Made by a program: the position numbers and the translations under genes. Below, piece by piece: positions 1 through 43,441 of a stretch of 43,441 nt of DNA (its first letter is position 1; each line of letters opens with the position of its first letter). Origin of the DNA: Mesorhizobium sp. (GTDB taxonomy: Bacteria; Pseudomonadota; Alphaproteobacteria; Rhizobiales; Rhizobiaceae); assembly GCA_004017535.1 (NCBI GenBank), contig SAJS01000028.1, positions 1 to 43,441 on the forward strand, written 5' to 3'. A model generated the notes under the pieces. That model saw only the letters and a list, made by a program, of their open reading frames with translations. It ran no database searches and had not been told where the DNA came from.

Positions 1-25
1 TCAAAACGCTCAACCACATAAAACA

Positions 26-52
26 AAACCCCGCCGAAATTCGACGGGGTTT
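26..52 (-). terminator. terminator behind the flavin reductase gene
   Basis: The stem CCCCG/CGGGG is flanked by AAA/TTT, with an inner CGAA/TTCG pairing. Read on the minus strand the hairpin is followed by TTTTGTTTTATG, the form expected of a Rho-independent terminator about 70 bases after the stop of the gene ending at 120. It could also stop a plus-strand transcript entering from outside the window. Confidence 0.7.
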
Positions 53-119
53 GTCAGCAGTCTGACGCGGCGGCCGGCGCCGCCCCTTTCTTACTGGGAG
101 GACAAACTCAATTGATCGC

Positions 120-725
120 TCAAGCGGCCTGGGCTTCGCCGGCGATCGCGTCTGCGGCGCGCGCCGCCTTCAGCACCTTCGCCCACCAGGCGACGTCATT
201 GACCAGCGCCGCGGCCGACTGGTTCAGATGCTCGAGGTCCTCGAGCTTCTTCTCGCCCTGGCGGACCGCAAGGAAATCGCCCCAGGCGATGTGGACGGCC
301 GACTTGACCGGAGCCATCTGCAACTCGACGGCGATCAGGCGGAGCTGTTCGACCGCGCGCGCGCCGCCGACCGAGCCATAGCCGACAAAGCCGGCCGGCT
401 TCTTGTTCCATTCATTGGCGGCGTAATCGATGGCGTTCTTCAGGACACCGGTCGGAGCGTGATTGTATTCGGCGGCGGTGAAGATGAAGCCGTCGAACTC
501 GGCGATCTTCTTCTGCCAGCGCTGCGCCACTTCGTTCTGCGACGGCGCCCAGGCGGAGGATGCGACCTCGTCGAAGAAAGGCAGCGGCCAGTCCCGCAGA
601 TCGACAATCTCGACGTCGATATCGGCATGGGTCTTGGCGATCTTGGCGATCCACTGCGCCGGCACGTCGGCGAAGCGGGCGGCGCGCGTCGAACCGACGA
701 CGATGGCGATTTTGGGCTTGGACAT
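120..725 (-). CDS. NADPH-dependent FMN reductase family protein
   Basis: A 201-residue flavodoxin-fold protein of the NADPH-dependent FMN reductase family (azoreductase, chromate or quinone reductase relatives). It should move electrons from NAD(P)H through FMN to quinones or other small acceptors in the cytoplasm. Visible are the N-terminal phosphate-binding GSTR loop (residues 12-15), the AEYN motif near residue 88 and the YGSVGGARA flavin-contacting loop. The frame is open further upstream, but the ATG at 725 follows an AAGGAG ribosome site at good spacing and gives the family's usual length. It diverges from an HxlR regulator, and this pairing commonly reflects control by that regulator in response to electrophiles or quinones. 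The true substrate cannot be read from sequence. Confidence 0.9.
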   Translation of the reverse strand: MSKPKIAIVVGSTRAARFADVPAQWIAKIAKTHADIDVEIVDLRDWPLPFFDEVASSAWAPSQNEVAQRWQKKIAEFDGFIFTAAEYNHAPTGVLKNAIDYAANEWNKKPAGFVGYGSVGGARAVEQLRLIAVELQMAPVKSAVHIAWGDFLAVRQGEKKLEDLEHLNQSAAALVNDVAWWAKVLKAARAADAIAGEAQAA

Positions 726-751
726 AAGGGGCTCTCCTTGCGGGAATTTCT

Positions 752-768
752 GGTATCGTTTGGATACC
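752..768. promoter_or_regulatory. perfect palindrome GGTATC-N5-GATACC, likely HxlR operator
   Basis: A 6-base perfect inverted repeat with a 5-base spacer lies in the 90-base gap between the divergent flavin reductase and HxlR genes. HxlR regulators bind such dyads and often control the divergent reductase as well as themselves. Assignment as operator is inferred from position and symmetry. Confidence 0.6.
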
Positions 769-815
769 GGCGCTATATGTGATACTGACAAATCAGCGCG
801 CAAGGGGGCACGTTT

Positions 816-1184
816 ATGTTACTGAGGCACCCGCATATCACCGAGGACTGCCGTGCCGTGTCGGAAATCCTGCAGCGGGTCGGCGACAAATGGACCGTGC
901 TCGTGGTCGGCAAGCTGGGCGACGGGCCGTTGCGCTTCAACGAATTGCGCGCCGCCGTCGGCGGCATTTCGCAAAAGATGCTGACCACCACCTTGCGTGG
1001 TCTGGAACGCGATGGGTTCGTGACCCGCAAGGTGTTTCCGACCATTCCGCCGCGTGTCGATTACGAGCTGACCGAGCTCGGTCATGAGTTGCTCGTGCCT
1101 GTCGGCGCGCTTGGCGAATGGGCCCGAAAGAACACAAATCGGGTTCGCGAGGCGCGGGCGAGATTCGACAGCCAGCAGGCTTGA
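816..1184 (+). CDS. HxlR-family winged-helix transcription regulator
   Basis: A 122-residue single-domain HxlR-type regulator. The family hallmarks are present: a Cys near residue 12, the GDKWTVLVVGKL helix, the RFNELR recognition region, GISQKMLTTTLRGLERDGFV (helix-turn-helix), and a wing with Y-E-L-T. Relatives such as QorR, YodB and HypR sense quinones or disulfide stress through the N-terminal Cys. It is transcribed away from a flavin reductase with a palindrome between them, so autoregulation and control of the reductase are likely. The effector is unknown. Confidence 0.92.
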   Translation: MLLRHPHITEDCRAVSEILQRVGDKWTVLVVGKLGDGPLRFNELRAAVGGISQKMLTTTLRGLERDGFVTRKVFPTIPPRVDYELTELGHELLVPVGALGEWARKNTNRVREARARFDSQQA

Positions 1185-1199
1185 AAACCATTGTAATTT

Positions 1200-1217
1200 A
1201 AAGGTTTCTGAACCTTT
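1200..1217. terminator. short hairpin after the HxlR gene
   Basis: AAAGGTT-TCTG-AACCTTT is a perfect 7-base stem with a 4-base loop, 15 bases after the hxlR-type gene. It has no run of T, so termination is only a guess from position. Confidence 0.35.
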
Positions 1218-1349
1218 GGATGAGCCGTGCGGCTCGGCGCCAGGCCTGTCGTATCTGGCTTTGATAGGATTTGCTGCGGCTCTCCAGCCAGCGCAGGTGT
1301 GTCCGCGCAACCGCCTCGACAAGGGTGACTGTCTTTAGCCGGCCACCGA

Positions 1350-1553
1350 TCAGGCGCTTGCAGCGGTAATGTTGCAGCACGTCGTCGAGCAGTTCTCCTG
1401 CTGCGCGAATTTCTTGTCGATCGTTTTCGGGCTCTTCAGGCAGGCGACGCGTGGAAGGTCTTTCCTGACCTCCATATAGGCCGTAATGCCAAGCAGGCAG
1501 ACCAGAGCAATAAGGGCCGCCACGAGCCAGCCGTTCAGCATGTGTTGACGCAT
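1350..1553 (-). CDS. small single-span membrane protein, unknown
   Basis: A 67-residue product with one strong hydrophobic segment near the N terminus (about residues 5-25, rich in A, L, V, I and C) and a polar tail with Cys residues in a CSTTCC cluster. I do not recognise the family. The frame stays open 14 codons further, but the ATG at 1553 directly precedes the membrane segment and has a G-rich stretch upstream. The small size and lack of a known domain leave doubt that it is expressed; the membrane segment and basic flanks argue for it. Confidence 0.45.
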   Translation of the reverse strand: MRQHMLNGWLVAALIALVCLLGITAYMEVRKDLPRVACLKSPKTIDKKFAQQENCSTTCCNITAASA

Positions 1554-1670
1554 TGTTTTCCCCCTCGCGACCTCCAAACTGGGGCGCGAAGGCAACCATT
1601 GGATGTCGCGAAGCGCATCTGCCGCGCGAGCATTGTTACAAAGCGCAGGCTTGGGAGAATCGGAGACCCG

Positions 1671-2066
1671 TCAGCTTTCGGCCGGAACCGGCTTCGGCTT
1701 GCCTTCGCCGTCGAGCGCCACCATGACGAAATCGGCATGGGTGACCTTTTCCATCAGGTCGGAAAGGTAGCGCTGCGCCCAGGCCTCAACCTTGAGCACC
1801 ATCGAGGTGCGGCCGACGCGCTCGACATGGGTGTAGATGCAGAGCGTGTCGCCGATCTTCATCGGCTTGGCGAAGGACATCTCCTTGACCGCGGCGGTGA
1901 CCACGCGCCCCTTGGCACGCTCGGCGGCGCGGATGCCGCAGGCAAGGTCCATCTGCGCCATAACCCAGCCGCCGAAGATGTCGCCGGCGGCGTTGGCGTC
2001 GGACGGCATGGCGAGCGTGCGCAGCGTGAGATCGCCAAGAGGTTTTCCGTCCGCGTAATGCACCAT
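1671..2066 (-). CDS. acyl-CoA thioesterase, YciA type (hotdog fold)
   Basis: A 131-residue hotdog-fold thioesterase of the YciA/BACH group, which hydrolyses medium- to long-chain acyl-CoA to free acid and CoA. The opening LTLRTLAMPSDANAAGDIFG carries the family motif with the catalytic Asp and the GDIFGGW turn. A later segment, TAAVKEMSFAKPMKIGD, matches the second conserved strand. The ATG at 2066 was chosen because AAGGA lies about 8 bases upstream and the protein then starts as its relatives do; 20 further codons are open but unlike the family. It stands alone, with no operon partner. Confidence 0.92.
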   Translation of the reverse strand: MVHYADGKPLGDLTLRTLAMPSDANAAGDIFGGWVMAQMDLACGIRAAERAKGRVVTAAVKEMSFAKPMKIGDTLCIYTHVERVGRTSMVLKVEAWAQRYLSDLMEKVTHADFVMVALDGEGKPKPVPAES

Positions 2067-2257
2067 AGGAAAGTCCTTCAGCCGCTGCTTTCCTGAACCC
2101 GTACCAATGCGATTGCGATGTCGCAAGCTCTGCTGAAAGCGAAAACTGCGCTGCCGGAGCAGTCGCTTTTTTCACAAGCCATGCCGGAAGGTCCGGCGAC
2201 GACGTGAACCGGCAATGTCTAGGCTAGGCCGCGAATTTCGGAGCGCGCCCGCCTATC

Positions 2258-3874
2258 ATGCAGACTTATGATTTCATCGTCGTCGGCTCCGGCTCGGCCG
2301 GTTCGGTCGTGGCCGACAAATTGTCGGCTTCCGGCCGCTTCTCGGTGCTGGTGCTGGAGGCCGGCGGGACCGACCGGCGCTTCTACGTCCAGATGCCGCT
2401 CGGCTACGGCAAGACCTACTTCGACCCGGCCGTCAACTGGAACTACAAGGCCGAGCCAGATCCCGGTCTCGCCGGCAATGCCGACCACTGGCCGCGCGGC
2501 AAGCTGCTCGGCGGCTCGAGCTCGATCAACGCCATGGTCTTCATCCGCGGCGCGCGCGAGGATTTCGACGCCTGGGCGACCGCCGGCAATCCGGGCTGGG
2601 GCTATGACGACCTCCTGCCCTCCTTCAAGGCAATGGAGGACAATGCCGCCGGCGCCGACCAGTGGCGCGGCACCGGCGGTCCGCTGCACGTCACCGATTG
2701 TTCGCGCGCGGTGCACCCGCTGACCAAGCGCTATCTCGCCGCCGCCGAACAGGCCGGCCTGCCCTTCAACCCGGACTTCAACGGCGCCTCCCAGGAAGGC
2801 GTCGGCGTCTACCAGATCACGACCAGGAACGGCCGCCGCATGTCGGCCGCCCGCGCCTTCCTGCGCCCGGCGATGAAACGCCCCAACGTTCGCGTCGAGA
2901 CAAACGCGTTGGCGACGAGAATCCTGTTCGAGGGCAAGCGCGCCATCGGCATCGAATATGAGCAGGACGGCGAGACGAAAACCGCGCGGGCCGGCCGCGA
3001 GGTGGTCCTCTCGGGCGGCTCGATCAACTCGCCGCAGTTGCTGCAGCTCTCCGGCGTCGGCCCCTCGGCGTTGCTTGGCAGTCTGGGCATCCCGGTTGTC
3101 CAGGCCAACGACAATGTCGGCGCCAATCTGCAGGACCATGTCGGCATCAACTACACGTTCAAAGGCAAGCTGCCGACGCTGAACCAGATCCTGCGGCCCT
3201 GGTGGGGCAAGCTGCTCGTCGGCATGCAATATATCCTCTTGCGCTCCGGTCCGCTGTCGCTGTCGATGAACAATGCAGGCGGCTTCTTCCGCACCGACGC
3301 CTCAATGACGCGGCCGAACATGCAGCTTTATTTCCAGGCCTTCTCGACCGTCATCCCGAAGAGCGGCGAACGTCCGATCCTGACGCCCGACCCTTGGCCG
3401 GGCTTCTCGATCGGTCTGTCCAACTGCCGCCCGTCGAGCCGCGGCGAGATCATGATCCGCTCGAGCAATCCGCGCGACTATCCGAGGATCACGGCCAACG
3501 CCTATTCGACCAATGCCGATGTCGACGAGATGCTGGCGGCGGTGAAGTTCGTGCGCAGGATCGCCGCGATGCCGGCCATGGCCGAGATCATCGAGGAAGA
3601 GGTGCTGCCAGGACCGTCGATCCAGTCCGACGCCGACCTGATCCAGGATTTCAGGAAACGCTCGGGCACGGTCTATCACCCGGTCTCAACCTGCCGCATG
3701 GGGCCGGATGCATCACGCGCCGTCGTCGATCCGCGACTCAAGGTGCATGGGCTCGAGGGCTTGCGCGTCATCGACGCTTCGATTTTCCCCGACAACATCA
3801 CGGGCAATACCAACGCCGCCTCGATCCTGACGGGATGGAAAGGCGCCGACCTGGTTCTGGAGGATCACAAATGA
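2258..3874 (+). CDS. GMC-family FAD oxidoreductase (choline dehydrogenase-like)
   Basis: A 538-residue glucose-methanol-choline oxidoreductase that should oxidise an alcohol to an aldehyde or ketone using FAD. Visible are the N-terminal dinucleotide motif GSGSAGS, the GMC signature GGSSSINAMVFIRG with the DFDAW segment after it, the second signature GGSINSPQLL, and the C-terminal active-site block YHPVSTCRMG plus GNTNAAS, which carry the catalytic His and its Asn partner. Length is normal. It resembles BetA, but there is no betaine gene nearby. Its stop overlaps the start of a dehydratase (ATGA) and a reductase follows, so it probably oxidises a polyol or sugar derivative at the head of a catabolic operon. 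Confidence 0.92.
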   Translation: MQTYDFIVVGSGSAGSVVADKLSASGRFSVLVLEAGGTDRRFYVQMPLGYGKTYFDPAVNWNYKAEPDPGLAGNADHWPRGKLLGGSSSINAMVFIRGAREDFDAWATAGNPGWGYDDLLPSFKAMEDNAAGADQWRGTGGPLHVTDCSRAVHPLTKRYLAAAEQAGLPFNPDFNGASQEGVGVYQITTRNGRRMSAARAFLRPAMKRPNVRVETNALATRILFEGKRAIGIEYEQDGETKTARAGREVVLSGGSINSPQLLQLSGVGPSALLGSLGIPVVQANDNVGANLQDHVGINYTFKGKLPTLNQILRPWWGKLLVGMQYILLRSGPLSLSMNNAGGFFRTDASMTRPNMQLYFQAFSTVIPKSGERPILTPDPWPGFSIGLSNCRPSSRGEIMIRSSNPRDYPRITANAYSTNADVDEMLAAVKFVRRIAAMPAMAEIIEEEVLPGPSIQSDADLIQDFRKRSGTVYHPVSTCRMGPDASRAVVDPRLKVHGLEGLRVIDASIFPDNITGNTNAASILTGWKGADLVLEDHK

Positions 3875-5082
3875 AAATCACCGACGTGAGGACCTGGGTT
3901 GTCGGCAACCCGCCACCCGGCATCGGCGGCAAATATTTCATCTTCGTCAAGCTCACCACCGATGGCGGCGTCGTCGGCTATGGCGAGGCCTATAACGCCA
4001 CCTTCTCGGCGCATGTCACCGCCAGGATGATCGAGGACATGGCCGAACGCTACCTCGTCGGCCGCGACCCGCACGATCTCGAAAACCTGTTCCGCCGCGT
4101 CTATTCCTCCGGCTTCACCCAGCGCCCGGACGTCTCCGGCATGGGCTGCTTCTCGGCGCTCGAGATGGCCTGCTGGGACATCATCGGCAAGGAGGCGGAC
4201 GAGCCGGTCTACAAGCTGCTTGGCGGCCAGGTGCACGAGACGCTGCGCTCCTATACATATCTCTATCCGCACAGCGGCAGCGTCCATTCGGAAGATGCGC
4301 GCGACCAGAACGTCTACAACGACCCTGACATGGCCGCCGCCTGCGCGCTCGAATATGTCGAGCAGGGCTTCAACGCCGTGAAGCTCGACCCAGCTGGTCC
4401 CTATACCGCCTATGACGGCCACCAGCCGCGCCTGATCGACATCGACCTGTCGGCGCGCATGATCAAGGCGATCCGTGAGGCCGTCGGCACCAGGGCCGAC
4501 ATCCTGTTCGGCACGCACGGTCAGTTCACTGCTTCGGGCGCGCTGCGTCTGGCGCGCGCCATCGAGCCTTACGATCCGCTGTGGTTCGAGGAGCCGGTCC
4601 CGCCGGATATGCCCGAGGTGATGGCGCAGGTCGCCCGCGGCACCTCGATCCCGATCGCCACCGGCGAGCGGCTGACCACGAAATTCGAGTTCGCCCGCGT
4701 CATCGAAAACCGCGCCGCCACCATCCTGCAGCCCGACCTCGGCCGCTCCGGCGGCATCCTCGAAACCAAGAAGATCGCCGCCATGGCCGAGGCCTATCAC
4801 ATCCAGGTGGCGCCGCACTGCTATTGCGGCCCGATCGTCGGCGCCGCCAACATCCAGCTCGCGGTGACGCTGCCCAATTTCCTGATCCTGGAATCGCTCA
4901 AGCAATGGGATGGTTTTCACGAAAAACTGCTCAATAAGAAGATCGAATGGCAGGACGGCAATGTCATCCCGTCGAAGGAGCCGGGCCTCGGCGTCGAGCT
5001 CAACGAGGCGGTCTGCGACGCGCATCCCTATAGCGGCAAGGACCTGCACCTGCAGATGATGCAGACGCCGTTGATGCCATGA
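3871..5082 (+). CDS. enolase-superfamily (mandelate racemase/muconate lactonizing) dehydratase-like protein
   Basis: A 403-residue member of the mandelate racemase group, whose members usually dehydrate or isomerise sugar acids through an enolate held by Mg2+. The start at 3871 overlaps the GMC stop (ATGA); a longer open frame upstream lies inside the GMC gene. By residue spacing against E. coli DgoD, E240 (in WFEEP) and E266 (in TGER) match two metal ligands, and H216 and H316 (APHCYCGP) match the catalytic histidines. The first ligand, Asp in DgoD, is Gly214 here. The substrate is unknown; a hexonate or related acid fits the neighbours. Confidence 0.85.
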   Translation: MKITDVRTWVVGNPPPGIGGKYFIFVKLTTDGGVVGYGEAYNATFSAHVTARMIEDMAERYLVGRDPHDLENLFRRVYSSGFTQRPDVSGMGCFSALEMACWDIIGKEADEPVYKLLGGQVHETLRSYTYLYPHSGSVHSEDARDQNVYNDPDMAAACALEYVEQGFNAVKLDPAGPYTAYDGHQPRLIDIDLSARMIKAIREAVGTRADILFGTHGQFTASGALRLARAIEPYDPLWFEEPVPPDMPEVMAQVARGTSIPIATGERLTTKFEFARVIENRAATILQPDLGRSGGILETKKIAAMAEAYHIQVAPHCYCGPIVGAANIQLAVTLPNFLILESLKQWDGFHEKLLNKKIEWQDGNVIPSKEPGLGVELNEAVCDAHPYSGKDLHLQMMQTPLMP

Positions 5083-5996
5083 CCCTCGCTTACGCCTTCA
5101 TCGGACTCGGCCATCTCGGCGGCAACCTTGCCGCCAGCCTGCTGCGCAATGGCTTTGCCGTCACCGTGGTCGATCGCGACCCGGCGGCGGTCGAGCGCCT
5201 TGTCGCGCTCGGCGCCATTGCGGCGGCGAGCCCGGCCGAGGCCGCGGCCCGCGCCGGCAATGCGATCACCTGCCTGCCCTCGCCCAAGGTCAGTGAAGCG
5301 GTGCTCGCCGGCCCGGACGGATTGCTCGAGGGGCTGCCCGCGGGCGGCGCCTGGATCGAGATGTCGACTAACGGCCGCGACGAGATTTTGCGGCTCGCCG
5401 CGCTGGCTTCGGCAAACGGCATCGAGACGCTGGAATGTCCGGTGACCGGCGGCGTGCATCTCGCGGCTGCGGGCAGGATCACCGCGCTTGTCGGTGGCGA
5501 CGCCGCGCTCTACGAACGCCACCGGCCGGCCATCGAAGCGATGTGCGCAAGATCCTTCCTGATGGGACCGGTCGGCTCGGCGGCGGTGATCAAGGTGATC
5601 ACAAACATGCTGGCCTTCATCCATCTGGTCGCCGCCGGCGAGGCGCTGATGCTGGCCAAGCAAGGCGGTCTCGACCTCGCCCAAGCCTATCACGCGATCG
5701 TGGCCTCTTCCGGCAACAGCTTCGTCCACGAGACCGAAAGCCAGCTCGTGCTCAACGGCTCCTACGATATCGGTTTCACCATGGACCTGGCGCTGAAGGA
5801 CCTCGGCTTCGCGCTCGCCATGGGCCGGGATTTCGGCGCGCCGCTCGATCTGGCTTCGCGCGTCAAAGCGATTTTCGAAGAAGGCAAGCGCGCCTATGGC
5901 GGCGACGCGTGGTCGACGCAGATCGTCAAGCTGCTCGAGGATGCGGTCGGCACCGAGCTTCGCGCGCCGGGCTTCCCGGCCAAGCTTGAATTGTAG
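5079..5996 (+). CDS. NAD(P)-dependent 3-hydroxyisobutyrate/tartronate-semialdehyde reductase family protein
   Basis: A 305-residue beta-hydroxyacid dehydrogenase. It shows the Rossmann motif GLGHLG (9-14), the substrate loop CPVTGG (120-125) in the place of the family's D-x-P-V-S-G-G, and the catalytic Lys172 with Asn176 in KVITN. Such enzymes interconvert a beta-hydroxyacid and its semialdehyde. It is the third gene of a tight operon, with ATGA overlap to the dehydratase, which suggests it handles a semialdehyde made late in the same pathway. Asp31-Arg33 after the second strand is compatible with NAD preference, though cofactor choice is uncertain. Confidence 0.9.
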   Translation: MTLAYAFIGLGHLGGNLAASLLRNGFAVTVVDRDPAAVERLVALGAIAAASPAEAAARAGNAITCLPSPKVSEAVLAGPDGLLEGLPAGGAWIEMSTNGRDEILRLAALASANGIETLECPVTGGVHLAAAGRITALVGGDAALYERHRPAIEAMCARSFLMGPVGSAAVIKVITNMLAFIHLVAAGEALMLAKQGGLDLAQAYHAIVASSGNSFVHETESQLVLNGSYDIGFTMDLALKDLGFALAMGRDFGAPLDLASRVKAIFEEGKRAYGGDAWSTQIVKLLEDAVGTELRAPGFPAKLEL

Positions 5997-6068
5997 TCCG
6001 GGAAACATTTAGGCAGTCATCTCAATCGGCTGGCCTTACCGGCTGTATCAAGCCCTCAGCCAATTGAT

Positions 6069-7007
6069 TCAACCCCTCAAGGTGAGGGCGCCGGGAAGGA
6101 GCTCGAAGGTCGCCGGAATACGGCCCGGCGACTCGCCGTCTATGTCGACCAGCGCGCCGTTCTTCTCGACATCGCCCAACGGCTCGACCAGCACCTTACG
6201 GCCGCGCAGGATGGTGATCGCCGGATGGTTGCGGTGGCGGCCGCCATAGAGCAGGCGGATGTCCCTTATCAGCCCGAGCTTGCCGGCGGCGCGCAGGATG
6301 ACGATGTCGAACTGGCCGTCGGCGAGCTCGGCGTCCGGGGCGATCATCATGCCGCCGCCGAAGAATTTGCCGTTGGCCACCGCCACCAGCGCCATGCGTG
6401 CCTCGACCGGCTCACCGTCGTCGATGGTGATCCGGACATCCTGGAAGCGATAACGGACGAACTCCAGCACCGTGCGCCAGAAGAACAGCGCCTTGGCCGA
6501 CACCCTGCCCTTGCGCTTGTCGGCATTGACGGCGCGATCGGTGGCGCCGGACAGGCCGAGGCTGGCGATGTTGATGAAATGGCGGCTGGCCAGCGCGCCA
6601 TGATCGTCGATATAGCAGACGCGGCCGGCGTCGATTTTCCGGCCCTTGGCATCCGCGATTTGCTTGACCGAGGCGCCTATGCCGCGCGGCAGGCCAAGCC
6701 CGCGCGCGAAGTCTATGCCGGTGCCGCAGGGCAAAAGTCCAAGCGCGCTTTCATGACCGATCTCGTCCTGCGCCTGCAGCAGCCCGTCGGCAACCTCGCT
6801 GGCGGTGCCGTCGCCGCCGGCCGCGATCACCAGCTCGCATCCGCCGGCGGCGAGGTCGATCGCCAGCCGCTCGGCGTCGCCGCTGGCTTGCGTCTCGCGC
6901 AGGTCGAAATCGCCGAAACTCGCCTTGAGCGATGCCGCCGCCTCCGCCCAGTGCCGCTTGAGCCTGCCGCCTCCGGCAATCGGATTGAGAACCACCCCGA
7001 CCTTCAA
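6069..7007 (-). CDS. diacylglycerol kinase family lipid kinase (YegS/LCB5-like)
   Basis: A 312-residue lipid kinase with a DAGK catalytic domain. It has VVLNPIAGGGR near the N terminus, the nucleotide-binding AAGGDGTASEV loop, LGLLPCGTGIDFARGLGLP, and a C-terminal part with GGGMMIAPDAELADGQFD and LVDIDGE. It should phosphorylate diacylglycerol, a sphingoid base or a related lipid at the membrane. The ATG-initiated frame reaches 7121, but a TTG at 7007 sits 5 bases after GGGGGAGG and opens the protein at the family's normal start (LKVGVVLNP), so I chose TTG. It converges with the preceding operon. The lipid substrate is unknown. Confidence 0.88.
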   Translation of the reverse strand: MKVGVVLNPIAGGGRLKRHWAEAAASLKASFGDFDLRETQASGDAERLAIDLAAGGCELVIAAGGDGTASEVADGLLQAQDEIGHESALGLLPCGTGIDFARGLGLPRGIGASVKQIADAKGRKIDAGRVCYIDDHGALASRHFINIASLGLSGATDRAVNADKRKGRVSAKALFFWRTVLEFVRYRFQDVRITIDDGEPVEARMALVAVANGKFFGGGMMIAPDAELADGQFDIVILRAAGKLGLIRDIRLLYGGRHRNHPAITILRGRKVLVEPLGDVEKNGALVDIDGESPGRIPATFELLPGALTLRG

Positions 7008-7144
7008 TCCGACCTCCCCCGAGGCACATCGCGCGAAATGCGCGGCAGAGTCCACGCCGGCGCCCAAAGTCTTTTGCCGACATTCAAACGCGGACCGGTC
7101 GGCGGAGCAAGGCTCCAACATCGAAGGTCGCTAAAAAAGCAAGG

Positions 7145-7655
7145 CAGGCTGTCTAAGGGGTTCGGCCGCCGAATTCCGAGGCTTTTGCCGTTGGTCCCCG
7201 ATAATCCCGCTATCCACAGGCGTGCCGGCATTCCCCAAACCGCTTACCCGGCGTAGATTCAACCCATCTCAGGCGGCCACTGAACGCCCAGCCGAAAGGC
7301 AAAAGCGCAAGGCGGATTTCCTGAGGCCCGTACGGCCCAGAACGAGAGCAGGTTCGCCTGCTGGAGGGACGGATGCCGAGACCTACGGGTGCCGCGGAAA
7401 GCGTGCCAACGCCGACGGCGGACCGATGCTGCCATGAAGGCCGGGAAAAACCTTCGATGGCACGCTGGGCGAAGCCCGCAAGGGTGGAGATCGGCGTGGT
7501 CTGGAACGGGCGCTGCCCTCGGGCGGCGACTGGCAGGACCGTCAAAATCAAGGCTGGCCTGGCGCGACGACCTTGCGGAAGTTGCTGCCTCGACCGGTTC
7601 CTGATCTGACAGGGAGGCGCTGGGAGAAATCCCAGCGCCGACTGTCTTTTTGGGG
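7145..7655 (+). ncRNA. gene-free stretch with RNA-like hairpins; candidate structured RNA ending at a terminator
   Basis: No convincing protein is encoded between 7008 and 7815. The stretch holds many short hairpins: GCC-GAAA-GGC (7291-7300), AGCAGG-TTCG-CCTGCT (7347-7362), GGGC-GAA-GCCC (7467-7477) and GCTGCC-CTCG-GGCGGC (7512-7527). Two mutually exclusive long pairings are also possible, 7401-7408 with 7458-7465, or 7430-7440 with 7451-7462. It ends at a very strong terminator (7608-7651). I could not match it to tmRNA, RNase P RNA, SRP RNA, 6S RNA or a riboswitch I know. The 5' end is a guess; no clear promoter is seen. Confidence 0.4.
7608..7651 (+). terminator. strong Rho-independent terminator with GAAA tetraloop
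   Basis: GGCGCTGGGA-GAAA-TCCCAGCGCC is a perfect 10-base stem with a GNRA loop. It is extended by GACAG/CTGTC across a small purine-rich internal loop and followed by TTTTT. No protein gene on the plus strand ends just upstream, so it implies a plus-strand transcript across 7.1-7.6 kb. Confidence 0.8.
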
Positions 7656-7815
7656 GCAGGCAGGCCTGCCTGAGGCATTTCGGTCACAGTCGCCGCCTGA
7701 GCAATCTTCGGAAACCTCCCGTCATCCACATTTTCACAATCGCGGCCAAATCCCGCCTTGTTCGGCATGGATTGATGCAAGTGGGGAATGGGAGCGATTT
7801 CGAAGGGACAAGACC

Positions 7816-8331
7816 GTGATCAAGACCGCCCTTGTCGCCATGACCATCGTCGGCTGCGACTGCGACGCGAAGCTGTGCGAATATATCGGCGAGACGCCGG
7901 CCAAATGGGCAACGATCGCCGACTGCGAAGCGGCGATGAAGAGCCAGATGCTGCACCAGCGCAATTTCAACTACCCGCTGGTTTCAGGCATCTGCCGCGT
8001 CAAGGGCTCGGCCTCTTCCTCCGAGCTTGCCGCGAAAGCCTCCAGGCCGGATCTGAAGCCCAGGAACCGCGTGGTCGAAACCATCGCCCCGCTGCCGCCC
8101 GAGCTCGACCATCGCCCAAGCGTTCCAGTGGGCGGAACCGTGACGGCCAGCGAAACGGAAGCCGCGAAGCCCGTCGCCTTCGATGGATCGGTCGACGGCG
8201 GCCGCGCTGTGCTTTACCGCACCAAGGCCGGCTATGCCGTGGTCAAGACCGATCTCAGCCGCGCCGCCGGCGCGACGATGGACGCTGCGAAGCGCTCGGC
8301 AAGCTGGCTGGCCGGTTTGACGGGTCTGTAA
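7816..8331 (+). CDS. hypothetical protein
   Basis: A 171-residue protein I do not recognise. A short hydrophobic start (VIKTALVAMTIVGCDC) suggests an N-terminal anchor or a lipoprotein-like signal. It is followed by a Cys-containing small domain with KWATIADCEAAM and a later ICRVKG, then a Pro/Ala-rich linker and a C-terminal part. The frame extends 81 codons upstream, but the GTG at 7816 has AAGGGA about 7 bases before it and the upstream part lacks coding character. An extracytoplasmic role is an inference. It converges with the next gene across a short repeat. Confidence 0.6.
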   Translation: MIKTALVAMTIVGCDCDAKLCEYIGETPAKWATIADCEAAMKSQMLHQRNFNYPLVSGICRVKGSASSSELAAKASRPDLKPRNRVVETIAPLPPELDHRPSVPVGGTVTASETEAAKPVAFDGSVDGGRAVLYRTKAGYAVVKTDLSRAAGATMDAAKRSASWLAGLTGL

Positions 8332-8342
8332 GCCGGTCGAGG

Positions 8343-8390
8343 GCGTTTGAGGTACAGGTCAGGCGGGCCTCACCTGAATATCGAAATGCT
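8343..8390. repeat. quasi-palindromic repeat, short copy A
   Basis: Contains CAGGTCAGGC and, a few bases on, GCCTCACCTGAATATC, the ends of the longer repeat seen at 19528 and 30111 without its centre. The arms pair except for the same C-C mismatch found in the long copies. It lies exactly between the stops of two convergent genes. Confidence 0.75.
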
Positions 8391-9017
8391 TCACAGGTTG
8401 ACCTTGAGAGTCTCCCAGAACTTGTCGATCAGCGGCTGTTCGGTCGCATTGTCCTGATCGCCGATGCGCGTGATGAAGAGCAGCCCCTGATCGGCGGTGC
8501 CAAAGCCGACAATCTCGAAATCCGCGCTGTCGGTGCGCGTCTTCACGGTAGCTTTAAGTCCAGTCAGATCCTTGCCGTCGGCGAGCTTGCGGGTCGTCGG
8601 CTGCTGCGTAAGGCGCCCACCCGCCTGGACCGTTTCCTTGGTCATCTCTTGCAGCATCAACTGGTTGAGGGAAACGGGGTTCATCTTGTCGTATTTCTGC
8701 ACGACGACGAGGGTGCCCAGCGCCGAAGCCATGAGGTACTGGGCGATGCCGTCGCCGAGATCGGTCTTGGTGACCGAATAATTGCTGGGATGGACGAAGG
8801 AGAATGTGCCGCCGGAGAAGGTGGCGAAGTCATTGTGCTCGAGCCTTACCTTGCTGGTCTTGCCGCCGGGCAGGGTCACCTCGATATCCTCGCCTGGATC
8901 GATGTCGACGGTCACGCCGTCGATGGTCAGCTTGAAGGCCTTCGGGTCCTCGGCACGGGCGACCCCGCCGCAAAGCATGATCGCGCCGAACGCCGCAGCC
9001 GCAATTTTCAGTCGCAT
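8391..9017 (-). CDS. secreted protein of unknown function
   Basis: A 208-residue protein with a clear Sec signal peptide (basic MRLK, a hydrophobic core, and a cleavage site likely after ARA near residue 22). The mature part is beta-rich, with TIDGVTVDIDPGEDI near its start, GGTFSFVHPSNYSV in the middle and LIDKFWETLKVNL at the end. I do not recognise the domain; the layout resembles small periplasmic proteins with a PsbP-like or stress-related fold, but that is weak. It faces the preceding gene tail to tail across a short repeat, its stop directly abutting that repeat, and is divergent from another secreted protein. Confidence 0.78.
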   Translation of the reverse strand: MRLKIAAAAFGAIMLCGGVARAEDPKAFKLTIDGVTVDIDPGEDIEVTLPGGKTSKVRLEHNDFATFSGGTFSFVHPSNYSVTKTDLGDGIAQYLMASALGTLVVVQKYDKMNPVSLNQLMLQEMTKETVQAGGRLTQQPTTRKLADGKDLTGLKATVKTRTDSADFEIVGFGTADQGLLFITRIGDQDNATEQPLIDKFWETLKVNL

Positions 9018-9159
9018 ATCTTGTTCTCTCCGTGCAGTTTCGGCCTAGCGCGCTTATCATTCTTTGATGACGGCTGGCGTGGGTCACTTTGCAACACCGG
9101 TTGATCACGTCCCCGCGATGCGGAAAGATAGGGGCCTTTCGGAAATGGGGGCCCCTTCG

Positions 9160-9654
9160 ATGACCTTGGCTGTTCGCGCCGCACTGTGTCTTCTCTGTGT
9201 GTTGGCGCCGGCGATCTCCGGCGCGCAAGCTACCGACCCGAATGACGACCGTGTGACCATATTCGCTCCGGGCGATCCGGAAATGGCAGCCGCGACAAAG
9301 CAAGCGCTTTCCAGCCTCGACGATTTCCTCGCGCTCGCCGATAGCCCTCCGGCCGGCACGTCGCGCTTCAAGCTGAAGGTGAAGGTAAAGGACGGCCATA
9401 TCACCGAGCATTTCTGGGTCGTGCCCTTCCGCCGCACCGAACCCGGATTTGTCGGAATCCTGTCGAACCAGCCCGCCGAGGTGCACAACGTCGTGCTAGG
9501 CCAGAACATCGAATTCACCAGGGATGACATTTCCGACTGGGGCTACACCAGGAACGGCCATCAGGTCGGCAGCTTCACTGTCTGCGTGATGTTCAAAAGG
9601 ATGTCGAAGGAGGAAGCCGACGACATGCGCGCCAAGTACGGCTTCGACTGCTGA
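9160..9654 (+). CDS. secreted DUF2314 (YegJ-like) domain protein
   Basis: A 164-residue protein with a signal peptide (about residues 1-24, cleavage near SGAQA) followed by a DUF2314 domain. The domain shows HITEHFWVVPF, GFVGILSNQP, DISDWGYTRNG and QVGSFTVCVM in family order. The function of DUF2314 is not known. The frame is open 32 codons upstream; the ATG at 9160 was chosen because GGGGG lies 8 bases before it and the signal peptide then starts at the N terminus. An ATG at 9145 is the alternative. It diverges from the other secreted protein with only about 140 bases between. Confidence 0.8.
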   Translation: MTLAVRAALCLLCVLAPAISGAQATDPNDDRVTIFAPGDPEMAAATKQALSSLDDFLALADSPPAGTSRFKLKVKVKDGHITEHFWVVPFRRTEPGFVGILSNQPAEVHNVVLGQNIEFTRDDISDWGYTRNGHQVGSFTVCVMFKRMSKEEADDMRAKYGFDC

Positions 9655-9774
9655 GACCGGCACCCGCCAGCGGACCTGTCTCTGAACCGACGCCCGTTTC
9701 GCCTCATACTCCTCGATGCCGCGCCTGATGCCCGTGATCACCGCCTCGCTCGGCATGAAATCCGCTGCTTCCAT
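9496..9774 (-). CDS. doubtful small ORF overlapping the DUF2314 gene
   Basis: A 92-codon frame whose first part (MEAADFMPSEAVITGIRRGIEE, then YEAKR; written here in two pieces) looks protein-like. Its second half runs antisense through the last 159 bases of the DUF2314 gene and looks like a shadow. Either a short real gene has lost its own stop or it is a degraded fragment. No family recognised. Confidence 0.2.
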   Translation of the reverse strand: MEAADFMPSEAVITGIRRGIEEYEAKRASVQRQVRWRVPVSAVEAVLGAHVVGFLLRHPFEHHADSEAADLMAVPGVAPVGNVIPGEFDVLA

Positions 9775-9857
9775 GGCCACCCCCGGCCGCAACTGAGATC
9801 GGCCTATGATAACGGCTTTTGCGCGAAAGTCGCCTGCGCCCCGGCGGGCGGGTGGGG

Positions 9858-10907
9858 CTATTTCCCCGAAGCTGGAAAAATCGTCTCCAGCCGGCCCGCA
9901 ACCCGCCGCTGCAGCGCGCCGCCCATAGCCTCCACCGGCACCAGCCGCTCGTGGTTGCCTGCTCGCAATCGCATGAAAAAATGCTGCCGGTAGGCGGCGA
10001 TCCTACCGCGCGTGGCCGGATCGGCGCTGATATCGACCACGAATATCGAGCCAATGCGTGCGGGCCATGGCGGCCTGGCCAATGCGGTGCCGAGGAAATC
10101 GCCGAGCCCATAAGCGGTGACGCCGCCGCCTATGTGCTCGACCGGTTGCACGACATGGGCATGATGCCCGACGATCAGCCCGGCGCCCTTCTCCGCCAGC
10201 CGCCTCGCCAGCGCTCGCGTCGCCTTGCGCGGAAAATGTCGGAACTCCCAGTCCCAGTGCGGCACCGCGCAGGTAAGGTCGATGCCGGACTTGGCGTCGC
10301 GCGGCCATTCGGCGGGACGCATAGAGATGCGTTTCTCGAACGGCGCGGGGCCGGTGTTGCGCCAGAGCGTGAGGGCTGCAAAACCGATGATCAGCGATCC
10401 GCCGGCATGACGCTGGACCGGTCCGTCGGCCAGCGCACCGATGGTGCGGACCCCGAGCCGATCGAGCGCCGCGAGCGTTTCCTCGAAACCGGCAATTCCC
10501 TGGTCGAGCACATGGTTGTTGGCCAATGAGAGCACTAGTCTATCGCGCGAGATGCCGACAGCGGCAAGCGCGTCCGCAAGAAAGCGCTCGCTCATCGCAT
10601 GTCGCGTGCCGAGCCAAGTCCCCACCAGCGCGCGTGGCCGTTCGACGATCGGGCTTTCGCAATTGCCGACCACGAGGTCAGCGGAGGAGAGCAGCGCGGC
10701 GATCGCCGGATCGCATTCCGGCACGCCGCGGTTAGCGACGGCCGAAATGTCGCCGACAAAGGCCAGTCGCATGGTCCGCATCGGCGGCGGATCGATGAAC
10801 GTCGCCGCTGGCGCGACAAAACCGCTTCGGTCACCACCGAGAGACGGTCTCAGCAGCCGTGGCAGCCAGGACAGCTTGTAGGAAAGCGGATAATTCGACA
10901 CGGGCAC
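9858..10907 (-). CDS. CapA/PgsA-family metallophosphoesterase-like protein
   Basis: A 349-residue CapA-family protein, a calcineurin-like fold linked in other bacteria to poly-gamma-glutamate synthesis but widespread with unknown roles. The motifs run in order: AFVGDIS, GNCESPIV, SLANNHVLDQG, PHWDWEF, GHHAHVVQPVE and AYGLGDFLG, giving the Asp, Asn and His residues expected around a dinuclear metal site. No capB or capC partner is near, so poly-glutamate export is not supported. Initiation is at GTG 10907; the ribosome site is weak and an internal Met at about residue 43 (MRTMRLAFVGD) is a possible alternative start close to the domain. Confidence 0.85.
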   Translation of the reverse strand: MPVSNYPLSYKLSWLPRLLRPSLGGDRSGFVAPAATFIDPPPMRTMRLAFVGDISAVANRGVPECDPAIAALLSSADLVVGNCESPIVERPRALVGTWLGTRHAMSERFLADALAAVGISRDRLVLSLANNHVLDQGIAGFEETLAALDRLGVRTIGALADGPVQRHAGGSLIIGFAALTLWRNTGPAPFEKRISMRPAEWPRDAKSGIDLTCAVPHWDWEFRHFPRKATRALARRLAEKGAGLIVGHHAHVVQPVEHIGGGVTAYGLGDFLGTALARPPWPARIGSIFVVDISADPATRGRIAAYRQHFFMRLRAGNHERLVPVEAMGGALQRRVAGRLETIFPASGK

Positions 10908-11048
10908 GTCCAGTTTTGCCCTCTGTAGACTGTCTGCCCGGCCGGTTGAAGCCTGGCGCTCTTGCGAAAGCGCCCACCGGTCGGCACGGGCCGGGGGACG
11001 CCTCGAGCCAAATACGTGTATGCTTGCGACACGACGCAGTGGAGGGCG

Positions 11049-12305
11049 ATGACGATGCGTAGAGCGATCCTTGCAGCAGCCTTGTTTTCATTCCTGCCGG
11101 CGTCCTTCGCCTGGGCGGAGATGCCGGACGCAGCCAAGTCCTTGTTCGAGGCGAAGAGCGTGGCCGAGCGGAACGCGGCGCTGTCGACATTGGAGGTGGC
11201 AGCGGCCAAGGACCCGGCCTCAGCCTATGCTGCCGGCGCCGGCGAGTTCTTCACCGCGCTCGAGCTCCTCGCCGGCGGCCTGCATCGCCACGGCTTCGAC
11301 AGCCCGAAATCCTTCATGCTGCCGCTGATGCAGCTGCCCGTGCCCGACAATCCCAACCCGCAGCCGCTGACCTATGAAGAATTCCGCGCCATCCTGGTCT
11401 CCTTCCGCGACCGGCTGGAAAAATCCGCCGCAACGCTGGGTTCCGTCCCGGCCAACGCCGACATCGGCATGGTCGTCGACCTCACCCGCGCTGGCATCGA
11501 TCTCAACGAGGACGGCGCCATCGCGCCGGACGAAAGCTTCGCCGCGATCATGGCAGCGCTCTCACGCGGCAGCGTCGACACGAGCGCTGCCGCGCCCTCG
11601 CTCACCTTCCGCTTCGACCGCGCGGATGGTTTCTGGCTGCAAGGCTATGCGGAGTTCCTGATGGCGCAGGCCGATTTCTGGCTGGCGCATGATTTCAAAG
11701 CCATGTTCGACGGCTCTTTCCACATGCTGTTCCCGCGCGCCAAACTGCCGCTGCAGGACGCGCTGGTGCCGCTGGACGGTGGCATGAGCGGCAACATGTT
11801 CGCCTCGGAATGGCGTTTCGCCGACTTCATCTCGCTGGTGCATCTCGTCAACTGGCCGGTGATCGAGCCGGAACGCCGGCAGGCCGCGCGACGCCATCTG
11901 CTGGAGATGATCCGGCTGTCGCGCGAGGACTGGAAAGCGATCCTGGCCGAGACCGACAACGACCGCGAATGGCTGCCCGGGCCGCAGCAGAAAGGCGCCA
12001 ATCCCCTCACCGGCCTCGACGTCGGCCAGGAGCAGGTAACCGCTTGGCTCGCCACGCTGACCATGGCCGAGGACCTTCTCGAAGGCCGCGTGCTGCTGCC
12101 GCATTTCCGCATCGCCGGCAAGGGCATCAACATGAAGCGCTTCTTCGACGAGCCGAAACCCTTCGACCTCGTTCTGTCGATAACCGGCCCCGGCATCGCG
12201 CCCTATCTCGAAAGCGGCAAGATCCTCACCAGCGACGATTTCGACCAGATCCAGCGCGAGTTCGGCGGTGCCGGCTTTTTGACGTTTGCGCTGTGGTTCA
12301 ATTGA
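11049..12305 (+). CDS. secreted protein of unknown function
   Basis: A 418-residue protein with a signal peptide ending near AWAEM (about residue 24). The mature chain is long and helical, and includes a single EF-hand-like loop, DLNEDGAIAPDE, close to residue 160. Aromatic-rich segments such as GFWLQGYAEFLMAQADFWLAHDF follow in the middle. I do not recognise the family. The ATG at 11049 follows GGAGGGC at good spacing; the frame is open 29 codons further but without coding look. It is divergent from the CapA-like gene and probably transcribed alone. A periplasmic role is inferred only from the signal. Confidence 0.78.
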   Translation: MTMRRAILAAALFSFLPASFAWAEMPDAAKSLFEAKSVAERNAALSTLEVAAAKDPASAYAAGAGEFFTALELLAGGLHRHGFDSPKSFMLPLMQLPVPDNPNPQPLTYEEFRAILVSFRDRLEKSAATLGSVPANADIGMVVDLTRAGIDLNEDGAIAPDESFAAIMAALSRGSVDTSAAAPSLTFRFDRADGFWLQGYAEFLMAQADFWLAHDFKAMFDGSFHMLFPRAKLPLQDALVPLDGGMSGNMFASEWRFADFISLVHLVNWPVIEPERRQAARRHLLEMIRLSREDWKAILAETDNDREWLPGPQQKGANPLTGLDVGQEQVTAWLATLTMAEDLLEGRVLLPHFRIAGKGINMKRFFDEPKPFDLVLSITGPGIAPYLESGKILTSDDFDQIQREFGGAGFLTFALWFN

Positions 12306-12340
12306 GGGTCGCAAGCCTTGAGTTCCTCCCCCAATGAAAT

Positions 12341-12475
12341 GGAGGAGAGGTGGCTGGGCGAAGCCGAGACGGAGAGGGGAGCGCCGGTTTGGGAGGGCGA
12401 AAGCGCCTCGAGGGGAAGGGCTTCACCCTTACGAAGCCCCCTCTCCGTCCGCTTCGCGGACACCTCTCCCCTGCC
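12341..12475. repeat. intergenic palindromic element
   Basis: Two arms, about 12344-12380 and 12438-12471, carry GGAGAGGTG..GCGAAGC..GACGGAGAGGGG and its reverse complement with small differences, around a 57-base centre. The arms themselves contain short dyads (GCGAAGC region). It fills most of the gap between the secreted protein gene and uvrB. Elements of this look are frequent between rhizobial genes. Confidence 0.75.
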
Positions 12476-12627
12476 TCTGGCGGGCGCCAAGAACCTGGTC
12501 CGCGTTAGCCTCTCCCAGCGGGTCATGACGCCGCTCCTGACAGCCTTCTGTCAGCAGCATCCGCGCCCGGCCGGCGTCCATTCACTCGGCCCTTTCCATT
12601 TCGGCCGAGTCCACCCATATTCGGGCC

Positions 12628-15762
<3,135 letters not shown>

Positions 15763-15767
15763 CGCCT

Positions 15768-15915
15768 TCTTCCTTCTCTCCTTGTGGGAGAAGGTGGATC
15801 GGCGCACAGCGCCGACACGGATGAGGGGTGTTCAGCGGAGTGAGACGTTGATGTTCCCTGGAGCAGCCCTCATCCGTCGCCTTCGGCCACACTTTCTCCC
15901 GCAAGAGGAGGATGG
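15768..15915. repeat. intergenic palindromic element after uvrB
   Basis: Contains CGGCGC-ACA-GCGCCG (15800-15814), a CTTCTC/GAGAAG dyad (near 15773-15793), and ACGGATGAGGG (15817-15827) paired with CCCTCATCCGT (15867-15877). The right half continues as CGCCTTCGGCCACACTTTCT. It is a mosaic palindromic element of rhizobial type just after the uvrB stop. Confidence 0.7.
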
Positions 15916-16036
15916 AAGCACTCCACCGCCCTCTTGCCTCCCGCCCTCCCCCGGTGTACCCACTCTCCAAACTCGAACTCTGGAAAGGAGGGCTGCGTGT
16001 TTATCGATCACCACCGTCAGCGCGGCCCTGTCTGTG

Positions 16037-16139
16037 CCCTGCGAGCTTGCTTGCAGGGCTGACCGGACGGTCCGGGTTCTTCCCGTTTCGATTTTTGGTC
16101 TGCCCTTCGTGGTGCCGCTAAGCTGATCCGTTGATCAGC
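16037..16139 (+). promoter_or_regulatory. hairpin-rich leader before the ABC-F gene
   Basis: Three hairpins follow one another: CCCTGC/GCAGGG (16037-16058, with inner AGC/GCT), CCGGA/TCCGG (16063-16075) followed by a T-rich stretch to 16096, and GCTGATC-CGTT-GATCAGC (16122-16139). ABC-F genes are often controlled by ribosome-sensing attenuation in such leaders. No clear leader peptide could be assigned, so this is an inference. Confidence 0.35.
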
Positions 16140-16195
16140 CGGCTCACCGTCAAAGTGCATCGGCCGGACTTTCCGGCAAGACCAGAGAAATCGAC

Positions 16196-17722
16196 ATGGC
16201 CTTGATCAGCCTCAAATCCCTCGGCGTCACCATGAGTGCGCCGCTCTTCTCCAATCTCGATCTCACCATCGGCGCGGGCGATCGGCTCGGCATCGTCGCG
16301 GCCAATGGCCGTGGTAAGTCCACCTTGCTCAAATGCCTGGCCGGCGAACTCGAACCCACTACCGGCGACATCACCCGGTCGCGCGGCTTGCGCGTCGGCC
16401 ATGTCGATCAATCCGTTCCCGACGCGCTGCTCGGCCGCAGCTTCCATGACGTCGTCGCCGATGCCTTGCCGGCCGAGCAGCGCGACAGCGAGTTGTGGCG
16501 CGTCGACGTGGTTCTCGACTCGCTCGACGTGCCGGAAGACATGCGCGGCCGGCCGATGCGCGCGCTGAGCGGCGGCTGGCAACGTCTGGCGCTGATCGCC
16601 CGCGTATGGGTTACCGATCCGGACGTGCTTCTGCTCGACGAGCCGACCAATCATCTCGACCTCGCCAGGATCAGCCAGCTGGAGGACTGGCTCAACGCGC
16701 TGCCGCGCGACGTGCCTGTGATCATCGCCAGCCATGACCGCGCCTTCCTCGACGCCACCACCAACCGCACGCTGTTCCTGCGTCCTGAAGACTCGCCTGT
16801 GTTCGCTCTGCCTTACTCGCGCGCCCGGCATGCGCTCGACGAGCTCGACGCCTCGACGGCGCGCAAGTTCGAGCGCGACATGAGGATCGCCCAGCAGTTG
16901 CGCAAGCAGGCCGCCAAGCTGAATAACATCGGCATCAATTCAGGCAGCGACCTGTTGACGGTGAAGACCAAGCAGTTGAAGGAGCGGGCAGAGAAGCTGG
17001 AGGATGCCGCCTTACAAGCGCATCGTGAGCGCTCGGCAGGCGCGATCAGGCTGGCGAACCGCGGCACCCATGCCAAGGTGCTGGTGACGCTGGAGGACGC
17101 GGCGGTCGAAACGCCTGACGGCACTGTGCTGTTCAGGACCGGAAAGCGCCATATCTGCCAGGACGATCGCATCGTGCTGCTTGGCCGCAACGGCGTCGGC
17201 AAGACGCGCTTCATCGCCATGATCCGCAACGCCATTGCCGAACCCGGCTCGATCGCCAACATCAAGGTGACGCCGTCGACCGTGCTCGGCTACAGCGATC
17301 AGGCGCTGTCGGGCATCAATGGCGACGACACGCCGCTGGCGATGGTTTCGCGCCGGTTCGAGATCGGCGAGCAGCGGGCGCATTCGCTTCTTGCCGGCGC
17401 CGGCGTCGCCATCGAGATGCAGGAGAAAAAGATCGGCGCCTTGTCGGGCGGGCAGCGGTCGAGACTGATGATGCTGGTATTGCGGTTGACCAACCCCAAT
17501 TTCTATTTGCTCGACGAGCCGACCAACCACCTCGACATCGATGGCCAGGAAGCATTGGAGGACGAGTTGCTGAAGCATCAGGCAAGCTGTCTGCTTGCCT
17601 CGCACGACCGCTCCTTCATCCGCGCCGTCGGCAACCGCTTCTGGCTGGTCGAGAAGCGGCGGCTGACCGAGGTCGACGACCCGGAAGCATTCTTCCGCTC
17701 CGTCGCCGAAACGCCGAACTGA
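16196..17722 (+). CDS. ABC-F family ATPase
   Basis: A 508-residue soluble protein with two ABC domains and no membrane segments, as in the ABC-F group that binds the ribosomal E site. Some members relieve stalled translation, others protect from antibiotics. Domain 1 has ANGRGKST, LSGGW and LLLDEPTNHLD; domain 2 has GRNGVGKT, LSGGQ and LLDEPTNHLD. Between them lies a charged helical linker of about 80 residues (ARKFERDMRIAQQLRKQAAK onward). The first signature, LSGGW, departs from LSGGQ. It is slightly shorter than EttA and matches the shorter Uup- or Vga-like types. The GACATGG start is preceded by an AGAGAAATC stretch. Confidence 0.92.
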   Translation: MALISLKSLGVTMSAPLFSNLDLTIGAGDRLGIVAANGRGKSTLLKCLAGELEPTTGDITRSRGLRVGHVDQSVPDALLGRSFHDVVADALPAEQRDSELWRVDVVLDSLDVPEDMRGRPMRALSGGWQRLALIARVWVTDPDVLLLDEPTNHLDLARISQLEDWLNALPRDVPVIIASHDRAFLDATTNRTLFLRPEDSPVFALPYSRARHALDELDASTARKFERDMRIAQQLRKQAAKLNNIGINSGSDLLTVKTKQLKERAEKLEDAALQAHRERSAGAIRLANRGTHAKVLVTLEDAAVETPDGTVLFRTGKRHICQDDRIVLLGRNGVGKTRFIAMIRNAIAEPGSIANIKVTPSTVLGYSDQALSGINGDDTPLAMVSRRFEIGEQRAHSLLAGAGVAIEMQEKKIGALSGGQRSRLMMLVLRLTNPNFYLLDEPTNHLDIDGQEALEDELLKHQASCLLASHDRSFIRAVGNRFWLVEKRRLTEVDDPEAFFRSVAETPN

Positions 17723-17821
17723 GAGACGATATACCCGCCGGGCAGTCGCCGACGGCCCGATACTTTTCCATCTGCTAAAAAAAGCGCATGCTGAATTGCT
17801 CAACCATGGAGGGGACGGGCC

Positions 17822-18211
17822 ATGCGTGCGGTGGAAATCGTCAGCAATCTCTACAGAGCTTATGCGGACCGCGACATCGAGGGTGCCCTGGCGCGGTGTT
17901 CCGAGGATGTCGTGTTCCGCTGGATTGCCGATCCCCGGCAATCGCGTCATGCCGGCACCGCGCACGGCAAACAGGAATTCCTCTCCAGGCTTCTGGCGTT
18001 CGACGATGACTTCGAATACCGCCACTTCGTCCCGGTCGAGATCATCGACGGCGGCGACAAGGTTGCCGCGCAGGTCGAGATCCATATGACGCGCCGTACC
18101 ACCGGCGAGGAGCTCATCATGCGCACCGCCAATTTCTGGACGGTCCGCGACGGCGAGATCATCGAGATGGTGGAATACTACGACACTGCGCTGGCGGCGT
18201 CGGTGTTCTGA
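17822..18211 (+). CDS. NTF2-like / SnoaL-like domain protein
   Basis: A 129-residue single-domain protein of the nuclear-transport-factor-2-like superfamily, a cone-shaped fold used for small ligands or enzymatic isomerisation. Family marks are the N-terminal helix with YRAYADRDIEGAL, followed by CSEDVVFRW, the central HGKQEFLSRLLAF, and the C-terminal strands NFWTVRDGEIIEMVEYYDT. A GGAGGGGAC ribosome site precedes the ATG at 17822. There is no operon partner that would indicate a substrate, and function cannot be assigned. Confidence 0.85.
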   Translation: MRAVEIVSNLYRAYADRDIEGALARCSEDVVFRWIADPRQSRHAGTAHGKQEFLSRLLAFDDDFEYRHFVPVEIIDGGDKVAAQVEIHMTRRTTGEELIMRTANFWTVRDGEIIEMVEYYDTALAASVF

Positions 18212-18303
18212 AAAAGATTGGAGCGATCTGTCGGATCGCCTCTTGCCGCCTCGTCCTTGGGATGCCGACACGATGATGCCGGCATCAACCAGGGAGAATT
18301 GTC

Positions 18304-18486
18304 ATGTCGGTACTGTCGTCCATCGGCCGCCTCGCCAACCGGTATGCCGAGGCGCGTGCCCGTCACCGCAGCGAGCGCATCCTGCTTTCGCTGCCCGCAG
18401 AGCTGCGCAAGGACATTGGCTTTCCGGAGATTTTCGAAACGCGCGAAAGCCGCCGCGCCAGCACCTTCTCGGCGAAGGCCATATAA
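18304..18486 (+). CDS. DUF1127-like small protein
   Basis: A 60-residue basic protein with a C-terminal LPAELRKDIGFPE motif typical of DUF1127 proteins, preceded by an Arg-rich helix. In Agrobacterium and other alphaproteobacteria short DUF1127 proteins affect RNA turnover and phosphate or stress responses, but a role for this one is not shown. A GGGAGAA ribosome site lies 6 bases upstream of the ATG. Confidence 0.8.
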   Translation: MSVLSSIGRLANRYAEARARHRSERILLSLPAELRKDIGFPEIFETRESRRASTFSAKAI

Positions 18487-18633
18487 AATGATGCTTTCAA
18501 TGCGATTGTCCCGCGGCCGCGCGCCCGCAGGGCAAGGCGCTTAAGAAGAATTTCTGGAGGCATGTAGGATCGCCGCCGCTTCGTCCGTCCTTGGGCCGCA
18601 AGCCAGGTCAAACCCGTGAAGAGGAACACGAAA

Positions 18634-19050
18634 ATGAACGATCAGACCCCGCCCCGCGCCAAAGTCCTTGGCGGATTGACCCCCTATCTGCAGGTCGACG
18701 GCGCCATCAAGGCCGCCGAATTCTACAAGAAGGCTTTTGGCGCGGAGGAAGTGTTCGCCTATCCGCCGGACTACAAGGGCCGCACCATGCATATCCATCT
18801 CTATGTCAACGGTTCGACGCTGATGCTGGGCGACGCCTATCCGGAACACGGCCATCCGCACCAGGCGGCGCAGGGCTATACGCTGCAGCTCCATCTCGGC
18901 AGCGACGACATCGACGCCTGGTGGCAGCGCGCGGTCGATGCCGGCTGCGAGGTCGTCACCCCGCTGCAGGTGATGTTCTGGGGCGACCGCTGGGGCCAGG
19001 TGAAAGACCCCTTCGGCATCGCCTGGGCGATGAACGCGCCGGTGAAGTGA
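18634..19050 (+). CDS. VOC-family (glyoxalase/PhnB-like) protein
   Basis: A 138-residue vicinal-oxygen-chelate protein of the PhnB type. It opens with LTPYLQVDGAIKAAEFYKKA, continues with a beta-alpha-beta module containing MHIHLYVNGSTLMLGDAYPE, and ends with WGDRWGQVKDPFGIAW, the usual last strand. Such proteins include glyoxalase and dioxygenase relatives, but many PhnB-like ones lack known activity. The ATG at 18634 was preferred to the GTG 18 bases upstream because GAGGAAC lies about 10 bases before it. The next gene begins 110 bases on and may be cotranscribed. Confidence 0.9.
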   Translation: MNDQTPPRAKVLGGLTPYLQVDGAIKAAEFYKKAFGAEEVFAYPPDYKGRTMHIHLYVNGSTLMLGDAYPEHGHPHQAAQGYTLQLHLGSDDIDAWWQRAVDAGCEVVTPLQVMFWGDRWGQVKDPFGIAWAMNAPVK

Positions 19051-19160
19051 ATTTCCTAGCGAGCAAGCGTTGCCTGCCTGAGGCATGGCTGACGCGCTCC
19101 CACGCGCCGGGTCGTATCCCCGCCGACCCGGCGCTCATTTTCCAGCAATGGAGTTTCACC

Positions 19161-19514
19161 ATGTCCTATGTCGACGGTTTCGTGATTGCCGTGCCGAAGG
19201 CAAATCTCGACGACTACAAGAAGCTGGCCAACACCGCGGGCCCGATTTGGATGGAGCACGGCGCGCTCTCCTATGTCGAATGCATCGGCGATGACGTGCC
19301 CTACGGCGAGCTGACCTCGTTTCCGCGTGCCGTGCAGGCGAAGGACGACGAGATCGTCATCTTCGCCTGGGTCGTCTACGAATCCAGACAGAGCCGCGAC
19401 GCGGTCATGGCCAAGGTGATGGCCGATGAGCGTCTCAAGATGGACTGGTCCGCCATGCCCTTCGATGGCAAGCGCATGATCTTCGGCGGCTTCCAGCCAT
19501 TCATCGAACTTTGA
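19161..19514 (+). CDS. DUF1428 family protein (YbaA-like)
   Basis: A 117-residue protein of the DUF1428 family, a dimeric alpha-beta-barrel fold of unknown function. It shows the family start MSYVDGFVIAVPKANLDDYK, the central GALSYVECIGDD, the ELTSFPRAVQAKDDEIVIFA stretch, and the C-terminal MPFDGKRMIFGGFQPF. The ATG at 19161 follows TGGAGTTTCACC. It lies directly behind a VOC-family gene, and these two small proteins often occur near each other. It converges with the sulfotransferase gene across a long palindromic repeat. Confidence 0.9.
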   Translation: MSYVDGFVIAVPKANLDDYKKLANTAGPIWMEHGALSYVECIGDDVPYGELTSFPRAVQAKDDEIVIFAWVVYESRQSRDAVMAKVMADERLKMDWSAMPFDGKRMIFGGFQPFIEL

Positions 19515-19527
19515 GGAACTCGGCCCC

Positions 19528-19671
19528 AAGCTGGGTTGAGATTGAGGTCAGGCCGAGTCGAGAATGGTGGTTCCCGAGAACCGGAGCGGAGCGTACTTAA
19601 AGTACGTGAGCACCGGAAGCGCAGGGAATCGCCGTTCGCAGGCTGGCCTCACCTCAATATCAGCCTAGCTT
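19528..19671. repeat. quasi-palindromic repeat, long copy B
   Basis: An imperfect palindrome of about 72-base arms centred on CGTACTTAAAGTACG (19592-19606). The outer arm AAGCTGGGTTGA pairs with TCAGCCTAGCTT using two G-T wobbles. ATTGAGGT (19541-19548) pairs with ACCTCAAT (19651-19658). The right arm includes the last codons and stop of the sulfotransferase gene. Confidence 0.85.
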
Positions 19672-21294
19672 GTCCAGCAGCGGCTTCAGCCTGTCCCCAT
19701 ACCGCTTCCACAGGTCGACCGAGCCCTGATACATCGGCTGGCGCACCTGCGCGGCGGAAGCGGTGCGCACCGGCCGGTCCGTCTCGTGGAAGGACAGAAC
19801 CTTGTCGTCCCAGGGCAGGCCGAGATGCGCCATCAGCGCCCGCGTCTGCCCTTCCTGGTCGGCGACGAAATCCTCATAGCGCACATCGTGCACGACGCCC
19901 GGCAGCACCTTGTGCCAATGCGCCATGATGTCGGTGTAGAGGTTATGGAAATCGGCGAGCTCGCCGAGGTCGTAGCCGTAGCGATGGCTGTCGCCGCGGA
20001 AATGCACCTTGAAGATCGACAGGCACGTCGCCGCCGCGTCGCGCGCGCAATGGACGATCTTGGCCTTCGGCAGCATCATGTGCAGGAAGCCGACCAGCAT
20101 GAAGTTGCCCGGCATCTTGTCGGTGACATGGCGGTAGCCCGGATAGCGGCTATGCAGCATGTCGAGATAGGCCTGACCCGCCTCGGCGAAGGCCTTGTCT
20201 GGCATGTCGGCGATCCCTGCGGGAAATCCGCCCGGCATGCTCATCGGAAACTGCTTGCCGACGGCCGTCTTCAGGATGTTCAACTCGCCGGCGCCATAGA
20301 CCTGCGGATGGCTGGCGATGATCTGCTCGACCAGCGTGGTGCCGGAACGCGGCATGCCGACAACGAAGATCGGCGTGTCGTCTGAAATATCGCTTGTCCG
20401 GTGCTTCTCGAAGAAGGTCTTGTCGAAGGCCGCCTTCATCGCCTCGAATTCGCCGCGCGTGCGGACCGGATCGTAGTCGATGCCCTGGCGGCGGATGGCA
20501 TTGCCCTCGGCGAAATAGTCGAAAGCGCGGCCATAGTCCTTGAGGTCGTCATTAACCTTGCCGAGACCGAAGGAAAGCTGCATGCGCGCCAGGCTGCCCT
20601 GCGGCGCCTTGGCATGCTCGGCTTCCATGCCGGCAAGCTCCTTGTCGCGTTCGGTCTGACGCTTGACCTGGGTCAAAAGCAGCCAGGCCTTGGCCATGCC
20701 GGGAACAACCGCCACCGCCTGTCGGGCAAGATCGGCGGCTTCGTCGAGCTTGCCCTTCTCCATCATGGCCACGCCGAGCCCATAGAGCAGCTCGGCGTCC
20801 TTCGGCCGGATCGACAAGGACTCGCGGAACAGCTTGATCGCCTCATCCAGCCGCCCGGCCTCCTGCAGCGTTTCCGCAAGCCCGATGCGGGCGCGGACAT
20901 GGAATGGATTGCGGCCGATCGTGCCGCGAAAGATCTCCTCGGCGGCATCGAACTGGCCGAGCTGCTTCAGCGACGAGCCGAGATTGTCGCGCGCGGCCAA
21001 CTGGTCCGGCTTGATATCCACCGCGCCGCGAAAGAAATCGACCGCGGCGGCGATCCGGCCGAGATCGCGCATGACGGTGCCCATATTGTTGAGGAAGTCG
21101 GCATTCCTGGGCTGCAGCGTCACCGACTGTTCGATGAAATCGAGCCCCTCCTCGCTGCGGCCGGTCTGGTGCAGCAGCAGTCCGAGGAAGTGCAAGGCGG
21201 CGGCATGGTTCGGCTGCTGCCCCAGAACCTGCCGGTAGAGCGCCTCGGCTTCCTGACGGCGCCCGGCCTGGTGCAGCTGCAGCGCCCGCTGCAC
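19660..21294 (-). CDS. TPR-repeat sulfotransferase
   Basis: A 544-residue protein with an N-terminal TPR array (about residues 1-250, repeats such as ALHFLGLLLHQTGRSEEGLD and DNLGSSLKQLGQFDAAEEIF) and a C-terminal sulfotransferase domain. The PAPS-binding loop is VVGMPRSGTTLVEQI near residue 312, and the later HCARDAAATCLSIF matches the 3'-phosphate motif. It should move sulfate from PAPS to an unknown acceptor. The listed GTG at 21294 has no ribosome site. The frame continues with coding look for 24 codons and more, but without ATG, GTG or TTG, back to a stop near 21400. The true start is therefore uncertain. Confidence 0.88.
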   Translation of the reverse strand: MQRALQLHQAGRRQEAEALYRQVLGQQPNHAAALHFLGLLLHQTGRSEEGLDFIEQSVTLQPRNADFLNNMGTVMRDLGRIAAAVDFFRGAVDIKPDQLAARDNLGSSLKQLGQFDAAEEIFRGTIGRNPFHVRARIGLAETLQEAGRLDEAIKLFRESLSIRPKDAELLYGLGVAMMEKGKLDEAADLARQAVAVVPGMAKAWLLLTQVKRQTERDKELAGMEAEHAKAPQGSLARMQLSFGLGKVNDDLKDYGRAFDYFAEGNAIRRQGIDYDPVRTRGEFEAMKAAFDKTFFEKHRTSDISDDTPIFVVGMPRSGTTLVEQIIASHPQVYGAGELNILKTAVGKQFPMSMPGGFPAGIADMPDKAFAEAGQAYLDMLHSRYPGYRHVTDKMPGNFMLVGFLHMMLPKAKIVHCARDAAATCLSIFKVHFRGDSHRYGYDLGELADFHNLYTDIMAHWHKVLPGVVHDVRYEDFVADQEGQTRALMAHLGLPWDDKVLSFHETDRPVRTASAAQVRQPMYQGSVDLWKRYGDRLKPLLDKLG

Positions 21295-21492
21295 ATAGGG
21301 ATCGAGCGGGCTGGCCGTTCCCGGCTTGCCGCCCGCATTCGCCGCTCTTCTTTGATCTCTGTTAATGGGAAACCTGCCGTGTTTGTTGGTCCGCCGGACC
21401 TAAGCCATGCGGGCAAGAGATTCAAGGCTAAGCAACACCACGCGCATTGCGGTGTCTATACCCGAATGTTGAGCTGGACACCGCGTTGCTTC

Positions 21493-21882
21493 TCAGCACG
21501 GACCGTCGCCGACGACGCGGTAATCCGCCGCGCGGGCCTCGCATGCGTTCGGGAAGGTGCGCACTTGCCCATGGCGCCTGGCGCAGACCGGGGCGTATTC
21601 GCGTGTGCAGAATGTCGGCTGGCCGCCACCACCGCCGTCGCGGCAAGAGCCGTCACGCACGATGCGATACCCTTCCCGTTCGGCCAGGCAGGCATTGGCG
21701 AAGGTCTGACGGTCGCCGTCGCGCCGGGCGCAGACCGGTTGATACTGCATGGTGCAGAGCTGCGGATGCGGCCTTGGCGGGCGCGGCCGGGGCCCATCGT
21801 CGACGACCACCGTACAGGCCGCCAGCAGCGCCGCGACAATGAAAATGACCGGTCCCTGTCGACAGATCGCCAGCAAGCGCAT
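21493..21882 (-). CDS. lipoprotein with two Kazal-type protease-inhibitor domains
   Basis: A 129-residue protein with a lipoprotein signal ending in the lipobox LLAAC (Cys about residue 23), a Pro/Arg linker, then two Kazal-like domains. Each follows C-x3-Y-x-PVCARR, then TFANAC or TFPNAC, and ends GSC or GPC, so the spacing of Cys, Tyr and the T-F-x-N-A-C core is kept in both. Kazal domains inhibit serine proteases by presenting a loop. A bacterial surface or periplasmic lipoprotein form would guard the envelope against proteases. The ATG at 21882 has AAGGGAC just upstream. The frame upstream to 21987 is not signal-like. Confidence 0.82.
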   Translation of the reverse strand: MRLLAICRQGPVIFIVAALLAACTVVVDDGPRPRPPRPHPQLCTMQYQPVCARRDGDRQTFANACLAEREGYRIVRDGSCRDGGGGGQPTFCTREYAPVCARRHGQVRTFPNACEARAADYRVVGDGPC

Positions 21883-22315
21883 TTGTCCCTTCTCAATCCC
21901 GGCCCGGTGACGCCAACTCGCGATATCCTCGCAACCATCGTTTGTGACGCCGCAAGGCCCTTGGCCGACAGCCTCGCTCTGGCCCATGCTTGGCCCCTCT
22001 CTGGCCGATGACCCGTGCCGGCACGCGGTCTATCGAGGCCCAGCGTTGGACGCGCCGCGGGCCGCCCGCGACCATCGTCTTGCAACCATCACGTTTCCGT
22101 GTAATAAATTTCCCCGTTCGGGCATTTACGACCCGGAGAGCGGAACGTTTTGGACGACCTTTCCCCGATAAGTGTGAATCTCTGACAGCCCCGTTTTTCG
22201 GCGGGGGGTTTGACCATGCGCGAATGCATGACCGCCGAAGCAACCACCGGGATTTGCCCAAGGCGCGAGGCAGCGGGCAAACCACAAGACTGACACGGGT
22301 GAAGGAGTTTCCCCA
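21883..22315 (+). promoter_or_regulatory. gene-free stretch: leader and promoter region of the first cold-shock gene
   Basis: No gene is seen in these 433 bases. The right half probably holds the promoter and long untranslated leader typical of csp genes, with a CCCCG/CGGGG hairpin near 22193-22209 and GAAGGAGTTTCCCC as ribosome site. The left half holds the divergent promoter of the Kazal lipoprotein gene. No convincing -35/-10 pair could be fixed. Confidence 0.4.
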
Positions 22316-22528
22316 ATGGCCCAGACCGGTACCGTAAAGTTCTTCAACGCCACCAAAGGCTTCGGCTTCATCACGCCGGATGGCGGCGCCAAGGACGTGT
22401 TCGTCCATATTTCCGCGATCGAGGCATCCGGCCTGCGCACGCTGGTCGACGGCCAGAAGGTCACCTTCGACGTCGAGCCGGACCGCATGGGCAAAGGCCC
22501 GAAGGCGGTCAACCTGCGCGCCGCCTGA
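22316..22528 (+). CDS. cold-shock domain protein (CspA family)
   Basis: A 70-residue single cold-shock domain that binds single-stranded RNA or DNA and melts RNA structure. RNP1 KGFGFITPD and RNP2 DVFVHIS are intact, and the chain starts [11 protein letters not shown] as usual. Its ribosome site GGAGTTTCCC is repeated exactly before the second copy 450 bases on. A strong terminator follows at 22611, so the two csp genes are probably separate transcripts. Confidence 0.96.
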
Positions 22529-22610
22529 TAGGCGCAATCGCCTGTCCTTTGCGGATGCAATGATGCGGCAGGATCCTGAACGGGCTTCTAGACAGGCTCG
22601 AAATTGCGAA

Positions 22611-22637
22611 GGCGCGACCAAACCGTCGCGCCTTTTT
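22611..22637 (+). terminator. Rho-independent terminator after the first cold-shock gene
   Basis: GGCGCGAC-CAAACC-GTCGCGCC is a perfect 8-base stem followed by TTTTT, about 80 bases after the stop at 22528. Confidence 0.88.
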
Positions 22638-22765
22638 CGCGCACAAATGCTTGGATCGGCAGGCGAAAACTTTCTCTTGCCGATGACGCTAAAATAAAGG
22701 ACAAATTTCCTCTCGGGCAATTTGCCGGCCCGAGACTTGACTTGATGGGATCAAAGGAGTTTCCC

Positions 22766-22978
22766 ATGCCGCAGACCGGCACCGTCAAATTCTTCAACCA
22801 TGCCAAGGGCTTCGGCTTCATCACGCCCGACGATGGCGCGAAGGATGTCTTCGTCCACATCTCGGCCGTGCAGGCGTCGGGCCTTCCCGGTCTTGAGGAT
22901 GGGCAGAAAGTGACATTCGACACCGAGCCGGACAAGCGCGGCAAGGGTCCGAAGGCCGTCAATCTGTCGATCGGCTGA
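22766..22978 (+). CDS. cold-shock domain protein (CspA family), second copy
   Basis: A 70-residue paralogue of the gene at 22316, differing at about a dozen positions but with the same RNP1 KGFGFITPD and RNP2 DVFVHIS motifs. The start at 22766 is fixed by the GGAGTTTCCC ribosome site shared with its neighbour; a longer frame upstream is the untranslated leader. The duplication is tandem and includes the translation-initiation region, so the copies probably differ in when they are induced. A GGCGGG/CCCGCC hairpin (23014-23033) follows but has no T run. Confidence 0.96.
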
Positions 22979-23053
22979 GCCGGCTCACGACGGATCCGAC
23001 GGAGGTCATGTCAGGCGGGGGGGCGTTCCCGCCGGGTATCGCGCTGTGCCCAA

Positions 23054-23088
23054 GCCTCGAAATACCGCCAGGCCTCGAAAATCGCCAG
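23054..23088 (+). repeat. short tandem repeat, two units
   Basis: GCCTCGAAATACCGCCAG is followed directly by GCCTCGAAAATCGCCAG, differing by a short indel and a substitution. It lies in the 236-base gap between csp and the BA14K gene, in which I otherwise see only a promoter region. Confidence 0.5.
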
Positions 23089-23214
23089 GCCACAAAAAAT
23101 CGTTTACGCCGATTTCCGTTCAGCCTCCGTTCAGCCACGGTCTTCTATTAACCTTTGCTAAAGCCGGCTCGCATCCCCGGAAAAATGCGCGGGCCGGCGC
23201 GAAGGAGACCGAAG

Positions 23215-23625
23215 ATGAACCGTTTTCTCAAGACCGCCATTCTGGGCGTTGGCATCGCCGCGACCACCCTGGCCACCTTCTCGACGGCCAATGCCGACGA
23301 CTGGCGCTGGCACCATCATCGCCATCATAACGGCGACGCTCTTGCCGCCGGCGTTGTCGGCCTCGCGGCCGGCGCCCTGATTGGCAGCGCGCTAAGCAAC
23401 CCCGGGCCGCGCTATTACGAACCGGCCTATGGTGACGACTACTATGTCGACCGGCCGGTGCGCCGCTACTATGTGCAGCCGCGCGTCGTCTATGCCGACC
23501 GCTATGCCGAGCCGTGGACCCGGGCCTGGTACGAATATTGCTCGGATCGCTACCGCACCTTCAATTCGCGGACCGGCACCTTCACCGGCAGCGACGGCGA
23601 CCAGCATTTCTGCGTCGCGAACTAA
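23215..23625 (+). CDS. BA14K-family exported protein
   Basis: A 136-residue protein with a signal peptide (cleavage near ANADD, residue 28), a His-rich WHHHRHHN stretch, a glycine/alanine hydrophobic segment (ALAAGVVGLAAGALIGSAL) and a Tyr/Arg-rich middle. The C terminus YEYCSDRYRTFNSRTGTFTG is the BA14K signature, with a last Cys forming the expected pair. BA14K of Brucella was described as an immunoreactive, lectin-like protein needed for normal envelope properties. The ATG at 23215 follows GAAGGAGACC. The gene stands alone with its own terminator. Confidence 0.85.
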   Translation: MNRFLKTAILGVGIAATTLATFSTANADDWRWHHHRHHNGDALAAGVVGLAAGALIGSALSNPGPRYYEPAYGDDYYVDRPVRRYYVQPRVVYADRYAEPWTRAWYEYCSDRYRTFNSRTGTFTGSDGDQHFCVAN

Positions 23626-23652
23626 GAAAGTCCAGGGTTCCCTGCCCAGAAA

Positions 23653-23682
23653 AGCGCCGCCTCCAGCGGTGCTTTTTCTTTT
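23653..23682 (+). terminator. terminator after the BA14K gene
   Basis: AGCGCCGC-CTCCA-GCGGTGCT forms an 8-base stem with one G-T pair and is followed by TTTTCTTTT. Confidence 0.82.
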
Positions 23683-23691
23683 GCATGCGGA

Positions 23692-24333
23692 TCAGGTGAG
23701 AAAGGGATTGGTCCGCCGCTCGTCGCCGAAACGGCTGCCCGGCCCATGGCCGCAGATGAAACCGATATCGTCGCCAAGCGGCAGAAGCTTGTCCTTGATC
23801 GAGGCAATCAACGCGGCGTGGTCGCCGCCGGGCAGATCGGTGCGACCGATCGAGCCGCGGAACAGGACGTCGCCGACATGCGCGAATCTGGCCGCGCGGT
23901 TGTAGTAGACGACATGGCCGGGCGCGTGCCCCGGGCAATGCAGCACTTCGAACACGTGATTGCCGAAGGACACCGTCTCGCCTTCAGTGAGGAAGCGGTC
24001 CGGCACGCAATTGCGCACCGGATCGGTCAGACCGAAGCGCCTGGCCTGGTTCTCGAGATTGGCAAGCAGTGGCCTGTCGGCTTCGTGCGGGCCGATAATG
24101 TCGATGCCCAGCGCATCCTTCAACTCCATCGCCCCTCCGGCATGGTCGATATGGCCATGCGTTATCCAGATCGCGCCGGCCTTGATGGCGTTGTCCTTCA
24201 GCACCTTCAGCACCTGGTCAATATCGCCGCCGGGATCGACGACGACGCCGTTCTTGTCGTCCATGTCGAACAGGATGGTGCAGTTCTGCTGGAACGGCGT
24301 GACCGGCACGATGCCGGCATTGAGCTGACCCAT
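23692..24333 (-). CDS. metallo-beta-lactamase-fold hydrolase (GloB/YcbL-like)
   Basis: A 213-residue glyoxalase II-like hydrolase. The metal motif THGHIDHAGG (H-x-H-x-D-H), a later His in HCPGHAPGH, Asp in HVGDVLF and a C-terminal His in CGHGPGS supply the dinuclear zinc or iron site. YcbL-type enzymes cleave S-lactoylglutathione or related thioesters. The ATG at 24333 has AAAGGAAAG upstream and gives the family start; the 34 codons beyond it are not coding-like. A diverged copy of the repeat seen at 38.1 kb lies just upstream, so the 5' untranslated region appears to be repeat-derived. Confidence 0.9.
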   Translation of the reverse strand: MGQLNAGIVPVTPFQQNCTILFDMDDKNGVVVDPGGDIDQVLKVLKDNAIKAGAIWITHGHIDHAGGAMELKDALGIDIIGPHEADRPLLANLENQARRFGLTDPVRNCVPDRFLTEGETVSFGNHVFEVLHCPGHAPGHVVYYNRAARFAHVGDVLFRGSIGRTDLPGGDHAALIASIKDKLLPLGDDIGFICGHGPGSRFGDERRTNPFLT

Positions 24334-24344
24334 GGCTTTCCTTT

Positions 24345-24374
24345 CTCGAGCAATTCTAGGAAAAGTCTGAACCG
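24345..24374. repeat. diverged copy of the 38.1 kb repeat
   Basis: CTCGAGCAATTCTAGGAAAA followed by GTCTGAACCG matches, with a handful of differences, the reverse complement of the repeat at 38103-38132. It sits 11 bases upstream of the metallo-hydrolase start codon. Confidence 0.6.
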
Positions 24375-24451
24375 CTCCGGTTGTCGCCCTGATGTAGATA
24401 GGCGGGCAAACGGCGTCCACTGCCGGCCAGCACAAATATCCGGAAACGAAA

Positions 24452-24473
24452 ATGGGCGGCCGAAGCCGCCCAT
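24452..24473 (-). terminator. terminator after the glycine-rich protein gene
   Basis: ATGGGCGGC/GCCGCCCAT is a perfect 9-base stem whose minus-strand loop reads TTCG closed by C-G, a very stable tetraloop, followed by TTTCGTTTCC. Confidence 0.85.
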
Positions 24474-24496
24474 CTGAAAACTTGAAGCGAGAGGCC

Positions 24497-24823
24497 TTAT
24501 TTCTTCATCGCGTTCATGACCGCGCCGATGATGCCGGTCAGGATGGCGCCGCCGCCCACGCCGCCGAGAAGGTTCTTCAGGTCCAGCGCGCTGCCTATGC
24601 CGCCCGCCGCGGCCGCCGCGTCGACACCACCGCCGCCCAGCAGACTGCCGAGGATGGCCGCACCGCCGACGCCGCCGATCGCGCCGCCGAGGATCTTGGT
24701 AAGCTGGCCCATCGCCGCCTGCTTCAGCGCCGCACCGACCGCCTGGCCGCCGATAATGCCGGCAATTACCTGTACAACGATCTGGAATAATCGTGTTGCT
24801 GTCCATGTAACTTGTCCCTCCAT
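24497..24823 (-). CDS. glycine-rich membrane-associated protein, unknown
   Basis: A 108-residue product rich in Gly and Ala with long hydrophobic stretches (VVQVIAGIIGGQAVGAAL, ILGGAIGGVGGAAILGSLLG, GGVGGGAILTGIIGAVMNAM) that could form glycine-zipper helices in or on a membrane. I do not recognise the family. The start is unsure: the ATG at 24823 is used, but a good ribosome site (GGAGGGAC) inside this frame points to an ATG in another frame that would give no plausible protein. It is followed by a UUCG terminator, so the gene itself is likely real. Confidence 0.6.
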   Translation of the reverse strand: MEGQVTWTATRLFQIVVQVIAGIIGGQAVGAALKQAAMGQLTKILGGAIGGVGGAAILGSLLGGGGVDAAAAAGGIGSALDLKNLLGGVGGGAILTGIIGAVMNAMKK

Positions 24824-24896
24824 AGCCGCCTGCCTCCAAGGGCCGACACCATCATGAGACGCCGAACCGTTCGAAAGTCAAATGTATGAAAGCTTA

Positions 24897-24924
24897 AATA
24901 AAAAGGGCGGCCCGAAAACCGCCC
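24897..24924 (-). terminator. terminator after ilvE
   Basis: GGGCGG/CCGCCC with an 8-base loop is followed on the minus strand by TTTTTATT, about 30 bases after the ilvE stop. Confidence 0.82.
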
Positions 24925-24952
24925 ATATTGCACAAAAAAGCTGTGACTATCG

Positions 24953-25846
24953 CTATTCTGCGGCGATCGCATGTTTTGGTTGCACTGCAGCAGAATAGTC
25001 ATTCATCAAGGTCTTGGCGATTTCGCCAACCTCGAATCGGTATGGACCGATCTCCGAAACCGGTGTCACCTCGGCCGCGGTACCGGTCAGGAAGCATTGC
25101 TCGAAACCTTCGAGCTCTTCCGGCATGATGGCGCGCTCGATCACTTCGAAACCACGGTCCTTGGCCAGGCCGATCACCGTGCGGCGGGTGATGCCGTCGA
25201 GGAAGCAGTCGGGCGTCGGCGTATGGATCTTGCCGTCCTTGACGAAGAAGATATTGGCGCCGGTGGCTTCCGCCACCTGGCCGCGCCAGTCGAGCATCAT
25301 GGCGTCTGCATAGCCCTTGGCCTCGGCGGAATGTTTGGACAGCGTGCAGATCATGTAGAGGCCGGCGGCCTTGGACTTCGACGGCGCGGTGCGCGGATCT
25401 GGCCGGCGCCATTCGGCGATATCGAGGCGGATGCCCTTGAGCTTCTGCGCAGGGTCGAAATAGCTCGGCCACTGCCAGATGGCGATGGCGCAATTGATGC
25501 GGTTGTTCTGCGCCGAGACGCCCATCTGCTCGCTGCCGCGCCAAGCGATCGGACGCACATAGGCGTCCTGAAAACCCTGTTTCTTCAAAAGCGTCCGGCA
25601 GGCCTCGTCGATCTCGGCGACCGGATAGGGAATCTTGAAGCCGAGCAGGCGTGCCGATTCATGCAGACGCTCATTGTGCTCGGTCAGCTTGAAGATCTGG
25701 CCGCCATAGGCGCGCTCGCCCTCGAAGACGGCGCTGGCATAGTGCAGGCCATGGGTCAGCACATGGATCTTGGCGTCGGCCCATTTGACGAACTCGCCGT
25801 TCATCCAGATGAAGCCGTCCAGTTGATCGAAGGGAACGGATGCCAT
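24953..25846 (-). CDS. ilvE: branched-chain amino acid aminotransferase
   Basis: A 297-residue fold-type IV aminotransferase that makes leucine, isoleucine and valine from their 2-keto acids, with glutamate as donor. It has the IlvE N-terminal block (FIWMNGEFVKW, HGLHYASAVFEGERAYGG), a PLP lysine at K159 in SKSKAAG, the glutamate E194 region AEATGANIFF, and DGITRRTVIGLA. Length and start are normal. D-amino acid or aromatic transaminases share the fold, but the HYASAVFEGERAY block fits IlvE. It diverges from petP with a 33-base palindrome between. Only its own terminator follows, so it is monocistronic. Confidence 0.93.
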   Translation of the reverse strand: MASVPFDQLDGFIWMNGEFVKWADAKIHVLTHGLHYASAVFEGERAYGGQIFKLTEHNERLHESARLLGFKIPYPVAEIDEACRTLLKKQGFQDAYVRPIAWRGSEQMGVSAQNNRINCAIAIWQWPSYFDPAQKLKGIRLDIAEWRRPDPRTAPSKSKAAGLYMICTLSKHSAEAKGYADAMMLDWRGQVAEATGANIFFVKDGKIHTPTPDCFLDGITRRTVIGLAKDRGFEVIERAIMPEELEGFEQCFLTGTAAEVTPVSEIGPYRFEVGEIAKTLMNDYSAAVQPKHAIAAE

Positions 25847-26057
25847 GGAAACCTCCCGCGGGCGGGTGCCCGCAAATCGTTGTGTTTTTTATAGCCTTCG
25901 TGCCAGCCCCATCGCAGGATCCGAAACGCTGGCCAGTGCTTGAAAGCGTAGGCGGATATTCAATTCGTGGCAAACTCAGGAAAGTCCGGAAAAACGGCTT
26001 CCGCTTGCCTTTTCGTTCGCAATCCGCCGAAAAGCTTGTCAAAAATTATCATTGCCC

Positions 26058-26090
26058 GGGAATTACGTCAATAGTACTGACATAATTCCC
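26058..26090. promoter_or_regulatory. 33-base imperfect palindrome between ilvE and petP
   Basis: GGGAATTA at 26058 mirrors TAATTCCC at 26083-26090, with GTCA and TGAC inside, centred on 26074. It lies about 18 bases before the petP start, overlapping where its promoter or leader should be. MarR-family proteins bind such dyads, so petP autoregulation is the natural guess. Confidence 0.6.
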
Positions 26091-26108
26091 GCCTCGCATG
26101 GAGAAATG

Positions 26109-26636
26109 ATGACGAGCCCCGCAGCCGGAAAACCGATCAGGACGGCGATCGCCGATGAGGACGGCATCGACTTCGCCATCATCGAACTGTTCTTCTTCGC
26201 CTATCGCGATTTCACCTCCGACCCGGACCAGATCCTCGCCGACTATGGCTTTGGCCGCGCCCATCACCGAGTGCTACACTTCGTCAACCGCAGGCCGGGC
26301 CTCACCGTCGCCGAACTGCTCGATGTGCTGAAGATCACCAAGCAGAGCCTTGCGCGGGTCTTGAAGCAGTTGATCGACACAGACCATATCGTCCAGGTGC
26401 AGGGGCCGCGCGATCGCCGGCAGCGCGAGCTCTACCCGACCGCCAAGGGCCGCGCGCTGGCCTTGGCGCTGGCGCGGCCACAGTCGCGCCGCATCCGTGC
26501 GGCATTGGAGGATTCCGGAGCCACCGAACGCGCCACGATCGAGCGATTCCTGGAAGCGATGGTCAATCCGGAACTAAGAGCGCAGATCGACATTGTGCCT
26601 GCGCAAACATCGGGGAAGAACCATGGAGACCATTGA
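26109..26636 (+). CDS. petP: MarR-family regulator PetP
   Basis: A 175-residue MarR regulator. The winged helix is clear: LTVAELLDVLKITKQSLARV (helix-turn-helix), then DRRQRELYPTAKGRALA (wing and start of the next helix). It is followed by petR with a 14-base overlap, the order known from Rhodobacter capsulatus petP-petR, which affect cytochrome bc1-linked growth there; the symbol rests on that arrangement. Two ATGs are adjacent (26106, 26109); the second has the better spacing to GGAG. The palindrome just upstream is probably its operator. The ligand is unknown. Confidence 0.85.
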   Translation: MTSPAAGKPIRTAIADEDGIDFAIIELFFFAYRDFTSDPDQILADYGFGRAHHRVLHFVNRRPGLTVAELLDVLKITKQSLARVLKQLIDTDHIVQVQGPRDRRQRELYPTAKGRALALALARPQSRRIRAALEDSGATERATIERFLEAMVNPELRAQIDIVPAQTSGKNHGDH

Positions 26637-27342
26637 GAAGGTCGATCATCCGGCCGCGCCCGACGATGACGCGCCGCATCTTCTGGTCGTCGATGACGAC
26701 ACGCGTATCCGCAACCTGCTCAAGCAGTATCTGTCCGAGAATGGCTTTCGCGTCACTGTCGCCGGCAATTCCGGCGAAGCCAGGCGCAAGCTCGCCGGCC
26801 TCGACTTCGACCTTCTGGTGCTCGATGTCATGATGCCGGGCGAAACCGGCGTCGATCTCACCAAGGCGCTGCGGGCCGAGAAGAACGTGCCGATCCTGAT
26901 GCTGACGGCGCTGTCCGAGACCGACAGCCGCATCAGCGGGCTGGAAGCCGGCGCCGATGATTACCTGCCGAAACCGTTCGATCCGCGCGAGCTGATCCTG
27001 CGCATCAACAACATTCTGCGCCGTGGCGGCCCGGCCGCGACACCGAAGGTGGAACAGCTGGTGTTCGGGCCCTACACGTTCCAGATCGCCAAGCGCGAAT
27101 TGAAGCGCGGCGGCGAGGCGCTTAAGCTGACCGACCGCGAGCAGGAGATCCTCGCGATCTTCGCCGCGCGGGCGGGCGAGACCATACCGCGCCATGAGTT
27201 GGTGGGCGACGAATCGGATGTCGGCGAGCGCACCATCGACGTGCAGATCAACCGGTTGCGCCGCAAGATCGAGCGCGATCCGTCCAATCCGGTGTGGCTG
27301 CAGACGGTGCGCGGAATTGGGTATCGGCTCAGCGTCGAATAA
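26623..27342 (+). CDS. petR: OmpR-family response regulator PetR
   Basis: A 239-residue response regulator. The receiver domain (about 18-133) has the acidic pair VVDDD, phosphoacceptor D68 in LVLDVMMPGE, a Thr in MLTALS and K117 in YLPKPFDPREL. The OmpR winged helix (about 145-237) has LKLTDREQEIL, SDVGERTIDVQINRLRRKIE and GIGYRL. The ATG at 26623 lies inside the end of petP, so the two are translationally coupled. A sensor kinase follows after about 50 bases and is the probable phosphodonor. The target genes cannot be told from this window. Confidence 0.93.
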   Translation: METIEKVDHPAAPDDDAPHLLVVDDDTRIRNLLKQYLSENGFRVTVAGNSGEARRKLAGLDFDLLVLDVMMPGETGVDLTKALRAEKNVPILMLTALSETDSRISGLEAGADDYLPKPFDPRELILRINNILRRGGPAATPKVEQLVFGPYTFQIAKRELKRGGEALKLTDREQEILAIFAARAGETIPRHELVGDESDVGERTIDVQINRLRRKIERDPSNPVWLQTVRGIGYRLSVE

Positions 27343-27394
27343 ATTACCCTCGAAGGCCCTTTGCTGAACAGGCCATCGACGAGCGGAAGGGCGA

Positions 27395-28810
27395 ATGGCG
27401 ACCACGCAACTGGAACAGCCGAAAGGGAGCGGCCCCGGCGATCTCGCGCTACGGACGCTGAGGGCGATGCCGCGCGCCTGGAACCGGTTCTGGCGCCTGA
27501 TCGCGCTCTACATGCCGAAGCGGCTCTACGCGCGCTCGCTGATCATCGTCATCGCGCCGATGATCCTATTGCAGTCGGTGATCGCCTTCGTCTTCATGGA
27601 ACGCCACTGGCAGACGGTCACCCAGCGCCTGTCGCAGGCGACGATCTCGGACATTGCGGCCGTCATCGACATGATGGAGACCTATCCGCACGACGCCGAC
27701 TACGCCAACATCATCCGCATTGCCCAGGACCGCATGCAGTTGAAAGTGGATCTGCTGCCGCCAGATCCGTTGCCGCCGCCTGGCCCGAAGCCGTTCTTCT
27801 CGATCCTCGACGAGGCGCTGTCGTCGGAGATCACGAGACAGATCAACCGTCCGTTTTGGATCGACACAGTCGGCAACTCGAACGTCGTCGAGGTCCGCGT
27901 CCAACTCGAAGGCAAGGTGCTGCGCGTCTTCGTGCGGCGCAGCCAGGCTTATGCCTCGAATACGCATATCTTCCTGATCTGGATGGTCGGCACCTCGCTG
28001 GTTCTGCTGATGATCGCCATTCCCTTCCTGCGCAATCAGATCAGGCCGATCCTGACGCTTGCCGAGGCTGCCGAAAGTTTCGGCAAGGGCCGGCCGATGC
28101 CGCGCGATTTCCGCCCGCGCGGCGCCGAGGAGGTTCGCCGCGCCGGCTTCGCCTTCATCCAGATGCGTGAGCGTATCGAGCGGCAGATCGAGCAGCGCAC
28201 CGCCATGCTGACCGGCGTCAGCCACGACCTCAGGACGATCCTCACCCGCTTCAAGCTGCAGCTGGCGCTGGCCGGCGGCAAAGCCGAGACCAAGGCCGCG
28301 CTCAACCAGGATATCGATGACATGCAGTCGATGCTGGAAGGCTATCTCTCCTTTGCTCGTGGCGAGGCCGCGGAGGATACCGGCCGTTTCGACCTCAACG
28401 CCTATTTCCAGAAGCTCGGCGAGGAAGCGCAATTGCGTGGCTGCAAGCTCACGACGACGCTGACCGGCGATCCGGCCGTGCATGTGCGGCCGAACGCCTT
28501 TGCCCGTTTGCTTTCGAACGTCATCGGCAATGCTTTCCGCTATGCCAAGGCCGTCGAGGTCCACGCCAACCACGGCCGTGGCTCGCTCACCGTCACCATT
28601 GACGACAATGGGCCGGGTATCGCGCCCGACAAGCGTGAAGAAGTGTTCAAGCCATTCCTGCGGCTGGACGAGGCGCGCAACCTGGATGCCAGCGGCACCG
28701 GACTTGGCCTGTCAATCGCTCGCGACATCGCCCGCAGCCACGGCGGAGACATCAGCCTCGAGGACAGTCCGCTCGGCGGCCTGCGCGCCGTCATCAAGGT
28801 GCCCGCCTAG
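27395..28810 (+). CDS. sensor histidine kinase (EnvZ-like), partner of PetR
   Basis: A 471-residue membrane kinase. Two membrane segments (about 48-70 and 191-212) bracket a periplasmic sensor of about 120 residues with a proline-rich LPPDPLPPPGPKP stretch. Then come HAMP (PILTLAEAAESFGKG), a HisKA dimer helix with H277 in GVSHDLRT and an HATPase domain with NVIGNAFRYAK (N box), DDNGPGIAPDK (G1), and GTGLGLSIA (G2). The H box reads SHDLRTILTR, with Ile in place of the usual Pro after Thr, as in some alphaproteobacterial EnvZ-like kinases. The position after petR suggests they form one pair. The stimulus is unknown. Confidence 0.92.
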   Translation: MATTQLEQPKGSGPGDLALRTLRAMPRAWNRFWRLIALYMPKRLYARSLIIVIAPMILLQSVIAFVFMERHWQTVTQRLSQATISDIAAVIDMMETYPHDADYANIIRIAQDRMQLKVDLLPPDPLPPPGPKPFFSILDEALSSEITRQINRPFWIDTVGNSNVVEVRVQLEGKVLRVFVRRSQAYASNTHIFLIWMVGTSLVLLMIAIPFLRNQIRPILTLAEAAESFGKGRPMPRDFRPRGAEEVRRAGFAFIQMRERIERQIEQRTAMLTGVSHDLRTILTRFKLQLALAGGKAETKAALNQDIDDMQSMLEGYLSFARGEAAEDTGRFDLNAYFQKLGEEAQLRGCKLTTTLTGDPAVHVRPNAFARLLSNVIGNAFRYAKAVEVHANHGRGSLTVTIDDNGPGIAPDKREEVFKPFLRLDEARNLDASGTGLGLSIARDIARSHGGDISLEDSPLGGLRAVIKVPA

Positions 28811-28813
28811 CCA

Positions 28814-28858
28814 GAGCATGATCCCGAACCGACCTTCGTTTCGGACAAGATCAGGCTC
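28814..28858. repeat. palindromic repeat after the kinase gene
   Basis: GAGCATGATC pairs with GATCAGGCTC (one mismatch) around CCGAA..TTCGG. I recall close relatives of this sequence as abundant Mesorhizobium intergenic repeats. It begins 4 bases after the kinase stop and may serve as transcription end. The rest of the 263-base gap to the next gene shows no further feature. Confidence 0.6.
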
Positions 28859-29073
28859 AATCGAAAACAGCTTCATCCGCCCGTCATGAAATCATGGTGA
28901 AGAGCGCGCATGAAGCGCGCGACCCTTGTTGATTCGGCTCTGCCGCCCCGCTTCGCCCCTGCCCGGATGTACTGGAGCGAGGCGCGAGCTGCCGCCTGGC
29001 TGCCGTTCCGGCACAGTGCCGGCGCGTCCAGGAGTTATCGCGGCGATGGACCGTCATACGCAGCGGGATCGCC

Positions 29074-30096
29074 ATGCGCATCCTGATGGTCACCGACGCT
29101 TGGCGGCCGCAGGTCAATGGCGTGGTGCACACGCTCGAACGCCTCACCGAGGCGCTGAAGCCCTTCGACGTCGAGCTCGACTTCCTGACGCCGAACCTCT
29201 TTCGCACCTTGCCAATGCCGACCTATCCCGACATCCGGCTCGCGCTGACGACGCCGGGTCATGTCGCGCGCCGGATCGAGGCCGCCAGGGCCGACCACAT
29301 CCACATCGTCACCGAGGGTCCGCTCGGCATCATGGCGCGCCGCTATTGCCGCAAGGCCGGCCGCCCCTTCACCACCAGCTACCACACGCGCTTTCCCGAA
29401 TATCTCAGCGCCCGCCTGCCAGTGCCGGAAAGCTGGGCTTACAACTGGCTACGCGACTTCCACAATTCCGGACAGGGCACGCTTGTCGCCACGCAATCGC
29501 TGACGGACGATCTCGCGGCGCGCGGCTTCAACAAGCTGAGGCCCTGGACGCGCGGCGTCGACACCAACCATTTCCGGCCCGACAAGCGCAAGGAAACCGG
29601 ATTTCCGCGCCCGGTCTTCCTGTGCGTCGGCCGCGTCGCGATCGAAAAGAACCTGACCGCCTTCCTCGATCTCGACCTGCCCGGCAGCAAGGTGATCGTC
29701 GGCGAAGGGCCGGAACTGGCAAAACTCAAGGCGCGCTATCCCGACGCGCATTTCCTCGGCCATCGCCCGAACGACGAGCTGGCCGAGATCTACGCCTCGG
29801 CCGATGTGTTCGTGTTCCCGAGCCGCACCGACACCTTCGGCAACGTCATCATCGAGGCGCTGGCCAGCGGAACGCCGGTGGCCGCCTATCCGGTGACCGG
29901 ACCGATCGACATTGTCGGCGATGGCGTCGGCGGAGCCGTGTCGAACGACCTGGGCGCGGCGGCGATGAAGGCGCTTGAGGTCGATCGCGCCGAAGCGCGC
30001 CAGCGCGCCATGCGCTACAGCTGGAAGGCCTGCGCCGAAATGTTCCTCGACGCGGTCGACGAAGCGCAGGGCAGGACGCGTAAACTGGCAGCCTGA
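29074..30096 (+). CDS. GT4-type glycosyltransferase, possibly glycolipid-forming
   Basis: A 340-residue GT-B glycosyltransferase. The N-terminal domain opens MRILMVTDAWRPQVNGVV and includes TSYHTRFPEY; the C-terminal domain has VGRVAIEKNL, IVGEGPELAKL and the E-x7-E-like region SRTDTFGNVIIEAL. It would transfer a sugar from a nucleotide donor with retention. Rhizobial relatives of this size make glycolipids (glucosyl- or glucuronosyl-diacylglycerol) under phosphate limitation, which is my best guess but not proved by the sequence. No other lipid gene is adjacent. The gene ends 15 bases before a long palindrome. Confidence 0.88.
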   Translation: MRILMVTDAWRPQVNGVVHTLERLTEALKPFDVELDFLTPNLFRTLPMPTYPDIRLALTTPGHVARRIEAARADHIHIVTEGPLGIMARRYCRKAGRPFTTSYHTRFPEYLSARLPVPESWAYNWLRDFHNSGQGTLVATQSLTDDLAARGFNKLRPWTRGVDTNHFRPDKRKETGFPRPVFLCVGRVAIEKNLTAFLDLDLPGSKVIVGEGPELAKLKARYPDAHFLGHRPNDELAEIYASADVFVFPSRTDTFGNVIIEALASGTPVAAYPVTGPIDIVGDGVGGAVSNDLGAAAMKALEVDRAEARQRAMRYSWKACAEMFLDAVDEAQGRTRKLAA

Positions 30097-30110
30097 TACA
30101 ACGTGGCGAT

Positions 30111-30256
30111 TAGGATGCGCCGAGATTCAGGTCAGGCCGAACTGAGAATGGTGGGCTCCGAGAGCCGGCGCGGAGCGTACTTGAAGTACGTGAGCACCGG
30201 AAGCGCAGGAGACCGCCATTCGCAAGCCGGCCTCACCTGAATATCGGCGCATCCTA
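30111..30256. repeat. quasi-palindromic repeat, long copy C
   Basis: An imperfect palindrome of about 73-base arms centred on CGTACTTGAAGTACG. The outer arm TAGGATGCGCCGA (30111-30123) pairs perfectly with TCGGCGCATCCTA (30244-30256). ATTCAGGT (30125-30132) pairs with ACCTGAAT (30235-30242), a compensated version of copy B. The outermost three bases are the csaA stop codon. Confidence 0.87.
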
Positions 30257-30613
30257 GAATAGGCGCCCGCCATCCGGCACCTTGCGCTCGATGGCGCCGA
30301 GCACCACCGCGCCCTCTTCATCGGGAAAGCCGAGCGTCAGGACCTCCGACATGAACGGGCCGATCTGGCGCGGCGGGAAATTGACCACCGCGAAGACCTG
30401 CCTGCCTACAAGCGTCTCCGGCACGTAGTATTTGGTGATCTGCGCCGACGACTTCTTCACACCGATCGCCGGGCCGAAATCGATCTTCAGCTTGATCGCC
30501 GGCTTGCGCGCTTCCGGAAATGGCTCGGCCTCGACGATCGTCCCGGCACGGATATCGACACGGTCGAAATCGGCAAAGCTGATCTCGGGCTTGCGCTCGC
30601 TGCTGGAACTCAT
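30254..30613 (-). CDS. csaA: tRNA-binding domain protein CsaA
   Basis: A 119-residue protein made of one tRNA-binding OB-fold (CsaA/YgjH type, as at the end of some methionyl-tRNA synthetases). It shows [20 protein letters not shown] at the start and then [28 protein letters not shown] and [11 protein letters not shown], which are standard for CsaA. Reported roles are chaperone-like help in secretion and tRNA binding. It begins 18 bases after the YbjN-like gene, with which it is probably cotranscribed. Its TAG stop forms the end of a repeat arm. Confidence 0.92.
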
Positions 30614-30631
30614 CGGCGATATCGGCTTGGT

Positions 30632-31132
30632 TCAGGCGTTTCCGTGGGTCTCGAAGAGCACGCTGGAGAGCGCGTCCTTGGCCGATGTACCCGACCAGAC
30701 GACGAACTGGAAGGCCTGGAAATAGCATTCGCAAGCTTCGAGCGCTGACGATAGAAGCACCTCGACCTGCTGGCTCGACGGCTCGACCCCGCCGGCAAGC
30801 AGCAGCGATTGCCGGAACATGATCGCGCCTTCCTGCTCCCACAGATCGAAATGCCCGAACAGCATCTGCTCGTTGATCAGCGACAACAGCCGCATCACTT
30901 CTAGCGCGCGCGTCTCCGGCACCTTGATGTCGAAAGCGCAGGCCAGATGCAGCGCCTCGAAATCCTCCATCCAGGAAAAGGAGACGTGATAGTCGGTCCA
31001 GCTGCCGGCCACCGAAATCGAAATCTCGTCGTCGCCAGCTCGTTCGAAGGACCAGTCATTGTTGTGGGCCACCTGCTCGATGACGTCCACCGGGTGGATT
31101 TCGCGGGAGAATTCGAGTTCGAGGAGTTCCAT
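30632..31132 (-). CDS. YbjN-domain protein
   Basis: A 166-residue cytoplasmic protein of the YbjN family, related to the type III chaperone-like fold. It has HPVDVIEQVAHNNDWSFER at the start, then DYHVSFSWMEDFEALHLACA in the middle and LINEQMLFGHFDLWEQEGAI after it, the most conserved stretch. In E. coli YbjN overproduction affects motility and stress gene levels; a direct function is not known. It is followed by csaA in the same direction. In many alphaproteobacteria YbjN and csaA lie together near proC, but proC is not present here. Confidence 0.88.
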   Translation of the reverse strand: MELLELEFSREIHPVDVIEQVAHNNDWSFERAGDDEISISVAGSWTDYHVSFSWMEDFEALHLACAFDIKVPETRALEVMRLLSLINEQMLFGHFDLWEQEGAIMFRQSLLLAGGVEPSSQQVEVLLSSALEACECYFQAFQFVVWSGTSAKDALSSVLFETHGNA

Positions 31133-31445
31133 GAATGCTTCCTGTGTTCAGGGGAGCGCCACACGCTCCGCGGGGCACACACGACGAACAATCTTGTCTA
31201 GAACTCGGACGGTCAGGACTTTCCAACGCAAAGACCCAACCGGACCCCACCGCCCGGCGCATGACCCTGCTTCGAATCATGCAACAAATTCAGTCTATTG
31301 ATCGGGAGTCGCGTGAACAGCCCAATTTTTCGCACCGCATCATCCGCATGTGGAAAGGTGGCTGTCACAAAGATTCATGCAATGCCGGTAAGCGATTCAC
31401 GGCAAAGCGATTTTTCGGATCGCGCTATGTGGAAAAGTTTAACGA
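31133..31445. other. gene-free stretch upstream of the YbjN-like gene
   Basis: No gene is seen in these 313 bases. They should hold the minus-strand promoter of the ybjN-csaA pair. A weak GCGAT/ATCGC hairpin near 31407-31423 could stop ubiK transcription. A GCATGA/TCATGC dyad lies at about 31259-31282. No convincing promoter boxes could be fixed. Confidence 0.35.
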
Positions 31446-31748
31446 TTATTTTTTTGCGCGGGGCTTCGCCGCACCCGCAGGTGCGGCCTGTCCGGTCAGT
31501 TCGGCGAGCCTGGCCTCGAGCGCCTCGACGCGCGTCGCCAGTTGGATGTTGTCTTCCCGCGCCTTGACCGCCATCTCGCGGACAGCCTCGAATTCTTCGC
31601 GCTGCACCACATCCATCGAATTCAGCATGCGCTCGGCCTGCGCCCGGAACGCCGTCTCCACTTCGCGCCGGACGCCCTGCGCGGCGCCCGCCGCGTCGGT
31701 CATGATCTTTGCGAATTCGTCGAGAATGCGGTTCGGTCCGGTCGCCAT
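31446..31748 (-). CDS. accessory factor UbiK family protein (BMFP/YqiC)
   Basis: A 100-residue coiled-coil protein of the UbiK (YqiC, DUF526) family, which assists the ubiquinone biosynthesis complex and binds membranes as a trimer. It starts MATGPNRILDEFAKIMTDAA and contains the helical FRAQAERMLNSMDVVQREEF followed by LATRVEALEARLAELTG, the heptad-patterned coiled coil. A Lys/Ala tail ends the chain. The ATG at 31748 was chosen over the longer open frame because GAGGAT precedes it and the family starts here. No ubiquinone gene is adjacent. Confidence 0.87.
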   Translation of the reverse strand: MATGPNRILDEFAKIMTDAAGAAQGVRREVETAFRAQAERMLNSMDVVQREEFEAVREMAVKAREDNIQLATRVEALEARLAELTGQAAPAGAAKPRAKK

Positions 31749-31949
31749 TGGCAGATCCTCGCTTTGTCGTTTTGACGTAGTGGCGCGCGGCGCGAAATGC
31801 AAGAACGTTAAGGGTCGATGCGTCCCGTGCGTTGCTATGGCGCAGCAGTGCTTCTGCGCAGCCCTCAAGTTCGCCCCAGGCTGTACGTGAAGGCGCCAAA
31901 TCGCTTAGTGTGCTGCATTGCATTAGCACTCCTCAATCAGGGTCAATCA

Positions 31950-32189
31950 ATGGCAACGCCCCCGCGCCGACCGACAAATCCGATGGCTGCCGCAGAAGCC
32001 GCCTTCAAACCGGTCAAGAAACCAGCGGCCCCGATTCGCGAGCCAGCCAGCGCACCAAACGTCAGAGAGCTTGTTTCGATCAGAATCGATCGAGCTGTAC
32101 TGGACCACTTCCAAGAAGATGGCCCCGGCTGGCAGGACAGGATCAACGACGCTCTAAAGCAAATTGTCGCCGGCAAACCGCCGGTTTGA
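31950..32189 (+). CDS. orphan BrnA-like antitoxin domain protein
   Basis: A 79-residue protein with a Pro/Ala-rich N-terminal half and a C-terminal BrnA-like ribbon-helix-helix part: VSIRIDRAVLDHFQEDGPGW followed by QDRINDALKQIV. In BrnT-BrnA systems BrnA binds and silences the RNase toxin BrnT and represses the operon. No BrnT-like gene (about 90 residues, usually just upstream) is present on either side, so this looks like an orphan. The ATG at 31950 has a weak AGGG site; the frame is open 44 codons earlier but without coding look. It lies 105 bases before lgt. Confidence 0.75.
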   Translation: MATPPRRPTNPMAAAEAAFKPVKKPAAPIREPASAPNVRELVSIRIDRAVLDHFQEDGPGWQDRINDALKQIVAGKPPV

Positions 32190-32294
32190 AAACCGCTATC
32201 TGTAGCAATCAAGGCAGTCACCACCTTGCCTTGACCCCGCCGAAACCCTGCCGCATGGTCCGCGCCCGAACATGACCGCGCCCTGGAGACCCTG

Positions 32295-33149
32295 TTGAGC
32301 GAATATTTCCTCTTGCCGCTGGCCTCCCTGCCCTTCCCCAACATCGATCCGGTTATCGTCAATATCGGGCCGCTGGCTGTGCACTGGTATGGTGTCGGCT
32401 ATATCGTCGGCATCCTCTTTGCCTGGTGGTATGCCAAGGGCCTCGTCACCAACGCCCGTCTCTGGCCCGACGGACACCTGCCGATGAAGCCCGAGGACCT
32501 CGACGACTTCATCGTCTGGGCGGCGATCGGCGTGGTGCTCGGCGGGCGCACCGGCTATGTGCTCTTCTACGACCTGCCGCGCTACATCGCGCATCCGCTC
32601 GACATTTTCGCCGTCTGGCAGGGCGGCATGTCGTTCCATGGCGGCCTGCTTGGCGTCATCCTTGGCATGACGCTGTTTTCGCTCAAGCGCCGGATCCCCA
32701 CTTGGACATTGTTCGATGTGGTGTCGGCAGGCGTGCCTGTCGGTCTCGGCCTTGTGCGGGTCGCCAACTTCATCAATTCGGAGCTTTGGGGCCGGCCCTC
32801 GGACGTGCCCTGGGCGATCGAATTCCCCAATGGCGGCCCGTTCACCCGCCACCCAAGCCAGCTCTACGAGGCCTTGCTCGAGGGCCTGGTGCTGTTCCTG
32901 GTGCTGCGCTTCCTCACCCATTCGCGCCTGAAACTGAAGACGCCGCGCTTCGTCGGCGGCGCCTTCATCTGCGGCTACGGTCTGTCGCGCATTTTCGTCG
33001 AGTTCTTCCGCGAGCCCGACCAGCAGCTCGGCTATCTGCTCGGCACCAACTGGCTGACCATGGGCATGATCCTGTCTACCCCGATGGTTCTCGCCGGCAT
33101 CTGGGCCATGGTCACGGCAAAGCCGGCGCCACAGCCGCGGGCGGCATGA
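32295..33149 (+). CDS. lgt: prolipoprotein diacylglyceryl transferase
   Basis: Lgt moves diacylglycerol from phosphatidylglycerol to the lipobox cysteine of lipoprotein precursors in the inner membrane. The 284 residues contain about seven membrane segments. The family motifs are present: [38 protein letters not shown] (Lgt signature, with Val-Ala in the place of Ile-Gly) and RHPSQLYE. Start is TTG at 32295, with GGAGA about 9 bases upstream; no ATG is available in register. Its stop overlaps the start of midA (ATGA), and the run lgt-midA-pgeF is common in alphaproteobacteria. Confidence 0.96.
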
Positions 33150-34213
33150 CCCGGCTGAAGGAACGCATCAAAGGCCTGATCGGCGCGGCGGGGCCGATCC
33201 CGGTCAGCGAATATATGGCGCTCTGCCTGTTCGATCCCGAGGAGGGTTATTACACGACGCGCGAGCCCTTTGGCGCCGCCGGCGACTTCATCACCGCGCC
33301 CGAGATCAGCCAGATGTTCGGCGAGCTCGTCGCCGTCTGGCTCTACCAGGCTTGGCAAGGTGCCGGTCGGCCCCTGCCCGCGACCTTTGCCGAGATCGGT
33401 CCCGGCCGCGGCACCCTGATGAAGGATATGCTGCGGACCTGGTCGCGGCTCGACCCGGCGCTGGTGGCCGAAGCCTCCTTCGCCATGATCGAGACCAGCC
33501 CGCGCCTGGCCGAGATCCAGAAACAGATGCTCGCCGGTCAGAACGTTGCGCTTGCCTGGCACCAGAGCCTCGACACGCTGCCGCCGCAGCCGCTCTTCAT
33601 CGTCTGCAACGAATTGTTCGATGCGGTGCCGATCCGGCAGTTCGTCTATGTCGGCGCGGGCTGGCGCGAGCGCGTGGTCGGCCTCGACGCCGCCGACGAA
33701 CTGCGATTCTTCGCCGGCGCGGGGTCTGTCGACCCGGCGCTGCTGCCACCAGATGCTGCCAATGCGCCGCAAGGCGCTATCGTCGAAGTGGCGCCTGCCC
33801 GTTCGGCGCTGATGGCGCAGGTCGCCGAACGCATAGCCGGCCGGGGCGGCGCCGGCCTCTTCATCGACTACGGCCATTTGCAGCGGGGGATCGGCGACAC
33901 TTTCCAGGCGCTGCGCCGGCACGAGCGCGAGGACGTTTTGGCCAATCCGGGCGAAGCCGACCTCACCGCCCATGTCGATTTCGCCGCTCTTGCCGACATC
34001 GCGCGCGCACACGGTCTCGATGTGCAATTGTCGACACAGGGCGAATTCCTGCTCGGCATGGGCCTGCTCGAACGTGCCGGAACGCTTGGCGCCGATGCCG
34101 ACGCCGAAACACGGCAGGTCATTTCTGACGCGGTCGAACGCCTGGCCGGCCCCGACGCGATGGGCGATCTGTTCAAGGTGATGAAGGTCCTGCCGGCGGC
34201 AAAAGCCGCGTGA
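33146..34213 (+). CDS. MidA/NDUFAF7-family SAM-dependent methyltransferase
   Basis: A 355-residue class I methyltransferase homologous to NDUFAF7/MidA, which in mitochondria methylates an arginine of the complex I subunit NDUFS2. It shows [20 protein letters not shown], then [20 protein letters not shown] and the SAM motif [16 protein letters not shown], then [17 protein letters not shown] and FIDYG. The start at 33146 overlaps the lgt stop by four bases. A longer frame inside lgt is a shadow. In bacteria the substrate is presumed to be NuoD, not shown here. Confidence 0.94.
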
Positions 34214-34299
34214 TATCGGCGAGCGGCTTCGGCGGCTGGCCCGCTCGTCTCCGAACTTCGCCTTGACGAACCCGCCTTGCACGGACGACAAACCCAACC

Positions 34300-35088
34300 A
34301 TGCTGAATCAGACCAGACCCGATCCAGTACGCTCGCCGCTGCTTGAAAAGGCGCAAGGCATGCGCCACGGCTACTTCACCCGCATCGGCGGCGTCTCCGA
34401 TGGCATCTATCGGGGCCTCAACATTGGCACGGGCTCCAGCGACGACCAGACATTGGTCGCCGAGAACCGGCGGCGCGTCGCCGACTGGATGGGTGTGCCC
34501 GCGGACCATCTGCTGACCGCGCACCAGATCCACTCGCCGGATGTCGTTGTCGCCAGGGAACCCTTCGCCGGCCCTCGCCCGAAAGCCGACGCCATCGTCA
34601 CCGACCGTCCGGGCATCGCCATTGGCGCTTCGACCGCCGATTGCGGGCCGGTGTTGTTCGCCGATGCCGAGGCGCGCGTCGTCGGCGCCGCCCATGCCGG
34701 CTGGAAGGGCGCCTTCACCGGCGTGCTCGAGAACACCGTCGCGGCGATGGAAGGCCTCGGCGCCCGCCGCGAGCGCATCGTCGCCGTGCTTGGCCCGTCG
34801 ATCGGCCCCGACAATTATGAGGTCGGGCCGGAATTCGTCGCCCGCTTCGTCGAGGCCGAGCCCGGCAATGAACGCTATTTCAGGCCATCCAGGACTGTCG
34901 GCCACTCGATGTTCGACCTCAACCAATATACGGTCGACCGGCTGCGCAACGCCGGCGTAACAGCCGAGGGGCTTGGCCGCTGCACCTACGCGGAAGAAGA
35001 CCTTTTCTATTCCTACCGGCGCACCACCCACCGCAAGGAAGCGGATTACGGGCGCCAGGTTTCGGCAATCGTTCTGGAGAAAGAGTAA
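34300..35088 (+). CDS. pgeF: peptidoglycan editing factor PgeF (laccase-domain protein)
   Basis: A 262-residue protein of the YfiH/laccase-domain family, which removes L-Ser wrongly placed in peptidoglycan precursors; other members act on purine nucleosides. The zinc triad is visible as H78 (AHQIHS), C115 (STADCGPVL) and H132 (AHAGWKGA) with the right spacing. The C-terminal RTTHRKEADYGRQVSAI motif is also standard. It follows midA by 86 bases and overlaps the next gene by one base (TAATG). Confidence 0.93.
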   Translation: MLNQTRPDPVRSPLLEKAQGMRHGYFTRIGGVSDGIYRGLNIGTGSSDDQTLVAENRRRVADWMGVPADHLLTAHQIHSPDVVVAREPFAGPRPKADAIVTDRPGIAIGASTADCGPVLFADAEARVVGAAHAGWKGAFTGVLENTVAAMEGLGARRERIVAVLGPSIGPDNYEVGPEFVARFVEAEPGNERYFRPSRTVGHSMFDLNQYTVDRLRNAGVTAEGLGRCTYAEEDLFYSYRRTTHRKEADYGRQVSAIVLEKE

Positions 35089-36239
35089 TGGCGCTGCATT
35101 TCGAACGTTCGGAATTCGACGCGCGGCGTGACCGGCTGCTGATCGAGATGGCCGAAAAGAAGCTCGACGCCGTGCTGTTGTTCGCGCAGGAGAGCATGTA
35201 CTGGCTGACCGGCTACGACACGTTCGGCTTCTGCTTCTTCCAGTGCCTGGTGGTGAAGGCCGACGGATCGATGGTGCTGCTCACCCGCTCGGCTGATCTG
35301 AGGCAAGCGCGCCATACCTCGACCATCGAGAACATCGTGCTGTGGACCGATCGTCAGGGCGCCAACCCGGCGATCGACCTGCGCAACCTGCTCAACGACC
35401 TCGATCTGCTCGGCGCCCGCATCGGCGTCGAATACGACACCCATGGCCTGACAGCCTATAACGGCCGGCGCCTCGACGAGCAGTTGCAGACCTTCGGCCA
35501 GATCGCCGATGCTTCCGGCATCGTCGGCCGGCTGCGCCTGTTCAAGAGCCCGGCCGAGATCGCCAAGGCGGAAAAGGCCGCTAATCTTTCCGACGACGCG
35601 CTCGATGCCGCCCTGCCCCTGATCAAGCAGGGCGGTGACGAAGGGCTCATCCTCGCCGCCATGCAGGGGGCGGTCTTTGCCGGCGGCGGCGACTATCCCG
35701 CCAACGAATACATCATCGGTTCAGGTTCCGATGCCCTGCTCTGCCGTTACAAGGCCGGCCGCCGCAAGCTCACCAAGAACGACCAGCTGACGCTCGAATG
35801 GGCCGGTGTGTTCCACCACTATCATGCCCCCATGATGCGCACCATTTTGACGGGCAAGGTGTCGAAGCGCCATCAGGAACTGTTCGACGCTTCCCGAGCC
35901 GCGCTGCTCGCTGTCGAAAAGGCGATGACGCCGGGCAACACCTTCGGCGATGTCTTCGACGCGCATGCCCGCACGCTCGAGGCGCACAATCTGACCAAGC
36001 ACCGGCTGAACGCCTGCGGCTACTCGGTCGGCGCCCGCTTCACGCCGTCCTGGATGGACATGCCGATGTTCTACCAGGGCAACCCGGAACCGATCGCGCC
36101 CAATATGACGCTGTTCGCGCATATGATCATCATGGACTCCGAGACCGAGACGGCCATGACGCTCGGCCGCACCTACCTCACCACGGAATCGGCGCCGAAG
36201 CCGCTGTCGCGCCATGATCTCGACTTGATCGTGCAGTGA
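35088..36239 (+). CDS. M24-fold hydrolase lacking the metal ligands (creatinase/ectoine hydrolase-like)
   Basis: A 383-residue pita-bread protein with a creatinase N-terminal domain and an M24 C-terminal domain. True Xaa-Pro peptidases need Asp-Asp-His-Glu-Glu for two metals. Here the first Asp region reads LEWAG (E237) and the second Asp position (in SDxTRT) reads HAPMMRT, with Pro248. GHGxG reads CGYSVG. Metal-free relatives include creatinase and ectoine hydrolase DoeA/EutD, whose LE-A-G...YHAP pattern this resembles. It may hydrolyse a small cyclic or amidino compound. It overlaps pgeF by one base, so it is translated from the same transcript. No ectoine or creatine genes are near. Confidence 0.82.
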   Translation: MALHFERSEFDARRDRLLIEMAEKKLDAVLLFAQESMYWLTGYDTFGFCFFQCLVVKADGSMVLLTRSADLRQARHTSTIENIVLWTDRQGANPAIDLRNLLNDLDLLGARIGVEYDTHGLTAYNGRRLDEQLQTFGQIADASGIVGRLRLFKSPAEIAKAEKAANLSDDALDAALPLIKQGGDEGLILAAMQGAVFAGGGDYPANEYIIGSGSDALLCRYKAGRRKLTKNDQLTLEWAGVFHHYHAPMMRTILTGKVSKRHQELFDASRAALLAVEKAMTPGNTFGDVFDAHARTLEAHNLTKHRLNACGYSVGARFTPSWMDMPMFYQGNPEPIAPNMTLFAHMIIMDSETETAMTLGRTYLTTESAPKPLSRHDLDLIVQ

Positions 36240-36294
36240 ATCCATAATGGTTGGTTCACGCGGGGGCGTTCGCCAGTAGGGAGTTTTCAAGCAA

Positions 36295-36921
36295 ATGAGA
36301 CGATCGCGGATGACGACCGTGTCATTGCTTGCGGCGCTGGCGCTCGGCGCCTGCACCAACGCCAAGGACGTGCTCGAACCTTCGGCCATCACTCCGCCGG
36401 CGAGCTCAGCCCAGTCCTCGGCCGCCCCGCTGAGCACATCGACGACGGCCACAACCCCGACCACGACCGCGCCTGCCCCTTCTCCCGCGCCTTCCACCGC
36501 AGCCTCGCCCGCGACATCCAGGACACCGGCCCAGACCGCAGCTCTCGCGAAGACGCGGCTGCAGGTGGCGCCGATCGTCGGCGCATCGGTTGACGCGGCG
36601 GCACCGTTGACGGCGGAACTGCAGACCCGCGCCAAGCAACGCGGCTTGACGCTTGTCGGCAGCACCGACCAGACGGCGACGCACGTGCTGAAAGGCTATT
36701 TCTCAACGATGTCCGAGGGCAAGGACACCACCGTCATCTATGTCTGGGACATTTACGACCCCTCGGGGAACCGCCTGCATCGCATCAACGGCCAGCAGAA
36801 GGCGCCCACGGTCGGCAGCGGCGAGGGCTGGCCGACGGTGGCGCCCGCGACCATGCAGGCCATCGCCGACCAGACGATTGACCAGTTCGCCGCGTGGCTC
36901 GGCAGCGGCGGCGCCGGTTGA
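36295..36921 (+). CDS. lipoprotein with Ser/Thr/Pro/Ala-rich linker
   Basis: A 208-residue lipoprotein. The signal ends in the lipobox ALGAC (Cys about residue 20), followed by an unordered STAP-rich linker (about 35-80) and a C-terminal domain of about 125 residues with THVLKGYFSTMSEGKDTTVI, then YVWDIYDPSGNRLHRINGQQ. The C-terminal part looks beta-rich and repeats a pattern seen in rhizobial lipoproteins of unknown role. The linker could cross the peptidoglycan. It lies 55 bases after the M24 gene and before prs. An ATG at 36310 is an alternative start. Confidence 0.82.
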   Translation: MRRSRMTTVSLLAALALGACTNAKDVLEPSAITPPASSAQSSAAPLSTSTTATTPTTTAPAPSPAPSTAASPATSRTPAQTAALAKTRLQVAPIVGASVDAAAPLTAELQTRAKQRGLTLVGSTDQTATHVLKGYFSTMSEGKDTTVIYVWDIYDPSGNRLHRINGQQKAPTVGSGEGWPTVAPATMQAIADQTIDQFAAWLGSGGAG

Positions 36922-37095
36922 CATACGGTAGCCGGCCGAACTGTTGCCGGCTTGCGATGTTTTGCTTGTTTGTTGCAGTCGCCGAGGGGATTCCCGATAA
37001 CGAGGCTTGCAATACCGGCGCGGGCCGCTAAAAGCCCGCTTAAAAGGCTCGTTGAGAGTCTCTCGGGTCTTTCCATCCTTCACCAGGAACGGTGC

Positions 37096-38031
<936 letters not shown>

Positions 38032-38132
38032 ATCGTTTCACCGTTTCACGGAAACGGCAAACCGCTCTATCCCTTTGTTTTTGCGCAATTCCGGACGGAA
38101 AACCGCTCACACTTTTCCTGGAATTGCTCTAG
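38032..38132. repeat. dispersed palindromic repeat after prs
   Basis: Begins one base before the end of this gap (GATCGTTTCACCGTTTCACG, then GAAACGG) and ends in AGAGCAATTCC read on the minus strand. GCAATTCC (38085-38092) pairs with GGAATTGC (38120-38127). I recall near-identical sequence as an abundant Mesorhizobium intergenic repeat. Its end supplies the stop codon of the next gene. Confidence 0.75.
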
Positions 38133-38692
38133 TCGATTTCGATAGGCGCGTAACGCAGCAGCGTCACGCCTTGCGCAAGCTGCTCCGTGCCGAGCGGCTT
38201 CAACGCCAGCGACAGGCCGGACTGGAAATACGGCTTGCCGCCGCCGAGCACGACCGGATGCATGTAGAGCCGGTATTCGTCGATCAGGCCCGCGCGTGCA
38301 AGATGGGAGGACAACTCGGCGCCGGAGACGGAAATCTCGCCGTCCGTGTCCGCTCTGAGCGACCTAGCCACCCCCTCGACATCACCTTTCACCAGACGGG
38401 CATTCGGCCCGACTTCCTGAAGGGTGGTCGAAAACACGATCTTCGGCGTTGCACGCCAGGCGTGGGCAAAATTCCGCTCGACCTCCTCGGCCGCGATCTC
38501 ACGCTCCGGGCTGTCCCAGAAGCGCATGGTCTCATACATCCGGCGTCCGCAGAGCGCGATCGACGTCCGCCGCATCTCGTCGTTGAAATGCTGATGAAGT
38601 TCCTCTTCGGGGACCGGCAGGTCGATGTCTCCGCTCGGGCCGGCGATGTAGCCATCGAGCGATATCAGCATGGCATAGACGATCGTCGCCAT
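38129..38692 (-). CDS. RibD C-terminal/dihydrofolate-reductase-fold protein
   Basis: A 187-residue protein of the bifunctional deaminase-reductase (RibD C-terminal) group, related to YwjB/YyaP. It shows VYAMLISLDGYIAGPSGDID at the start, then CGRRMYETMRFWD, a dinucleotide loop VSGAELSSHLARAGLIDEYR and the end block HPVVLGGGKPYF. It probably reduces a small molecule with NADPH; no riboflavin or folate gene is near. The TAG stop comes from the flanking repeat. It starts 38692 with GGAGGAACGCT upstream. Confidence 0.9.
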   Translation of the reverse strand: MATIVYAMLISLDGYIAGPSGDIDLPVPEEELHQHFNDEMRRTSIALCGRRMYETMRFWDSPEREIAAEEVERNFAHAWRATPKIVFSTTLQEVGPNARLVKGDVEGVARSLRADTDGEISVSGAELSSHLARAGLIDEYRLYMHPVVLGGGKPYFQSGLSLALKPLGTEQLAQGVTLLRYAPIEID

Positions 38693-38803
38693 AGCGTTCC
38701 TCCGATTTCGCGTCCCCCCAAAGGATCATATCTGATTGCAATTTGCAACCAGAAGGATGGAACTCGGAGATGCGACGCATCGGCCCGATGCCGCGGCGCC
38801 GTC

Positions 38804-39727
38804 TCACGCAGCAAGCGGGCCGCCTGTGCGGCGCGGGTTTTCACCGGCATCGCGCGCGCCGCGCATATAGCCGCGCGGCGAAGCGCCGAGCATTCGCTTG
38901 AACATGGTGGTGAAGGCCGGCACGCTGTCATAGCCGAGATCGAGCGCCACCCTGGTGATCGGCTCGCCATCGGCGAGCCTTGGCAGCGCGGCGAACAGGC
39001 AGGCCTGCTGGCGCCAGGTCGAAAGCGACAGCCCGGTCTGGCGCTGGAAAGCGCGGGTGAAGGTGCGGCGGCTCATGCCGGCTGCGTCCGCCCATTCGTC
39101 GATCGTGGCGTGCGGCGAAGGAGCCGCCACGAAGCGCCTGCAAAGCGCCGCGAGCTTCGGATCGGACGGGAAAGGCAACCCAAGCGGGCGTTCCGGCAGG
39201 TTCGGGATTTCGTGCAGCAGCAGTCCCATGACGAGCGCTGCCCGCCCTTCGAGTTCGCCGCCTTGCGGCAATTTCTCCGATTCAACGATCAGGCTGTGCA
39301 TCAGCTCGGTGATGCCGACGACGCGCAATCCCTCCGGCAGGCCGGCAATGGCATCAGGCATCACATAGACCGAGCGCATCGACACGTCGCCCAGCATCTC
39401 GACCGAATGCTCGGTGCCGACCGGTATCCACATCGCATGGTCGGGCGGGACCATCCAGCGCCCGTGCTTCGTCGTCACCAGCACCACCCCCACCAGGGCA
39501 TGCAAAAGCTGGCTACGGCTGTGGCGGTGTTGCGGCACGTGATAGCCGTCCGGATATTCGGTCGGCAGCGCCACCGCCGGCCCGACGGCCTCCTCCAGCC
39601 ACTGCCAGCGGCTTTCATGCAGCCGGCCCAACTCGGCGGCGTCGCCCCTGAAGACTTCCCGGCCATGCGGCATCGGATGTGGCCCACTTGCGAAACTATT
39701 GGACCAAACCACGAAAGAAGTCGCCAT
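38804..39727 (-). CDS. AraC-family transcription regulator
   Basis: A 307-residue regulator with a cupin-type sensor (HVPQHRHSRSQLLHALVGVV, VPPDHAMWIPVGTEHSVEML) and a C-terminal AraC DNA-binding pair of helix-turn-helix motifs (ATIDEWADAAGMSRRTFTRA and ITRVALDLGYDSVPAFTTMF, then RMLGASPRGYMR). The sensor motif H-x-H-x2-S resembles the YdeC/NimR subgroup, which often controls a divergent exporter. Here an Fsr-type MFS exporter starts 79 bases away on the other strand, so control of that gene is likely. Confidence 0.92.
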   Translation of the reverse strand: MATSFVVWSNSFASGPHPMPHGREVFRGDAAELGRLHESRWQWLEEAVGPAVALPTEYPDGYHVPQHRHSRSQLLHALVGVVLVTTKHGRWMVPPDHAMWIPVGTEHSVEMLGDVSMRSVYVMPDAIAGLPEGLRVVGITELMHSLIVESEKLPQGGELEGRAALVMGLLLHEIPNLPERPLGLPFPSDPKLAALCRRFVAAPSPHATIDEWADAAGMSRRTFTRAFQRQTGLSLSTWRQQACLFAALPRLADGEPITRVALDLGYDSVPAFTTMFKRMLGASPRGYMRGARDAGENPRRTGGPLAA

Positions 39728-39805
39728 TCAAGCCGATTATAAGGCAAGCGTCCTATCCCATGAGACTGCTGCGGTTCGCCGCCAGAAAGACTACGGAGCA
39801 TTGCC

Positions 39806-41035
39806 TTGACTGATACGACCGCCACATCCGTCGCCACGCCGGCGACGGCAAGCAGCACCTCGGCGCAAGCGACGGTCTTTGCTGTCATCCTTTCAGTGAG
39901 CTTCTGCCACGGCATCAATGACATCATGCAGTCACTGCTGCCGGCGATCTATCCGCTCCTCAAAGAGAATTACGGTCTCGATTTCTGGCAGATCGGCCTT
40001 CTGACCTTCACCTTCCAGGTCACGGCCTCGCTGCTGCAGCCGGTGATCGGCATGATCACCGACAAGCGGCCCATGCCTTATTCCTTGCCTTGGGGCATGG
40101 CTTCGTCGCTGGTCGGCCTGATCGTGCTGGCCTATGCCGGCCACTATGTGCTGCTTCTGGTCGGCGCCTCGCTGATCGGTATCGGCTCGGCGATCTTCCA
40201 TCCGGAATCCTCGCGCATCGCCCGCTTCGCCTCGGGCGGCCGCTTCGGCCTTGCGCAGTCGCTGTTCCAGGTCGGCGGCAATTTCGGCCAATCGATGGGC
40301 CCGCTGCTCGCCGCCTTCATCGTGGTGCCCTTCGGCCAGACCAGCATCTCCTGGTTCGCTGTCGGCTCGCTGATCGGCATCTTCGTGCTGTGGCAGGTCG
40401 GCGGCTGGTACAGCCGCATGCGCGCCTCGCAGGCCACCCGCAAGCAGGTTGCCCATGTTTCGCCCTTTCCGCGCAAAAAGGTGATGGGCGCGCTCGCCGT
40501 GTTGACGCTGCTGGTGCTGACCAAGAACGCCTATATCGCATCGCTTTCCAGCTACTACACCTTCTATTCCATCCATAAGTTCGGCGTCTCGGTGCAGACG
40601 AGCCAGGTAATGCTATTCCTGTTTCTCGGCGCCTCGGCGCTGGGCATCCTGCTTGGCGGTCCGTTCGGCGACCGTTATGGCCAGAAGGCGATGATCTGGT
40701 TCTCGATTGTCGGCGTGCTGCCCTTCACGCTGGCACTGCCTTATGCCAATCTGGAATGGACGATGGTGCTCACCGTGCTGATCGGCCTGATCCTGTCATC
40801 GGCCTTCTCCAACATCGTGGTGTTCGCGCAGGAACTGGTTCCGGGCAGGGTCGGCACGATCGCCGGCATCTTCTTCGGCTTCGCCTTCGGCATAGGCGGT
40901 ATCGCCGCCGCGGTGCTCGGCGTGATCGCCGACATCAAGGGCATCGATTTCGTCTTCCAGGTCTGTTCCTACCTGCCCTTCCTCGGCCTGTTGACGGTGT
41001 TCCTGCCCAATATGAAGGAAGCGCGAAGGACCTGA
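39806..41035 (+). CDS. MFS exporter of the Fsr (fosmidomycin-resistance) type
   Basis: A 409-residue major-facilitator protein with about 12 membrane segments and a short Thr/Ala-rich cytosolic N terminus. The Fsr group is recognisable from SVSFCHGINDIMQSLLPAIY, then PLLKENYGLDFWQIGLL and IGSAIFHPESSRIARFASGG. Fsr of E. coli exports fosmidomycin; other members move small organic acids or drugs. Initiation is at TTG 39806, with GGAG about 9 bases upstream. It is divergent from an AraC regulator that probably controls it. A hairpin at 41073 ends the transcript. Confidence 0.9.
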   Translation: MTDTTATSVATPATASSTSAQATVFAVILSVSFCHGINDIMQSLLPAIYPLLKENYGLDFWQIGLLTFTFQVTASLLQPVIGMITDKRPMPYSLPWGMASSLVGLIVLAYAGHYVLLLVGASLIGIGSAIFHPESSRIARFASGGRFGLAQSLFQVGGNFGQSMGPLLAAFIVVPFGQTSISWFAVGSLIGIFVLWQVGGWYSRMRASQATRKQVAHVSPFPRKKVMGALAVLTLLVLTKNAYIASLSSYYTFYSIHKFGVSVQTSQVMLFLFLGASALGILLGGPFGDRYGQKAMIWFSIVGVLPFTLALPYANLEWTMVLTVLIGLILSSAFSNIVVFAQELVPGRVGTIAGIFFGFAFGIGGIAAAVLGVIADIKGIDFVFQVCSYLPFLGLLTVFLPNMKEARRT

Positions 41036-41072
41036 TTTCCCCGGCACCCCGAACGGCCTCCGCAGATCGAAA

Positions 41073-41092
41073 CACCCGCCGCCTGGCGGGTG
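41073..41092. terminator. hairpin between convergent exporter and hydrolase genes
   Basis: CACCCGCC-GCCT-GGCGGGTG is a perfect 8-base stem followed by CTTCGTGTTT on the plus strand and TTTCG on the minus strand. It probably acts in both directions. Confidence 0.7.
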
Positions 41093-41113
41093 CTTCGTGT
41101 TTGGCGACCTGCT

Positions 41114-41971
41114 TCAAGCCTTGAAGAAGGCCAGCAGGTCCGCGTTGATGACATCCGCATGGGTCGTCGCCATGCCGTGCGGGAAGCCCTTGTAGACCTT
41201 GAGCTCGCCCTTCTTGAGCAGCTTGACCGAGAGCAGCGCGGAGTCCGCGATCGGGACGATCTGGTCGTCGTCGCCATGCATGACCAGCACCGGTACGTCG
41301 ATCTTCTTCAGGTCTTCGGTGAAGTCCGTTTCCGAGAAGGCCTTGATGCAGTCGTAATGCGCCTTGGCGCCGCCCATCATTCCCTGGCGCCACCAATTGT
41401 CGACGACGCCTTCGGAAATCTGGGCGCCGGGACGGTTGAAGCCGTAGAACGGGCCGGCCGGAACGTCGTGGAAGAACTGGGCGCGGTTGGCCGACAGCGC
41501 CGCGCGGAAACCATCGAACACCTCGAGCGGCAGACCGCCGGGATTGGCAGGCGTCTTCACCATGATGGGCGGCACCGCGCCGATCAGCACGGCCTTGGCG
41601 ACGCGACCGCCGCCGCCATATTGTGCGACGTAGCGCGCAACCTCGCCGCCGCCGGTCGAATGACCGACATGGATGGCGTCCTTGAGGTCGAGATGCGCGG
41701 CGAGCGCCGCCACGTCGGCGGCATAGGTGTCCATCTCGTTGCCGGTGTCCGTCTGGCTGGAACGGCCGTGGCCGCGCCGGTCATGGGCGATGACGCGGTA
41801 ACCTTGTGCCTGGAAGAATAGCATCTGGGTGTCCCAGTCGTCACTGCTCAGCGGCCAGCCATGGTGGAAGACGATCGGCTGGCCCGTCCCCCAATGTTTG
41901 TAGAAAATCTGCGCTCCGTCCTTGGTGGTGATCGTGCCGCTGCCCGAGCCTGTCTTGGTCTGCGAGGTCAT
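41114..41971 (-). CDS. alpha/beta hydrolase, cofactor-free haloperoxidase type
   Basis: A 285-residue alpha/beta hydrolase close to cofactor-free chloroperoxidases and aryl esterases. It shows the oxyanion [27 protein letters not shown], the nucleophile elbow GHSTGGGE, an acid in [10 protein letters not shown] and the catalytic His in GFPHGM. Such enzymes hydrolyse esters or perhydrolyse short acids, giving halogenation only as a side reaction. The N terminus has an unusual [20 protein letters not shown] tail. It diverges from an OhrR-type regulator with three related boxes between them, so expression is probably induced by organic peroxides. Confidence 0.9.
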
Positions 41972-41990
41972 CTCATTCTCCTTCGGTTGA

Positions 41991-42070
41991 TACCGCGATA
42001 AATAATATCGCGATAACAGTCTTCGTAACGGAGACCGGAAACGCTGTCCATGGAAATCTGTATCGCGATA
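41991..42070. promoter_or_regulatory. three TATCGCGATA-like boxes between hydrolase and OhrR-type genes
   Basis: TATCGCGATA occurs exactly at 42006-42015 and 42061-42070, and with one change (TACCGCGATA) at 41991-42000. The palindromes lie in the 148-base divergent gap. MarR/OhrR proteins bind such dyads as dimers, so these are likely operators for both genes. The third site is 55 bases from the second, and 50 bases before the regulator's start. Confidence 0.65.
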
Positions 42071-42119
42071 TCATTTCGCGTGGTACAGACAGATGCTCAG
42101 TCGGCAAAAGGAATGCGCC

Positions 42120-42560
42120 GTGCCTCTCCCGTTGGACAATCAGCTCTGCTTCACGCTCTATGCCACCTCGATGGCGATCAACCGCATGTACAAGCCAATG
42201 CTGGACGAGATGGGGATCACCTATCCGCAATATCTCGTGCTCAACGCGCTGGGGGAGGCTGACGGCATGTCGGTGGGCAGCATCGCGCATCGCCTCGCTT
42301 TGGAATCGAGCACCATTACCCCGCTCGTGAAGCGCATGGAGCAGGCTGGCCTTGTCACCCGCCAGCGCAGCCAGGCTGACGAACGCCTGGTGCAGGTCGA
42401 CCTGACCCCCAGCGGTCGGGCTTTGCTCGTCCAGTGCAATTGCCTGAACGAGACGCTGATCGAGCGGTCAGGCATGAAATTGGCCGAACTCCAGGCCTTG
42501 AACCGGCAAATCCAGACGTTGCGCGATGCGCTGAATCGCGGCCAGGCGACCGACGCCTAG
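42120..42560 (+). CDS. OhrR-type MarR-family peroxide regulator
   Basis: A 146-residue MarR regulator close to OhrR of Bacillus and Xanthomonas. The redox Cys10 lies in the diagnostic LDNQLCFTLYATS, followed by the ligand-contacting Tyr residues in YKPMLDEMGITYPQYLVL. The winged helix is SSTITPLVKRMEQAGLVTRQ, then RSQADERLVQVDLT. C106 and C108 could be the resolving cysteines of a 2-Cys type. The GTG at 42120 was preferred to the ATG at 42093 because AAAGGA precedes it and relatives start close to LDNQ. No ohr gene is near; the divergent hydrolase takes that place. Confidence 0.88.
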   Translation: MPLPLDNQLCFTLYATSMAINRMYKPMLDEMGITYPQYLVLNALGEADGMSVGSIAHRLALESSTITPLVKRMEQAGLVTRQRSQADERLVQVDLTPSGRALLVQCNCLNETLIERSGMKLAELQALNRQIQTLRDALNRGQATDA

Positions 42561-42586
42561 CGCAACCGGATCGCGCAAAAGCTGGG

Positions 42587-43231
42587 TCACGCCTCGATCT
42601 TCACCGGCGGCAGCGGCGGCGCTTCCAGCCCCTGGAACGGGTCGCGCCAGGCGTCGATCGCCTCCAGCCGGCCATACCAGCGGCGGATCGCCGGGTAGTC
42701 GTCGAGCGGCAATCCGGCGACATCATTGAAAGGCAGGAACGTCGCCATGCGGAAGTCCGCATAGGAGATGGAATTGCCGACCAGCCATTCCCGCGCGGCA
42801 AGCTCGGGATCGAGGACAGCCGCGGCCCTATGGAACTGCCTCAGCCCCTCCTGCACCAGCGCCTCATCGATGGGACCCAGCCTATAGCGCTGCTTGGTGC
42901 CGCGCTCGAAATGCACCATGTCGCAGGCGAAGGCGAAGCGTTCCTTGCCCCAGCTGATCCAGCGGATCATGTCCGGCTCATCGTCCCCGCCGCGCCAGAA
43001 ATCCGAACGCATATCGCGCGAAAGCCGGCAGGCGATGGCGTCCGTCTCCCACAGGCTCCATCCCGCGCCCACCAATATCGGCAAGGTAAGATTGGGGTTG
43101 AGCGCCTGGTAGCGCTCGGCCTGCCCCGGTGCCATCGGCGATGCGAACTCGAACGCGATCTCCGCCTTGAGATAGCGCGCCGTCGCGACCGCGAGGCGAG
43201 GATTGGGATTGCGGCTGAACATGAGTTTCAT
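42587..43231 (-). CDS. glutathione S-transferase family protein
   Basis: A 214-residue GST. The thioredoxin-like N-terminal domain opens MKLMFSRNPNPRLAVATARY and has LPILVGAGWSLWETDAI, the glutathione gamma-glutamyl site (E-T/S-D motif). The helical C-terminal domain has EWLVGNSISYADFRMATFLP, the N-capping box of GSTs. The reaction may be conjugation or peroxide reduction; the substrate is unknown. The ATG at 43231 has GGGGA 6 bases upstream; a GTG 12 bases before is the alternative. It converges with the OhrR-type gene, 26 bases apart. The 210 bases after it to the window end hold its promoter region and nothing else I can identify. Confidence 0.9.
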   Translation of the reverse strand: MKLMFSRNPNPRLAVATARYLKAEIAFEFASPMAPGQAERYQALNPNLTLPILVGAGWSLWETDAIACRLSRDMRSDFWRGGDDEPDMIRWISWGKERFAFACDMVHFERGTKQRYRLGPIDEALVQEGLRQFHRAAAVLDPELAAREWLVGNSISYADFRMATFLPFNDVAGLPLDDYPAIRRWYGRLEAIDAWRDPFQGLEAPPLPPVKIEA

Positions 43232-43441
43232 TTTGGTCCCCACGGGTCTGGTTGCATGCCGCAGGACGACCGAAAGCCGCCCGATCCTACATTTGTCACG
43301 AACGGGAGATCCGGTTTATGTTTTCGGGATCGGAAAAATGCCCTGCAAGCCTTCCGGCACAACTGCTGTCGGTAGCTAATCAAGTTGTCCGGTTTGGTAG
43401 CACATCATTTGTCCGCTTCTGTTTTGCGTCGAAGCGGTTCA

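What the first reader, a model, noticed from the sequence alone, without database searches (positions are those of the whole stretch)
8343..30256. Quasi-palindromic repeat found only between convergent gene ends, with compensatory changes and copy-specific complementary arms
Three copies lie at 8343-8390, 19528-19671 and 30111-30256, each between the stops of two convergent genes. The long copies share a centre (CGTACTT-N-AAGTACG), a G-A mismatch and a C-C mismatch (GGTCAGG opposite GGTGAGG read in reverse). Between copies B and C the stem ATTGAGGT/ACCTCAAT becomes ATTCAGGT/ACCTGAAT, a double change that keeps the pair. The outer 12-13 bases differ wholly between B and C but pair within each copy (perfectly in C, with two G-T wobbles in B). 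They run into the last codons or stop of the minus-strand gene. This suggests selection for an RNA hairpin, for example a shared two-way terminator, or a template-switching process that keeps extending the palindrome into unique flanks.
Basis: partly seen in the sequence, partly recalled or inferred. Interest (0 to 1): 0.75.

Follow-up and report, generated by a model that had tools for sequence, protein, structure and literature searches.

The report
Stop-codon-hugging palindrome repeated across alphaproteobacterial genomes
A 146-base hairpin-forming DNA repeat sits, usually in one fixed direction, on the stop codons of genes in Mesorhizobium and its relatives, and its strand depends on chromosome position, which suggests an old mobile element kept as an RNA hairpin on the strand opposite to the gene.

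Summary
The palindromes are real. B and C belong to a dispersed family: about 50 copies in this genome, hits in 36 of 37 same-genus genomes, 34 of 109 genera sampled in the family, and Sphingobium plasmids. Covariation holds: 404 double-change cells against 87 in shuffles. Two corrections. The outer arms are one degenerate shared arm that keeps pairing. Convergent position is a by-product: the element starts on one gene's stop codon, in fixed orientation, in 84 of 112 loci; the other neighbour is convergent in 60, tandem in 42. Where a stop triplet is in register, its last two bases are mirrored in the far arm in 50 of 61 loci. G-U exceeds A-C about 6:1 on one strand, antisense to that gene. 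Strand depends on position: 45 of 47 ortholog-merged right-arm sites in Mesorhizobium share one strand; in another genus strand flips between arms. No U-tract follows. Best reading: an old MITE-like element, perhaps YTAR-targeting, kept as an RNA hairpin on antisense transcripts. Function unproven. New variant of a known kind.

The parts
30111..30256 (+). Copy C, full 146-bp element (H strand = + strand)
   Evidence: CM R1 177.3 bits, E 1.2e-41 (this copy is in the model's training set); fold z -10.3
30111..30123 (+). Copy C left outer arm TAGGATGCGCCGA, pairs with 30244-30256
   Evidence: sequence, fold
30244..30256 (+). Copy C right outer arm TCGGCGCATCCTA; its last three bases are the complement of the stop codon TAG of the minus-strand gene
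   Evidence: sequence, ORF 30254-30613 -
30124..30124 (+). Conserved G of the G.A mismatch (partner A at 30243); G.A in 93 of 100 loci
30133..30133 (+). Conserved C of the C.C mismatch (partner C at 30234); C.C in 94 of 100 loci
30176..30190 (+). Hairpin centre CGTACTT-G-AAGTACG
30254..30613 (-). Gene (119 aa) whose stop codon abuts copy C; all 80 orthologs fetched have their stop at the same place (79 directly after the last aligned residue, one 2 codons on where the alignment ended early); the arm motif follows in 3 of the 80
29074..30096 (+). Convergent neighbour; its 3' end lies 14 bases before copy C, so the H strand would be its 3' UTR
   Evidence: gene caller
19528..19671 (+). Copy B, full element; same orientation as C
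   Evidence: CM 167.3 bits, E 3.4e-39 (in the training set); fold z -10.7
19660..21294 (-). Gene whose last codons run into copy B's right arm (second-frame class, stop TGA 10 bases inside); 9 of 112 loci are of this class
8335..8396 (+). Copy A, short form without the inner part; same orientation
   Evidence: CM 23.7 bits, E 0.00066; fold alone z -1.24
8391..9017 (-). Gene whose TGA stop (8391-8393) abuts copy A in the same register (read by eye)

Best explanation
It is a dispersed, non-coding, formerly mobile palindromic element of Alphaproteobacteria, of the MITE / RIME / Bru-RS kind. It may have entered at YTAR sites with duplication of TA; at gene ends the stop codon itself (YTAR) would be the tolerated target and is preserved. 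Shown here: mostly fixed orientation starting on the stop codon; native stop at the same codon in orthologs without it; the stop codon's last bases mirrored in the far arm; covariation between loci and between orthologs; fold tolerance (G-U over A-C) on one strand only, the strand antisense to the abutted gene; strand dependent on chromosome position. Inferred: after insertion it is kept because the antisense-direction RNA (from a convergent neighbour or from antisense transcription), which in the densely occupied arm runs head-on to the replication fork, folds into a ~146-nt hairpin. That hairpin would end or cap such transcripts, as a 3' exonuclease barrier or a non-intrinsic, Rho-linked end, at the border of the coding region. 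Orientation would come from insertion coupled to the replication fork, from loss of wrongly oriented copies, or from both.
For: Family. Abutment: 84 of 112 loci, 58 of 77 after merging orthologs. The same abutment appears with depositors' gene calls in 6 of 12 plasmid records looked at (Sphingobium, Shinella, Novosphingobium; element ends extrapolated from the match). Native stop at the same place in 80 of 80 orthologs of copy C's gene. TAR stops are 45 of 58 at abutting elements (a 59th row gave no stop triplet and was left out) against 38% of 1078 sampled genes; Y before TAR 33 of 45 against 41%; TA on the far side in register 13 of 70 against 2.4% in an outward control. IS711 is reported to target YTAR and to prefer Bru-RS palindromes (PMC2266754, passages seen). 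Covariation. Strand of the fold: G-U:A-C 106:17 outer, 134:21 inner; outer arms in convergent sites 53:10, in tandem sites 46:6. Stop mirrored: 50 of 61. Position: 45 '-': 2 '+' among ortholog-merged right-arm sites, 5 in the other arm (62 best-scoring of 214 placed copies). Another genus, G163: 9 of 10 and 8 of 11 copies oriented against the fork in the two arms, Fisher p 0.0075 with one copy near dif left out, 0.030 with it counted against.
Against: No transcription data. In 42 of 112 loci the neighbour is tandem, so no neighbouring gene is transcribed in the hairpin's direction, yet pairing is equally good there. In Mesorhizobium the copies in the other arm do not reverse strand: within 1 Mb of mnmG 15 of 19 keep '-', further out 8 '-' and 10 '+'. 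So in this genus the polarity is not plainly fork-coupled. In the plasmid records 6 of 12 places do not abut a stop. No transposase was identified, and no pair of alleles close enough to prove insertion rather than deletion was found. The far-side TA is weak (13 of 70). The loci examined are the best-scoring ones, not a random draw.
Confidence: 0.45

Rival explanations
1. DNA-level rival: the strand that tolerates G-T folds as single-stranded DNA and is the substrate of a transposase or recombinase. Orientation and arm bias reflect single-stranded DNA at the fork; the host gains nothing.
For: Two conserved mismatches would give strand polarity to a near-palindrome; G-U excess is the same in tandem and convergent sites; strand follows chromosome position.
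Against: Compensation continues after insertion between orthologous copies, which mobility alone does not need. For a fork moving away from mnmG the exposed lagging template would be the other strand (reasoned, not tested). No near-identical recent copies among the 30 copies of this genome compared: best pair 94.4%, median 82.6%.
Confidence: 0.25
2. Palindrome correction (template switching) keeps the arms complementary and copies the gene end, stop codon included, into the far arm. No selection is needed.
For: Stop codon mirrored in 50 of 61 loci; double changes common.
Against: Two mismatches conserved in 93-94 of 100 loci; G-U 106 against A-C 17; 63 single changes that still pair between orthologs.
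Confidence: 0.12
3. Two-way intrinsic transcription terminator shared by convergent genes.
For: Position between gene ends; strong hairpin.
Against: No U-tract on either side: 0 and 1 of 100. 42 of 112 sites are tandem. Fold preserved on one strand only.
Confidence: 0.08
4. Gene-sense 3'-UTR stabiliser of the abutted gene, as reported for REPs of E. coli (PMC5082802, passages seen).
For: Starts on the stop codon in mostly fixed orientation.
Against: On the gene-sense strand the variant pairs are A-C mismatches, not G-U, so this strand is not the one whose folding is preserved.
Confidence: 0.1

Closest known systems
Bru-RS1/Bru-RS2 palindromic repeats of Brucella (Halling and Bricker 1994, not seen; PMC2267715 and PMC2266754, passages seen)
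   Same: Dispersed ~100-bp palindromes in a sister group; IS711, reported to target YTAR, prefers them; four Brucella/Ochrobactrum loci fetched here share the central core. That those four are Bru-RS is my inference: no Bru-RS sequence was compared.
   Different: The outer arms of those four loci look unrelated and no gene end lies on the element there by my gene caller; Bru-RS are reported at 103-105 bp.
RIME (Rhizobium-specific intergenic mosaic elements; PMC2573895 passages seen; original paper not held)
   Same: Rhizobial intergenic repeats with conserved secondary structure.
   Different: The RIME sequence could not be compared. In the plasmid searches Ensifer has one record, listed as E. 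adhaerens.
Br-REP1/Br-REP2 of Bradyrhizobium (PMC5082802, passages seen)
   Same: Palindromic repeats in 3' UTRs; the first was found in overlapping 3' UTRs of convergent genes, with complementary sRNAs suggested.
   Different: Short printed consensus (20-40 nt) of other sequence; no stop register or strand bias appears in the passages I saw.
REP/BIME of Enterobacteria with RAYT; ERIC; Correia (recalled)
   Same: Dispersed palindromes near gene 3' ends; possible non-autonomous mobility.
   Different: No relation of sequence tested; no RAYT sought.

Membership tests
Intrinsic (Rho-independent) terminator | GC-rich hairpin followed by a T-run | tested here: not met
   6 or more T in the 10 bases after the hairpin: 0 of 100 and 1 of 100; control 3 of 100
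Rfam RNA family | match to a curated family | tested here: not met
   0 matches in the window at gathering score; 0 for 30050-30320 up to E 5
Bru-RS | sequence relation over the whole element | tested here: inconclusive
   only the centre is shared with 4 Brucella/Ochrobactrum loci, which were not proven to be Bru-RS
RIME | RIME consensus sequence | not testable with these tools
   PMC177356 not held
MITE with TA target duplication (IS5/IS427-like) | terminal inverted repeats | tested here: met
   outer arms pair in 95.4% of cells (helix 1)
MITE with TA target duplication (IS5/IS427-like) | YTAR target with TA on both sides | tested here: inconclusive
   gene side YTAR 27 of 70, far side 12 of 70, outward control 1.2%; stop codon and pairing confound it
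MITE with TA target duplication (IS5/IS427-like) | parent transposase with the same ends | not tested
REP/RAYT | RAYT transposase and GTAG-headed REP (recalled) | not tested
   no RAYT search made

The most novel reading that the evidence does not exclude
A polar chromosome mark: a hairpin element whose strand is dictated by replication direction, largely confined in Mesorhizobium to one chromosome arm, and placed to end head-on (antisense) transcription at the stop codons of co-directional genes. In effect a dispersed set of one-way barriers that separates head-on transcription from leading-strand genes and labels one arm.
Probability: 0.2. Interest if true: 0.88.

Novelty: new variant of a known kind. 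Interest (0 to 1): 0.62.

Why it matters
Palindromic intergenic repeats are usually treated as scattered debris. This family has four measurable regularities at once: stop-codon register, the stop codon mirrored ~140 bases away, folding preserved on the antisense strand only, and strand tied to chromosome position. Together they make the old question of what such repeats do testable with RNA 3'-end mapping and copy deletions, and the repeat may record past replication directions or arm inversions.

Tried and rejected
Intrinsic terminator: rejected for lack of a U-tract. 'Unique, unrelated arms': rejected after aligning 27 copies. Gene-strand bias as the cause of the element's strand bias: rejected, 43% and 49% of right-arm genes are '+' in the two genomes sampled. 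Strand-biased mutation as the cause of G-U excess: disfavoured, since the 4-fold skews point the other way; this is reasoning, not a fitted model. Left arm as merely repeat-poor: not supported, an unrelated repeat, family A, occurs in both arms. My early idea that the element inserted into a ready-made terminator hairpin: the relatives nearest to copy C (L204, L205, L207-L210, L219) carry a short hairpin whose outer bases match the element's, but this may equally be the remnant of a deleted element; left open. parS pattern as origin marker: 0 of 12 genomes, replaced by mnmG. Literature: searches (open-licence library; listings, plus passages of four papers) showed me no report of such strand or stop-codon behaviour.
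Full report
OBSERVATION. Copies B and C fold into single hairpins of -94.1 and -95.1 kcal/mol, z -10.7 and -10.3. Copy A is a short form lacking the inner part; it is recognised by the covariance model (E 0.00066 in the window), but its fold alone is not exceptional (z -1.24). A similar short allele occurs in a relative (L068) opposite long alleles in L069, L071 and L105.

FAMILY. blastn with copy C lists 43 matches in the window's own genome (40 of 80 candidates scored; three of the 43 are antisense or partial readings). A 20-base core pattern with up to 2 mismatches has 53 matches there, 0 for the reversed control. The covariance model R1, built from 27 copies, lists 107 matches at E <= 0.1, many of them the antisense reading of the same palindromes (150 of 4024 candidates scored). 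The model searches score only the best candidates, so counts are lower bounds. R1 hits 38 of 61 genomes including this one: 36 of 37 of the genus and 2 of 24 from other families. In the taxonomic family it hits 39 of 121 genomes, 34 of 109 genera, own genus included. In plasmids it has 30 records, among them Sphingobium of another order at 76.7% identity over the full length; in phages none. No Rfam family matches.

STRUCTURE. The shared structure has 52 pairs. On 100 loci, 97.0% of cells pair (shuffled 90.3%), 404 cells carry double changes (shuffled mean 87), and sliding the partner by 1-3 columns drops pairing to 30-40%. The alignment was fitted to the model, which favours it; the 27-copy alignment made without structure already gave 25 of 52 pairs with double changes. 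The 100 rows include orthologs, so cells are not independent. Between orthologous sites, 434 outer-arm comparisons gave 259 same, 63 single changes still paired, 57 double changes still paired, 36 single and 19 double broken; one cluster contains a non-orthologous copy (L068), which distorts these counts somewhat.

WHICH STRAND. Reading the strand of copy C's + orientation (H), non-Watson-Crick cells are G-U 106 and A-C 17 in the outer arms, 134 and 21 inside (two pairs that are G-U by majority left out of the inner count). Convergent sites give 53:10 and tandem sites 46:6 in the outer arms; the 30 copies of this genome alone give 31:8 and 38:14. Slid controls also show more G-U than A-C in 5 of 6 shifts, but at ratios of about 1.5-2.8, not 6. 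Mutation in double-stranded DNA would make both equally unless strand-biased, and the 4-fold skews suggest that bias would act the other way (reasoning). So folding of the H strand is what is preserved, and H is antisense to the abutted gene.

STOP CODON. With a simple codon-usage gene caller on loci L001-L143 (five without a core match dropped, duplicates merged, 112 left; these are best-scoring loci, not a random draw), the neighbours in H orientation are (+,-) 60, (-,-) 42, (+,+) 6, (-,+) 3, (?,-) 1. The right-hand minus gene ends within -5 to 0 bases of the element end in 84 of 112; 9 are in a second frame (-12 to -14), 10 lie further away, and 9 have no minus gene there. Merged by orthology it is 58 of 77, with 5 second-frame and 14 neither. 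The arm contains a stop triplet, so one frame in three would abut by itself; 58 against 5 among the two classes is far more. All 80 orthologs of copy C's gene have the stop at the same place, and only 3 carry the arm motif after it (L206, L223, L238). With depositors' annotation, 6 of 12 plasmid places abut in about the same register (H1, H25, H26, H27, H29, H35, element end extrapolated by me) and 6 do not (H7, H18, H20, H21, H22, H28); H25 and H29 are probably the same site. In 61 of the 100 aligned loci the register columns read a stop triplet; its last two bases are mirrored in the far arm in TAG with AG 27 of 32, TAA with AA 15 of 19, TGA with GA 8 of 10, 50 of 61 in all (the other 39 loci are one or more bases out of that register or do not abut). 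At one orthologous site TAA/AA stands against TGA/GA (L009 against L085 and L095).

TARGET. TAR stops are 45 of 58 at ortholog-merged abutting elements (a 59th row gave no stop triplet) against 38% of 1078 sampled genes; Y precedes TAR in 33 of 45 against 41%. On the far side TA stands in register in 13 of 70 against 2.4% in an outward control. This resembles YTAR targeting, reported for IS711 (PMC2266754, passages seen), with TA duplication, but pairing and coding constraints confound it. I found no allele pair close enough to prove insertion: L025 against L178 and L126 against L147 keep the stop position but are about 87% alike upstream.

STRAND AND CHROMOSOME ARM. In 11 complete or near-complete same-genus genomes, with mnmG taken as origin marker (its nearness to the origin is recalled), the 214 merged pattern and model hits are: clockwise arm 167 '-' and 10 '+', other arm 23 '-' and 14 '+' (from; nine of the 11 chromosome lengths there are rounded estimates). 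Merging orthologs among the 62 loci held with a position leaves 45 '-' and 2 '+' against 2 '-' and 3 '+'. Genes in the clockwise arm are 43% and 49% '+' in the two genomes sampled, so gene strand does not explain it. The motif GGGNAGGG (KOPS, recalled) converges roughly opposite mnmG in those two genomes. In G163, of another genus, KOPS and skews show two ordinary arms, and the element is oriented against the fork in 9 of 10 and 8 of 11 copies, with one copy near dif left out (p 0.0075; 0.030 if counted against; arms assigned by me). Two more genera (G092, 8 copies; G093, 2) were not assigned to arms. Against simple fork coupling: in Mesorhizobium the sparse other arm does not flip (within 1 Mb of mnmG 15 of 19 are '-'; further out 8 '-' and 10 '+'). 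Possible causes are an old inversion in that arm with loss of misoriented copies, or a polarity of another origin. This is unresolved.

MECHANISM. The most economical account is an old palindromic element, perhaps TA-targeting. Orientation would be imposed at insertion by the fork or by later loss; retention would be as an RNA hairpin in transcripts running antisense to the abutted gene, ending or capping them at the coding border. The insertion target, loss and RNA function are inferred. The equally good pairing in tandem sites is the strongest objection and keeps a single-stranded-DNA rival alive.

PRIOR WORK. Related kinds are Bru-RS, RIME, Br-REP and enterobacterial REP/ERIC. Text searches in an open-licence library showed me nothing describing stop-codon register, mirrored stop codons or arm-dependent strand for such repeats; I saw the listings and passages of PMC2573895, PMC2267715, PMC2266754 and PMC5082802, not whole papers, and most subscription papers are not held.

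Noticed in passing
L144-L203; G003, G004, G033: An unrelated abundant repeat (family A, GGAAAACCGNTNCACACTTTTCNTGGAATTGCT) lies mostly on the mnmG-frame + strand in G003 (42:8) and G004 (46:9), in sampled windows of both arms, but not in G033 (28:25).
   Followed up: partly
L144-L203, L286-L305: 4-fold-site GC skew differs between + and - genes with the same sign in both arms of G003 and G004, whereas G163 shows ordinary opposite arms, clearest in TA skew; perhaps a trace of an old rearrangement in Mesorhizobium.
   Followed up: partly
L204, L205, L207-L210, L219 just after the copy-C gene: In the nearest relatives a short hairpin (TAGGAC...GTCCTG, with a compensated TAGAAC...GTTCTG in L210) stands where copy C stands; remnant or earlier state unclear.
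   Followed up: partly
L024, L027, L030; L111, L133, L137, L140, L206: Mosaic or longer variants of the element with extra inner sequence or one changed arm.
   Followed up: no
L268, L270, L271, L276: Brucella/Ochrobactrum loci with only the central core in common, upstream of the orthologous gene.
   Followed up: no
L326-L330, L332, L333 (G163): A subfamily with arms around AGAGRCYG...CTCT; by my gene caller 5 of these 7 end within 2 bases of a minus-gene stop.
   Followed up: no
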